Of a DNA stretch of 64,000 nucleotides, positions 1 through 64,000 are shown in pieces (position 1 is the first letter of the stretch; every line of letters begins with the position of its first letter). The notes under the pieces are model-generated. The model had not been told where the DNA came from. It did no database searches and saw only the letters and a program-made list of their open reading frames with translations. Location: NCBI GenBank assembly GCA_022385755.1, contig MU278350.1:696905-760904 (forward strand). The letters are read 5' to 3'. This DNA comes from Trametopsis cervina (lineage: Eukaryota > Basidiomycota > Agaricomycetes > Polyporales > Irpicaceae). The translations under genes and the position numbers were made by a program.

Positions 1-449
1 CGCATCATCGCTGATTCAGCTTAGTATCAGGAGTCCTACCCGGTTCCAGGGGTCTCTCCTCTAGTGTATATATACTGCCTGTCCCTCGCTCTAAAGACCT
101 CAGACTTGACCTCCTGGTCTTTAGGCGAGTGGTCTCTTTGTAACAGTTGTAGTTGTAGTAATACTAACCTGGTCTTTAGCCTTGCTTTAGGGTTAATCCC
201 TCGTCGTCGTAGTCTACTTAGATACTTGTCTCTGCGAGGGTCTGTATTGTGTGATTAGCCTGACTGTTACGTGCTTCACTCCACTCTCGACATCGAACGA
301 GCTCTGGAGTTTGGCGTAAGCGTGACACCATGCTTGGTGGCTTTGTCACCCTGTAGGTCTCAAATCTAAGCCTCGGCCTTCTGGCACTAACTGACGAGCT
401 TGTTACTTGGTGAGCAGGCCAGCAAGCAGCAGGTAACGATTCCTGACAA
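1..449 (+). mobile_element. LTR fragment, family B, cut by the left window edge
   Basis: This stretch has LTR architecture. A TATA-like run (tgtatatatac) lies near 65-75, followed by pyrimidine-rich 'ggtctttag' blocks like those in the complete LTR at 2.9-3.6 kb, and it ends at a TGACA near 445-449. Sequence resembling its last ~35 bases occurs inverted at about 31178 and 46386 (caggaat-gtaacctgc and the following ctgctcacc), so it is an interspersed repeat. The small ORF across it is not convincing as a gene. The 5' end lies outside the window, so a solo LTR cannot be told from a 3' LTR. Confidence 0.55.
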
Positions 450-1264
450 CTTTATATTTGTTAAAATATATACAACACACTAACTGACTGTTTTGTTCAG
501 AAAACAGTAATGTTTCTGCCCTTTTTCTTGATATAAATGATCTGATAGTAAGAAAATACTTCATGTAATGTTTCACCACTATTAAAGTAAGCTAGAGCAA
601 TTTAAAAGATCATATAGCTATGAATATACATTAAAAGGGCTTATAAAGAACTCTGAAGACTGTTTAAAATATATGGTGATTTTTTTACATATTCTGAATT
701 TTATTTAAGACTTTACAGTCAATTTATAGATTGTGAAAAAAGCCTTCCCAATGTGGAAAAGGTTTGCTTAGCTAATCCGGTGTCATTACTACAAACAGTC
801 TTGCTGTAGCTGTATTATTGAGCTGAGAAAATAGGAAACATTACTAAAACATTGGATTCTAAAAGCTGTCAAGACTCTAGAAGTGCAAATGAAGATGTAT
901 GAATGACTCTATATGCTATGCAAAATTTAGTGTGATTTTTCCGAAATTTTCTGGATTTTATTTGGGGCTCTACAGTCAATTTATTGACTGTGGGAAAACG
1001 ACTTCCAAATGTGGAAAACGTCCGCTTAGCTCATCTGATGTCATTGCTACAAACAGTTTTGCTGTAGCTGCATTATTGAGCTCAGAAAGTGCAAAATACT
1101 GCCAAAACATCGAAATTGAGAGCCATATTTCCCCACTTGGGCAAGTTTATTTTAGCTCTAGAGACTTCAATTTTGAAGCAATACTGTTAGTGTTGATACT
1201 AACAGTGTCTACTATACCGTGGGTACCTTCTGGAGGGGTCAGATATAGGCACCTATTGTGGTCA

Positions 1265-1575
1265 GTAAGCATTGCTTATCCAGTAACAAATGTTACTTAC
1301 TACATTTACTTATTTGTAACAAATTCTATCTACTTGGTAACAATGTCTACTTACTTGATAACAACTTCTGTTTACTTGATAACAGTCTCTACTTACTTGA
1401 TAACAACTTCTACTTACTTAGTAATAAATTCTGCTTCCTTCATAATATACCTCTACTTACTCAATAACAAACTTACTTTGCATGTTAACAAATGCCACTT
1501 ACTTGATAACAAACCTTTACTGACCAGTAACAACTTTTGTTTATCCAGTAATACAGTAGTACTTACTCATTAACA
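1265..1575 (+). repeat. Minisatellite of about 20-bp ttacttgataacaa units
   Basis: Imperfect tandem units of about 18-24 bp built on 'ctacttacttgataacaa' fill this interval. Related arrays occur at the same place in the other R copies: 34545-34680, 45150-45600 (inverted) and 47045-47345. On the reverse strand each unit contains 'aagtaagt', which resembles a splice-donor core. The reading frames through it are low-complexity and not credible proteins. Confidence 0.8.
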
Positions 1576-1623
1576 GATGCTTTATACTGATACTGACTTA
1601 ATTAACATCACATTCTTATTGTG

Positions 1624-1700
1624 TCTACATAGCCCAGTGGTTTGCTGACTTCATTTTGTTTAGTCCCAAGACTGCTGGTTCAACTCCGGCTCAGTCCATT
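1624..1700 (+). repeat. tRNA-like SINE head with A and B boxes
   Basis: A Pol III A-box-like motif (tagcccagtgg, 1630-1640) and a B-box-like motif (ggttcaactcc, 1677-1687) are spaced as in a tRNA gene with a variable arm. An equivalent segment lies at 47401-47475. I could not fold a clean functional tRNA cloverleaf, and it sits inside repeat R, so a tRNA-derived SINE head is more likely than an active tRNA gene. Confidence 0.55.
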
Positions 1701-1731
1701 TAATTGACCTAAGCATGTTTACATCACGCCA

Positions 1732-1763
1732 TGTCGAAGCGCCAGCATGCTGGCGCCTCGACA
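1732..1763. repeat. 32-bp palindrome
   Basis: The arms tgtcgaagcgccagca and tgctggcgcctcgaca form a 16-bp stem with one mismatch and no spacer. A decayed version is at about 47508-47540, and a related stem (accgaagcgc / gcgctttggt) is at 44933-44970. The core cgaagcgc is shared with the perfect hairpin at 11545-11580. Confidence 0.8.
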
Positions 1764-2775
1764 CCAGCTGAGGGCATTAGAATGACACTGGGCAGTCTTT
1801 GTTTGGGCTTGTTTGGTCTTTTTGGGCCTGTTTTCGCTAAAGACAGCTGTAGAGCCTCCAATAAAATCCGGAAAAGTCTGGAAAATCGCCAGAAATTCTG
1901 GAAGACTTAGTAACCCCCTGTCACATGATCACATTACTCTCCCACAATCATGTGATCTCAAAATTTGCGTTCTTTTGCAAACAAATGCACAAAATGCTTT
2001 CTACAGAGTTTAATAAAATGCAGAAAATGTGCTAAAATGGGTAAACATTATGTAATACATGTGGGCATATGTCTGAGATGTTAAATGGCTGTTATAGCTT
2101 GAGTATTGAGTGAAAGGAATATATGTAAAGGTGTAGACAGACCGTGAGAGTTTATCTTCCCAAAATGGAAGGTGTGCGCTTATCTAATCTGATCCTCTCA
2201 CTATGCTTGGCATTGCTGTAGCTGCATTATTAAGCTCAGAAAATACAAAACACTTGGAAAAACATCGACAAAGTAATCACTTCAAGTCTATAGAACCACA
2301 CTGAGGCATAGGATACACTTGAAATGAAGGGGGTTCTTTGCTATGAGTGTTTTGTGCACCTAACCGAAGTCCATCAAAGTTGGGCGCTTATTTCCCAAAA
2401 AGGGCAATTGTGTTTCTCATCTTCTGCTCTTAGTATTACATAATTTCCTTAATAAAGGTAACCACAGTGTAGCCCAGTATCATGGCTACATGCTGGTATA
2501 TGAATTGCTGGGAAACTCTGAAATGATGAGGCTGTAAAAATCGAGGAAGTTTTGTAATCTCAAATAAGCGCTCAACTACACAAAATGGTAATGGGTCAAT
2601 AACTGCTACTAATGCCATCAAAAGCATACAATATGGTAACAAAATATGGTTATAAAAGTGTATTCAAACAAAGTTCCCATGCATTGGGGACAAAAAGCGT
2701 CACATCTCGCAGAACCCCAATATGCCAGACGTTACTGGAATGATTCTTTTCTTCGTACCTCAGGAATTGTAATAG

Positions 2776-3867
2776 GTTGTAGTGCGGTGTTTGTAGTATG
2801 AGATGTGGGTGCCGTATTCATTGTTGAGACCCAGACGAAGGTAATCCACAAGGCCAGCATCATCCCAGCCGGTGTCATGGTTATACGTGTAGCACCCAAT
2901 TTATTCGATTTCTTTTATTTTATTTTGGCGCATCCTACACGTCTTCGCGATCACGTGACTCATCGACATGGTCTCATGACCTACACGATCACATGATATG
3001 CACATGCACGTGCACTAGCGCTCCTCGCCCGGCCCGGACTGATAGCAACATCACCGGCCCTGCAACTCCGCACGGCTTCCGGATCCCTCCGGAACCTTGG
3101 ACTCTTCCTTTCCCCGACCTTTCGGACTTCCGGTCCATCGGTCTATGACTCAGGCTCGGCTTTAGTAATTTCGCCCGGAGTGGCACCATTCCTATTGTCC
3201 CCCTCGGTCTATTGTCTCCATTTTCTATTGTTCTTTCTTCTATTGTCGCGCCGCACTATTGTTCTATTGTCTTGCTGCCATGTTCTATTGTCTTTATTGT
3301 TCTGCCCTAAAGTGGTCCGTGCGCAACCTCCAGTAGTATAAATACTCGGCCTCCTCCACTTCTAGCCCTCATCTCGACCTTTTGGTCTTTACTGGGCTAG
3401 GTAAGCCTTTAGTTACACTTTGTATTGTACTCCCCTTACTAATATCATTTGGTCTTTACTGGGCTAGATTTGCGCACAGCTTTCTAGCTGTTTTCCTCTG
3501 AATAAGAGGTTTACACCGTTTGGTGTCTTGAGATTAGGGTTATCCCTAGCGTCACGTGACTCAGTCTCCGTGACAGCCGGTACATCCAGAGTACTGCTCG
3601 AACTCCACTTTGTACGCTGCAAATGACCAGTTGCCTTGTCGGATCTGACGGATCTGACAAAATGTCAAGGTATATGAGCAGGGGTAGAGGACGACAGTGG
3701 TAAACTGTCTGAGGGGACTTGGAATATTCTGTTGAATATTGCTTATATTTTGTGCCTTCAAGAGGCGTCCTTATATACATGTCTGTAGCTAGATTACTAA
3801 TCTACGAGTAATACCTACTGACTACGACTACTGAATAGCAGTCAATTGTTCTGTAAGTCGATTTACG
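2776..3867 (-). pseudogene. Ty3/gypsy gag fragment split by a solo LTR
   Basis: With the solo LTR at 2873-3575 (plus one target duplication) removed, the minus strand reads through from about 3780 to 2780 with gag-like character. A segment of the type I-R-Q-G-N-W-S-F-A-A-Y-x-x-E-F is followed across the junction by W-D-D-A-G-L-V-D-Y-L-R-L-G-L. This is the usual Retrotrans_gag pattern (RQG..S..Y..EF then W.D..L...F..GL). No protease or RT is visible nearby, so it is an isolated relic, flanked by X modules in opposite orientation (ending at 2775 and starting at 3868). Confidence 0.65.
2873..3575 (+). mobile_element. Solo LTR, Ty3/gypsy family A, with TSD
   Basis: A 703-bp LTR begins tgtcatggttata and ends ctccgtgaca, so its termini form the 5-bp inverted repeat TGTCA/TGACA. 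It is flanked by a 5-bp target duplication GCCGG (2868-2872 and 3576-3580). An LTR of the same 703-bp length, in opposite orientation, is at 33425-34127, upstream of a gag remnant. U3 carries about nine 'ctattgt' motifs (3190-3300) and a TATA-like tataaatac near 3340. It is CpG-rich, hence apparently young compared with the decayed copy at 43.5 kb. Confidence 0.9.
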
Positions 3868-4370
3868 ATTCCTGAGGTACGAAGAAAAGAATCGTTCCAG
3901 TAACGTCTGGGACATTGGGGTTCTGCGACATCGACAGTTTTGTCCCCAATGCGTGGGAATTTGTGTTTGAATACACTTTTATAAGCATGTCTTGTTGCCA
4001 TATTATATAGTTTGATGGCATTAAATACATTTATTGACCCATTACCATTTTGTGTATGTGGGCGCTTACTGGATACTTCAAACCTTCTTCGATTTTTACA
4101 GCCTCCCTATTTTAAACCTTCCCATCAATGTGTGTTTCAGGGTGTAGACATTACATAGTGCTACACTGTAGTCACCTTTGCTAAGGAAATTATGCAAGAC
4201 TGATAACTGGAGATGGAAAACACGTATGCCCTTTTTGGGAAAGAAGCGCCCAAATTTGACGGTCTCATAAAATACATACAGAATGCGCTTTGTTTGTTTT
4301 TTTCTTTCGATTGTCGTGTGCATACTTTTTATAGTACTAGATAACTTAACAGACCCCTCAAACAACTGAG
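3868..4370 (-). repeat. X module of repeat R, inverted copy
   Basis: Starting at 'cgattcctgaggtacg', this is the inverted counterpart of the right end of R copy 1 (2230-2775) and of 48.1-48.55 kb. They share 'ttggggttctg', 'gtccccaatgc', 'tacacttttataagc' and a 'gccctttttgggaaa' stretch. It contains no credible gene. With the copy ending at 2775 it forms a large inverted-repeat pair around the gag fragment. Confidence 0.7.
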
Positions 4371-4829
4371 GTTTACACACTTGTGTTGTATATTTACAGG
4401 TCTGTTGGGGAATTGACAGTCAGGTAAACATTCCCGCCTTGATATACATTTACACACAGAATACATGTAGTGTCAATGTCATGTAAATATTCCTGCCTTG
4501 ATATGCATGTACAGACGCAATACATGTAGTGCAATTGACAATGCCATGTAACCACCCAGCCCCGATACAGACTTACAAATACAACACACGCCCGACGCAT
4601 ACGTACAGTGAGACGTAGCATATGGCTGTTTTCGACGCAATATTGATTTCTATGCGACTGTCATACTAATTGATATGGAAGGGCATGCAGTCTGTTCAAG
4701 TGGTAGTCGATTTCCGTGTGAAATTGTCATATCACTTCATCAGACGTGGATCTCATACATAAACACATGCGTACTGTCATTCGCGGTTTCAAGAAAATAC
4801 GATACATGTCCAATCAGCTATCGGGATGG
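4371..4829. repeat. Intergenic stretch with a short tandem repeat
   Basis: About two and a half imperfect ~62-bp units lie between roughly 4425 and 4590, each with 'ttcc(c/t)gccttgatat(a/g)cat' and 'aatacatgtagtg'. This is the transition from repeats to the gene island. Nothing else is recognisable. Confidence 0.5.
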
Positions 4830-6970
4830 TCAAACACGCGCGACCTCTTTCCCTTTATCGAGTCTTGCCTTCTTTGCCTTTTTCATACCTGCGCGATCCT
4901 TGGACCCTGCTCTCTTCCGTTTAACAGATAACCCAGGTGTGGGTGTGCGTTCAGCCATAGAATCGAGCGCATTCGGACGGGTAGGGCTGGGGGATACCAT
5001 TTCAACGGCGACCGTGTTGCTTCCACCGACAGACACGGACTGATTGTTGGTCGTGGTATCGTCCGACAGCTGAGTCTCGGTCACTAGTAACAGTCCGGAC
5101 GTACGGTTATACCTGTTATATCAAAGTGAATTGCTGTTGCTACGGGGTATGCTACTTTCTCACCTGATGGTACAAGACTCGTGTCCTTGTCCTTGCATCT
5201 GAACCTCCATCGACACCGTTGCTCCGAATGTGTCCTTCATTTCCTTCACGAAATTGATGACTCGGCTCGTGACGTTGGGTATATCCTGTCTAGTCTGATA
5301 TGAGTACAAGTCATGTATAGATCGTCAATCATCTCCATTATTCACCTGTCGTGTGTGTTAGACGTCGGTGCGGTGTACTTCCCCAATTCGATTGACTGAG
5401 CCGCATGTCCGCTAACAACTGGGTCGGATGTGGCGATAGATTTGGGTTTATTGCTTTCGGTTACCGTGTTGCGAGCAACGACGACGTCAGATACGGAATA
5501 CGTGCGTCCTTTAGCCGGCGAGCTTGTTGTTCCTCTCCTGTCGGATCGGCCTCGATTACCGAACCAGGTGATGACCCGCTGATGATAGTTCTTTTTAGAC
5601 GTACGTTTTGGCATTATGTTACCACTCACCGACTTGAGGTCACCGGGCAAAGACATATTTAACTGTGACGCACGGACCCTCAGCTCGTCCAAGCTTTTGT
5701 CGACGATGATTGTCTTGCTTCGGGCTGGAGATGTACGATATGCCTCGTACTTCGATTCGACTATCTCGCGCAATTCCGGGACCCATCGCATCCTGTTGAT
5801 ATCTGCGTTTGTGTTGTCCTCTAACTCAGTCTCGGTAGACGATGTATCATCTGTATGTGTAGTAAGAATTAACATTCGTCGGACAGGCGGCTTGCATACC
5901 GTCGTCTTTGTTTTCGACACGTCCGACGTCATTTACCTGTACGTCGACTACGGCTTCGACGTTATCTGATAGCATGTCAGAAATCAGTGAGGTAGCGGCT
6001 GTGTTCTGCTTACCTTTATTGACCTCCAATCCACTGCTATGGGTTCGCCTGTCGTTACGAACGCGGTCGTCCCTCCGGTTCTCGTCTTTGTCGACCGTGG
6101 TGTCTTTGTCCTCGTCGTTTTCGTCACTGGTCTCGGTCTCGTCTTCGCTCTCGCTCTCATCGTCGCTGTCGCTATTGGTCTTGTAATCGCTGTCGCTATC
6201 GTCTTCACTGTCTATGCCGTCGTCGTCCTTGATGTTGTCAACGAGGCTATCGTCATTGGTCTTCGTCTTGACGCCACTGGCTTTGCCGTCGTCGCTGTCA
6301 CTGTCGGTGAATTTGGCGCTATCGCTGTCACTGTCACCGCTGTCGTCGCCCTCGCCATCACCAGTCACGGTTTTATGTTTGCTGTATATGTCGTCGACAT
6401 CCACGGAGGAGCGGTGGTTAGAATAGGGTGTGATCGATGCATATAATTTAATACACACGTTTCCTTTACATGGTCGCGCTTCCCGTCCTCTTTGTCGGAT
6501 GTCTGATCGTCGACGTCTCTTGCCACAGGTTCGTTTGACGCTTCAGAGTCCGAGTCGTTCGTCTCTGGATTCTCTTTGCCGCCATCTGTTTTCCGATCTG
6601 CCAATCGTAATTCAACTCATTCAGTCTGCTCGACTCCTTATCTCCACACATCCTACTCACCTGTGGTCGCCTTCAGGGTCGTCTTAGGGCCGTCCTTATC
6701 TCCCAGAACATCTCGTCCCCCGTTGTTCACTTCCTGTGCGTCCGAGGTAGCATTAGATGCAGTTGCTGTGGTGGTATTGGGTTCCTGGTCGGCCTGTTTA
6801 CGTGATTTCTTGTCTTTCGAGACGTTCTCGTCGATAGTCGGCTGAGCACTGCGGATTCTGGTTGACCTGCGTCATTTCTTGTGAGAAGCAAGTCGTTCGG
6901 TGTTTACAGGGGACTGGCTCGGAACCGGATCGCGTTGTTTTGACTGTTTAGTATTAACGGGCGATGACAT
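4830..6970 (-). CDS. Multi-exon gene for an acidic/basic, probably nuclear, protein
   Basis: I read this as one minus-strand gene with several short introns. The proposed ATG is at 6970, and the first exon ends at a cct|gtaaac donor. Good donors occur later (for example gtgagtagg near 6660). The central exon (about 6460-5940) is a run of D, S, E and T residues (SDSDS, DEDKDTT). A C-terminal folded-looking part follows (MRWVPELREIVESKYEAY near 5780-5730). A short exon around 5300-5170 encodes a helix like V-T-S-R-V-I-N-F-V-K-E-M with V-S-M-E-V after it. The last exon (5084-4830) ends in a lysine/arginine stretch (KRKRAGSKDR, KKAKKARLDK) that looks like a nuclear localisation signal. No enzyme motif is visible. 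It resembles Agaricomycete hypothetical proteins as I remember them. Exon borders are approximate. Confidence 0.55.
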
Positions 6971-7351
6971 GACAATGGGAGTAGTCTGTGAACGAGTGGA
7001 TGGTCAGAGTGAGGTGTACAGACGGGACAGAACAAGGAGTGTCGCTTACCGTAGGGAGCTCGCCTCACGTTTTGAGAACGCCGTGTCTCACAATTACATA
7101 AATGTGAAGTCATGTGACCGTGTCTGTGTGCGTGCATATCTTATCAGTACGGTTCTAAGGTGGAAACCTTTCGCGTTTAGTTTGTCCGTATCGTATATTT
7201 GAGTCCGATTTCTCTGTGTCGTATTCACCGTATGTTGGTTACTCACCGGTTACTTTATTATATTTGCCTTCGCCTAATACTGGTATTGAACGGATGACAT
7301 TGCAAAAGATTGGATTTATGACATGTTAGTACAAATACGACTAAATACGGT
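6971..7351. other. Intergenic region between two minus-strand island genes
   Basis: About 380 bases lie upstream of the acidic-protein gene and downstream of the 407-aa gene. Short ORFs on both strands are not supported by splice signals or composition. No repeat or terminator is evident. It presumably holds the promoter of the acidic-protein gene. Confidence 0.4.
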
Positions 7352-8575
7352 CTACAAAAGGCTTGCTGCCAGTCGATTCATGTGGTCCCGGAACGTAGTC
7401 GGCAGGTTTTTACCTCTACGTAGTTCGCTACGCCACTGTTGTCTGGTCAGTGGCTTGCTTACATTGTTGCGAATGCCATCTAGTCGACGTTGAAACCAGT
7501 TCTCGTTCTCACGAGTCCAATATCCCATGTTCACTCCGCATACCGCCCATACATCGGCTGGCGGCCACCATGAGACGAATGATCCTTGCTTGTCTGATTG
7601 CGCTACACAATTGATATCGTTATCGTTTGGTACACCTATGACATTGGAACGAAATAGCTTACGTGTAAGAATACGATATAGTCCTACAATCACGTCTAGC
7701 TCCTGAGGTGTGAGTTCATCTTCAATGTACGTTGTTCCCTCAATCTCGCATTCTTGGACTACGCGATTCGGTTCTGGGCCCATGTATATACTCTGTATAT
7801 TTGCGATCTCGTGTGCCAGACGTCGTACAATACCTCCTTTGAGTAAGGTAGCGTGGCCTCGTTCGCTTCTGATAAACTCATCCCGTTCCTGTTCGTATGC
7901 CTTGTAATCATTTGCTCCTAACGTCGTACCTGCAGGTTTGATACCGATTCCAATTGGACGTCCATCCAGCAATTTGTTTTGTGGTAACAGACTAGCTTCC
8001 GTGCGCCAGTCAACCGGAATATTGGACCCTGTGCCCGGTTGACATGGTCTTAAGATTCGGATTGCGATTTCCCTGTCTATCAAGCTCAACGCCAGCCTCT
8101 CCTTCGATTGACCGAATCCACCCCGTATGGCATGCGTTACACTAGTTGCGTCTTGTACCATCACTGTCCAACCACCTCGTTCTGGTAGGCGGGTGGAGCC
8201 TAAGTGCGTAACCATATACCAGGTCGTCGTTGGCGTATGTATGTGTCGAACCCGTAATTTGGTGCGGCCTGGTTTTGATGATAGTAGAATATCATGGCGG
8301 ATATCGGATATGAGACTGTGAGGAGAATGTCCACTCAGAACATAAGCCACAAAGTCCGCAGCGGCACTGAGTTCTGATCCTGAAAGACGATCTTCATCGT
8401 CTCGCGCCACAAGAATACGGTACAACTCGCTTTGACTACCCTCGTTGACCCAACGGTCTGCGTCCTCGTGAATTATGACCCACTCTTCGTCGGGCGGAGG
8501 CGCCACGAAGCCGTACCTGTTCGCGAGAACCAGTGATAATCGTTCGGTCGTTGTAGATCCAGTCGTAGTCGACAT
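7352..8575 (-). CDS. Uncharacterised 407-aa protein with a C-terminal SWWP...GYW motif
   Basis: A single uninterrupted reading frame starts with a Ser/Thr run (MSTTTGSTTTERL). The middle is mixed alpha/beta with no signal peptide or membrane segment. The C-terminal third carries conserved-looking features: SWWPPADVW, then GVNMGYWTRENENWF, then an Arg-rich helical tail (QQWRSELRRGK). From memory, similar 'SWWP ... G.N.GYW ... WF..R...IR' endings recur in hypothetical proteins of Agaricomycetes; this needs a search. It lies 113 bp downstream of the 528-aa gene on the same strand, suggesting a co-inherited pair. It has no catalytic motif that I can name. Confidence 0.7.
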   Translation of the reverse strand: MSTTTGSTTTERLSLVLANRYGFVAPPPDEEWVIIHEDADRWVNEGSQSELYRILVARDDEDRLSGSELSAAADFVAYVLSGHSPHSLISDIRHDILLSSKPGRTKLRVRHIHTPTTTWYMVTHLGSTRLPERGGWTVMVQDATSVTHAIRGGFGQSKERLALSLIDREIAIRILRPCQPGTGSNIPVDWRTEASLLPQNKLLDGRPIGIGIKPAGTTLGANDYKAYEQERDEFIRSERGHATLLKGGIVRRLAHEIANIQSIYMGPEPNRVVQECEIEGTTYIEDELTPQELDVIVGLYRILTRKLFRSNVIGVPNDNDINCVAQSDKQGSFVSWWPPADVWAVCGVNMGYWTRENENWFQRRLDGIRNNVSKPLTRQQWRSELRRGKNLPTTFRDHMNRLAASLL

Positions 8576-8688
8576 TGATCCTGCTGTGATGATCGTGGTG
8601 ACTTGTTCGGCGAGGTCTACGTTTTGGTCGTCCGCGGTGGTTGGATTGGCTGTAGTGAATGTTAGACAACATAAGGAATACGTTCACT

Positions 8689-10393
8689 TCACATACATAT
8701 TATTGCCTGCTGTGCGTGGGCGGGGACGTCGTTATTCAAGATATGATCTGATACGCTGTCCTGGTTAGAGTGAACGTTATAGTACGTGTCCAGTTCTGTA
8801 TCGGGTCCCTTCATCGGTGTGTCAGTATATTCTTGTAGTTGGGGGTTGGGGCCGTCTCTGTTGACGTCCTCGTCGTCTGACCAATCTCGTAGATCATACT
8901 CGTCTCGGAACGGATTGTATCTTCGTTCTTCTTGCGAGGTTCTCATCCATTTCGATTTCACGAAACGGTCCTCGAGTAGCCTACGCAACTCTATGCCTTG
9001 TTGTCTGTACCATACGAATACACGAGGGCAACCATTCACGGGCTGGGGCTGGGATGCATTGATCGCTTGCCGTCTTATCCTATACGACGATGCCTCTGCG
9101 GACTCGTCTTGTAGTAGTTTTTGTTGATTGACGGTGTCGCGTCGCACAAATTCAGCATATGTTTCTCCCGGTAATTGTCGAGCTCCGCATAACATGTTTG
9201 CCTTCCAGCAAGCCTCATGACTGGGTTCATGACAAGTTGTTGGAGTCAACGAGGAAGTGCCATAGTTGATTTTGTATTTGTGGGTCCTGCCTTCTCTCAC
9301 GCGCAATAGAACGTGAGGGCTGGTCTTCGATATCCGGCTGTCGATGTACATGTAACTGTACCCCCAAGTCAACGGTACATTCTCGCTCCGACGTTCGGCC
9401 TCTTCGTTGCAGGCTATTGTAATTGCCTGTAGTGTAATGCCTGATATAGTAGACCCAGGGCAGAAGTAATTCCATAATGACGACGTTGCAATCGAACTTC
9501 GCATTATATCAGAACCACGAAAGGCGAACCATAATGGTACGCAACTTCCTAACCGTAGAATATTTATAATTTCATCGTACCAATTGGTACTGAGCCCTTC
9601 GTTATCGGCCGCGTCTTTTTCCATATCAACGGCTGCACCTACGCGCCGCACAGACCAATCGCACACCCAGGATGTCCGAAACGCATGACATATCGCTTGA
9701 GGAAGTACGCCTTGCATCATGAACGCTGTCATTAGGTCGTGCTTCCCTTTGCATTCGGCTCGCATCACCAAGTACGAGAGGTACGCGAATCGCAACGTGA
9801 ACGCTGCTCGTGCCATTTCGGCAGCTCTCCTAGCTCGTCTTCGACCGGTGTGCAATTTTGTGTACCCATAAGAAGACGGTGGAGGCGATACGACAGTGTC
9901 AAGGTATTGTATGGGCACTTCTCTCAGAAGTAGGGTTTGTACTTGGCCCATTATGTGCTCGAGGGCTATCCATTGCTTCTGCACGTCTGCGTCAAGTCCG
10001 TACATAGTATTTGATGTGCTGGATTTCACCACTTCGATCGTTACGTGCGCCGGGGATAAGCAACCCAGTATCGCTCCGTGATACTCGACTTGCGCTGGAA
10101 CGAACGCGAGATAGAAATAGTCGTCGTATGCATACCTGGCACGAAGTCCGTCGAACGGGGTATGTAGTGATTCGTTCTTATATACAAACGGCGGCAGCAC
10201 GTTCGAATTCGGTGAGACAAAAATTGTGTGATTGATCGTCCCGAATACATGTATGGCAGGACAGTGTTCGGTCAACTCTTCGTAAATGGTTTGGGTGCGC
10301 GTCCTATAATACTTTGTGAGCTGCCATCGTTTCTGTCACGTTTCGCCCTCACCTGCCTGGCGGACGGATAGTTCCGCCGTCTACTGCTTGCAT
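8689..10393 (-). CDS. Uncharacterised 528+ aa protein, RQLPGE family
   Basis: The main exon runs from 10303 to 8689. A 49-nt intron (10304-10352; gtgagg...attatag) joins it in frame to an upstream exon with an ATG at 10393, giving RPPGR|TRTQTIYEELTEH. In-frame sequence continues further upstream to about 10600, so the true start may be earlier. Features: a YAYDDYFYLAF segment, an Arg-rich patch (GRRRARRAAEMARAAF) leading into a hydrophobic helix, then GARQLPGETYAEFVRR, a PRVFVW motif and QEERRYNPFRDEYDL, and an acidic tail. The order 'R-LPGE ... F--R, PRVF-W, RRY-SF--E-D' matches my memory of a large Agaricomycete hypothetical family. The function is unknown. A single amphipathic or membrane-like segment is possible. 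Confidence 0.65.
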
Positions 10394-10812
10394 CCGTTCT
10401 GTGTGTTGGAAGAACGTACTACTGGTATGTTCGCGTGCAGGTGTTATCCCGGTGGGGGTGTCTTGAGTGGGATCACACGATAGAAACAGGGTATATGTCC
10501 GTAAACACGCAGGTGTCTGCCTAAATGGGTGTACACTGTTGTCGAGTCTTGCCCCGTCTGTAGGTTCCCAGTGTTCGTTCCAGATTCGGACAAACAACAC
10601 GGTAAAACCAGTGTCGTTTCTCGTTCTGTCTGGTGGGGCACAGTCTGTTGTTCGTCCTTGGTATTGATATCGTCTGTAGAATGTGAGTGTTTAGTATATG
10701 TATCGGATTGCGTGTCATACGTACCTTTGGTAACCCCTTGACGGTTGACGGTTTCGAATAGTTGCCTCCAGACTAGAGGCGTCGGGTACTTGCGTCTACG
10801 GACAGGTCCACC

Positions 10813-11070
10813 CTAAATTGCGATGTTGTCCGCCGAGTCGTTGGACATTGAGATACGATTGATAAATGACGCAACTATTATGTTTAGGCAATCTGCGTCA
10901 GTCCGGTCCGTCGGATCATTTGATGCATTGTTCCGATACATGATATGGACCTTCAACTCAATCGCAGCTCCTTCACTGTCACTGCACGACTTTGGTGTTA
11001 CCAAGTTGTGCAGGCAGTACCTACCGTCGTCGGATCTATGTGTATACCACATCGGGACGTATCGGACCAC
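10813..11070 (-). CDS. Possible small gene or exon, uncertain
   Basis: An 85-codon minus-strand frame starts MVRYVPMWYTHRSDD and is followed by a cysteine/serine-containing middle (PKSCSDSEGAAIELK) and a hydrophobic C-terminal helix (LNIIVASFINRI). The composition is more protein-like than that of the overlapping plus-strand frame. It lies upstream of and in the same direction as the 528-aa gene, so it could be a separate small protein or a distal 5' exon. There is no recognised domain. Confidence 0.3.
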   Translation of the reverse strand: MVRYVPMWYTHRSDDGRYCLHNLVTPKSCSDSEGAAIELKVHIMYRNNASNDPTDRTDADCLNIIVASFINRISMSNDSADNIAI

Positions 11071-11536
11071 TCCAGCAAGTCCACGTTTGCCAGACGGTAA
11101 GTCTTTCCATGCGTGTATCGATACGAATGCGTGTTATCATTATTTTTCTTTACAGTTCAGGTCTCACTGTCTATCGTCGCCTACCCCAATGGCCTTGTAT
11201 GCACTCCTCATGTGACGACTGGATTGAAGATGGGGTTCGAAAACCATGCGGTGAGTTCGGTTTTACTGTGGACTTGTACGGGAACCAACATTTACGATTC
11301 GACTGGTGTGCACGTACCGAATCCTAAGGGAGGATGGCGATGGAGGATCTATATATACCAACTCGTCGTATATTGTATGTCGATTTGCTTGTTGTTAATC
11401 TTATTTGTGTTATACTTACTTAAACTCAATCTGGGTTACGACCGCACCCCGCAATCTATTCAGACCTAATCGCCCAAACAGACTCTGTCCGCAGAACATC
11501 GGACTTATCTACGTTGGTCTGACCAATTCCGATTAT

Positions 11537-11580
11537 GACTATGCATAGTCGAAGCGCTGTTGATACAGCGCTTCGACTAT
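11537..11580. repeat. Perfect hairpin with overlapping palindrome
   Basis: At 11545-11560 atagtcgaagcgctgt is followed by the loop tgat and at 11565-11580 by its exact reverse complement, giving a 16-bp perfect stem. Immediately overlapping is the 14-bp palindrome gactatgcatagtc (11537-11550), so 'gactat' or its complement occurs three times in 44 bp. It lies in the middle of the divergent intergenic region. Candidate roles are a replication or nicking site, a bidirectional regulatory element, or the end of an unseen element. Its core cgaagcgc recurs in the palindromes of repeat R. Confidence 0.9.
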
Positions 11581-12410
11581 CCACTTTGACAATCCCAATG
11601 TGTCAATGCTGATGGCCGGTTGTTTATATAAAAGTAAGCAGATGGTTTCGCAACCAAGATGGGGTCATTGGTGTGTGTATTTCGTCGACGTATGTCATGT
11701 TGGTGTTCGGTTCCATAACGCTTTACACGAGGTGAAAATACTCACCCTGATATGTCGCATGTTACCACCCCGATCTTGTGGGTGTATGTTGACCATTGTC
11801 ATACGTTCTCGGCCGCTTTATAAACTTCATATTCTGGTGGTTCTTGTAGATTGCCTACCGTAGTTTATTAAAAATGTTGAACCGCTGGAGCTCAAATTAC
11901 ATTATGATTATCCTCGGTTAGTTCGCGGACTGTATGTACTAATCGTATGATTTGGTCCGTACCTTCCCAGTGGTCGGTTGGGGTAGTGGTTCTATGTACG
12001 AGGCCCAATCTGTACAAGTAGCAGTCATCCAAAATTAATATTCGGTTCTAGTTATACTGCTTTCTGATCCTGGGTAGGGTCTGACGTCTTACATTTCGGC
12101 GCCTGCACCTTGCTGCAACCGGCAATTTCCCTTATTTAGGTTGATGGCCAGGGTTCGGTTTGCATCCAAGTCTTGTCCTTCACACCCCCCTGTTTTCGGT
12201 TCTGTCGCTGCTCAATCCAACGTCTTTGGGCGATTCACAAGACGACTTTGGTTTTACCAAGTTGTTTGGATCGGTCGGATTGTTGGCTTTTCGCGGCTAA
12301 AAGAAGGGACGGCCGAATACTTGGGGCTGGAACTTACGACGTACGTGTTGTTGACCTGTCGTTGTGGTATGCATTGCGACATGATACTGACCAACCGTTT
12401 CAATTTTAGT

Positions 12411-15400
12411 ATGTCGTTGCCGCGTGCTTATCCTGTGCACCTTATGCCAGGCAGTCCGGTACTGACAGACCTTCGCCCGCTGGACATCCCGGGTCGGGAT
12501 CCTGTACTTCCTCCTCTGTACGAATACACTGGTGCGACGCATCGAGAACACCGGTTGAAGCTACCTGGAGGCAAGACTTATATATATATTGTGGACTCGT
12601 CTACCCTCGGCAAAGTTGCCTTTGAGAATATTACGAACAGTCGTTCAGTACCCAGCGGTTTCACTCATGGTACGTTTATGATGATCTGTCGGTCATACAT
12701 AACATGTATATGTATATGTATATGTACATGTATGTGTCATTGTCTTACTTGTGGCTATGTGTTTGCAGATATCATTGGTGAACTGGAGTTGGTGCCGGGC
12801 GACGCTTTACTGGCGCATCCTCATAACGCCAACGGTTCGGTTTATGCAGACGTCTTACAAATATTGTATGGGATCGAGTGAGTATACCACCCGTATTGGA
12901 CTACGTGTAATTAATCTTATACACAACAGTTTTGAAGGGATGCCGCCAGGGACCTTTGCCATGTTCGCTCACTTGGCTCGCGGATATACATTGTCTCAGA
13001 TCCATGATATGATAAGGGACGTCGATGCCGCCAAGGCAAGACTATTGGGAAGTAGAGAAGATCGCGAACGGTATGGTCGTACGGCATTCGAACGTTCCGG
13101 TCGTGCAGAACCAGTTGGAGGATCCCAACGTTGCTATGGAACGACTCATATGGTGCAAAAACCTCGTCAGGTAGCGAGTCCTCCTGCGGCCTTGAAAATG
13201 ACATCTCATACTCCTGATGAAGGTCAAGAGATGGTTCGTCAGGCTGTACAGGTAGGGTCGATTAGTTTAAACCAGTTTATTCATTCTAACCTAATTATAC
13301 AGGCCTGCTCGAAGTTTAACTCAGTCGCATGGGCGATGCAGTGCCCTGCTCACCTTGCAGAGGCATTGCACGCATATTCCGAACAGACTAATTCCCCTTC
13401 GATCGGCTGCAGTGAAAACTTTACGTGGAAGTCAATGCAGCTGAATCATGCAATGACGCAGGATGTTGCAAACGGTCAGTCTCAATTTTACAACGATGTA
13501 CCTGTGGTCTTATATTTTTTTCAATTTAATTACAGAACAGTCCATGATGGCAGAGATGGGTCAATTCGGAGGCGAACACATAGACGAAAAGGACGCTTGC
13601 ATTTCGCACTCATGCGCGCTGGGTTTGTCTGACCTTGGCGAGCATGAGCAAAATGAACCAGGTCGTTTACATTTCCTTGGACAAGGAGTCTTTGTACGAC
13701 TACGCCCTCATTGTCAAGTATTCTTTAGCGGATTACTCAGGCATGGAGGTACTACACCTCTGGTGTCCGATCCGTCCCAAATCAAGAAATGGGCTACGCG
13801 CATGTTACTCATCAGTTACCCACCTTCCAGCATGGTACTGGGTGAAGCCCGTCACTCGTTGGCTTCCTTACCATATCAAGAACAACCTATACATCTCACC
13901 CCGGAAATGACAGGGGCTCCGCATATACCGCGTGAAGGACGATCATTGTGGACAAACCATACCACCGCTGCACAGGACAGCTGGACCGTTACCGACGAAG
14001 AGTCGCACTTCGAGTTCATGGTCCGATCGATGTTCATGCAAAATCAATGGGTCTTCCGTCAACTACCTGAGTACTACAAGTGTGAGATCACCTTTGAGAA
14101 ATTCCGGCAGTCATTCTCAATGATGCGAGACAACGCAAGGGTTACCGCTTTGCCCTGGAGCCTTGCGCCGAATCCAAATGTTCGAGAGCCATTCGGAGAG
14201 AAACATCGAGAGGTGCAACGCCGGCTATTGAGCACCGAGTACAATCGGTATATGCAAGGTATACCATTCATCAAGAGTAACAAGTACGATACATGGGATA
14301 TTACTGCTATGGAATACAACAATTCTGCAGGTATGTATTGCCACGGATACCGTATTCGACCATTCATCTTATGATACGTGCAGATCGCGGAAAATCCACA
14401 GGTAACTCGAAGAAACGAGCTGCTCCTGACCAAGTTGAAGGCCTGTCCGTTAGACCCAAGCGTTCGTTGTTGTATTCATCTGCGTCTGATGAAACTAATA
14501 TGTATACAGGTGCAAAGGTACAACATACTATGGCAAAGGCGCATGTCAATGAAGTCGTCATGTCCAATTTCCCTGCAGCCACTCAGTCGCTCAACTACCT
14601 CAATCAACCTCCTGGGGTATCTGACGACACACTGTACGACGATTCGGATCTAGAGTCTGAGGTGAATATATTCTAAAGCATGTGGTTGCGTTTGTCTAAC
14701 CATCAAACAGGACTCCTTTATCCCTCATGAGACACGTACACTCGTCTCGAAGGGAAAACAACCTGCCCGTCCAGCCGCATCGTCATCTAATTCTAACAAC
14801 TTGTTTGAGAATCGAGCGGTTTCCACTAGGTCAGGTCGAGAACCCGTCGCTCCGACTACCCATACATCGCATCCAAACAACATTATAGACACTGGTGGAA
14901 CTGGGGTACGTGATATTTATATTTATGGTATGCATGTTAATAGATGCGATGTTCACTGTATTACTTTTAGATTGCCGGTATGTCCACGATTGTGAATACA
15001 TTTGGGCCGATTGCATATCCTGCGGCGACGGATACATACAACTCTCACAACGCACAAGGTCAGTCTCCTTGTCGGTTATATAGACGACAGATGGACTTAT
15101 CACATTGGCTTTGGATAGCAAGAATTTTCTTCAGTAAATTCAGTCCAGACGTAGTCAACGCAATCGTATCCGAAGTGGAGGTTGCTATCCTAAATTTGTC
15201 TACAACATCTGCCGAAACATTACGGAAGGCATTGCATGTACTTGACGAACTAGATAACGACGGCGTTTCCATTGAACCTACCAACATCGTGTCTCGTTTG
15301 CCGACAATATCTGATTCTCTTATCCATCTGCGTACATATTGCGTAGATGTAGATGTGTGGCGAAATTTCCATCGTCAGCGGTTGATGTTGTCCGAACATC

Positions 15401-17142
15401 GAATTGTGAAGATGCTTATGGATCAAAGTCAACTGCTTGGCCGGAATATTCTTCTCAACCCGTCAAGCCATGTCGACTCAAAAGACTGGTTTATTCGACT
15501 GGTCTTGAAATTACGCCATGCTGTTAATTTGTCGTTGGAAATATCGTTGAAACGGTCAACTTACATCAAGACGTCAAGTAAAGAGTCAACGTATCGAGCT
15601 ACAGTATATGAAGTGCGAGGACAGATACAGAAGGCGAAGATATACTCCGCTGGTACCTATATAGATGATGTTACCATGTATTATCTGCGTCAAGTACTCG
15701 AACAATGGTTCGAATTCCCGCTTACGTTCAAAGGACAAGCTCAATCGATGTTGGTTCAGTCACTGGTGCAAACCATTGGAATAGGCTCGTTGCTTTTACC
15801 ATGTGTTTGGACTATATATCAAGAGCTTCCACGGTGGTTGTTTACAATAGACTGCCCGCCTGTGTCAGATGCCGTCCGTCGTAATTCTGTATTCCTACCG
15901 CGGTACTTAGACAATTTCATGGATGGGTTGTCTAAGCATCTGTCATTGGAATCTGTCAAATTGCTACTCAATACGCTAGCTGAAGCATATGTTAATCTTC
16001 AAAAGAAGACACAGTTGCATGTTGAAAATATGATTGATATGCAGACAAGACCTCGTCATATTCGCAGTCTTGTTGCACACATGTCTGCCTTCACAACAAC
16101 TCCTGGAGGTATCATGTCTCCAGCCGTTAATACGGAGACTGCGTCTACATCTATCCAAGTGCTGCCTGTGTCTTCTTCTCTTATACCTGAAAATGAACCC
16201 CCGTTACCTGGGTCCAGTACGTTGCCTGTTAATATGTATAACGGAGAAATGCTCGTGGTCCAATCGGAGTGCCATTCACTGGATAAAGTCATTGAATTCC
16301 TACGTGACTCATATACCGTAGTTCAACACTTGGCCAGCGGAAATGGGACGAACCTAAACAAAGCCCAGAAATTCATGTTGAACAACGGAGATTTCCTACT
16401 ACCCTTGCGTGAACAGGCCCCATCTCGTTTGTTGATTAATAATAGTATTGATCCTGCATTCGCACGAACCAGAGAGGGACTGTTTTCTGCCTTAATATTC
16501 AGATGTATATCCTTCAACACTCGTGCCTTTCGAGAGTGTCCTCCTCGTCTTCGAAAGGTGCAGTTCACATCTGTTGAAGAGTACGAGGAATATATGAATG
16601 CATTGGGTGATCATTTTCCAGGAGAATCCCAAGATTTCTTCTGCAACAGACGTGCATTTGGGCATCCCATTAAGCAACGCACGAAGGATAGGGCATTGGA
16701 CTATTGGCGTGTGGCTCATTCAAATTCCTTGACTTGGCCGCCCACCGACTCAACATGGTCCACTGTCTGGTCAGAATTCATGAATTTCAAACGAGCTGAT
16801 ATCCGAGGACACAAATACTTGGAAGGGTCTGGGGATTTGGTGTTATATATGCTTATAGCCGATTTGCATGCGGCAAAGGCAGTGAGTGCACCAAGAGTTG
16901 ATGATGTAGCAGATGTTGTTGCCTTGTTGCGAAAGGGTGGTATGGCTGGTCTGCATCTTCTTCAGTACACGGATAATTCCCCTTCTAAACTTCACCTGAA
17001 GAATGCGTTTGTTCAATTCTTTGATGAGGTGGATTCTCGTCTCACAGAGGATGAACGGACCAAGTTTCAATGGAATGCAATAACTGCTGAGCATACACTA
17101 TGTAAATGGAAAAGAGTACGGCAAAATAAGTTTTATGGCTAG
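12411..17142 (+). CDS. Very large uncharacterised multi-exon protein (about 1,430 aa)
   Basis: I join at least eight exons using good splice sites. These include 12411-12669 (donor gtacgt), 12769-12877 (gtgagt), an exon from 12930, exons after 'ttatacag' (about 13303), 'aattacag' (13535) and 'acgtgcag' (14384), one near 14712, and a last exon from about 14971 to 17142. Frames join as THG|DIIGELELV, GID|FEGMPPGTF, TAG-type joins, and finally IAGMSTIVN. The N-terminal part has a PLYEYTG motif. The middle has GRLHFLGQGVF and FFSGLLRHGGTTP followed by ISYPPSSM. A charged, disordered linker with KKRAAPDQ and RPKRS precedes a long helical C-terminal part ending WKRVRQNKFYG. The 'RLH-LG-G ... F-GL--HGGT-P ... 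YPP--M' pattern is one I recall from Agaricomycete hypothetical proteins. No enzyme site is visible. Exon 3 has a possible frame problem at 13036-13176. Confidence 0.6.
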
Positions 17143-17301
17143 TGTATCTATTTTTTGGTCTCTTTCTGTCGTATACGGATCATATAGTGGTATGGTAATA
17201 TTGTTATAATCCTTCACTCTGTAGACGGCGGGACATATAAGAACATTGTAAATTGGTCACATCGGATACAGTTTCACAAGTAAAGTATGATATGATACAA
17301 C

Positions 17302-18655
17302 TCAGTCACTGTGATATTCGGTCATCTTATCCTCTTCTAATTCATCCTCTGAGATACGCAAACGCTTCATTGCGCCCTCCGCTTCATTGGTTTTGACGTG
17401 TTCGCCGGAAACACTGTGATAACCGACACGACGCTTCAACTTTTTCGTCGGGGAAATGGGGACCCGTTTACCAATACTGAATGCCTCATGGTTCATGTCC
17501 TGCAAATCCAATATGTCACGTCGACCTTATATGTTGGATGAAGCAAACGTACCGATTGGACATCTCTGCTCAATATGCATACAGATCGAAGTTTACTTAA
17601 CATGAGATGCCGTCCTTTTGAGATTGGTACGGTACAAAACGCGACTTGAACTTCGACCAATTGTCCTAGCCTCACTCCTATAGGATCGCATGCAACGTAT
17701 CTATAAGATCTACAACAGGTATGTCAGCACTCCACATGTAGTACACTTGGGATATATATACGTACAGTGGTTCTGCGGTACTGAATCGCTCGAAATATAA
17801 GACCTCGTTGTCGTCAGTATGGATCAAGTCGCTAGCCAGATTCTCCAGTACTCGGTTCGGGTCGGTAGCCTTTGAGAATTCTATAGCCTGTTGCTCCGGC
17901 ATAGAAAGATCCATGGAGGCAAAGTATCGATTGGCGAACTCTAGACAGATGTTGCCTTCGTCCCGGATTATGTTCCAGGGTAGTAGAGTGTCAGGTGGAA
18001 GTACCGTGGAAAAGTATGAGTGTATTTCCATGACGGCTCTACCGCAATCGTCGAACCTATCACTGCCAAGACCCGTCAAAACAACACTCTGTTTTGCAGC
18101 CCTTGGGTTTTTGGGCAATCTAAAGACCATAAGCTTACGAAAAGAAAACCACACTACAGCGGAATACGTACTGTTCCATTTTAAATATCGGCGGTAAACT
18201 CGAGCGAAGCAGATAGCCCTGTACGTTAAGTACAACCTCTTCACGCTCATTGGTTGCATGTGTTGTGGGATCGAACGGATGCACCAGTATACGCTGTCCA
18301 TCTGCACTTCGGTGATATATAGTCGTGCTGATGCGCAACCTGTCGGTCTTTTGCATGGTTGAGCATACGTACGCTGTGTCACTCTATGAGGGGCTTACCT
18401 TCGCCATCAACAACAATTGCTTGGTACCACTATCCGTTGACACCTGCTCGACCTTCATGGTATCATTCAAGGCCATCCCTGCGGTGAATTAGTCACTGAA
18501 TTCTACTTCATCTGCTAGAGTACTCACTGTATTTCTCACGGTTTGAATACAGAAAACGCAGTGCCATTACTGTAGCCTGGTGTTCGATGTCGCAGACAGT
18601 TATACAGGAAAGTGATGTTCAGACAGTATCTGTTCTATGATACAGGCCTCAAATA
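17302..18655 (-). CDS. Uncharacterised multi-exon protein ending in LKRRVGY
   Basis: This minus-strand gene has several short introns. Recognisable pieces from 5' to 3': ILELFEACIIEQILSEHH (about 18650-18610); MALRFLYSNREKY with a gtgagt donor; ALNDTMKVEQVS; an exon TDRLRISTTIYHRSADG to LPPIFKMEQ with a gtacgt donor; an exon starting LPKNPRAAKQS with GLGSDRF; an exon with GQLVEVQVAF; and the last exon with SPTKKLKRRVGYHSV and an acidic end. The combination 'VG--VEVQ--F--VP' then 'LKR(R/K)(V/I)GY' recurs, to my recollection, in an Agaricomycete-specific hypothetical family. No catalytic function is evident. The 5' end is uncertain and could extend into an upstream frame up to 19024. Confidence 0.55.
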
Positions 18656-19189
18656 ACTCCAGAATGAACGTCGCTCACATCGTACAAAGTCAGCTGAGTG
18701 TTCCTCGTACCTTAATCTTTGATGTCTTGTGGATCAATAATTACCGGGAGAACATCGGACTGTTTCGTGAACAGCTGACATTGCACACGAGCCGTGATCC
18801 ACGCATTTTTTTACAGGGATATAGTCACGACCGTGCGCATGACGGACATGTAAGCTCTGTTCGGAGGGTTGTAAGTCACCGAATGAAGAGATAACAGTTA
18901 TGCGTCTGACAAACGTCAAGTCTTGGCTAATTAAGCCGTACGGACCATTAGATGCGGCGAGATAGCAATCATATATCAAGGAACAAGGGCAAAGTGTATC
19001 AACATCTAGTCTCGCACGTTGCATAGCTTGGGTCGGTGTGTGATATCTACCACATGCTCAACATAATCCACTGATAAGGATTTCGGAACGGACCTCATTG
19101 CACAGGGTCCACTCTTGCTTAAATACTTTCAGTGTGTCGAATCCAAACACGTCGTCATTTCTGAATCCTCCCATCTACGAACTTACTAC

Positions 19190-22100
19190 ATGTCGCGCGA
19201 GTCTACCCCTGTCAACAAGCGGTGAGTATACGTGTTTAGTCTTATGTGCAGACAATTAATCTAATATATACACAGCGGTCGCGGTAATAGTCGTAGTCGA
19301 GGTGGTGGTCGTGGTGGTAAAAGTGGTGGTAAAAGTGGTGCACCTTCAAAGTCTCCGTCAAAGAAGAGGTACGTAACCTGTAACTGCATCCCTCGGATCC
19401 GTCTAATCTTAATAATCTAGTAGTAAGCGCAATGCTAAGGCTGATGAATCAGAATCAGATGCACAGTCCACGGAAGATGATGACAAAGAATATAAGCCTG
19501 CATCCACGCCACGGTAAGCAAACCAGATACCACAATCAGCTACCCTCAACATAACATACGGTAGATCCGCTCGTCTTCAGCCAGAAGTTGTCATTTACAG
19601 ACGACCGATTCGTTCTACCGAGTAAGTTCTTTGATACATTGATTGCAAGTACGTCGTTTCTAGATGATTTGGTACAGTCCGCCCGAATGGGTTAGCCTAG
19701 AGGCGGTCGACGATAGCGAGTTTGAGGAAGAAGAAGAAGAGGAAGAGGTGGATGAGATCGAAGACGAGGGAGAGGTTGTCGATTCCGACATAGACCCTGT
19801 CAAAGAGTATGTGAATTCTGTGAGACTTGTGGCTATGCTAATCTTTATATAGACCAAATCAGATTGCGTTCACACGTCCATCTACTAGCCCAATCAGAAG
19901 GTAAGATGACAATCTCCTTGTCGTTCCCCTACATTCATCTTAGTGTTTTACAGGAACAAAAAGCTAGCGAGTGAAACCCCCCCTACTCCATCCCCGAAGT
20001 ATGTGATTCAACCTTTCTATCTGTGACAGAATACTCAATCACGGGATGTAGAAAAGAGACAAGGACAGTTTCTCGGAAGCGGTAAGTCTTTGAATATCCT
20101 CCGCATTGAACCATTCCTAATGTTGTATTATTATAGACCAGCACCTCCTTCTCCGGACGTCGTTGTTGAGGAAGAAATGTCACCCACTGGTCGTAACCGC
20201 GATACAGTTGTCGAGTATGAGGTGGAAGTGGTTGACCCAGACGGGACACCAACTGCTGCGAAGGGGAAAAGACGTCTCCGGTAAGCGTCGCGTTTATGGG
20301 TTCAGATACATAGGTTTTGACTTCGACATATAGGAAGCCCATCAAATCAGTTGACTACATCGAGGACTCTGACATCGAAGAATTGGATGCAGCGTACGTG
20401 TCATAACGAATCTGACTCATTCGATGAAATACCTCATACCTCATCATTAGCGAGTTTGTGCAAGAAGCCATGCCTCCTACACCTCCTCGTGCATCCAAGT
20501 TGAAGGCAGTCCCAAAGTCTGCGGTCATTGAGCTGACTCGCAAGATATCGGTTCCTGGATTCAAAAAGTTCCCTCCGCCCGTCAGAGACGAGGAGAATAA
20601 TCCGTTGTTGGATAGAGATACATCGGACATATTACGATCTCCAAAGAAGAAGTTAGTCATCGTTTGAATAGTTATCCACCTAAGCTAACAGTTTACACAC
20701 AGGGCCAAGACGGAGCATATTCCTTCAGAGGTGGAGGACAGTGAAGAGATGGACGAGGAAGACTTGGTGGTTGCAAAGAAAAAGTACGTGATCTGTTCTA
20801 ACGAATCCATCTAGTCTCTGATTTCAAATCGAAAGAACTGTAGCCCGTCGTGTTACTCATCAGGATAGCGATGATGAAGACACCCCGGTATCGACTGTCA
20901 AGAAGGGAAAGCAGCCGGCCAAGACCAAAGCCAAGACCCAGCACGTTCCTTCCGACATGGAGGATGGCGAAGCGACAGATGAGGCGGACTTACTTGTTTC
21001 TAGGAAAAAGTGTGTACTCTATTTGATCGAATTCGTACACTCTCTTATGGATAATCTACAGAACCGTCACCCATCGCGAGACTCGCCATGACAGCGATGA
21101 TGAAGATGTCCCTGTATCCTCTGTGAAGAAGGGGAAACAGCCGGCCCATCGTGAGACCCACCAGGACAGTGATGATGAAGACATCCGTGTATCGTCCGTG
21201 AAGAAAGGGAAACAGCCGGCTACTCCGTAAGTACTCTCATTTATGTCTTACCTTTGGATCTCTTACTGACTACATGTACTTTATGTAGGGTCAGTCGTCT
21301 CACTGCTAAGATGTATGTCTTATTTTTTTTTTTTTGTCACGCCGATCTCTGCTCACCAATCAACCGATGAATAGGAGCAAAAGCATCTTGGATTCCAATA
21401 AGAAGAAGTCCACGTCTGGAAAGACGTCTTCGCGTGACGTTGCTCGGTCATCGGAGGAAGTGGAGGCAGAAGAGTGGGTCAGCATCGACCGTAAGTGCCT
21501 TTACCTATACGCCTGGCTTCCAACTTCATGCTAATCATGCTATAGTTCCTACCCCTCGTAACATCCGCCCGGGTACTATCCTTCCCCCTGATATTATATT
21601 CGACAGTCATAACTTCAAGGCGGAGGTCAGCCCGTCGCTGAAGAAGTCATACCTTCAAGTCCCTCGTAACTTGTATGTTCTTCGACGATGTTTGCTCTTA
21701 TTTCCGGTACTGATTTGGATCTAGCGGGGCTCTTGGTCGGGTTAAACACTGTTATGAGATGTGGGGAAGTACCAAGTTGGATGAGATGATGAAGGTCTTG
21801 TCCATCGACCATCAACCTGAAAGATTAAAGTACGTTATACCCTACGATAGGTGTCACAACTTATGCTTACGTTTCGATTAGGAGGATTGCTTCGATCGTC
21901 TGCGTTCCTCGGATTGGAGATCTTATCTTCAATCCTGTCCGCTCCGATTGGACCCATTTTAAAGCGGTGTGCCAGAGGCCGGAACAGAGGTATAGAGAGT
22001 ACTTCTATAACTATACACAAGGGCTGGCCGAGGATAACAAATCCAAGGCAAAGGTGACCAATCGGGTTTGCTTCTTAGTCTGGGGATGTACGAGCTATTC

Positions 22101-22823
22101 GCAACTCGTGGATGGTGAGATGTTGCCAGGCGGTGGTAATATGTGGATGAAGAGCATGGCCATTGCGCCTATCACCATCGAATGGGCTCGCTTTTGTGCC
22201 TTCTTCACCAAACACATGAACCTTTCACCCATTTTTATTTCGAACTTTCACATGGGCTTTACCTTTAGCTCTCGTCCCAACCGACCCAGTTGTAAGTCTT
22301 CATCCCTTGCCTGTCCATGTCTCTGCTGATGACCCAATATTCAGTCTCTCAGAACCGACCTACTGCTGTCAACGACTGGGCTGTCAAAGTCAACTCTATG
22401 ACAGCCTGGGACGGATTGGATATGGTAGAGGAGACCTTAGTCGGTGGGCACAGTAGCAAGGTGAACGTCTTCCACGAGCAGCTTGCGGGATATATCAACA
22501 ACGGTGGAGTTCCTTTTGAAGACACTGGTATGTGTTGCCTATTACCTTGTCTGTTCTCCAGCTCACCTTTTGGTTTTCCTTTCAAAGTCCCCATATACGA
22601 CCTGAGGGAGTTATATAACCGGAATGACATCCGTCCTCTTGCTGATCTTCTGGCCACCGCCCCTCGATGGACCGAGGAGCTTCCTCCTAAGTCATTTGTA
22701 GGAGTACTTAACGTTCCTCATTTAACAAAACACGATAGAGATCCTGATAGCAAGGAAGGGAATCACGATGAATTCCGATTTGCATTGATTGGAATCATTT
22801 TACTAGCAATTCCATACAATTAG
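19190..22823 (+). CDS. Intron-rich gene: charged repetitive N-terminus plus conserved-looking C-terminal domain
   Basis: The start ATG at 19190 begins MSRESTPVNKR with a gtgagt donor at 19222. The next exons encode an RGG-like stretch (RSRGGGRGG, then KSGGKSG), then acidic runs (EEEEEEEVDEIEDE at 19.72 kb) and many small exons each ending in KK or KR before the donor. An internal repeat of about 69 nt (DSDDED-xVSSVKKGKQPA) occurs three times at 20.85-21.23 kb. From 21.55 kb the protein becomes folded-looking: RNIRPGTILPPDIIF, then a region with VDGEMLPGGGNMW, ITIEWARFCAFF and PIFISNFHMGFTF. It ends with VPIYDLRELY and TEELPPKSFVGVLN. This late pattern ('W-R----F, P-YD-R, LP--S-V-V') is one I recall from another expanded Agaricomycete family. 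A nuclear location is inferred from the basic blocks. The gene ends 157 bp before the Helitron frame. Confidence 0.65.
20850..21230 (+). repeat. In-frame tandem repeat in the charged N-terminal region
   Basis: Three imperfect copies of a ~69-nt coding unit are visible, with shared cores 'gacagcgatgatgaagac', 'gtatc(c/g)tc(t/c)gtgaag' and 'gggaaacagccggc'. Two lie in the exon at about 21062-21227, and an earlier one is at about 20860-20930 in the preceding exon. The repeats encode alternating acidic (DSDDED) and basic (KKGKQP) segments. Confidence 0.75.
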
Positions 22824-22980
22824 TTAGTAGACAATCCTGTCGTTGATTAGAACTTGTGTAACCGGTGTCCCAAAATGGGATACAACCAAATAGATGTCAA
22901 TCTGAAACTTTGTGACGTGTCATCCCAGCTTCTATACTGTTCCTTACTTTCAACGGCGAACTTGACACTTTCGTATCACG

Positions 22981-25900
22981 ATGGCATTGAATTCTATACC
23001 TTGGAAGATTAACGTCCTCCTGTTCTTGTTCTTCGTAACATGGGTTCTTCCTTGTATCGAAACTGGTCAGGCGTCTCCAATGATTAGTGAGTGTGGTTGT
23101 CGTCTTCCAGTTTTTATCAACCAGAATCTAACTTGTACAATAGACATATACTCTATCTCATCCGTATGCACTGCATCAACAGACTGTTTGTCTGTGACGT
23201 ATCCCATAGAGGTCCTTGCAAGCCCTCTTTCTAAAAGTCTTGCGCCATTAAATGGCTTGGTCCCGCCAGATACCAAAAATGAAAAATCTGTGCACTTCGT
23301 TCAATATTATGATCAACCAATATGGTTTTTTGTTATGTACCTGATACCACAACAGAATATACACAATCGAGCAAAGCGAGCACGACTTGTGGCTACTCGC
23401 AATCAATACCGTCGCACATATTTCTATTTATTGTTGCAATCTTCTGCATGTATTAACGATTTCCCAACTGATATACACTTTATGTATCGAGAGTACCCTA
23501 GCCATTGTAATCGTTGTCCTGTTGTACATGTACAATCAACTGTGTTACGTTTAGTTGGAGGTGGACAAGTGTTGGATAAGCGGAATACATGGACAGTTGA
23601 CGAATTACAGCCATACGTACCCACAACGACGAACTTAGCAAATTGTCCATATATATTATGTGCCTATACATCTATGTCAAACGATTACACAGACAACCAC
23701 TATGTAAAGGCTCATGTCCCCTTGTCGTTTCTGATAAAGAAATTGTCTATTCGAATGTTATACGAGGTGGCTCGAAATCATGGAATTGCAATCAGTAAAG
23801 GACGAAATTCAAAGGATGGAATTATAACAAAGATGACAGCACATACATGTATATCATGTTCTAAGTACATCTGTGTATTTCAACCGCGACTGTCTCCTGT
23901 GAGGGCTCATGAAAATACACGCACTGCATTGGAAGTAGAAAGTAAATTACAAAGGGGACGAGATGCATGTAAGAAGTGGCGTAAGAAGAGACAATTCCCA
24001 CCAAAACCAGCATCAGTTTCGCATGTGCATAATATAATTCAAGGATTTACTAAAGATTCCGCCTTTGAACAGATAAATGAAACTGGATGTGCAGTCTGTG
24101 GGTGTTTGGTTCTATGCTCAGAACTACAAGACATACAATCCTTGAATGTGGATGTTAAACTGTTGTATAATCCCAATGTAACCCGTAAAGAAAGATTATC
24201 TTATTTGGATCCAATAGAAACACTTACAGGTCCGGTTCTGACAGCAGACGGAAAGCAGTGTTGTCTTTCTTGTCATAAAGCATTAAAGCGCGGAGTAATG
24301 CCCAAAAATGCTTTAGCTAATGGGCTATGGATTGGAGATACACCGAATGAACTCCAAGGGCTATCATGGATGGAGCAGAAATTAATTGCACGCATTGCCA
24401 CCAATTATTGTGTAGTACGTGTACATTCTTCTGGTCTATATAAAATGCGCACCAACGTAGTCTGTCGGGCAACTCCTATGAAGAAGATATACAATGTATT
24501 ACCTCCTAAACGTACTGACTTTGAAGAGGTGCTTGCTATCTTATTCATTGGACCTGCTCCTCCTACACCAGTAGAATTTAAAAGAACACCGTTACTTGTT
24601 CGACGAGATAAAGTGTGGGATGCTCTTCAGTGGTTACGATTGAATCATACAGACTACATCGATATAGAACTATCACAAGACAATTTAAATGAGTATTCAG
24701 AAGATGAACCTCCAGTTATTGTGGACTATCATCCTACGTCAAATGAATCTGATTCAGAATCTACAGCTGTAAACAATCATACCAATGAAGATGCTACTGA
24801 TAATGGACAGAGTTCCTTTGTTGTTCATGGCTTAACCGGGGACCAACTGTCAGATATGTGGAAAGATGATCCTCAGAGCATTCGTCTAAAGGCAATGAAA
24901 TATTTTGCACAAGGGGGGAAATCATTAGGCATAGGGAAAGCAGACCAGCCAGAGAGTTTATGGAACAATCCTCAACTGTATCCGTCTATGTTTCCTTGGT
25001 TGTTTCCGTATGGTTATGGGGGGTTGGGAAATGATCGCATACAGATACCTATTCAAGATGGAGTCCGTAAGAAAAACATGTTAATGTATCATGATAAACG
25101 CTTTCAACATGATCAATATTTCTCTCTCATTGCTTTCAATCATGAGCAAATCAAGAACAGTGCAACAGGAGGATATTTCCTTACTCGTAAACAGAATTTT
25201 AAGGACGTAGCTGAGCGACTGTCCAACATTCAGAGTAGCACTTTAGATAATTTAATTCATCGCTTACAAGAAGGACCGGTTACTCCTGAGACAGATGCTG
25301 AGAAGGCTTGCTTTAGATTACTTGGAGACATAGATTATGTGGGAACTCATGTAGATGGATCCGTAACAAACAGAAGACGTATGCGTAATGAGATATGGTC
25401 TCTAACTTCGTATTTAGGTGCGCCCAGTTGGTTCATAACATTTGCTCCAGCTGACGTTAACCACCCGATTGCATTGTATTATGCTGGAGACAAACAGACA
25501 TGCTATCCACAGATTCCAAACAAAGATGACAGAGTTCGACTGATTGCTAATAATCCTGTTGCAGGCGCTCGATTCTTTAATTTCATAGCTGATACCTTTA
25601 TAAAGCATGTGTTAGGATATGGAAACAAGAAGCGCGATGGATACTATGGGAAGACTGCAGGATATTACGGAACAGTTGAACAGCAAGGTCGTCTAACATT
25701 ACATATGCATATGATGGTATGGATTAAGCATAGTATATCGCCTCAACAGATACGTGACGAGATCATGAACTCAGATTCTGATTTTCAAAGACGTATTGTT
25801 CAATATCTTGAAGCAGCTCATGTTGGTGAATTTAAACATGGGACTATTACAGAAGTACAAGATAAACAGTTGCATAAATTAGCAACAGATCCAACGTATG

Positions 25901-28900
25901 TTCCTCCCACATTAAAATTACCAGAGCCTCCCGTAGAATATTGCAACATAGTCTGTAAACAATGTGATGAGTGTACACTTGCTGACCATTGGTGGATGAA
26001 TTTTGAAGAGACTGTTGACGAAATTGCAGTCTTGTCAAATATACATATATGTCATCCTGGATGTACTAATAAATCTCATCCAACCTGTAAATCACGATTC
26101 CCTCGGGATGTATTTCCTCAAACGCTAGTTGATCCAGAAACAGGCTGTCTGTCATTGAAGAAAGGAGAAGCTTGGGTCAATTGTTTTACACCTGTGGTTA
26201 CGTATTTACTTCGGTGTAACACAGATGTTACAAGTTTATTATCTGGAACGGCCATTAAAGCTGTCATTGCGTATGTTACGGATTATATTACTAAGTCTCC
26301 TCTGAAGACACATGTTATATTTGATGCTGTGAAGACAGTGTTTGCAAGACAAGCCGATGTACCTGTAGAAGATCAGGACCGATTGAAAGGTGCTCGGTCT
26401 ATCATCACCAAGGTGGTTAACATGTTAACAGCTCAAAGTGAAATTGGATCCCCTATGGCTTCAATGTATTTATTAAAACATCCAGACCATTATACAGACC
26501 ATCTATTTAGACGGTTCTACTGGAAAGGATATATTAATGAAGTCCGTCAAGTTTGGAGAACTCAAGAACAGAATCTATCAAATGAGACCCATCAAGTTGA
26601 CACAAATAATGAAGATTCCCATGTAACTCTTGGAAAGAACATACGTGGTATTGTAGGATTTTCACCTTTGGCTGATTACATGTACAGACCAGATAAATAC
26701 GGGGATGTCTCTTTGTATGATTGGGTACGGCTGTCTCACAAGGTTAAAAACAAATCACCTGCTAAAGACAAGCGTAAATCTGCTTCTGCTGACGAGTGGC
26801 CAATTGATAGCATTATAACACATAAATGGATAAGAAATAATGATAAACAACAAGGCAGAGTATTATTTCACGTTCAATGGGAAGAAGGAGATACAACTTG
26901 GGAGAAATTAAGTACGCTTACTCAATGTAGGGCCTTGGATGATTATTTTGAGCAAATGAAGGTTACGCATTGGAAATCCTTACCAGACAATACATCTTCA
27001 TCTCAATCAAAGGATGAACCAGTTGAAATAAATGAAGATGATTCAGATAGTGACACAATTAGTGTAACTTCAGAAGAATCTGAAGGAGAAAATATTGACA
27101 CAGAATCCAATGAATCCGAATCTAGTGATAGCGAAGAAGAAGCTGTTGAGGATAACATACATGGACCTGATGATTCTGATACTGTCAACAAGAAGAAAGC
27201 TGATCCCTATTATTTGTTATCTACCTTTAAAGAAGACCACCCTCAATGTGAAACACATAGAGTACGAATGAAAAAAGAAGAAAATGCTTTAGTTCCAGAT
27301 TTTGTAGGTGGAATACTTCCTAGACGAGATAAAGGGAATAGAGAAGATTATTGTATGACTATGTTTACTTTATTTCAACCGTGGAGAACTGGCTTGGAAT
27401 TAAAAGACACAACTGCAACTTGGAGTGAGACGTTTGACAGTTATAAATTCACAAGTCGTCAGACAGATATCATGAACCATTTTAATCTACGCTACGAATG
27501 TAACGATGCCAGAGATGATTATGCAGCTCAAAGAAAGAGTAAAAACACCACAAATGAGACTTGGCCGTTTGAATTAGATGACACCACTTTAGACAGACTT
27601 GAGGAGGATTATGATAATATGTTAGACTTGGACTCTCACAAAATAGATGAAGATGAACTGTTTGAACCAAATATTGAAGACAGATCCAGTAGACTGCATG
27701 TTGAGCGTATGATGGCAGCAGAAGACATGTTAGGCCGTAACGGTTTATTAGACACACAGACAAATACGTTTATAGATGTTTCTGAATTGCCGTCTGTTAC
27801 GGACATGGAGAAAACAGGCCACTATTGGCAGTCCTTACTGGATCAGAAAAAGGACCAGCTTAAACAAGCAAGACGTGGCCAGGCAAGTCAAGCTAAGGCA
27901 AAGAAACTTGAAAAGGAGCGTCAGAACTCTACCATTGATAAAGTAGAGGTAATAGATCAGTCTTACTTTGAAAAGACGTTCAAAGCAGTAAATAAAGAGG
28001 ATAGGACATTTATTGATGACATTGTTGCCAAATTTACCTTGAATGAAGAACAGGCTAGAGCGTTCAAACTTGTGGCTAACCATGCTACTTTGGATAAACC
28101 ACCACAATTGAAGATGTACTTGGGAGGAATGGCCGGAACAGGAAAGTCACAAGTTATCAAAGCATTGATGGAGTTCTTTGAGAAAAGAGATGAAACTTAC
28201 CGCTTCACATGCATGGCTCCTACTGGATCTGCTGCTTCTCTCATTGGTGGATCTACATATCATTCTATGTTGGGTATTAATCCCTATCGAGAGAAAATGG
28301 ACAAACTAGCTGCTTTATCAGATGTCAAAGCCAATCTACAGAATGTAGACTATGTGTTTATGGATGAAGTCTCAATGATAGATTGCCTCAATCTCTACAA
28401 CATATGTCGACAGATGTGCAAGTCTTTAGATAATGAAGCTGATCCATTTGGTGGTAAAAACATGATTTTTGCCGGTGACTTTGCCCAACTACCACCTGTG
28501 TCAAGTGGACGTGCTCTATATTCACATACAATAGACTCTGTAATACATACAGACCAGTCTCACATACAACAAGAAGCATCTCTTGGAAAGGCTGTCTGGC
28601 ATCAGTTTACAACTGTAGTTATTCTTCGTCAAAATATGAGACAAAGGTCACAGACAGAGGGAGATGCTAAATTCAGAACGGTACTAGAAAATCTGCGGTA
28701 CAAATCATGTACTAGAGAAGATGTAGAACTTCTAAAAACCAGAATACCGGGGCCTGCAAGTCATAAACCAAAATGGACAGATGACAGATTCCGGAATGTA
28801 TCTGCTATTACTTCATTTAATGCTAGTAGGGATAAGCTAAATGAACGAGGTGCTGAACGGTTTGCTAAGGAGACAAAACAGAGCCTTGTCTATTTCTATT

Positions 28901-30855
28901 CAGTAGACAGACACAAGACATTGGACAACGATCAAAAAATGTCTAGACAAGTACGTAAAAGAAAAATAGACCCTACAAGAAATACAGACAGACTTGGTTC
29001 AAGGGCACAATTTCATTTCTGGAACTTACCGCCAAGTTCAACCAACAACCACCCAGGAAAAATTGGAATATGTAAAGGCATGCCGGTCATGATCAAGAAA
29101 AACAAGGCTACAGAATGTGGAGTCACAAATGGAGCAGAAGGAGTTGTGGTTGGATGGAAATCACGTCCAATAGACAAAGAACATAGTACCCTTGAAATCC
29201 TATTTGTCAAATTGACGTCACCATCTGTGAATATTAAATTAGAAGGACTTGAAGAGAATGTTGTACCAGTTGCTAGTGAGTCTATCAATATTACCTGCCG
29301 GTTACCTAATGGAAAACAGCAGACTATTAACCGTACACAAGTTCCAGCTGTTATCAACTTTGCAATGACAGACTACGCTTCACAAGGACGTACTAGAAAA
29401 TACAACGTAGTAGACATACACAACTGTAGAAGTCATCAGTCTATATATACGTGTCTGTCAAGGGGTTCATCATTAGATGGCACTTTAATCACCCAGGACT
29501 TCCAAGACAAACACATGACCGGTGGACTTTCAGGGTATCTTCGTCAAGAATTCAGAGAACTAGAAATCCTTGATGAAATCACCAAATTGAAGTTTGACCG
29601 CAAGCTACCAGCTGGAGTTGGTGGAATGACAAGAAATCACTTAATATCTTCTTACAGAAAACAGAAAGGCAGTACATATGTTCCAAAAACCATGCCTTTA
29701 TCTTTGAAATGGTCAGAAAATGATGACTACAAACTTCAAGATCCTTTTGACGCTGCAGACTGGCAGATATTAGATAAAAGCAAGAAGAAGAAATCTGATA
29801 AGGAAGACAAGTCAGAACAAAAGCCTGTAGTAAGAAAACCTAAAGTAGACGTTAGAAACTTTGTTCCTGCTCAAGGTACAGTCAAATTGGATGTTGTAAG
29901 CCATGAACAAGTGGACAAGTTCAAAAAGAAACGTAAACATAATGATCCTCAAGGAGCAAGTAAGGTAGAATCAACTAAAAAACCAAGACAAACAGTAAAT
30001 GCTGTCATTGAAACCAGAAAAAGTCCTAAAGGTTTTATATGGGATGAAAATACATACAGCTGTGCATTTGATAGTTTGTTCACAATTCTAGTGAATATAA
30101 TGACTAATCCAGTGAATGATTGGACAGCCTTGACAGAAAATGGAAGTACCTACCTAAATCTGTTTACTGAATCCTTTGAAGGAGTTGATTTGAACTCAGA
30201 AAGTATGGAATATGCTAGAGATACCATGCAAGAACAGTTGGCTATGGACTTTCCACAAGTATTTCCATTAGACCGGTCAGGTATTGATGTTCATGAACTT
30301 TGTGAACGCATACTCACAGCTGAAAAGGGAAATATTCTCAAGAACTTGTATTGTAACCGGTGTAAGCATGAAATAAATTCCAAAGTCCACAGAAACCAAT
30401 TAGCTTGGAGATGTTCAAAGGTAGCATGGACAAATAAAGCAGCAAGGGCTGGATCTATAAATGGTCAGACAACATCTAGCTGGATGAAAGCTATGTTAAG
30501 AACCAAATCCAAAACCAAATGTGGTACATGCCGTCAAAATGGTGACACTGTATATCAATTCCAAGAACCCCCACCATTTATTATACTGTATATTGATGAT
30601 ACAATCCCAGTTCATATCCAAAATGTCATGCATGCAAATGGGTTTGAATACAAGCTTCAGGGGATGATTTATTTTGGAAGTTTCCATTTCACTGCACGTA
30701 TTGTGGATGAAAAAGGAGATGTGTGGTATCATGATGGGGTACAGACAGGTAGAGATTGTAATTTTGAGGGAAACATGAATGACATAGATGTCAACTCATT
30801 ACTTCAAGCGAAAAATGGCCGGAAATGCTCTACGGTTCTATATACCCTGATTTAA
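22981..30855 (+). CDS. Helitron Rep/helicase with chromodomain-like and C-terminal protease-like regions
   Basis: A 2,624-codon frame with no stop is the catalytic protein of a Helitron rolling-circle transposon. The N-terminal third has Cys pairs (C-x2-C at several places) and a DUF6570-like region (LSWMEQKLIARI). The Rep (Helitron_like_N) part begins near PSMFPWLFPYGYGG; its HUH pair is H908-x-H910 and its putative catalytic tyrosines are Y1098 and Y1102 (Y-V-T-D-Y). At about 1273-1330 lies a chromodomain-like segment (W1273, W1300, T-W1307-E), followed by an acidic stretch. The PIF1-type helicase has Walker A 1716-1723 (GMAGTGKS) and Walker B D1795-E1796, then FAGDFAQLPP. The C-terminus has a ubiquitin-protease-like Cys box (C2361 in SCAFDSLF), Cys pairs (CNRC, CGTC) and a His box (H2569 in FHFTAR, then WYHDG). 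The first 30 residues are hydrophobic, so the annotated start may be wrong; later ATGs are possible. All catalytic motifs are intact. Confidence 0.9.
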   Translation: MALNSIPWKINVLLFLFFVTWVLPCIETGQASPMISECGCRLPVFINQNLTCTIDIYSISSVCTASTDCLSVTYPIEVLASPLSKSLAPLNGLVPPDTKNEKSVHFVQYYDQPIWFFVMYLIPQQNIHNRAKRARLVATRNQYRRTYFYLLLQSSACINDFPTDIHFMYREYPSHCNRCPVVHVQSTVLRLVGGGQVLDKRNTWTVDELQPYVPTTTNLANCPYILCAYTSMSNDYTDNHYVKAHVPLSFLIKKLSIRMLYEVARNHGIAISKGRNSKDGIITKMTAHTCISCSKYICVFQPRLSPVRAHENTRTALEVESKLQRGRDACKKWRKKRQFPPKPASVSHVHNIIQGFTKDSAFEQINETGCAVCGCLVLCSELQDIQSLNVDVKLLYNPNVTRKERLSYLDPIETLTGPVLTADGKQCCLSCHKALKRGVMPKNALANGLWIGDTPNELQGLSWMEQKLIARIATNYCVVRVHSSGLYKMRTNVVCRATPMKKIYNVLPPKRTDFEEVLAILFIGPAPPTPVEFKRTPLLVRRDKVWDALQWLRLNHTDYIDIELSQDNLNEYSEDEPPVIVDYHPTSNESDSESTAVNNHTNEDATDNGQSSFVVHGLTGDQLSDMWKDDPQSIRLKAMKYFAQGGKSLGIGKADQPESLWNNPQLYPSMFPWLFPYGYGGLGNDRIQIPIQDGVRKKNMLMYHDKRFQHDQYFSLIAFNHEQIKNSATGGYFLTRKQNFKDVAERLSNIQSSTLDNLIHRLQEGPVTPETDAEKACFRLLGDIDYVGTHVDGSVTNRRRMRNEIWSLTSYLGAPSWFITFAPADVNHPIALYYAGDKQTCYPQIPNKDDRVRLIANNPVAGARFFNFIADTFIKHVLGYGNKKRDGYYGKTAGYYGTVEQQGRLTLHMHMMVWIKHSISPQQIRDEIMNSDSDFQRRIVQYLEAAHVGEFKHGTITEVQDKQLHKLATDPTYVPPTLKLPEPPVEYCNIVCKQCDECTLADHWWMNFEETVDEIAVLSNIHICHPGCTNKSHPTCKSRFPRDVFPQTLVDPETGCLSLKKGEAWVNCFTPVVTYLLRCNTDVTSLLSGTAIKAVIAYVTDYITKSPLKTHVIFDAVKTVFARQADVPVEDQDRLKGARSIITKVVNMLTAQSEIGSPMASMYLLKHPDHYTDHLFRRFYWKGYINEVRQVWRTQEQNLSNETHQVDTNNEDSHVTLGKNIRGIVGFSPLADYMYRPDKYGDVSLYDWVRLSHKVKNKSPAKDKRKSASADEWPIDSIITHKWIRNNDKQQGRVLFHVQWEEGDTTWEKLSTLTQCRALDDYFEQMKVTHWKSLPDNTSSSQSKDEPVEINEDDSDSDTISVTSEESEGENIDTESNESESSDSEEEAVEDNIHGPDDSDTVNKKKADPYYLLSTFKEDHPQCETHRVRMKKEENALVPDFVGGILPRRDKGNREDYCMTMFTLFQPWRTGLELKDTTATWSETFDSYKFTSRQTDIMNHFNLRYECNDARDDYAAQRKSKNTTNETWPFELDDTTLDRLEEDYDNMLDLDSHKIDEDELFEPNIEDRSSRLHVERMMAAEDMLGRNGLLDTQTNTFIDVSELPSVTDMEKTGHYWQSLLDQKKDQLKQARRGQASQAKAKKLEKERQNSTIDKVEVIDQSYFEKTFKAVNKEDRTFIDDIVAKFTLNEEQARAFKLVANHATLDKPPQLKMYLGGMAGTGKSQVIKALMEFFEKRDETYRFTCMAPTGSAASLIGGSTYHSMLGINPYREKMDKLAALSDVKANLQNVDYVFMDEVSMIDCLNLYNICRQMCKSLDNEADPFGGKNMIFAGDFAQLPPVSSGRALYSHTIDSVIHTDQSHIQQEASLGKAVWHQFTTVVILRQNMRQRSQTEGDAKFRTVLENLRYKSCTREDVELLKTRIPGPASHKPKWTDDRFRNVSAITSFNASRDKLNERGAERFAKETKQSLVYFYSVDRHKTLDNDQKMSRQVRKRKIDPTRNTDRLGSRAQFHFWNLPPSSTNNHPGKIGICKGMPVMIKKNKATECGVTNGAEGVVVGWKSRPIDKEHSTLEILFVKLTSPSVNIKLEGLEENVVPVASESINITCRLPNGKQQTINRTQVPAVINFAMTDYASQGRTRKYNVVDIHNCRSHQSIYTCLSRGSSLDGTLITQDFQDKHMTGGLSGYLRQEFRELEILDEITKLKFDRKLPAGVGGMTRNHLISSYRKQKGSTYVPKTMPLSLKWSENDDYKLQDPFDAADWQILDKSKKKKSDKEDKSEQKPVVRKPKVDVRNFVPAQGTVKLDVVSHEQVDKFKKKRKHNDPQGASKVESTKKPRQTVNAVIETRKSPKGFIWDENTYSCAFDSLFTILVNIMTNPVNDWTALTENGSTYLNLFTESFEGVDLNSESMEYARDTMQEQLAMDFPQVFPLDRSGIDVHELCERILTAEKGNILKNLYCNRCKHEINSKVHRNQLAWRCSKVAWTNKAARAGSINGQTTSSWMKAMLRTKSKTKCGTCRQNGDTVYQFQEPPPFIILYIDDTIPVHIQNVMHANGFEYKLQGMIYFGSFHFTARIVDEKGDVWYHDGVQTGRDCNFEGNMNDIDVNSLLQAKNGRKCSTVLYTLI

Positions 30856-31177
30856 TGTGGTATTACATATATGTATATACATGTATGTGTACGTGTATGT
30901 ATACATATCTGTATTAGATAGGCGTATGTATAACACAGATGTGTTATTGGATAAACATACATGTATTGTATATGTTTATGTATGTGGTAAATGTATGAAA
31001 GAAATGCTCTGGTTCAATGTTGTACGAAAAATCATGATGAAATACATACATAGAGGGAACATAATCTTGAAGCAAATACAGATGATGCCATAAATGTTCC
31101 ACAGTCATACGCACCATCGTTCGACATTGTGTGTATAATAAACTTCAAATGTGACATATTAGGGGTGCATAAAATAC
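30856..31177. other. Helitron 3' flank, AT-rich, terminus not located
   Basis: A run rich in alternating purine-pyrimidine 'catatgtata/tgtatgtg' blocks lies at 30865-30990, and a short inverted repeat aacacagatgtgtt near 30931-30944. I could not identify a convincing Helitron 3' end (a GC-rich hairpin just before CTRR), so the element boundary is open. Transition to LTR-family-B-like sequence begins near 31178. Confidence 0.4.
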
Positions 31178-31488
31178 TCAGGAATCGTAACCTGCCGCTT
31201 GCCGGCCTGCTCACCCAAGTACCTATCAACTGTATTGTGCTTGGTAATACTATCACATTGGCCTCTCAGCAGCAGAGTCGTACTCGTTGGTACGCCTCTG
31301 TCCTAGGACTGCAGGTCTATAGTTAGACCCTTGGCTTACTGAGCGGTGAGTCATCCTGAGGAGTCTTTAGCACAATAGGAAACGTCTCTCAATATGGATG
31401 GCTCTGTGTGGCCATATGCTTCACTGGACTTCAGCATCATTACTGAGGTTCCCTAATACGGTAACTAGGAATGTAGATTACAGAGTGC
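31178..31488 (-). repeat. Family-B LTR remnant, inverted
   Basis: The stretch begins 'caggaatcgtaacctgc...gcctgctcacc', the reverse complement of the 3' end of the LTR at 1-449. The rest is too diverged for me to align by eye. No gene is seen. Confidence 0.4.
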
Positions 31489-33424
31489 CTATGCTAATCT
31501 TATCTTATCTACAACGACGTAATATACTTTCGTCAGGATCTTGGCACGGGCTTCCTGTTCCTCGTTCAGGGGTTCAAAATTGGCCCTGTAGTTATCGAGG
31601 AACTTGTCCCAGTTGTCATTGAAGATCGGCAAGCCTTGATCAAGTTTTTCCATGTGCGGATGGGCCCAACTAGCCGCCTTGCCGGTGAGGAAGGACATGA
31701 AGGATGCCATCTGTTTAGAGTTTTGGATGACAATTTCTCCGTCCTCATTCTTTATGATGACATTGTTCGCATCTCGTTTTGTGAAACGCTCCTTGTTGTC
31801 AATAAGCCATACGTGGAAGTTTGTCCGGTAGACCCTTGATGCGTTCATCCTTTCACCGTCGTAGATGTCAGGACGTTTTACAATACCCTCTCAACGAGAG
31901 GATGAGGCTGAGGCAGCCGCCGGAGCAGTTGCACAGACTGTTTTAATCTGAGTCATCAAGTTGCTGGCCTGAGTTGTCAAAGTGTTCACGTTTGTGGTCA
32001 ACATATTGACCGAGTTAGAGAGTGAGCTCAACATCTGGAAGAGCTGCTGCAGGGTGATTTCAGTAGCCATGACAAGGGAGACCGAGGAAGTGGTGGGTGC
32101 GAGAAGAGGAGGGGAACTTGCTCTGGGCATCTGAGGAAGGGATCAGAGTATTTCTAAGAAGTTTGTAAATTCTTGACCAATACTGACGAGTTGTGGGGTT
32201 TGTGACGGAGGGAGTTCTGCTTCTGCTGATTCGGGTGATTCAATTCGAACAGGATCCCCTTGAAGGAGGATGCGTTGTAGTGTGACGTTCGTTTTTTCGA
32301 AGAGACATAGTACACTCTCGGTGTCTGGGTGCTCGAGGTTGTTGTGTTGATACAGACACGGCTGTTCGAGACAGGTGAAGAGACGTGTGTCTTCTGTACC
32401 GTCTTCTAAAGTGGCCCAGACGTCGTTACCGTCCGGGAATACAAAGTGCGCAGCATCAGAGCGTGACCAGATACAAGAAGCCACTTTTTATTTACTACTT
32501 CTAGTGTTTTATAGTAAATAAAGGTATACCGAACTCTTCTACAACAACACATATGTGCTCCTCGTATTTTGGATGGAGCAGAGTGAAAGAACATCCCTTC
32601 AAAAGCAAGAAGCAGCGTTCGAGGATTTTCTTATCCTGAAGCGACCAGCCTTCCAGTAAGAGCTCAAGCGCCTGATAGAGATTGTCTACCAGGTGTACCA
32701 CACATTCAAAATCTTGTTTCAGGTCTGGAGCAAGCTTGTACGTCTTTTCACAGTTGAAGAGAGGTCAAAGACAGTTTTGAACGGCTTTGAAGCAGGGACC
32801 TAGGAGCTTAGCTAAATCCTTGTTCATTTTTTTTGTTGAAGTCGATTAGAATCAGCTTTAGGACGGAGAGAGTGGCCGCGGCTTTACGAGCATTGGCAGA
32901 GGCGACGTTGGAGAGACGTTTGAAGAGAGGGGGCTTCAGAGGAAGCGCTGCGCGTTCTCGCTCGAGGTCGGCTTTCTTGTAGCAGAATTGTTCGTAGGCC
33001 TTGTCAAGAGCTTCACAGTCTTGACAAAGGCGTTCTTCGGTGAGGACGGAGCGATGGACTTGTTCCGGCGGTGTGGAGATGAAGTCAATGATGGCGCACA
33101 CGTCAGAGTTGATGAACTGGTGGGGAGAGCCGGCTTGTCGTTTTTCTTTGAGTGCGTCAAAGAAGGACTGTGGGAGCTTGTTTCGTACTCATAGAACAGA
33201 GGTGGGAGGGAGATCCTTGCGAAGGTCTTTCGACTTCGAAGAAGACGCCTTGGGCATTATATAGAGCCAAGCATTAGCAAAGCACCAATGCTTTTTAGCA
33301 TCCTTCCCAACAGGGAGAGGTTGTGCTTACTATTGGTGTTGTGGTTTGGGAAGTGGAATAAACTTTTAAAGCAGGCGGGGGAGCTCCAAAACTAACCACC
33401 AGGCCTGTAAGGATCTCGACCTAA
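31489..33424 (-). pseudogene. Truncated Ty3/gypsy leader and gag region
   Basis: On the minus strand, downstream of the LTR at 33425-34127, several broken frames run in one direction. There is a leader-type frame (ATG at 33255, MPKASSSKSKDLRKD, then frames to about 32810), another region (32701-32143) and finally a gag start (MATEITLQQLFQML, about 32070). A frameshifted continuation at 31848-31489 carries the gag core (SKQMASFMSFLTGKAASWAHPH ... NWDKFLDNYRANFEP). Stops and frame changes interrupt it. The protease, RT, RNase H and integrase parts are missing, so the element is truncated near 31.49 kb and cannot be autonomous. Confidence 0.7.
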
Positions 33425-34127
33425 TGTCACGGAGACTGATCACGTGATGTATAGGGATTACCCTAATTTCAAGACACCACAAGGTGTAAGTCTCTTACTC
33501 AGAGAAAACAGCTAGTGAGCTGTGCGCAGATCTAGCCCAGTAAAGACCAAGTAATTTAGTAAGTAATGATAACATACAAGTAAGTAACTAAAGGCTTACC
33601 TAGCCCGATAAAGACCAAGAGGTTGAGATGAGGGTTAGGAGCGAAGGAGGCCGGGTATTTATACTACTGGAGGCTGCGCACGGACCACTTTAGAGTAGGA
33701 CAATAAGGACAATGGGACGTGGCAGTGAGACAATAGGATAATAGTGTGGCGCGACAATAAAAAGAAGAACAGTAAGAAATGGAGACAATAGACCAAGGAG
33801 GACAATAGAAATGGTCCCACTTTGGGCGTAATTACCAATGTCCAGCCTGAGTCATAGACTGATGGACCGGGAGTCTGATAGGTCAGGGAAGAGAGGAGTC
33901 TGAGGTTCCAGAAGGATCCAGAAGCCGTGCGAAGTTACAGGGCTGGTGATGTCACTATCAGTCCGGGCCGAGCGAAGAGCATGAGTGCATGTGCTTGTGC
34001 AAGTCATGTGATCGTGCAGGTCATGAGACCGTGTTGACGAGTCATGTGATCGCGAAGACGTGTAGGATGCGTCAAAATAAAAGAAAAGAAATCGAATAAA
34101 TTGGGTGCTACACATATAACCATGACA
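33425..34127 (-). mobile_element. Ty3/gypsy family A LTR (5' LTR of the truncated element)
   Basis: This is the reverse-orientation copy of the solo LTR at 2873-3575 and has the same 703-bp length, with termini TGTCA and TGACA. It directly precedes, in element orientation, the gag-leader remnant. It retains a TATA-like tatttatac near 33657 and ACAATAG-type repeats. It has lost more CpG than the copy at 2.9 kb. Confidence 0.85.
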
Positions 34128-34129
34128 AA

Positions 34130-36355
34130 CATCAGATTTTAAGAGTGTCATAACTCTAAAAGTACAAATGAAGATGTATAAATGGCTCTATAGGCTGTTC
34201 AGAATTTAATGTGATTTTTTCAGATTTTTCTGGATTTTATTTGGGGCTCTACAGTCAATTTATTGACTGTGGGAAAACAACTTCCAAATGCGTAAAACGT
34301 CCGCTTAGCTCATTTGATGTCATCACCACAAACAGTTTTGCTGTAGCTGCATTATTGAGCTCAGAAAGTGCAAAATACTGCCAAAACATCGAAATTGAAA
34401 GCCATATTTCCGCATTTGGGCAAGTTTATTTTAGCTCTAGAGACTTCAATGTTTCAGCAATACTTTTAGTGTTGATGCTAACAGGGTGTAGTATACCATG
34501 GATACCTTCTGGAGGGGTCAAATATGGTTACCTACTTTGGTAAGTAAGCATTGCTTATCCAGTAACAAATATTACTTACCCATTTACTTACTTCATAATG
34601 ATGTCTATTTATGCAGTAGCAAATATTACTTACTCTGTAACAGCTTCAACTTACTCAATAACAACTTCTATTTACAATGTGAGTGATATTGCTTATTGAC
34701 TGCACTGGTGCTCCATTGTATACTAGAGTAATACAGTAAGTCAGTTTATATGGCTCAGTAGATAAATGGTGTGCATGGCAAATTTTATTGCTGACTGCAA
34801 GGCTTCCGATTCAATCCCTGCTGGTGTCAGTTTTTGAAATGCATAAGCAGAATTACCCCTCTCGGAACCTAATTTCAGGCGTCTACTGGTGAGGTAGGCG
34901 TCACTGGAAACACCCACCCCTTATGTAAGCAGATGCTGGCTGCCTTCGACGTCGACAATAGTGACGGACATAACCCTCGGAGTCAGGAAATAATCAATAG
35001 GTATAGGATATAAGGATGTGTTCTACCATTGTTATTGAAAGTTTGGTTAAATATTGTTGATAGAAAAAACTTATTTACCAAAAATACTCTTTGAATGAAA
35101 ATGCATTATTTTGATGTTCTGAACTGTTTGGAGCCATCTTGAAAAAATCAAGGCCACAATTTGGCTGGGCATCTATAAGGCGCTAAGGTTATACCTGCCT
35201 TATATGGAAAATGGATCACAGACATGAGCATGGTGTGATCCGTATCACTAACCGGTGCTGACAAGCAACTGCCACTATACAGTCGCCATATGATCACAAT
35301 GGGGAGGTGTCTAATTCCAGGGATGGATACATTCAGAAAGTCAAAAATAAGGATGAAGTAAATATTCGAAAAGAATCAAAATGTTCAGATTGCATATATG
35401 TCTCTCTATTATGTCTTAATAAAATTGTGAACTAACGAAATTGGCCGGTGCTTCTTATAGGCGCCCTGCTTACATAAACGTGGGTGTTTCAAGTGACGCC
35501 TACCTTAGGTCTCTGTTTAAAGGTCAATTCTGCTGACTCACAGTCTGCTGATTGGCTTGAGGCTGATGTTGGCACATGGTGCGCATTTCAGGCGCTTAAT
35601 TAGATGCACAGTGATCCGCTCAGAGCGGCCTGTAGTGCTGACTGGACTTTGTTTGGCTCTTAATTGGCTCTTTTTGGGACTGTTTTTGCTAAAATCATCT
35701 TTGGAGCCTCCAATAAAATCCGGAAAATTCTGCAGAAATCGAACAAAATTCTGGAAGGCTTAATAACCCCCTTTCACATAATCGCATGACTCTCCGATGG
35801 TCATGTGATCTCACAAAATGTGTTCTTTTACTAGAACCTGCACAAAATAACAGATAGAGAGCTTAATAAAATACAGCAAAATGCACTAAAATTGGAATAC
35901 ATTATGTTCCACACATAGGCATATGTCTGAGATGTTGAATGGCTGTTCTAGCTTGAGTACTGAGTGAAAGGCATATATGTAAAGGTGTAGACAGACCATG
36001 GGAGTTTATCTTCCCAAAATGGAAGGTGTGCGCTTATCTAATCTGACCCTCTCACCATGCACAGCAGTGCTGTAGCTGCATTATTAAGCTCAGAAAACAC
36101 AAAATACTCGAAAAACATTGACAATGAAAGTTTTCAAAGCCAATAAAACAACACTGAGGCATGGAATATACTTCAAATGAGGGGGGCTCTTTGTCGAAAG
36201 TGTTTTATGACTCAAAGCGAAGTCCATCAAAGTTGAGCGCTTATTTCCCCAAAAGGGGATATGTGTTTCTCATCTTCTGCTCTCAATTCTGCATCGTTTC
36301 ATAAAGATGACCACAGTGTTGCTCAATATCATGGCTGCATGTGGATATACAAATT
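34130..36355 (+). repeat. Composite repeat R, copy 2, interrupted by copia sequence
   Basis: This copy has the same order of modules as copy 1: head unit (about 34190-34540), short minisatellite (34545-34680), a different tRNA-like segment (A-box-like tggctcagtag at 34751, B-box-like gattcaatccc at 34808), a middle region, and the start of module X (about 36000-36355). The X module stops where copia LTR sequence begins (36356). The middle (about 34860-35560) is longer than in copy 1 and partly unique. No coding gene is credible. Confidence 0.65.
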
Positions 36356-36699
36356 TGTTGTTCTGGGAGTTATACTCAACCAGAACAGGCTCTAACAGAC
36401 TTATACTGCAGTCTGAGATGAGCAACTAGAGAGGCTCAGAGGTCTCAGGATGCAGGGTGAGCGATTACGGGCACCTAAACTCGCATCGAGAAGCAAGTAG
36501 AATACTGCCAAGTCGAAGTTACACTAGTAGAATGACCTCTAGAGGTCAGGGAAAAATAGGGAAAATAGGGGAAAATAGTGGAGGGTGTAGACAGTCCATG
36601 GGAAGGTAGGGAAGGGGTCTATACTCGACACAAGAGATGAAATGAGTGATAAAAGACGAAATAAAATAGAGACAAGTGCTTAGCAGGCATTATCCAACA
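36356..36699 (+). mobile_element. Copia LTR copy, left
   Basis: This 344-bp copy runs from tgttgttctggg to cattatccaaca on the plus strand. In element (minus) orientation it directly follows a purine tract (caggggg-ag) and starts TGTTGGATAATG, as expected for a 3' LTR. It is the reverse complement of the copy at 40693-41098 rather than a direct repeat of it. Confidence 0.8.
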
Positions 36700-39600
36700 C
36701 TCCCCCTGCATGCAGCACGTCTCTGCAGCATAAAAACTCCCCCTGAACCCAACAGATCACTGCAAGCCCATGAGCTTGCGCAGATATTCAACTTTGACAC
36801 CAGCAACAGCCATTATCCAACAGAGCAACCACTGACTGAAGTTTGCTGCTCCAATCAACCGCTCCAGTCCCAATGCACACCACATAGGCTCCAGTCGAAT
36901 GACGAGTGTCTGGATCCATCCCATAGTCTGCATCTGAGAAAGTCAAGAAGAGCTCTGAAGTCGACTGGGCTGGACCATATGTCAACTTCAAATCCATGGT
37001 GCCCTTCAGGTATCTGAACAGATGCTTCACAGCGGCCCAATGAGGGAGACCAGGGTTGGAGTTGAAGCGAGCAAGTTTGGAGACAGTGTAGGCGATGTCA
37101 GGACGAGTGGAGGTGGCCAAGTACATGAGAGAACCAACAGCATTGATGTAGGGGATGTCAGACATGGCAGCATGCGCTTCAGGAGTGGTAGGGCTGTCCT
37201 TGGTAGTCAGATGCGTGTTGGGGAGCATGGGAGTGTGCACAGATGAACAGTCAGCGAAACCATAGGTTTCAAGCATGTCCACAATGTACTGGCGTTGGGA
37301 AAGCGAAATGGAGCGATTAGGACGGTCTCTGATGATCTCTATACCCAGTAGCCATGAAGTAGGGCCTAGATCTCGCAACTTGAAGTGCTGGGAGAGCTCC
37401 CGGACAATGCAGTCGGATTCTGAAGGAGAAGTGGAGGCAATGGTGATATCATCGGTGTAGACAGGCATGATGATGCGCACAGTGTCCCTGGAGAGGATGA
37501 AGAGGGATGCATCTGACTTGATGCGCACAAAGCCCATAGTAGCAAGGACCTTGTNNNNNNNNNNNNNNNNNNNNNNNNNNNNNNNNNNNNNNNNNNNNNN
37601 NNNNNNNNNNNNNNNNNNNNNNNNNNNNNNNNNNNNNNNNNNNNNNNNNNNNNNNNNNNNNNNNNNNNNNNNNNNNNNNNNNNNNNNNNNNNNNNNNNNN
37701 NNNNNNNNNNNNNNNNNNNNNNNNNNNNNNNNNNNNNNNNNNNNNNNNNNNNNNNNNNNNNNNNNNNNNNNNNNNNNNNNNNNNNNNNNNNNNNNNNNNN
37801 NNNNNNNNNNNNNNNNNNNNNNNNNNNNNNNNNNNNNNNNNNNNNNNNNNNNNNNNNNNNNNNNNNNNNNNNNNNNNNNNNNNNNNNNNNNNNNNNNNNN
37901 NNNNNNNNNNNNNNNNNNNNNNNNNNNNNNNNNNNNNNNNNNNNNNNNNNNNNNNNNNNNNNNNNNNNNNNNNNNNNNNNNNNNNNNNNNNNNNNNNNNN
38001 NNNNNNNNNNNNNNNNNNNNNNNNNNNNNNNNNNNNNNNNNNNNNNNNNNNNNNNNNNNNNNNNNNNNNNNNNNNNNNNNNNNNNNNNNNNNNNNNNNNN
38101 NNNNNNNNNNNNNNNNNNNNNNNNNNNNNNNNNNNNNNNNNNNNNNNNNNNNNNNNNNNNNNNNNNNNNNNNNNNNNNNNNNNNNNNNNNNNNNNNNNNN
38201 NNNNNNNNNNNNNNNNNNNNNNNNNNNNNNNNNNNNNNNNNNNNNNNNNNNNNNNNNNNNNNNNNNNNNNNNNNNNNNNNNNNNNNNNNNNNNNGCAGGA
38301 GGTGGGACAGGCGCAAGCTGTGGTTCAGGAGCTGCAACAGCTGGTGCAGGTGGTGGAGGCACAGCCTGTGGTGGGTCAGGGAGCTCGTCTTGGACATAAG
38401 GAGGGACTGCTGGGACAGCAGGAGCGTCCGGCTCCCCCTCAAGCTTCTGGCACAGGTGGCACAGGTGGCAGTGGAGGAGGTGCATCATTGCCATCCCATG
38501 AGTGCAGGGATGGAGTAGGGCCCAGAAGGGGAGGGTGGGAGCGATGAATGGGCAAAGAAGACCAGTTCTTCAGGCCAGGGAAGTAGCGTTCATCGAAAAC
38601 AGCACGTTCAGAGATGACAGTGCGCTTTGTATCAGGGTTGTAGAATTTCCACCCCTTGTAGTCAGGAGGATAGCCCAGAAAGATGCACTTCTCCATATGG
38701 GATCCCAACTGTCCTCGCTTATCCTTCTGCACGTGCACATAGGCCAGACATCCCCAGATGCGAAGACGAGAGACATCTGGTTTCTGGTTGAGCCAGGCCT
38801 CATAGGGAGTGGTGTGGGGCAGAGCAGAGGTGGGAGTGCGGTTGAGGATGTGTACAAGCGAGGCAAGAGCATCTCCCCAGAATTGTGAAGGCAAACCAGC
38901 TTCGTGAAGCATGGCAGTGACCCCTTCAGCAACTCGGTTGAATCGCTCTGCAACACCATTCTGCTGAGGCCTGTTGCGCACAGTATGACGTCTAGCAACC
39001 CCTTCTTGCACACAGAAGTCCTCCATGGCCTTGGACATGTATTCTCCGCCTTTGTCATCCTGCAGTCCACCCAACTTGACTCCAAGCAGTGTCTCAGCAT
39101 AAGCCTTGAACTGCTTAAAGCAAGCGAACAAGTCACTCTTCTGCTTCATAGGCATAACCACCTTGTACCTCGTTGCATCATCAATCCAGGAGCACCAGTA
39201 GCGATAGCCAGAGTGGCTTCGCACTGACAGAGGTCCATGGACGTCAGAATGAATGAGTTCTAGGGGTCTGGTAGCCCTGGAATCAGAAGAGGGGAAAGGA
39301 GCTGCATTGAGCTTGCCTGCAAGGCATGGCTCACAGATAGGATCTGCTGAAGCGGACGAGTCTAGCTTCAAACCAGTCACCAGGCCCTCTGAAACGAGTT
39401 TCTTCAGGCCAGAGTGGTGAAAGTGCGCAAGACGACGATGCCAGAGGGAGTAATCAAGGGGTAGTGTGGAAGAGGAGGTGGCAGAGTGGGCGGACTCTGG
39501 GCTAGGAAGGACTGTACCAGCCAGGTAGGCGGTGTTGGAGGCATCTATAGGCGCACAGAAGAGTTTCTGACCGTCAAGGATGAAGTCCATCGAGTCTGAG

Positions 39601-40691
39601 GCAATAGTGACATTGAAGCGATGGTGACGAGTGAGATACAGGACAGAAAGCAGATTTGACCCCAGGTCAGGGACATGAAGTACCCTAGAGAACCCCACAT
39701 GGCGCAGATACTCCCCCTCAACCTCTGGAGCGAAGACTACAGACCCAACTCCAGCAGAATAGACGATGGTGTTGTTGGCAAGGCGAATGGGGATAGCTAG
39801 GGGCTTGTAGTTTCGAAGCCAATGCTTGTGAGGCGTCATATGAGAAGTGGTGCTTGTATCTGCAGTCCAGAGTAGGTCAGAGGGTGTCTGAGGCGAAGGA
39901 GAGGGGGGATTGGAACGAAGACTCGCTTTTCCAGCGAGCTCAGGACCACCAGAGGTATTGGAAACAGCAGAAGTGGCCGGAGTAACCTCCTGAGCAGCAT
40001 TGGCCTTTCCCCCTCGCTTCCTGGTGTTGTTCCTGCGCTCCTCCTGCCTCTGAAGGGCATCCTTGGTTGCCTGAGTCTTAGCAGCACCGAAGCGGTGGCA
40101 GGAGTCGATAGAGTGGCCCTGGAGACCACAGAATGAGCAAAGGAGGGCAGTGACAGCGAGCACAGAGGTGCTGGAGGGGGTAGAAGTCGAATTAGGGGAC
40201 TTCCTGAGCTGTTCCTCGTTGATAAAGGCAGCCTGGAGCCTGACCTTCGACATCTGGTCTAGGAGTTGAAGGGATGAGGCGAAGGACTGGTACTCTGCAG
40301 GCAGAGCTCGGATCATCGTCATACAGACGAGTTCTTCATCCAAATCCTTGATGGAGAAGTCCTTGGGGCGAAGATTCTTGATCTGGACCACAATTCTGGT
40401 CATGAGAGCGGACAGGGTGTCTTCAGAACCCATCTGGATCAACAAGAAGGACTCCCAGGCGCTGAAACAAGCTCCAGGGACCTTTTGGAGGTGTACTGAC
40501 TCCAGCTTCTTCCAGATCTCCACAGGATCATCCTCAATTCCATCAAGATGTGTCTTCTGCTCATCTGTGATAGCAAGATACAGCTCACCAGCCGCTCTGA
40601 GCGCTCTGTCTCTCCACATCTCCATAGCCTTTAACTCTGCCTCTGTAGCTGTCCTTTCAGCTGCAACAGGTAGCCTTTCATCCCCCTTCAC
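36700..40691 (-). pseudogene. Ty1/copia gag-pol, defective and gapped
   Basis: The minus strand encodes, in order, a gag lacking its usual first part (starting KGDERLPVAAERT), a zinc knuckle (C-SFC-GLQGH-SIDS-C), a protease with DTSTTSHM in place of the usual DTG/DSG, and a GAG-pre-integrase (LWHRRLAHFHH). The integrase core follows with WIDDATRY, LQDDKGGEY and RPQQNGVAERFNR. After the gap at 37555-38294 come RT (YTDD) and the RNase H start. RNase H breaks off after LQSVVAL; the C-terminal tail V-K-V-E-Y-L-R-K-L-M-G-L-Q is visible in another frame just downstream, so the RNase H core is deleted. With an altered protease site, a truncated gag and the RNase H deletion, it should be inactive. 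Confidence 0.9.
37555..38294. other. Assembly gap (740 N)
   Basis: This is a run of N inside the copia pol region, where the end of integrase and the start of reverse transcriptase are expected. The true length is unknown, and the join of the two sides may be artificial. Confidence 1.
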
Positions 40692-40692
40692 C

Positions 40693-41098
40693 TGTTGGAT
40701 AATGCCTGCTAAGCACTTGTCTCTATTTTATTTCGTCTTTTATCACTCATTTCATCCCTTATGTCGAGTATAGACCCCTTCCCTACCTTCCCATGGACTG
40801 TCTGCACCCTCCACTATTTTCCTCTATTTTTCCCTATTTTTCCCTGACCTCTACAGGTCATTCTACTAGTGTAACTTCGACTTGGCAGTATTCTGCTTGC
40901 TTCTCGGTGTTAGCCGAGTTTAAGCGCCCGTAGTCGCTCACCCTGCAGCCTGAGACCTCTGAGCCTCTCTCAGTTGCTCATCTCAGACTGCAGGTCAGTA
41001 GTCCTTTCTCTCTTCAATACTATCTCAGTCGCTCATCTCAGACTGCAGTATAAGTCTGTCAGAGCCTGTTCTGGTTGAGTATAACTCCCAGAACAACA
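40693..41098 (-). mobile_element. Copia LTR copy, right, inverted relative to the left copy
   Basis: On the plus strand this 406-bp copy runs from tgttggataatg to ccagaacaaca, the reverse complement of the left copy, with an extra ~60 bp containing a second 'ctcatctcagactgcag'. It abuts the truncated gag with only 'ggtgaaggggg' between. No primer-binding site is recognisable there. Confidence 0.8.
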
Positions 41099-41390
41099 TA
41101 TACTGCAGTCTGAGATGAGCAACTGAGAGAGGCTCAGAGGTCTCAGGCTGCAAGGTGAGCAAACACTGGCGCTTAAAATTAGCTAACGCTGAGAAGCAAG
41201 CAGAATGCTGCTATATCTAAGTTACACTAGTCAAATAACCTTTAGAGGGAAGGGAAAAATAGTGAAGACCATAAACAGTCCTTGGAAAGTAGGGAAAGAG
41301 TCTACACTTGATATATAGTGTGAGGTAGATCATAAAAAGCAAACTAAAATATGTGCTAGGCAGTCAATGGTGACACATATTAAATACTTA
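41099..41390 (+). repeat. Degenerate copia LTR copy, head-to-head with the previous one
   Basis: Beginning 'tatactgcagtctgagatgagcaactgag', this ~290-bp stretch aligns with the left LTR copy (36400-36690) but with many substitutions and few CpG. It makes a large imperfect inverted repeat with 40693-41098. Confidence 0.65.
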
Positions 41391-43495
41391 CTGTATCATA
41401 TACTTAAGGTGTCCATGATCTCCCCTCCAAATATTAAACAATGTCTGGTGCTATTTAGCCAGAAACCATAGCAGAAGTGCTGATGCATCTGTAAGCTAAA
41501 CAGAGGTTAGTATAGAAGTATTCAATCCCTGGCAATGTCTGAAAGCATCAGCACACAGGTTGCAGTTGCATACAGAACAATTATGTACGTGCTCTGGCCT
41601 CTTATTCTTCGGCATCAAAAGGTGATGATCAGTAGATATATTTTCAATGGCCAGATCAGTCGGAGGAAAGGCAAAGGCTTACAGATAAGAATTAACCCAA
41701 CTGGAACATTGACTTTATCTACAAGCTTCAACATAAGTGAAGTATTACTGCATAAATCAGCGATCAAGGCAAGATTTGCAAAAACTTTGACTGCAAGGAC
41801 TATTGTGTCAATCAGTATGTCATTCATACTAATAGACTGAATGACTACTCGCATCAAAGGTTCTTTCATGAGTGCGACCACATGATCAAAGATCTTGCAC
41901 ACTCTCATCAAGGGCATTTAACTTGTTTCTCATGAAATTGTGCATTCTTGCCTGAAATATTCATTAGATGATGTGTTAAATTAAACAAATACAAAAAGCA
42001 ATCCTACTTTGAAGTTTGCACTCTCTACTTCAGCATTTTGACAATAGCTTTGTCAACCATGTCTTTTAGTAACAGTTCAAGCTTTTGGATTGTTGTTAAA
42101 CAAATGAAGATAGATTGAGAGCAGGGCAATCACTTTTTTCCAAAGCAGTCATATAAAACTTGAAAGGATTAATTTGCATTTACTTCTGAGCACATTATGA
42201 GAAGGGAGCCTGGCAGTTTTTTTGCTTGGTCTCTACAGCTTGTGTGTTGGTTATATATATTAGTACATATTTTATTTGGTTTTTGCTTTTATTTTCATGT
42301 GCCCTCCATGTCTTTATTTCAGCACAGTTCAGCCTAGCGCTGGCATTTTCAGTTATACAACTTTTTATGGTCTCTAGCTTCTATTGCATCTTGTTCAAAT
42401 ACCACCACCATCTTCCTGGCGCTAGTATGCTGCTAGAACTGGTTTCCTTTCTTTGCCCTTACTATCACATCTTTCAATCTTTAGGACCTGGACTCAATGA
42501 GCACAAAGGCTCTGTGTGTTCTTGTAGGCCTTTGTTGGAAGATTTTAAAGGGCCTCTGTGCACGCCAACCTCTGGTGATCCTTCACAATTGATCTGGAGT
42601 GTATCTGGATGCCTCCGGAGGGTCTAATCTCCTCTTCAGATGCAGGCCAACCTGTAATTTCGATGTGTTGCTCTTTCCAGCCCTATTTTATCTATAAAAG
42701 GTCTGGCTATTGTATATCTCTAGCTAAGGATACATTATGGTACCATTTTTATAATTTCATGATGCTTTGTGATCTCATGATCTTCACACTGATGCTGCAG
42801 AGCCTGTAATTCACACATAATATGCCTGGGAGTGAATGAATAAAACATGCTGTAGGTTAGAAGTATATAAATGAGTCAAATACATGCTATTGTGATCTGA
42901 GAGTACTCTAAATGCCTAAGCACCTCATAATGGCATTGCAGGGCCTGTCCTCTGCCCTTTTGAGGCCTCCAGATGGATCTTGCTTCCATCCAGAGGTGTC
43001 TGGCACATCAATTTGCATCTGGGTCTTCAGACGTCTCCACAGACGCTAACAGGTTCTTCAACATTGAACAAGTTGCATTTGGTGACCCCACCTCTCCTTT
43101 CCAGCTGAATCCTGCTAGCAGGACTTCCCACTTGTCTAGTCCTACATTCTTTGTGGTGATAAATAGATAGCTTAGTTGTGGAGAAAGCAGCAACACTCCT
43201 GTAACGGCCCTACTTCTGCCCATATTGGCCAACAGTGTCTTTAGACATGCTACATCCCTTTCTGAGTAGCCCCAGCTGTTCACTTCAGTGAATCAGCTGC
43301 ATCTATAGGACTCAAGAGAGTTATTGAAGGATTGTACATGCTGTTCTTTATGTGACAAGCGCCTTATCTAATCTAGACCCTGTTCAGATTTAACATGCAA
43401 TGGACAAGGTCTATCTAGTGATACCTAGTCTTAACCAACACTTATTAGATGACTACACTACAGTCCTAAAAGCACTACATGCTAAGATCTCTAAT
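41391..43495. other. 2.1 kb of AT-rich sequence without recognisable features
   Basis: Frames here are short and of random-looking composition, and I see no domain, LTR end or tandem array. A minus frame at 43008-43283 is the longest protein-like one but shows no motif. CpG is very scarce, which suggests old decayed repeats. Confidence 0.5.
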
Positions 43496-43929
43496 AACAA
43501 GAGTGACTATGCTTCTACATGTAGTGCCCAATTTATTCAATTTCTTTCTTGTATTTTGCTCATGATCATATGACTTGTTGACTTGTTGACATGGTCCCAT
43601 GATCCACATGATCACATGATATGCACTCCATGCATGCTCCAATCAGATGCTGACATCTTTGGTCCTGCAACTCTAGTTCCACTCTGGTCCTACTCTGGTC
43701 CTGGAACTCCAGTCTTACTCCTGCTCCTGTCTGACTCCTTATCTGCTCTAGTCTCACTTGAGTCCACAGTCATTTGTAATGTACACCCAAGTGGCACCAC
43801 TTTGTAATTCCCTTCTCCTCAGCATGCAACTTCTGTCTGCACTGCCCTGCCCTAAACCTTGGTCATGCACAGCCTCCAGTATAATATATACATGCCGTTT
43901 GTCACTCCTATTCCTCATCTTGACCTTCT
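43496..43929 (+). repeat. Decayed family A LTR, partial
   Basis: Starting 'tgtagtgcccaatttattcaattt', this follows the 5' half of the family A LTR, including the repeated 'catgatcacatgatatgcac' region and 'cctcatcttgacctt', with many CG changed to TG or CA. The end of the LTR is missing; the X module starts about 43935. Confidence 0.65.
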
Positions 43930-45930
43930 GGTTATGATTCCTGAGGTATGAAGAAAAGAATCATTCCAGTAATGCCTAGCATATTGAGGTTCTGTGAGAT
44001 GCGACACTTTTTGTCCCCAATGTGTGGGAATTTTGTTTGAATACACTTTTATAAGCATCTTTTTTTGACTATATTGTATGCTTTTGATGGCATTAGTAGG
44101 AGTTATTAACTCATTACCATTTTGTGTAGTTGGGCGCTTATTTGAGACTTCAAACCTTTCTTGATTTTTACAGCCTCTCCATCTCAACATTTCCTGGCAA
44201 TTTGTATATCCACATGTAGCCATGACATTGGGCTACACTGTGGTTACCTTTATTAAGGAAACCATGCAGAATTGAGAGGAGAAGATGAGAAACACAATTG
44301 CCCTTTTTGGGAAATAAGCGCTCATAGAACACTTCTAACAAAGAACCCCCTTCATTTGAAGTCTATTCCATGCCTCAGTGTTGTTTTATGGACCATAAGC
44401 AATTGCATTGTCGATGTTTTTTGACTATTTTGTGTTTTCTGAGCTTAATAATGCAGCTACAGCAAAGCCGTGCATGGTGGGAGCATCAGATGAGATAAGC
44501 GCACACCTTCCATTTTGGGAAGGTAAACTCTCACAGTCTGTCTATACCTGTATATGTATGCCCTTCACTCAATATATCGCATATTGGGGCTAAGTGACAT
44601 CTCAGGTGTATGCCAATGTCTATTGCATACCATATTCTGATTTTAGTGCACTTTTCCGCATTTCATTGAGCTCTGTATGTAGCATTTTGTGCAATTTCCA
44701 GCAAACAAACACGATTTACGAAGTCACATGACCATGGGACGGTCATGTGATCATGTGAGAGAGGGTTTCTAAGCTTTTCAGAATTTCTAGCGATTTTTCC
44801 AGACTTTTGCCAATTTTATTGGAGGCTCTGCAGCTGATTTTAGGGAAAACAGCCCAAAAAGAGCCAAATAAAGCCAAATAAATCCTGCTGAGGGGCACCG
44901 GGCACCTTGTAAGAGTGCTTATTCCGCTCACTACCGAAGCGCTGAAATCCTGGCGCTTTGGTAGTGGGCAGGATAAGGTTGATGAGTCATAAAATGCAGC
45001 TAGCAAGATTTGAACCCCAGGCTGGCCACAGGTAAAACAAAGCACTTAACCACTACACTACCAGACCATGTGATACTACTATACACTTTAGATTGACCAT
45101 GTGAGGGGGTAAGTAGAGAGAACAGAGGTTTATTATGAAGTGTAAGTATAGGTTTGTTACTGAGTTACCAGATGTTGTTATCAGGTAACAAAACATTATT
45201 GAACTAGTGATAAGGAGTTGTTGTAGAGTAAGTAGGAGTTGTTACTATATAAGTAAGGATTGTTATCAGGTAATTAAAGATTGTTACTGAATAAGTAAAA
45301 TATGTTACTAATTAGTAAATAGCAAATCAATCTATGCTAAAGAGTAAGCAATACTTGTTACACTGTAACTGAGTAACTGAAAGTTATTATCAGGTATGTA
45401 GAGGTTGTTACCAGGTAAGTATGGGTAGTTATCAAGTAAGTGGATATTGTTACACAGTAAGTAAGGATAGTTAACAAGTAAGTAAAGATGGTTATTAAGT
45501 AAGTAAGAGTGGATACCAAGTAAGTAATAGTTGTTACTAAGTAAGTAAGAGCCACTACTGAGTAAGTAATAGTTGTTACTGAGTAAGTAATGATTACTGA
45601 CCAAGATAGGTGCCCATATTTGACCCCTCCAGAAGGTACCCATGGTATAGTACACTGTGTTAGAATCAACACTAACAGTATTGCTGAAACATTGAAGTCT
45701 CTAGAGCTAAAATAAACTTGCCCAAATAGGGAAATATGGTCTCAATTTCGATGTTTTGGCAGTATTTTGCACTTTCTGAGCTCAGCTACAGCAAAACTGT
45801 TTGTAGCCATGACATCAGATTAGCTAAGCGGACGTTTTCCACATTTGGAAGTGGCTTTCCCACGGTCAATAAATTGACTGTAGAGCCCTAAATAAAATCC
45901 AAAAAAATCCGGAAAAATTACATTAAATTT
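43930..45930 (-). repeat. Composite repeat R, copy 3, inverted
   Basis: Inverted order of the R modules: X (43930-44330), the middle segment, a hairpin (44933-44970), a tRNA-like head on the minus strand (44995-45066, with a good B box ggttcaaatc), the minisatellite as 'gttac-gtaagtaa' units (45150-45600), and the head unit (about 45600-45930). The tRNA-like head differs from those in copies 1/4 and 2. Confidence 0.7.
44933..44970. repeat. Imperfect hairpin in R copy 3
   Basis: The arms cactaccgaagcgc and gcgctttggtagtg pair over 14 bp with one mismatch around a ~10-nt loop. It corresponds in position to the palindrome at 1732-1763. Confidence 0.7.
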
Positions 45931-46189
45931 TGTACAGATTATGAAGTCATTCACATGTCTTCATTTGCACTGCTACAGTTGTCAGACCTGTCAAAATGTG
46001 ATGTTTCAGTACTGTTTTCCACTGTTTGAGCTTAATAATATAGTTACAGCAAGACTGTTTGTAGTTGTGACATCAGACTACATAAGCAAATGTTTCCACA
46101 TTAGGAAAGCTTGTTCCCACAGTCCTTAAACTGATTGTAAAGTCCTAAATAAAATTCAGGAAAATCTGAAAAATCATGATAAATTTTAA

Positions 46190-48545
46190 ACAGTCTTCAG
46201 AGCCTTTTATATGTCATTTTAGCGCATATATAATCATCAGTTGTTGTGTAGTCCACAGTATTATTTGATTGAAGTGTTTTCTCATTCTTTGGCCCTCTGT
46301 ACCAGTCAAAGAAGCAGAAAAGTTACTGCTTCATAAACCCAAGCAGTTCATTAGTATGTTGTATATATTTAAAACATGTAAAGACCTCAGGAATTGTAAC
46401 CTGCTGCTTGCTGGCCTGCTCACCAAGTCTTAAGATATTTCCAACAAATTAAGCAACTGTTTCTACTTTTTTATGGATAAAAATGATTACTTTACAGTCA
46501 ATTTATAGACTGTGGGAAAAAGATGTCCTAATGTGAAAAATATGTGCTTATGTAATCTGATGTCATTACTACAAACCATTTTGCTGTAGCTATATTACTA
46601 AGCTCAGAAAGTTCAAAACATAGTCAAACCATCAAATTTTAAGAGTGTCATGACTGTAGAAGTGCAAATGAAGATGTATAAATGACTCTATAGGTTGTAA
46701 AAATTTAATGTGATTTTTCCGGATTTGTTTGGATTTTATTTGAAGCTCTACAGTCAATTTATTGACCGTGGGAAAGCCACTTCCAAATATGGAAAACGTC
46801 AGCTTAGCTAATCTGATGTCATTACTACTAGCAGTTTTGCTGTAGCTGCATTATTGAGCTCAGAAAGTGCAAAATACTGCCAAAACATCGAAATTGAAAC
46901 CATATTTCCCTATTTGGGCAAGTTTATTTTAGCTCTAGAGACTTCAATGTTTCAGCAATACTGTTAGTGTTGATACTAACAATGTGTACTATACCAGGAG
47001 TACCTTCTGGAGGGGTCAAATATGGGCGCCTATTTTGGTCAGTAAGCATTGCTTACCCAGTAACAAATGTTACTTACTACATTTACTTATTTGTAACAAA
47101 TTCTATCTACTTGATAACAACTATTACTTACTTGGTAGCAATGTCTACTTACTTGATAACAGTCTCTACTTACTTGATAACAACTTGTACTTACTTAGTA
47201 ATAAATTCTACTTCCTTCATAATACACCTCTACTTACTCAATAACAAACTTACTTTGTATGTTAACAAATGCAACTTACTTGATAACAAACCTTTACTTA
47301 CCGGTGACAACTTTTGTTTATCCAGTAATACAGTAGTACTTACTCACCAACAGATGCTTCATACTGATACTGACTTGAATTACATCGCACTCTTATTATG
47401 TCTGCATAGCCCAGTGGTTTACTGACTTCATTTTGTTTAGTCCCAAGGCTGCTGGTTCAACTCCGGCTCAGTCCAGTGAATTGACCTAAGCATGTTTACA
47501 TCACGTTGTGTCAAAGCACCAGCATGTTGGCGCTTCGACACGAGCTGAGGGCATTAGGATGACACTGGGTGGTCTTTGTTTGGGCTTATTTGGTCTTTTT
47601 GAGCCTGTTTTCACTAAAAACAGCTGTAGAGCCTGCAATAGAATCGGGCAAAATCTGGAAAAATTGCCAGAAATTCTAGAAGGCTTAGTAACCCCATGTC
47701 ACATGATTACACTCTTCCACGGTCATGTGATCTCCCAAATTGCATTCTTTTGCAAACAAATGCATAGAATACCTTATACAGAGCTTATTAAAATGTGAAA
47801 AAATGGCCTAAAATTAGAACACATTATGTAATACATGTGGGCATATGTCTGAGATGTTACATGACTGTTATAGCTTGAGTATTCAGTGAAAGGCAGACAT
47901 GTAAAGGTGTAGACAGACCGTGGGAGTTTATCTTCCCAAAATGGAAGGTGTGCGCTTATCTAATCTGACCCTCCCACCATGTATGGCCTTGCTGTAGCTG
48001 CATTATTAAGCTCAGAAAACACAAAATACTCGAGAAACATTGACAATGCAATCACTTATGGTCCATAAAACAACACTGAGGCATGGAATAGACTTCAAAT
48101 GAAGGGGGTTCTTTGTTAGAAGTGTTCTATGAGCCAAACCGAGGCCCATCAAGATCGGGCGCTTATTTCCCAAAAAGGGCATATGTGTTTCTCATCTTCT
48201 GCTCTCAATTCTGCATGGTTTCCTTAATAAAGATGACCACAGTGTAGCCCAATATCATGGCTACATGCTGGTATATGAATTGCTGGGAAACTCTGAGATG
48301 GTGAGGCTGTAAAAATCGAGGAAGCTTTGTAATCTCAAATAAGCGCTCAACTACACAAAATGGTAATGGATCAACAACTACTACTAATGCCATCAAAAGC
48401 ATACAATATGGTAACAAAATATGATTATAAAAGTGTTTTCAAACAAAGTTCCCATGCATTGGGGACAAAAAGCGTCACATCTCTCAGAACCCCAATATGC
48501 CAGACGTTACTGGAACGATTCTTTTCTTCATACCTCAGGAATCGT
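46190..48545 (+). repeat. Composite repeat R, copy 4
   Basis: This copy is closest to copy 1, with head units (46490-46620 and 46700-47040), the minisatellite (47045-47345), the tRNA-like head (47401-47475), a decayed palindrome (47508-47540), the middle segment, and module X ending 'catacctcaggaatcgtaat' at about 48547. No coding gene is seen. Confidence 0.7.
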
Positions 48546-48599
48546 AATTATAAAAGTGTATTCCCATCAGTTTTCCCATGCTTTAGGGCAAAACTTGTC

Positions 48600-49050
48600 A
48601 AAGTCGCAGAACCCCAATGTGCTAGATGTTCTTACATCGTCATGGACAATGGAGGCTATCCTTCAGTTTGTTCAGCAGCTACTCACAATGATGAATTCAT
48701 TCTCAGGACGGAAGTCGGTCCTTGTCATAGATAATGCCCCATGCCATCGAGTACCAGGCTTACGAGAACTGATTGAATCATAGTGAGTTCTTGAAGACAT
48801 CCTAAGACATAGCCACTCACAGTGGAATGCGACTTGAATTCTTGCCAGCCTATTCCCCTGATCTTGACATCGTCAAGGAGGGCTTTTCCGCAATGAAAGC
48901 ATGGATCCGGCACAACCATGACTATGCCCTTGGGGAACTTTCAGGAACTGCTTCTGCAGATCTATATCGTCTTTTGTAACAGGCAGTATTCAGTACAATG
49001 ACTTCAGACAGTATTGAGGGGTGGTTTCGACATTCAGGCTATATACCATA
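48600..49050 (+). pseudogene. 3' part of a Tc1/mariner-like DDE transposase
   Basis: The frame SVLVIDNAPCHRVPGLRELIES is interrupted by an apparent intron of about 40 nt (gtgagttcttg...ctcacag, with a ctaag-type branch site) and continues YGMRLEFLPAYSPDLD, EGFSAMKAWIR. These are the second D (IDNAPCH) and third acidic (SPDLDIVKE) boxes of the DDE_3 fold. A TAA near 48976 truncates the tail, which otherwise continues to GWFRHSGYIP. The 5' half, including the first catalytic D, is missing or unrecognisable, so the gene is broken. Confidence 0.75.
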
Positions 49051-49145
49051 GATCTACAATATTTACACAATAAAGATTACATATTCTGATTCTTGCCAAT
49101 TGGTTGGCTTTGTGAAAATTGCAAAATTACCTACACTTCATAGGA

Positions 49146-50649
49146 TTAGCAACGAGCTCTCTTCTTTTTGTCATGAATATACCTTTTAGCTTTCCGTTTA
49201 TATCTCCACATGGCCTTGGTGATGGCTTTGAGAAACACGCCAATGGCCCCATCTGCCATGCCAATCTTTGTCCAATAGTATACAGCATCAAAGTCAATGG
49301 CATTATGAGCATAGAAAATATCATGCTCTTGAAGGGACCATGCATACTGCATGTATTCCAGACTGGGAAACACATCGTCCAAGGCAGCGAGAACAGAAGA
49401 GATGGTAGGCTGAGTTAAACCTGTGATTCTGAAGTCAAAGCCTTCATCTGATGAAGTTTCAGGTTTGGAGTCGGATTTGTCCCCGGAATTAGACTCAGAC
49501 TTCGTAAAACAGGTGTGATGAGTAGTCTGTGAAAGTAAGCATTCTGAAGATGATGGTTCTGTGACTGAATTGCCATTGATATTGATGTGAAGCATTTGAC
49601 TTGGGGGAATAGCAGTATTGAGATTGTGACTGCTATGGACTTGGCGTTGCTTATTGGAAACCTGTGCCTTCAGTCAATCAATGTTGAGAGAGGCTGATGT
49701 CTTCGAGAGATTCATTAGTGGTTTCTTGATAATAGCTCAGCTAAGAAGTGGCTAATGCATAGAAAGGCCACATACTGATTCTCTTGCTGTCAATGACAAG
49801 TCATTGATACCTAAAGGGTAATGTTCTCTGTTCTTGCCAGGTATACACCACGAGTTAGGTCCTGGGTGTTTTTTGCAGCTCCACTTCTTCTTCAAAATCT
49901 CGAACCGAACTCTCATAGAACACTCTACACTGAAAAGCATGGTGTTCTCTTTGTTCATACCTTGCTGAATACCACACTGAATGGTAGACTGCTTTGTCTT
50001 CTCAGTAGGGTTTTGACATTGGCATTACATCAGCAGAAAGTGATCAAAGATTGAGATTGATGGTACATACCAAATTGATGATCTCTAATTGTGGGATCCT
50101 TGTTCGAGCTCGCCATGTTTTGTTGATCAATTCCGCAATAACTTCCTCCATATCTGACTCACTCTGCAGCTGCATTCTCATGCCCTTATTGGTATTGAAG
50201 TGGTAGGCAATTGCGCAAGATGGCGGCACATTAAGTTGAGCTTTGATGTGATCCAAAAGATTGCCTGGAGCGATGTCGAGAGGGATCTTGATCAATCTCT
50301 CCTCAATCGCAACAAGCAGATTGATAGAGTTGATGGGAACAACAATCCAGAGTTGCTTGGGTGACTCTAGAGCTAGGTCTAGAATGAGTTCATGGTGAGT
50401 TGAGAATACAGAACCTTTCGGAATACACCCACTGTTTTGAGGTGAGACTGTAGTATACTCAAATCTGGCAGTGTGCTGAGTACCAGAGAGAGCTGGATTT
50501 GCTCCATTGAGCCACTGTTGGACAAGTCTGACAGACTGTGCTTGCTGAGACAATGGAGGTCTAGCACTGTCAGGGGCCATGCTGAGCAGATAGATTGCTT
50601 GACTCAAGGCTGGTGGGTCAGAATCAGTAGAAGTAGTATGTGGGTTCAT
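49146..50649 (-). CDS. Orphan multi-exon gene, hypothetical protein
   Basis: The minus strand shows a first exon from ATG 50649 (MNPHTTSTDSDPP, to RIPQLEIIN) with a gtatgt donor near 50072. Short exons follow, including one with KKKWSCKKHPGPNSWC and HYPLGINDLSL (about 49910-49770). A 3' exon ends in HDIFYAHNAIDFDAVYYW and a lysine/arginine-rich tail (RYKRKAKRYIHDKKK). The 'K-W-C-KH ... C ... H-PL' signature recurs, from memory, in basidiomycete hypothetical proteins found near repeats. The function is unknown. The middle splice sites are tentative, and it may be decaying. Confidence 0.45.
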
Positions 50650-51620
50650 AGGGTAGCTGTGACACTTTGAAGAAAAAATTGGGTGGCAGTAGTAACTGCA
50701 GCTGCAGACAGATTGAGGGTTATATATGACTTAAAGAGGACCTCCTTTTTTGAGGTGACTTGTTGCACTCTACACAACAGCTTCCTCGGTGAAGCAATAT
50801 ATTTATTGGCCAAAATATCCACACTGAACTGAGCCGCGAGGAAAGTGACATAGCAATGCCAACACCTATTTATATATGGCTATGGCCGTGGCTATGGCCG
50901 TCTAGCATATGGGAGTGGTCCAGGGTCCTGGCACCATCTACACCACTTGCTCCTCTGTTGAGCTGACTCGTGTGGTCTATCATTTTTTACTTAGCTGTAA
51001 AGGATTAATTACACCTCTGAGTGTCTTGTTCTGAAGCAAATCCTTAAGATCACGTGACTCAGTCTCCATGACACTTATGAAATTGTATTTCCATTCAAAT
51101 TACGTAGATAAAGACTAAATGTATCACTGTTGCAAGACCTCAAAGTGTTAGATGTTACTGAAATAATTTTAACTATAACATTCATCTTGATAACAATGAG
51201 TAATCATTTAAATGACAACAGATCACATTTTATTCCAAAGTGTCATCTGATAAGGGATAGTTAAGTCTTACTGTTTAATGACATTTTGGCAATGTGATTG
51301 AATATCAGGCATTGCCCTATAATTAGCCTAAATCCATGGCAGATTTACCATCCAGCTGCTGTGATATTGCATGTATATGATTTGGTACCCCAACATGTTC
51401 AGTAATCCTTCACAAACTATTCCACATCTTAAACTGTGCCTACTTGCCTTTTGTACAGTTTAAGAATTAATTTCTGCTGTTCCATGAAAATGCAGGTAAC
51501 TGGAGGTTTCTCTGTAAAGCAATACTGATAAGATACAAAAGCTAGCAATACAAGTTACCAACTTTACATGAAATAACACCAAAGGATGCTATGTCAGCTT
51601 TTGTCAAGCTGTGCGTTGTC
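50650..51620. other. Gene-free stretch with an LTR scrap
   Basis: About 970 bases with no credible frame. At roughly 51048-51072 'gatcacgtgactcagtctccatgaca' matches the last bases of the family A LTR, so the boundary between the repeat zone and host genes lies here. The rest is AT-rich and featureless. Confidence 0.5.
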
Positions 51621-53952
51621 TCAGCCATCCATGCTGAACAAGTCATCATCATCACCAGTCAACACTGGCCCACTTAAGGGACTAAAAGGTCCCTGAGTAT
51701 TTTGCCAAGTACGGCTGCTTGTACTTCGCGTGTTGGCAGCTGCTACGGGCCCTGGGGAACAGAACTGAGTAGCGAATTGAGAGCCAAGAGAGAAACTTAC
51801 TGGAAGCCGCGGCTGAGTGAGATAATCTCGAGAATACAGCGTCGAGTCCAACAAGGGATCCGTTCATTCCAGGCACACTCGCATTGGCAGCTGTTGAATC
51901 GGCTACCAAGTGTGACGGAGGAGATGAGCCATGCCAATCCACAGACCCGGTCAATACGTGACCTGAACCTTTGAATGATGGAGCAAAGCCGGGGGATCGC
52001 CCAGGGCTAAACGCAGCAGATGTCGATGGAGATGGAATGGATGGAGGAGGTGGTAATGCGTGAATGCGAGAGTAACCGGCTGCTAGACCCTGCGGGAGAC
52101 TCTGGCCTGGAGCATGCGCTTGAAGTGCGCGGGTAGATGGCGACGATGCGTTACGCCTGTCGTCAGTGTCGTGCTCGCTCACTACGGGACGAGCTCCACT
52201 GTACTGATGTTGTTGACCGAGATAATGCTCAGGACCACTATCGTAAGCAATCCCGGTGGCGAATGCACTCTGCCGAGAAGGAGAGTGAGCAAGGCCATTC
52301 AAAGCCTTGAGTCCGGTCGATGGATGATGAGAAGAGGAAATGGCGGGTTGTTGAGCGTACAACGACGATACACTAGCAGTCATAGTGGATCGCTGGTTTG
52401 ATTTTGCGTTGATATAGTGATGAAGGCCTGGTAAGAAAGCCGCGGACGCATTGGAAGGATGAATAACATCCTCATTGCGGCTGCCGAAGCCAGAACCACT
52501 CTGGAAAGAACTCGGAGTTCCATTACCCAAACCACCACCGGTGACGCTGACCCCCGTGGTCCCTATATCGGGCACTGGCATACTATGCTCTGTCCATATG
52601 GATCTGATTTCTTGCAAGAGGGAAGGCGCTGGCACGGATCGCGAATGCCGGTGGTGACTTTCTCCGGATGGCTGGTTCATTGGTCCATCTCGCTCAATAG
52701 GCTGTAAAGGACGGCTAACGTTATTGCGAGAGAAGCGACGAGACTTCTCTTCTGGTGTTAGAAGCTCTGACAACGAGCCAGGGATGAACTCTTCCAGATC
52801 TCCTTCCTCCACCGCGACTTCTTCTTGAGGATGAGCGGGGGGTTCTTGGATAGCGTCTTGGCGAAAATCTGGAGACCACGACATCAGGGCACCAAGCGAG
52901 GCAGACAATCCCGATCTAGCCCTAAAGTCGCTCTGTGTTTTCTGTTCCGTAAGTGAAAATGTAGACTGAGTGCCCGGCACAGAGAAAGGGGAGCTTGAGA
53001 CCATTGTTACGTGGGGTGAGCTTCCAGGGGAGAGGTCTTTGATCGACAATGGACGGGTGGCTGGTGAAGCGCGAGGAGGAGAGCCAATGGGTCCGAAATC
53101 GACAGTGTCCGTAACAGCTCTTGACTGAGACAATCCAGAGCGCGGAGGAGCAACATAGTTGCTCACGGGAAGTGGTAATGGTACGGATGTGTTTTCCTGG
53201 TCGGCTATCTTCAAAGCTTGCTGTTGAAGCGTGAAGGTCTGCGAGTCGTTCAGTAGTGTAGAGCTCCTGCCCTGTGCGGGGGCGCTTGGCAGCTTGTTAC
53301 TCTCATCGGGGAGCCCGTATGAAGCGAAGTCGGTAGTATGTATGGGAGGTGCTGGCGCGGAAGGTGACAGCGTCGCTTTGAGTGGCATAGGAATGGGAGG
53401 CCGCGAGGAAGAGTGGGATCGCGTAGGGGCAGTCGAACCCGAGAGCAGCGGATTACGCGGATTTATTCCAGATCCTTGCTGCCCTTGAACTGTAGTGCGT
53501 TGAGATCGTCCTGCTCTCCCTTCTTTGCTAGCGGAAGTTGAGTTAGAGGCACTTGCAGCAGCTTGTGCAGCCTTCTTGTTCTTCCGGTCCATAGACATGC
53601 TTTGACCTGGGAGAATATGCGCAAGTGCGCATTTATGGCCAAATTTACAGTTGCCTTTTACAAACCATGCGCATACTTCTTTTTGCTGCCCTGGCTCGAG
53701 GATGGAGTGCGAGAACGGACAAGACGAGCCGGCTGTACAGGAACCGACCTTGAAGAACTTGCAGGGCACATGCGAAAGATCTTTTGCTGTGTGAACGACA
53801 GATTTCAGCTATGATACATTCACATAGGAAAGCGACGTACTCTTTGCTGAAGCGGATTTTGTTTTCCCTGATCTATCTCTGTCCTTTTCCTTTTCGCCGG
53901 CATCTTTAGCGGAGTCAAGAACATCATCTCTCTGTGCGTCCGAGCTTGACAT
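51621..53952 (-). CDS. CCCH zinc-finger protein (742 aa)
   Basis: Three exons join in frame: 53952-53841, 53786-51801 and 51751-51621, with introns of 54 nt (gtacgt...cacacag) and 49 nt (gtaagt...ccccag). The N-terminus is lysine/aspartate-rich. Two tandem CCCH fingers follow at once (PCKFFKVGSCTAGSSCPFSH, then CAWFVKGNCKFGHKCALAH), which is the pattern of RNA-binding zf-CCCH proteins similar to yeast Lee1. The remaining ~600 residues are Ser/Pro-rich and probably disordered. The last exon ends in an acidic LTGDDDDLFSMDG tail. Reading through the second intron gives a false C-terminus. A role in mRNA regulation is inferred from the family. The promoter is shared with the divergent MAPK gene. 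Confidence 0.85.
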
Positions 53953-54254
53953 TTTAACAGGGCACGTGGGTGGTACACGTTAGAATAGGATAGGACAGTC
54001 GATGTCGTGCGAGCAGCGAAACGTAGAAAAATGCGGAGCAGAGGTTGTAGTGAGGCAGCTGAACCGCCTTGAGTGAGCTTAGAAGCGCACAGATTTGTCG
54101 TAAATTTGACCTCAGATCTCGATATGTGTTTCTATTTTATTATGGAGTTTTTAATAGATAGCGTTATTTAAATCTGTGGCTATCATTCACAAAGCACAAG
54201 AACGTCTGCGAAGTAGTGCGTTCGTGTCCTCTTGCAATCGTTCTCCCATCAACA
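53953..54254. promoter_or_regulatory. Divergent promoter region
   Basis: About 300 bases separate the start codons of the CCCH gene (-) and the MAPK gene (+). It contains an AT-rich core (ctattttattatggagttttt, near 54130-54150). No specific operator can be assigned by eye. Confidence 0.5.
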
Positions 54255-55815
<1,561 letters not shown>

Positions 55816-56346
55816 TGCATGGGGGCCATGTAAGAGTATGTAATTGGTATTGGAGCATGATACCTTAATCGCCTCCAGTGTGAGATGTATCTGGCGTGTT
55901 GTACGAATTGTGACGGCCGGATATGCATTTGATATGCTATAAGGCTCTAGTGATCTGGATATTCAAGTGGAATAATCTTAACTGCATGTGATACCGGCGG
56001 TTCGTGTGCGGGGATGATGGGGACTGGGCGTTGGCTACCGCCCCTCGCGCATGTTTATTCGTTATGGCCCCGAATGGGTCTCCTTCGCGGGATATACTGG
56101 AGTCGTCCGAATATACAAGGCTGAGGTTGGCCTGGTCACTGCCTGGAAATGAGGTACCGTCGGCCGAAACTACACATGTGAAACTCACAGACCGCACAAG
56201 ACCAGGCGCTAGTGCGAGATCAGGTTCCGCACTCCTGTCTACTCGCATTCAGCGGCTTCCTCCCGACCTCCATCAGCTCCTTGTCTGCCTGCTCTACATG
56301 CTGTCTGTGCTGTCGTCTATACCTAACTCACATCAGCATCGCAGCT
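55816..56346. other. Intergenic region between the MAPK and PDK-type genes
   Basis: This holds the MAPK 3' region and the upstream region of the next gene. Small frames on both strands overlap each other, and none has a motif. The stretch before 56346 is pyrimidine-rich (ctccttgtctgcctgctctac), as in many fungal core promoters. Confidence 0.5.
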
Positions 56347-58112
56347 ATGTCGTTTCGTATCTCTAAGCATCTATGGGACAAGATTCATCATTTCGCATCA
56401 TTTCCTCAGACTGGAGGCATGTACCCACCGAATTGGTCTCACAAAATATTGACGTTATGCGTGATTCAGTGTCGCTCCAGCAGATGGTTCTGTTCGGGCA
56501 AAATCCCAGTCAAGGAACCTTGCTGAAAGCCAGTCAGTTTCTACTAGGTGAGCTATGGCATCGACGTACTCCCGCTATCACCTCACACGTTCTCCTCTGA
56601 GTAGAGGAGTTGCCGATCCGCCTCGCACATCGAGTGAAGGAATTGGACCAATTGCCGCATAATCTCAGTCATATGCCTTCTATAAAGAAGGTCAAGGATT
56701 GGTATGCTCAGTCCTTTGAGGTGTGTGGTCTATATCGTGTCTTCGCGCCGCATCGTTGACTGTCGGATAACTCGCAGGAGCTGGTAAACTTCCCTTCAAT
56801 AAATCTTCCTCCCCAGCTTCGTGAGGCTCTATTTGTGGCTGCCCCCAATCAATCCTCACTCCCTGAATCTGTTCCCAATCCGTCTCTTACATATTTTGCC
56901 GAGGACTACGCTGCCCCTTCCGTTGCATCCGCTGTATCCTCTAATGGTTCGCCGGCTCATCCAATCAAGAGGCGTATACCTATGGAACGTCGGTGAGTCC
57001 GTGGTCGCTTCTACTCTTTGTTAATATATCCCGACATTCCATTTCGCCCGGAGAAGATACTTTGCAAACACATCTGGTATTGTCTGGCCACCTGAAGTCC
57101 GCGATTACAACAAACAATTCACCAAAACTCTCGAAATGATCAAGAAACGCCATGACCCGACGGTGACAACCGTCGCACAGGGTGTTCTGGAATGGAAGCG
57201 GAGTCAAAACGCGCGTAATATCAACCTAGACGTTCAGCATTGGCTGGATAGATTTTACTTGTCACGTATCGGGATCCGCTTCCTGATTGGCCAACGTGGG
57301 TACTGCATGAAATCATAATCAGTCAGTGTCTGAGGAAGCCCACAGACGTCGCACTCAACACTCTCCAGCCACACCCTGATTATGTCGGAATTATATGCAC
57401 AAGATCAGTACGTTATAGATGTGAAGTCATATGTTTTCCCTTTCGCCTAATCTCGTGTATACAAAGAACGTGCATGACATCGTACATGAAGCCATCGAGA
57501 ACTCCAGGTATGTTGTAGACCTCGTCTACGCTTCGTTGTTGACACATGACTCTGCAAGGTTTGTATGTGAAGAACACTATGCGATGTTCAAAGGCCCTCC
57601 TGTACAGCTCATTTGTCCGAAAGATCTTCACTTTCCCTACGTTCCTGGTCATCTTTCCCACATTGTATTCGAGCTGTTGAAAAATTCTCTACGAGCGGTG
57701 GTGGAGCGGTATGGCCCTGACCAGGAAGACCGTTTCCCTCCCATCAAGGTTATTGTGGTAGAAGGCAAGGAGGATATCACCATTAAGATCTCTGACGAGG
57801 GCGGGGGAATTGCGCGGAGTGCCATCCCGCTCATCTGGACGTACATGTACACAACCATGGAAGGTCAAACTATACAAGAAGATTTCCAGGCCAGCGACTT
57901 CAATGCGCCAATGGCAGGGTTCGGGTATGGGCTGCCGTTATCGAGGCTGGTACGAGCTCCTCTTTTAATTGCTATCCTCGACACTCACTTGTTGAACACA
58001 GTACGCACGTTACTTTGGCGGTGACCTGCGTTTAATTTCTATGGACGGCTTTGGCACTGATGTCTATATTCATCTCAACAAGCTGTCCAGTAGCGCAGAG
58101 CCCCTGCCGTAG
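56347..58112 (+). CDS. Mitochondrial pyruvate dehydrogenase kinase-type protein kinase
   Basis: A multi-exon gene starts [19 protein letters not shown] and ends [12 protein letters not shown]. Parts in order: an N-terminal helical bundle ([20 protein letters not shown], then [18 protein letters not shown]), a middle with [14 protein letters not shown] and [12 protein letters not shown], and the GHKL ATPase domain. The latter has an N-box ([10 protein letters not shown]), G1 (DEGGGI) and G2 ([18 protein letters not shown]), where the last exon starts after a short intron near 57950-58000. This architecture is that of PDK/BCKDK kinases, which phosphorylate the E1 subunit of 2-oxoacid dehydrogenases in the matrix. 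Internal introns of ~50-60 nt interrupt the open frames. Which of PDK or BCKDK cannot be settled by eye; the order favours PDK. Confidence 0.85.
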
Positions 58113-58391
58113 AATGACGAGGTGTCTGTTATATACGGCTCACATCCCCTAATTATTTAGTTTCAACAATCTTGTACTATCACAACTGTATACTACATTC
58201 TGAACGCATCGTATAAACTGAACTGACGCGCCATATATCAATGAGATTTCGATCTGAGTGAACTAAGGGCAGGTACATGTGAATGTACAATGCCCGCAAA
58301 TAATGTACAGTAAGATGCATACGCTCGATAGCAAATTCAACAAGTATACAAAGTTCGACGTTGGATAAATATCTGAGCGTCCTCTGGCTGC
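58113..58391. other. Convergent 3' intergenic region
   Basis: AT-rich sequence between the ends of the PDK-type gene (+) and the WC-1 gene (-). No gene or stable hairpin was noticed. Confidence 0.4.
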
Positions 58392-60956
58392 TCATCCCGA
58401 ATAGCCAACCATATCTCCGTCCCATGTACGTTTCGAAGTTGCGCGTACATGGTGACTCATGTTTTGCAAATGGTTTGCCCAGGCGTTGCCCAAGGTTTGG
58501 GGTAAGAGGAGGCTATGTTCCTGAACGGATCGGGTGCGGGCCTGGTCTCCCTTCTCCTGCTGCACATGCAATTCCAACGCTTCCACTTCCTCCCTCAACC
58601 GTTGGTTGACGAATTTCAACTGCTGCAACTCGTACTGCCAGCTGCTCTCGCGAGCCACGTCGAACTCATCGAAGACTTGCGCAGCATGTCCATGGACCAA
58701 CTTTGCGGGACTGGAGGGGGAAGTTGCACTGCTGGACAACTTTACTTGACACACCAGAGGACGAGAACCAACGCCAGATGATGCTGCCGACGACGATTGC
58801 TGATCGTCTGAGGGGTGGTAAAAGATGATCTCCACAGCTACTTGCGAACCGTCTTTCCTCTGTAACTCGCACGAGACATTTCTTGTTTCCAGGCTCGAGT
58901 CCATGAACGCCCTGTTCAGCGTCTCCTCGACAATCATCCTGCCTTGAAGTGGGTCATGGCCGCCGACAAGGTCGCCCAACGATCTACCGATGACCTCCCC
59001 AGAGCCCCAACCAAGCAGATCGCGGACTGCAGCACCAACAAATAAGAAGGAACCCCCCGAGCTCAGAAGCGCCCAGAACTCTTCTTCTTGCTCCTGAGAT
59101 GTGCGGTTCGATCCCTCCAGTGGTGCACATTGATATGTGGGGGCCAGACCACCTGCGCGGGCTATGGGACCCCACGTCAGAGACGCCATACTTCTCACCC
59201 GTCCGCTGAGGATGATCGCTTTGCGGCCCTTGCCAGGTTCTACATACAAGCGCCCCCGACATTCTAGCCAGACGTACGACGAGTCTTTCATGCGCATGCG
59301 GAACAACAGGTCGACCACGCGCGGGCCGGCAGAATTCGAATACGACGTATGCTGGGAAGTGGTTGATGTCTCGGTAGGGACCGCAGGAGGAAGTAGTGCG
59401 GATGATTCCTTGAGTTCACGCACCAGCGGAACTTTATCTGCTTCGTGACAGAAATCGGTGACTGATTTCCCGACTAGATCTTCTGGTTCGTATCCTATAA
59501 TGCGTCGTACAGAAGGTGAAACGTACAGGAAGGCCCCCTTGAGCGAGAGTACTTGCACAAAATCTGGGGAAGTCTCTAGCAGCATGAGGCTCAGGGGCTT
59601 GTTACCGTCGTGCGGTTCAGTTTTCTCGTTTCTATCCTGAGGGGCTAGCGACAGAGTAGTCGTGGAAGTGCTGAAAGGGATGGAATCGAGGAAGGTGGAG
59701 TTGTTTAGGAGAGCACGAAGGGACTTTGAAACGCCTGGGCCGGCAGACGAACCAGCCCTCCAGTCAGGTTTGGAGCTCGTTGCGGTGGTCAGGAGAGTGT
59801 TGTTGCTGTAGTTTACCATATAACTCCCATCACGAAGCTTCTGTAGAATGGCGTTCGGCTGTTCAGTGAGGTCCACTTGAAAGCCGACCTGGTAAACCAC
59901 TTCATCAGCCTCCTCGGGTAGGTTGTGTACACCGCCACGAAGTGGGATCACGGTCACCAGATTGACGAAGGCCGAACCATCCTTGCGATAGTTGATCAAG
60001 CTGACCTGACACTCCTTGTCGGCGGCCAGAGACTTTCGCATATGGGCGACGGCTTCTGGTGCCGTGTGTCTGCGCTGTTCGCCCCGTTGTACATTACCGT
60101 CCGGAGACTGCAAAAAGCGACAATTCCGTCCAAGAACCTCGTGCTCCGGGTAGCCAGTGAGCTTGTAGAATGTAGGTGAAGCGTACACGACAGGATTGTC
60201 GTATCGTCGGACGTCAACGACAATAAAAGAACATGTCATATCGACCGGTCCTAGGGCTATCTTGGGGTTGGGACGCGTGACCACACGAGCGAGAATAGAG
60301 AGAAGATCGAAGCCCGATGTAGAGTACACAGGCAGCCCGCCTGCATTGGGTACGGGTAGCGGCAACGCCATTGGGATCGACATGGGTAGCAAACTGGCTA
60401 ACGGAGGATGCGGATGAGCAAAGTCGGGAACATCAGGGTATCCGCTAGGCGTAGCTGACGAAGATGGCATAGAAGTAGGATTTCCGGTGCCAGTATAAGA
60501 GATAGGGCGCGAGTGGGTAGCGTCTAGCGAAGAGACAGAAGATGGGAAATACGAAGGCAGCACGACGGTTTGAGATATCGGCATCGGCTCTTGGGGCGGT
60601 AGCATCCAGCTACGTGTCAAACAATGTAAGCTGAGCTGAGATGTGTGCAAAAATCCTACATACTAGTCATGGGTTGATCGGGGAAATGTAGGGCTGCTTG
60701 CGAGCCAGGTGGAGGCGACTGCATTTGCATTGCCTACGATGCCTGCGGGAAGGACTTCCGCGCCCCCGCCAGGAGGAAGCGTGGGGCCCAGCATGAGCTG
60801 AGGCATTTGGAACTGGACATTATTGGAGAAGATGGGGTGGTCGGTGGCGTCCTGTCTGCCAATTGTGCTGCCGCTGCTATCATACGGCGTATGTTCCTGG
60901 TCAGAAACGGCTCCCTCGCGGTCAGATGGGGCATTGAGATAGCGCTCAAAGGGCAT
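58392..60956 (-). CDS. WC-1: White-Collar-1-type blue-light photoreceptor (836 aa), no zinc finger
   Basis: Two exons, 60956-60664 and 60609-58392, join through a 54-nt intron (gtatgt...cacgtag), giving STHD|YWMLPPQEP. The LOV domain has the flavin-binding motif GRNCRFLQ with the photoactive cysteine and RKDGSAFVN, preceded by FIVVDVRRYDNP. Two further PAS domains follow (SPDFVQVLSLKGAFLYVSP and the FWALLSSGGSFLFVGAA region). The C-terminus is a Gln/Glu-rich helix and then ends; there is no GATA finger, as known for basidiomycete WC-1, which binds DNA via its partner WC-2. It acts in the nucleus in light responses and development. Confidence 0.92.
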
Positions 60957-62451
60957 GGCGGGCTATGGGGAGGGTGAGAGCGACGAAAAAAGGGAGCGCA
61001 TGGGACGTACTGGTGACTGGTAGGGGTCTGTTGCTGAGAAGCCCGGGAAGAGGTGAGGTAATCTCGCAAGGACAAGAAGCCGTAATGAGGCTAGGGAGCG
61101 GTGGAGGAATCGGGAGATGCAGCGCTGAATGCCAGTGCGGCACACAATCTAAGGTGCCAGGCGGACAGCGATATGTAGGGGCTGTCCCCGCAAAAAAAAC
61201 CTGGTGAGGCGTAGTAGCCGGTGGCGGTCTTGGGGAATGGGGGATAGGCTGGATTGTTTGCGGAGACGGTTATCAAACGGGGGCGGGGGTTTGTTCAAAG
61301 AAATGCGGACTGCAATGCAAGCATTCGAGAGGGCGTGCTGAGAGCGCGGAGGACAGGGAGCGACAAGCAGATGGCGGTCTGGGAGAGAGGGAGGAAAGAT
61401 GAGAGGGGACTGGAGAGAGCCAGGGTGGTGGCAGCCAGATTCCGCGGCCCGATATAGAATGACCCCGCCACTGCCGCCGGCGAAGCTGCAGTTGCCTTTT
61501 TCGGACAGAATTCCTACGTTCCCTTCGCATCTGCACGCGCCCGCCAATACGCACGACGACATCCGCGACGGCCACTCGCACACGACGACCGACGGGCAGG
61601 AGACGACGCCGCGGGTGCTCACAGGTAGCGTGCGCGGTAGTCGTCGGTGGTCACCCGATGGGGCGCGCTCGCGGTGCATGGGCATCGTGGCTGGGGATGG
61701 GGTGACTTAATCACGCACCTAGACCAGGGCGAGAAGAGTTCGGCTGGGTTGAAAGACAGCGACGCGGACTTGCGGTGGCCTTCGGGCTTGGAACTCTGGG
61801 GCAGCGCGACTCTGGCACTCGCTCTTACCTCACCTGCCAATCATGCTCGCATCGCACCCTGCAGCCCACTGCACACACATGGACACCGACATCGCTACTC
61901 TCGCGATCAGACAGAATATGTACGGCAATAGCTACGGCAATAGCTGCGGCAATAGCTACGGCAATGACTACGGCAATGTGCCCAAGATGCTCTTAGTGTG
62001 CCGCGGGATTAGATAGCGCTGTTGCACCGTGTCTGCACCGCTGTCTGTACACCGTACTGCACCCCGTCTGCACAGTGTCTGCACCCTGTCTACAGCAAGT
62101 ACACTGTGCCTCTGCTGCCCCCAATGCACCGAGATCACCTGAGATGGCCTGAGAGAGTGTGCCGACCGTCGCACCGCACGCGTGGTCTGCTCGGCAAAAG
62201 CCTGACCAGTGGGCATCCCGGGCACGAAATAGCCGCGCCTCTTCAATATATTTGATCCCCGCGCAACATCCGTAAACGCGCCATGTCACGCACGACGCGA
62301 CCCGTCACACCGCTGCCTGCATGCAACCGTGACCACCACCGCACCAGCTCGACACGCAAAATATCGCGCTCCCCATTCCACTCCCATACTCGTCTCGTCG
62401 CTCCTGTGTCTGCACTGGCGACCGCGGCACGCCTGCTGCCAATCTCGGTCT
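60957..62451. promoter_or_regulatory. Long divergent upstream region of WC-1 and the Ams2/Spt21 gene
   Basis: Nearly 1.5 kb of GC-rich sequence with no credible gene; overlapping frames on both strands are composition artefacts. It contains a 12-bp tandem array (tacggcaatagc, about five units, 61921-61978) followed by a run of 'ctgcacc/ctgtct' motifs (62030-62110). Regulation by light or stress cannot be inferred from sequence alone. Confidence 0.5.
61921..61978 (+). repeat. 12-bp tandem repeat tacggcaatagc
   Basis: Five near-identical units: tacggcaatagc, tacggcaatagc, tgcggcaatagc, tacggcaatgac, then tacggcaatg. It lies in the upstream region between WC-1 and the Ams2/Spt21 gene. Confidence 0.9.
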
Positions 62452-64000
62452 ATGGAAACCAAGCAGCTGGGTCGTACGTGATCACATACCGGAGTGTTCG
62501 TCTCCCTCTCACTCTTCCCGTCTATAGTTCGCGCCCTTTACACCGTGAATGGCGCCCCCCAGTACATGCTTGCGCTCTCGTCGCGCAAGTTCCCAGTCAC
62601 GATCATACCATTGCCGCTTGTTAGTTCCACAGGGTCAGCGAGTCCAACAGTGCTGTATGGGAGAGCGATGTTAAGGCCGTTCTTGGAGATGATCTGCACA
62701 GGAAGGTGCGCGCTGCCTGTAAATACGTGTCTTTTCTGTTAATCCACTCAGTATTTTTTTGCAGTCCCGATGTCGTGCAAATCTTACCAGGTAAACGTGA
62801 CTTTACTGTCTACGTTCTGGACCCTCTAGAAGCTCGCCACCTCGCTCCTGTCATTTTGAGCAGCTCAGGCCCGAGCACATCTGCTCAGCAGGGCGTTGCA
62901 ATAGGCTTGGGACGGCTTTCCATAGCTCTCGATGATACTGAGTCTGATGTCACTGTGGCGGGAACTATCATCAGCGACGGCATCCAGGAAGACCGACTTG
63001 AGGTCATTTTCTCCCTGCGAGAGGTGTGTGTGTGTCCATTTGTGCCACACAAAATCCCAACGCTCATTGTTCCCTTTAGTACACGCCACCCCCGAGGTCT
63101 ACTTTCCCCCCTCTATCCTCGGTGAGAAGTAATCCACCCCTGCCCGCCGCACAGCCACCATCCCATCGCACAGCGGTGTCCTGTCCAAGCCAGCGACGTT
63201 CTCCATCCAGTTCTGCAACAAAACTTATGCTGCGTGACGCTTCTTCAGAAGGCTTAAACTCGACCCAAATATCCAGTGCTACCACTACCGTCAGCGTCAG
63301 CTTCCGTCAAGACATGCTACCCTCCCAAGTGGCTGGTTCTTCTACCGCTACTGTTTCACCAGAAGCTATGTCAGAAGTTCATCCGACATTGCAGAACCTT
63401 CTCATCTCTCTCTCCACGTCCAGCAAGGCTCCTGACCTCCTAGCTGCTCTGTCTGCCATTGACTCTTCTTCAGGACACATGACACCTAACGTTGCGTTGA
63501 TAGAGGCGCTCACGAAGGCTCTATATCCGTCACCCACCCAGCCGAGAGGGACTGAACCATCATCGTCCGCAGCCCCTCTACAGTCTCAAACCTCTGGATC
63601 GCGGCAGACTCGTGCTCCTTCGTCGTCCGCGCCAAAGATGAAAGCATCCACGTCGACCTCACACGTGATGTCCTCGTCCGCTGGAGCAAAACTGCCTGTG
63701 TCACGCCCGAAACCTCTCCATAAACGTTCTCTTCTCGCTCCCTCCCCAACCAAGAGCGAAAAATCCGACGACGACATTGTCGTTCTGGATAAAGAGAATA
63801 TCAACCCAATGGCATTCAGGAAACAACGCTCCGGGAAGCAGAAAGCATCCGAGGGTAAAAAGGCAGCGCCGCCGGTGCCTTCTTCGGTAGTTTCTGCAAA
63901 TCCGATCGTTGGAAAGGGCGAGCCTTCAGACATGTCATCCGCGCCTACACCTCTGACGACGTCCTCCAATGGCTCCAGGAAGAGAACCCTCAGCGAGATT
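62452..64000 (+). CDS. Ams2/Spt21 N-terminal-domain protein, partial at right edge
   Basis: Exons: 62452-62473 (METKQLG), 62528-62705, 62765-63023 and 63080 onward. Introns begin gtacgt, gtgcgc and gtgtgt and end tatag, gcag and tttag. The conserved N-terminal domain reads LRALYTVNGAPQYMLA, then GRAMLRPFLEMICTGSPDVVQ, DFTVYVLDPLEA and LEVIFSLRE. This is the Ams2/SPT21 N-terminal pattern (yeast Spt21 and fission-yeast Ams2 control histone gene transcription). The following Ser/Thr/Pro-rich region contains DDIVVLDKENINPMAF and later RKRTLSEI at the window end. Whether a GATA finger follows, as in Ams2, is outside the window. Confidence 0.78.

Follow-up and report, generated by a model that had tools for sequence, protein, structure and literature searches.

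Is a block of intron-rich genes lying directly beside an intact Helitron gene a resident cluster of its host, or do the genes and the Helitron form one mobile element? We address this question for a locus of Trametopsis cervina, a polypore of the Irpicaceae whose genome comprises 29.4 Mb in 59 contigs. The window analysed is a stretch of 64,000 nucleotides forming part of contig C3. The observations presented here make it very probable that the region is a single, autonomous giant element of the Helitron2 type with a conserved cargo, which includes a gene of predicted TET/JBP type (g4) that may act against silencing. Such an element is a 27-kb fungal Helitron with five whole, intron-bearing genes long kept by selection, one of them with a predicted DNA dioxygenase domain.

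Limits and termini of the element

An empty site, whose mapping had been proposed in the initial annotation of this DNA, was found in contig C38 with the right flank as query. Here the two flanks are directly joined, with 96% identity on each side: positions 1816-1918 of the C38 locus (L008) correspond to window 3863-3761, next to which the left host flank extends (3761..3862), and positions 1501-1816 to window 31535-31220, the right host flank (31220..31535). The segment absent from C38, 3863-31219, contains all cargo genes and the transposase together. The giant Helitron2-like transposon (3863..31219, plus strand) is one unit of 27,357 bp, its ends being ambiguous by a single T. The initial annotation had taken 4830..30855 as the unit; the actual unit begins further left, at 3863, and ends at 31219. 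The empty site, the termini common to the copies and the conserved clustering at four loci (see below) all speak for the initial proposal that the genes form a mobile module carried by the Helitron.

The ends of the element read TTACGATT...CACCCAAG. The 5′ terminal region (3863..4262, plus strand) starts TTACGATTCCTGAGG, the terminus also being given as TTACGATTCC..., and the 3′ terminal segment (31191..31219, plus strand) includes a short predicted hairpin and ends CACCCAAG, followed by a host T. The 5′ end TTACGATTCCTGAGG recurs inverted 29 bp inside the 3′ end of the C3 copy, as a subterminal repeat at 31177..31190 (plus strand; 14 bp in C3, 15 bp in the copy on C52), so that the terminal inverted repeats are asymmetric. 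Hairpins are predicted at both ends, with z values against shuffled sequences of -0.61, -0.09 and -0.84, that is, not more stable than the shuffles. Two empty sites, that in C38 for the full element and one in C19 for a non-autonomous copy, show that insertion is precise and without target site duplication. The right host base is T. On the left side the host contributes T at the full element, G at the copies on C52 and C31, and A at the non-autonomous relative (404-2772). Together with this varying left base, the ends TTACGATT...CACCCAAG do not match those of canonical Helitrons (Helitron1), which have 5′ TC, 3′ CTRR and A/T insertion. They agree with the definition of Helitron2, in which the 3′ arm of an asymmetric inverted repeat lies 20–40 bp from the end (PMC5148889).

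Each terminus has at least 40 matches genome-wide (for the 5′ end, over its first ~150 bp), many of them in non-autonomous elements of 2 kb. Pairing of ends started from 43 rows, from which three were removed (two pieces below 90 bases and one 79% match) and to which two 5′ ends from flank comparison were added; one 3′ end was likewise added. A partner within 60 kb was found for 23 of 42 5′ ends, 17 at 1.4–3.6 kb and two at 27.4 kb; the four others, at 7.3–48.1 kb, are probably mispaired through nesting. The window itself holds a non-autonomous relative (404..2772, minus strand) whose termini are common with those of the giant element and which has its own empty site in C19, at about 545.0 kb. 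A further relative of non-autonomous type, at about 46489-48548, shows 89% identity with it across 2 kb. The genome comparison agrees with the earlier report of repeats on both sides.

Helitron transposase

The RepHel transposase is encoded by a single intact open frame (22981..30855, plus strand) of 2,629 residues in all, or 2,624 from the ATG at 22981. As had been noted initially, the gene starts 157 bp past the stop of the last cargo gene (22823). Profile searches identified DUF6570, Helitron_like_N (E 2e-34) and a PIF1 helicase (E 5e-25), and the frame carries the motifs HxH (LHMHMMVW), YxxxY (YVTDY), GMAGTGKS, DEVSM and QGRT. It combines an HUH nuclease with an SF1/PIF1 helicase, the defining trait of the Helitron superfamily. 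Among the Pfam profiles, none for an additional endonuclease domain of the Helentron type was listed for the 2,629-residue frame. Two stretches have no Pfam match: that at 26790-27000, about residue 1277, which we take to be chromodomain-like, and the C-terminus (30030-30855), apparently cysteine-peptidase-like.

A second Helitron family is present on C32, C16, C35, C15 and C28, with 38–46% identity over the main pieces. The frame on C28 has 1737 aa, those on the other four contigs 2360–2383 aa. None of these places is among the loci with cargo genes.

Cargo genes

Gene models were derived from codon usage and splice sites. They bear out the layout first described, of intron-bearing minus-strand genes followed by one long plus-strand, one minus-strand and one plus-strand gene. 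Leftmost is g1 (4830..6970, minus strand; seven exons), encoding a 581-aa acidic protein with a basic C-terminus. It is followed by g23 (7352..10335, minus strand; at least 868 aa, start uncertain), g4 (12411..17142, plus strand; seven exons, 1450 aa, with the start at 12411 the more likely one), g5 (17302..18476, minus strand; five exons, 289 aa) and g6 (19190..22823, plus strand; 20 exons), whose 829-aa product has a charged, low-complexity N-terminal part and a conserved C-terminal domain. The five models are free of internal stops.

The cargo had been counted as six genes and consists of five, since 7352-8683 and 8689-10335, previously the second and third genes, are exons of the single gene g23, joined in the gene model across an intron at 8650-8696. 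Relatives support this: the frame is open throughout the junction in five of six (C52, C46, C25, C31 and C19), and a stop lies between the two parts in C34.

The cargo pieces tested gave no match better than E 0.03 in Pfam and nothing usable in Pfam, NCBIfam and PHROGs; sequence profiles of the PDB returned nothing credible for g4 or g23.

A predicted TET/JBP dioxygenase domain in g4

The initial statement that the genes show no enzyme motif does not hold for g4. The N-terminal part of its product, encoded by the exons up to 14330, is predicted to form a 2OG-Fe(II) dioxygenase domain of the TET/JBP type and is followed by about 880 more residues. In an alignment of relatives, an HxD motif, a histidine 53–55 residues later and an arginine 19 residues beyond it are invariant in all 15 full-domain proteins (P0005 is without the N-terminal part). 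The same residues are present in the g4 copies of C31 and C19.

An AlphaFold2 model of the Cytidiella relative of g4, built with 17 sequences, is only partly confident (mean pLDDT 65, pTM 0.71; low confidence at 360-382, 432-442 and 457-506). A prediction for P0007 (mean pLDDT 41.5) was left out of the fold search. Compared with the PDB by Foldseek, the model matched CcTET, CMD1 and NgTET at ranks 1–21, with CcTET at the top and a best E of 2.2e-6, at TM-scores that are low for these TET-family rows (0.19–0.40). VIA-align scored CMD1 at 14.6, TET2 at 14.5, NgTET1 at 13.8 and CcTET at 13.1, followed by FTO at 10.0. Both methods place the predicted fold nearer to TET/JBP than to other 2OG oxygenases, and among viral models the best named match to the domain was a phage JBP1/TET oxygenase. 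No TET/JBP-superfamily model of Pfam or NCBIfam reached E 1 for g4, and the assignment therefore rests on the predicted fold and the residues, which strongly support the N-terminal domain as a putative member of the TET/JBP dioxygenase family. The HxE motif, a trait of the PE-type TET proteins of Kojima, is absent from the 15 g4 proteins, all of which have HxD. At the AG-type sites, which lie downstream of HxD (CcTET 331 and 337), a provisional reading by plain offset gives residues other than Gly/Ser and Asp in the window g4.

Copies in the genome and relatives elsewhere

Two copies are complete and have the same ends, that in C3 and one at C52:367-27810 (27,444 bp), and two further copies, in C31 and C19, are cut by contig ends. 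Genome-wide searches, for which one exon of g6 served as query, located g4, g5 and g6 in one common set of four loci (C3, C52, C31 and C19), each gene being present at all of them; when loci are placed at random in simulation, even one coincidence among four has a probability of 0.027. The 5′ terminus stands ahead of cargo at five loci: C3, C52, C31:240289, C19:558534 and C34:218212. These also carry g23 (C34 being cut by the contig end), which occurs in addition on C25 and C46, giving seven loci genome-wide. Thus, within this one genome, the clustering of homologues foreseen in the initial annotation holds for g4, g5 and g6, and less so for g23, present on C25 and C46 without detected g4. Of the conserved order and orientation likewise foreseen, orientation is constant among the copies, but g1 is placed differently in C31 from C3 and C52. 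Relatives of g1 were found in C52 (pieces of 32–48% identity) and C31 (35%); none was detected in C19.

The element in C31 is inserted within the transposase frame of another Helitron copy, which has 96% protein identity to that of the window; no transposase belonging to the C31 element itself was seen. In C19 another 5′ end, at 580219, interrupts the transposase after about residue 396. No empty site was found for the C52 copy. In C31 (258956-259754, L036) and C19 (577235-579036, L032) we also observed an additional frame that lies beyond g6 and before the transposase or the contig end, with 98.7% identical DNA over 799 bases, for which the 157-bp gap of C3 is too small. We assume it to resemble a nucleotidyltransferase-like fungal hypothetical protein.

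The g23 paralogues at C25:263218-265944 and C46:79718-82369 are 51% identical to each other, and g4 was not detected at either; on C46 an 8.5-kb run of N lies about 7 kb from the g23 gene. Beyond the four loci, the g4 search returned only C25:271407-271571, some 5 kb away from g23 on that contig. This place matches residues 3–59 of the Cytidiella g4 relative (P0010) at 64%, outside the dioxygenase domain, a result not easily accommodated in the overall picture.

In Cytidiella melzeri, relatives of g4 and g23 occur on a single contig of 88,280 bp. Protein searches with g4, g23 and the g4 domain returned relatives only from the Irpicaceae (Trametopsis, Irpex and Cytidiella) together with three metagenome proteins, a much narrower range than the families expanded in Agaricomycetes that had been supposed. 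The searches demanded shared words of five residues, one of them scoring the 7,994 candidates with most words, and distant relatives may be missed for this reason.

Divergence between copies and CpG content

When C3 is compared with C52, silent sites in the cargo have reached saturation (pS 0.74–0.85), while pN is 0.18–0.44; with pN below saturated pS, the cargo proteins have been retained by selection. The transposase is less diverged than the cargo (dS 0.89, against pS of about 0.8), with a stepwise fall along the gene: third-position divergence declines from 0.5–0.6 to about 0.4, then to about 0.2, and reaches 0.03–0.18 at the end. A similar fall is seen between C31 and C19, where identity is 66–67% in the matching parts of g23, rises to 89.6% over the 5.9 kb that start at the end of g4, and reaches 98.7% in the final 799 bases of C31. 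This falling divergence in two pairs of copies implies more recent exchange or homogenisation in the 3′ part than in the 5′ cargo, and it argues against transposase and cargo having been strictly co-inherited.

The observed/expected CpG ratio follows a parallel course. In C3 it is 1.0–1.4 in the 5′ windows and drops to 0.34 (0.83 in the last 357 bp), and in C52 it drops from 1.2–1.4 to 0.45 toward the 3′ end. In both copies, depletion grows steadily along the transposase gene (22981-30855) to the 3′ end, in parallel with the similarity between copies. Ratios are equally low in non-autonomous copies (0.36–0.37) and in a copia-like element (0.39); no strong depletion is seen in a gypsy-like piece (0.87) or in two LTR-like units (0.74 and 0.99). 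The likeliest reading is that some repeated DNA has undergone methylation-driven decay and that the diverged cargo has been spared.

Proposed mechanism and alternative explanations

As an autonomous Helitron2-type element, the region would be mobilized as follows. From what is established for Helitrons, RepHel would nick at the 5′ terminus TTACGATTCC..., and rolling-circle replication would then proceed across the five genes of the cargo and on through the transposase until it reaches the 3′ end, with its inverted repeat, short hairpin and CACCCAAG. The copy would be inserted before a T, without target duplication, in keeping with the ends and integration sites seen by comparison. From the predicted fold and the aligned residues we infer that g4 would oxidise methylcytosine on the DNA of the element itself and so counter silencing by the host; this is the most likely role, its chances being about even. 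The other four cargo proteins would probably assist on DNA or chromatin.

The alternative with which we began, a resident host gene cluster alongside which an ordinary Helitron inserted independently, would account for genes that are intron-rich, unlike usual transposon genes, and for the repeats around the locus. It is rejected by the C38 empty site, which lacks genes and Helitron alike, and it also sits badly with a 5′ terminus ahead of the cargo at five loci (C3, C52, C31, C19 and C34) and with the occurrence of g4, g5 and g6 nowhere else at the sensitivity used, bar one short match outside the g4 domain. We therefore regard it as highly improbable. A subtelomeric cluster is unsupported as well: two or more consecutive TTAGGG/CCCTAA units occur at none of the five loci near contig ends that were checked. 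More can be said for passive capture, in which host genes were swallowed by end-bypass of the Helitron and are merely carried. Helitrons are known to capture pieces of genes (PMC6431247), the introns and near-normal CpG give the cargo the look of host genes, and divergence differs between cargo and transposase. However, the cargo consists of whole genes rather than fragments, much the same set with pN below pS is found in saturation-diverged copies, a free-standing host counterpart of g4, g5 or g6 was not detected, and relatives exist in Irpex and Cytidiella. Its conservation between copies old enough for silent sites to be saturated makes it improbable that the cargo is only a passenger, and we accord passive capture a small probability.

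Less remote is the idea that the g4 domain belongs to a TET/JBP relative with another task, be it hypermodification of a base, oxidation of 6mA or binding without catalysis. The top VIA-align match is CMD1, a glyceryl-transferring TET relative; CcTET acts on 6mA too (PMC12730594); and in g4 the domain is followed by some 880 residues, while four other genes accompany g4 in the cargo. Against this, the top Foldseek match is CcTET, which oxidises 5mC, and all 15 proteins with the full domain retain the residues for metal and 2OG. We consider such a task a serious possibility, with the odds somewhat against it. Taking the preferred reading of a self-protecting Helitron2-type element a step further, this could be the first observed member of a class of giant Helitrons in which five obligate cargo genes form one DNA-modification and chromatin apparatus around a TET lineage apart from PU, AG and PE, a self-encoded anti-silencing machine that possibly makes a hypermodified base; this extension is conceivable but doubtful.

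Relation to known elements

TET/JBP genes have been described on many fungal transposons, including Helitron2 of Agaricus bisporus, and escape from methylation silencing has been proposed for them (Kojima 2025, PMC12730594). The A. bisporus Helitrons and the present element both encode a TET/JBP dioxygenase, but theirs is of the PE type with HxE and ours has HxD; four more conserved genes and the long C-terminal extension of g4 further distinguish it from the TET Helitrons of Kojima, and according to that study glycosyltransferases and other additional modification proteins are not encoded by TET transposons (PMC12730594). For the Polyporales its listing, as accessible, gives Kyakuja TET transposons only. 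These belong to KDZ (Kyakuja/Zisupton), basidiomycete transposons that also carry a TET/JBP gene but differ in the kind of transposase, in target duplications and in the AG type of their TET (PMC12730594).

HELPO1 elements of Pleurotus ostreatus are likewise basidiomycete Helitrons, with between one and four "captured" genes whose origin is not known (PMC4289320). They measure 1.5–13.7 kb (a 15-kb copy is mentioned), with A-T insertion, T[C/G]...CTRR ends and cargo downstream of RepHel (PMC4289320), whereas the present element has 27.4 kb, asymmetric inverted repeats and cargo upstream of the transposase. FoHeli/Helitron2 elements of Fusarium share with it terminal inverted repeats that are asymmetric, the 3′ one lying 20–40 bp from the end, and termini confirmed by pre-insertion sites; they are about 5–11 kb long, and comparable cargo is not described in the accessible part of that report (PMC5148889). 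Fungal Helitrons were said in a 2019 review to reach 14 kb and those of maize 39 kb, the large maize elements holding captured pieces of genes instead of whole genes in a conserved set; whole-gene capture by Helitrons is called exceptionally rare there (PMC6431247).

With a length about twice that of named fungal Helitrons and a conserved whole-gene set, the element represents a new variant of Helitron2-like TET transposon. No description of it was found in our searches of the open PMC literature. TET-bearing fungal Helitrons (PMC12730594) and Pleurotus Helitrons with unexplained genes (PMC4289320) are already known. As far as we searched that literature, the new features are the size for a fungal Helitron, a cargo of five conserved, intron-rich genes, the presence of a TET with HxD in a Helitron of the Polyporales, and similarity between copies that rises from 5′ to 3′ together with a loss of CpG. 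The element opens to test whether transposons defend themselves against methylation by their own enzymes, and what role the four partner proteins play. Large gene-carrying elements are also represented in fungi by the Starships of Pezizomycotina, which use a tyrosine recombinase and another mechanism, in another phylum. Whether basidiomycetes possess giant cargo elements comparable to Starships likewise becomes testable.

Sequences around the element

The remainder of the window appears to hold several other repeats and host-like frames. A 703-bp unit repeated at 2873-3575 and 33425-34127, around the element, is presumably LTR-like; we take 31489-33256 to be a gypsy gag-like remnant and 36788-40727, which includes a run of N, a copia-like element. 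Further to the right, three host-like frames presumably encode a CCCH zinc finger protein (51682-53808), a histidine-kinase-like ATPase (57425-58024) and a PAS/LOV protein resembling white collar (58392-60662).
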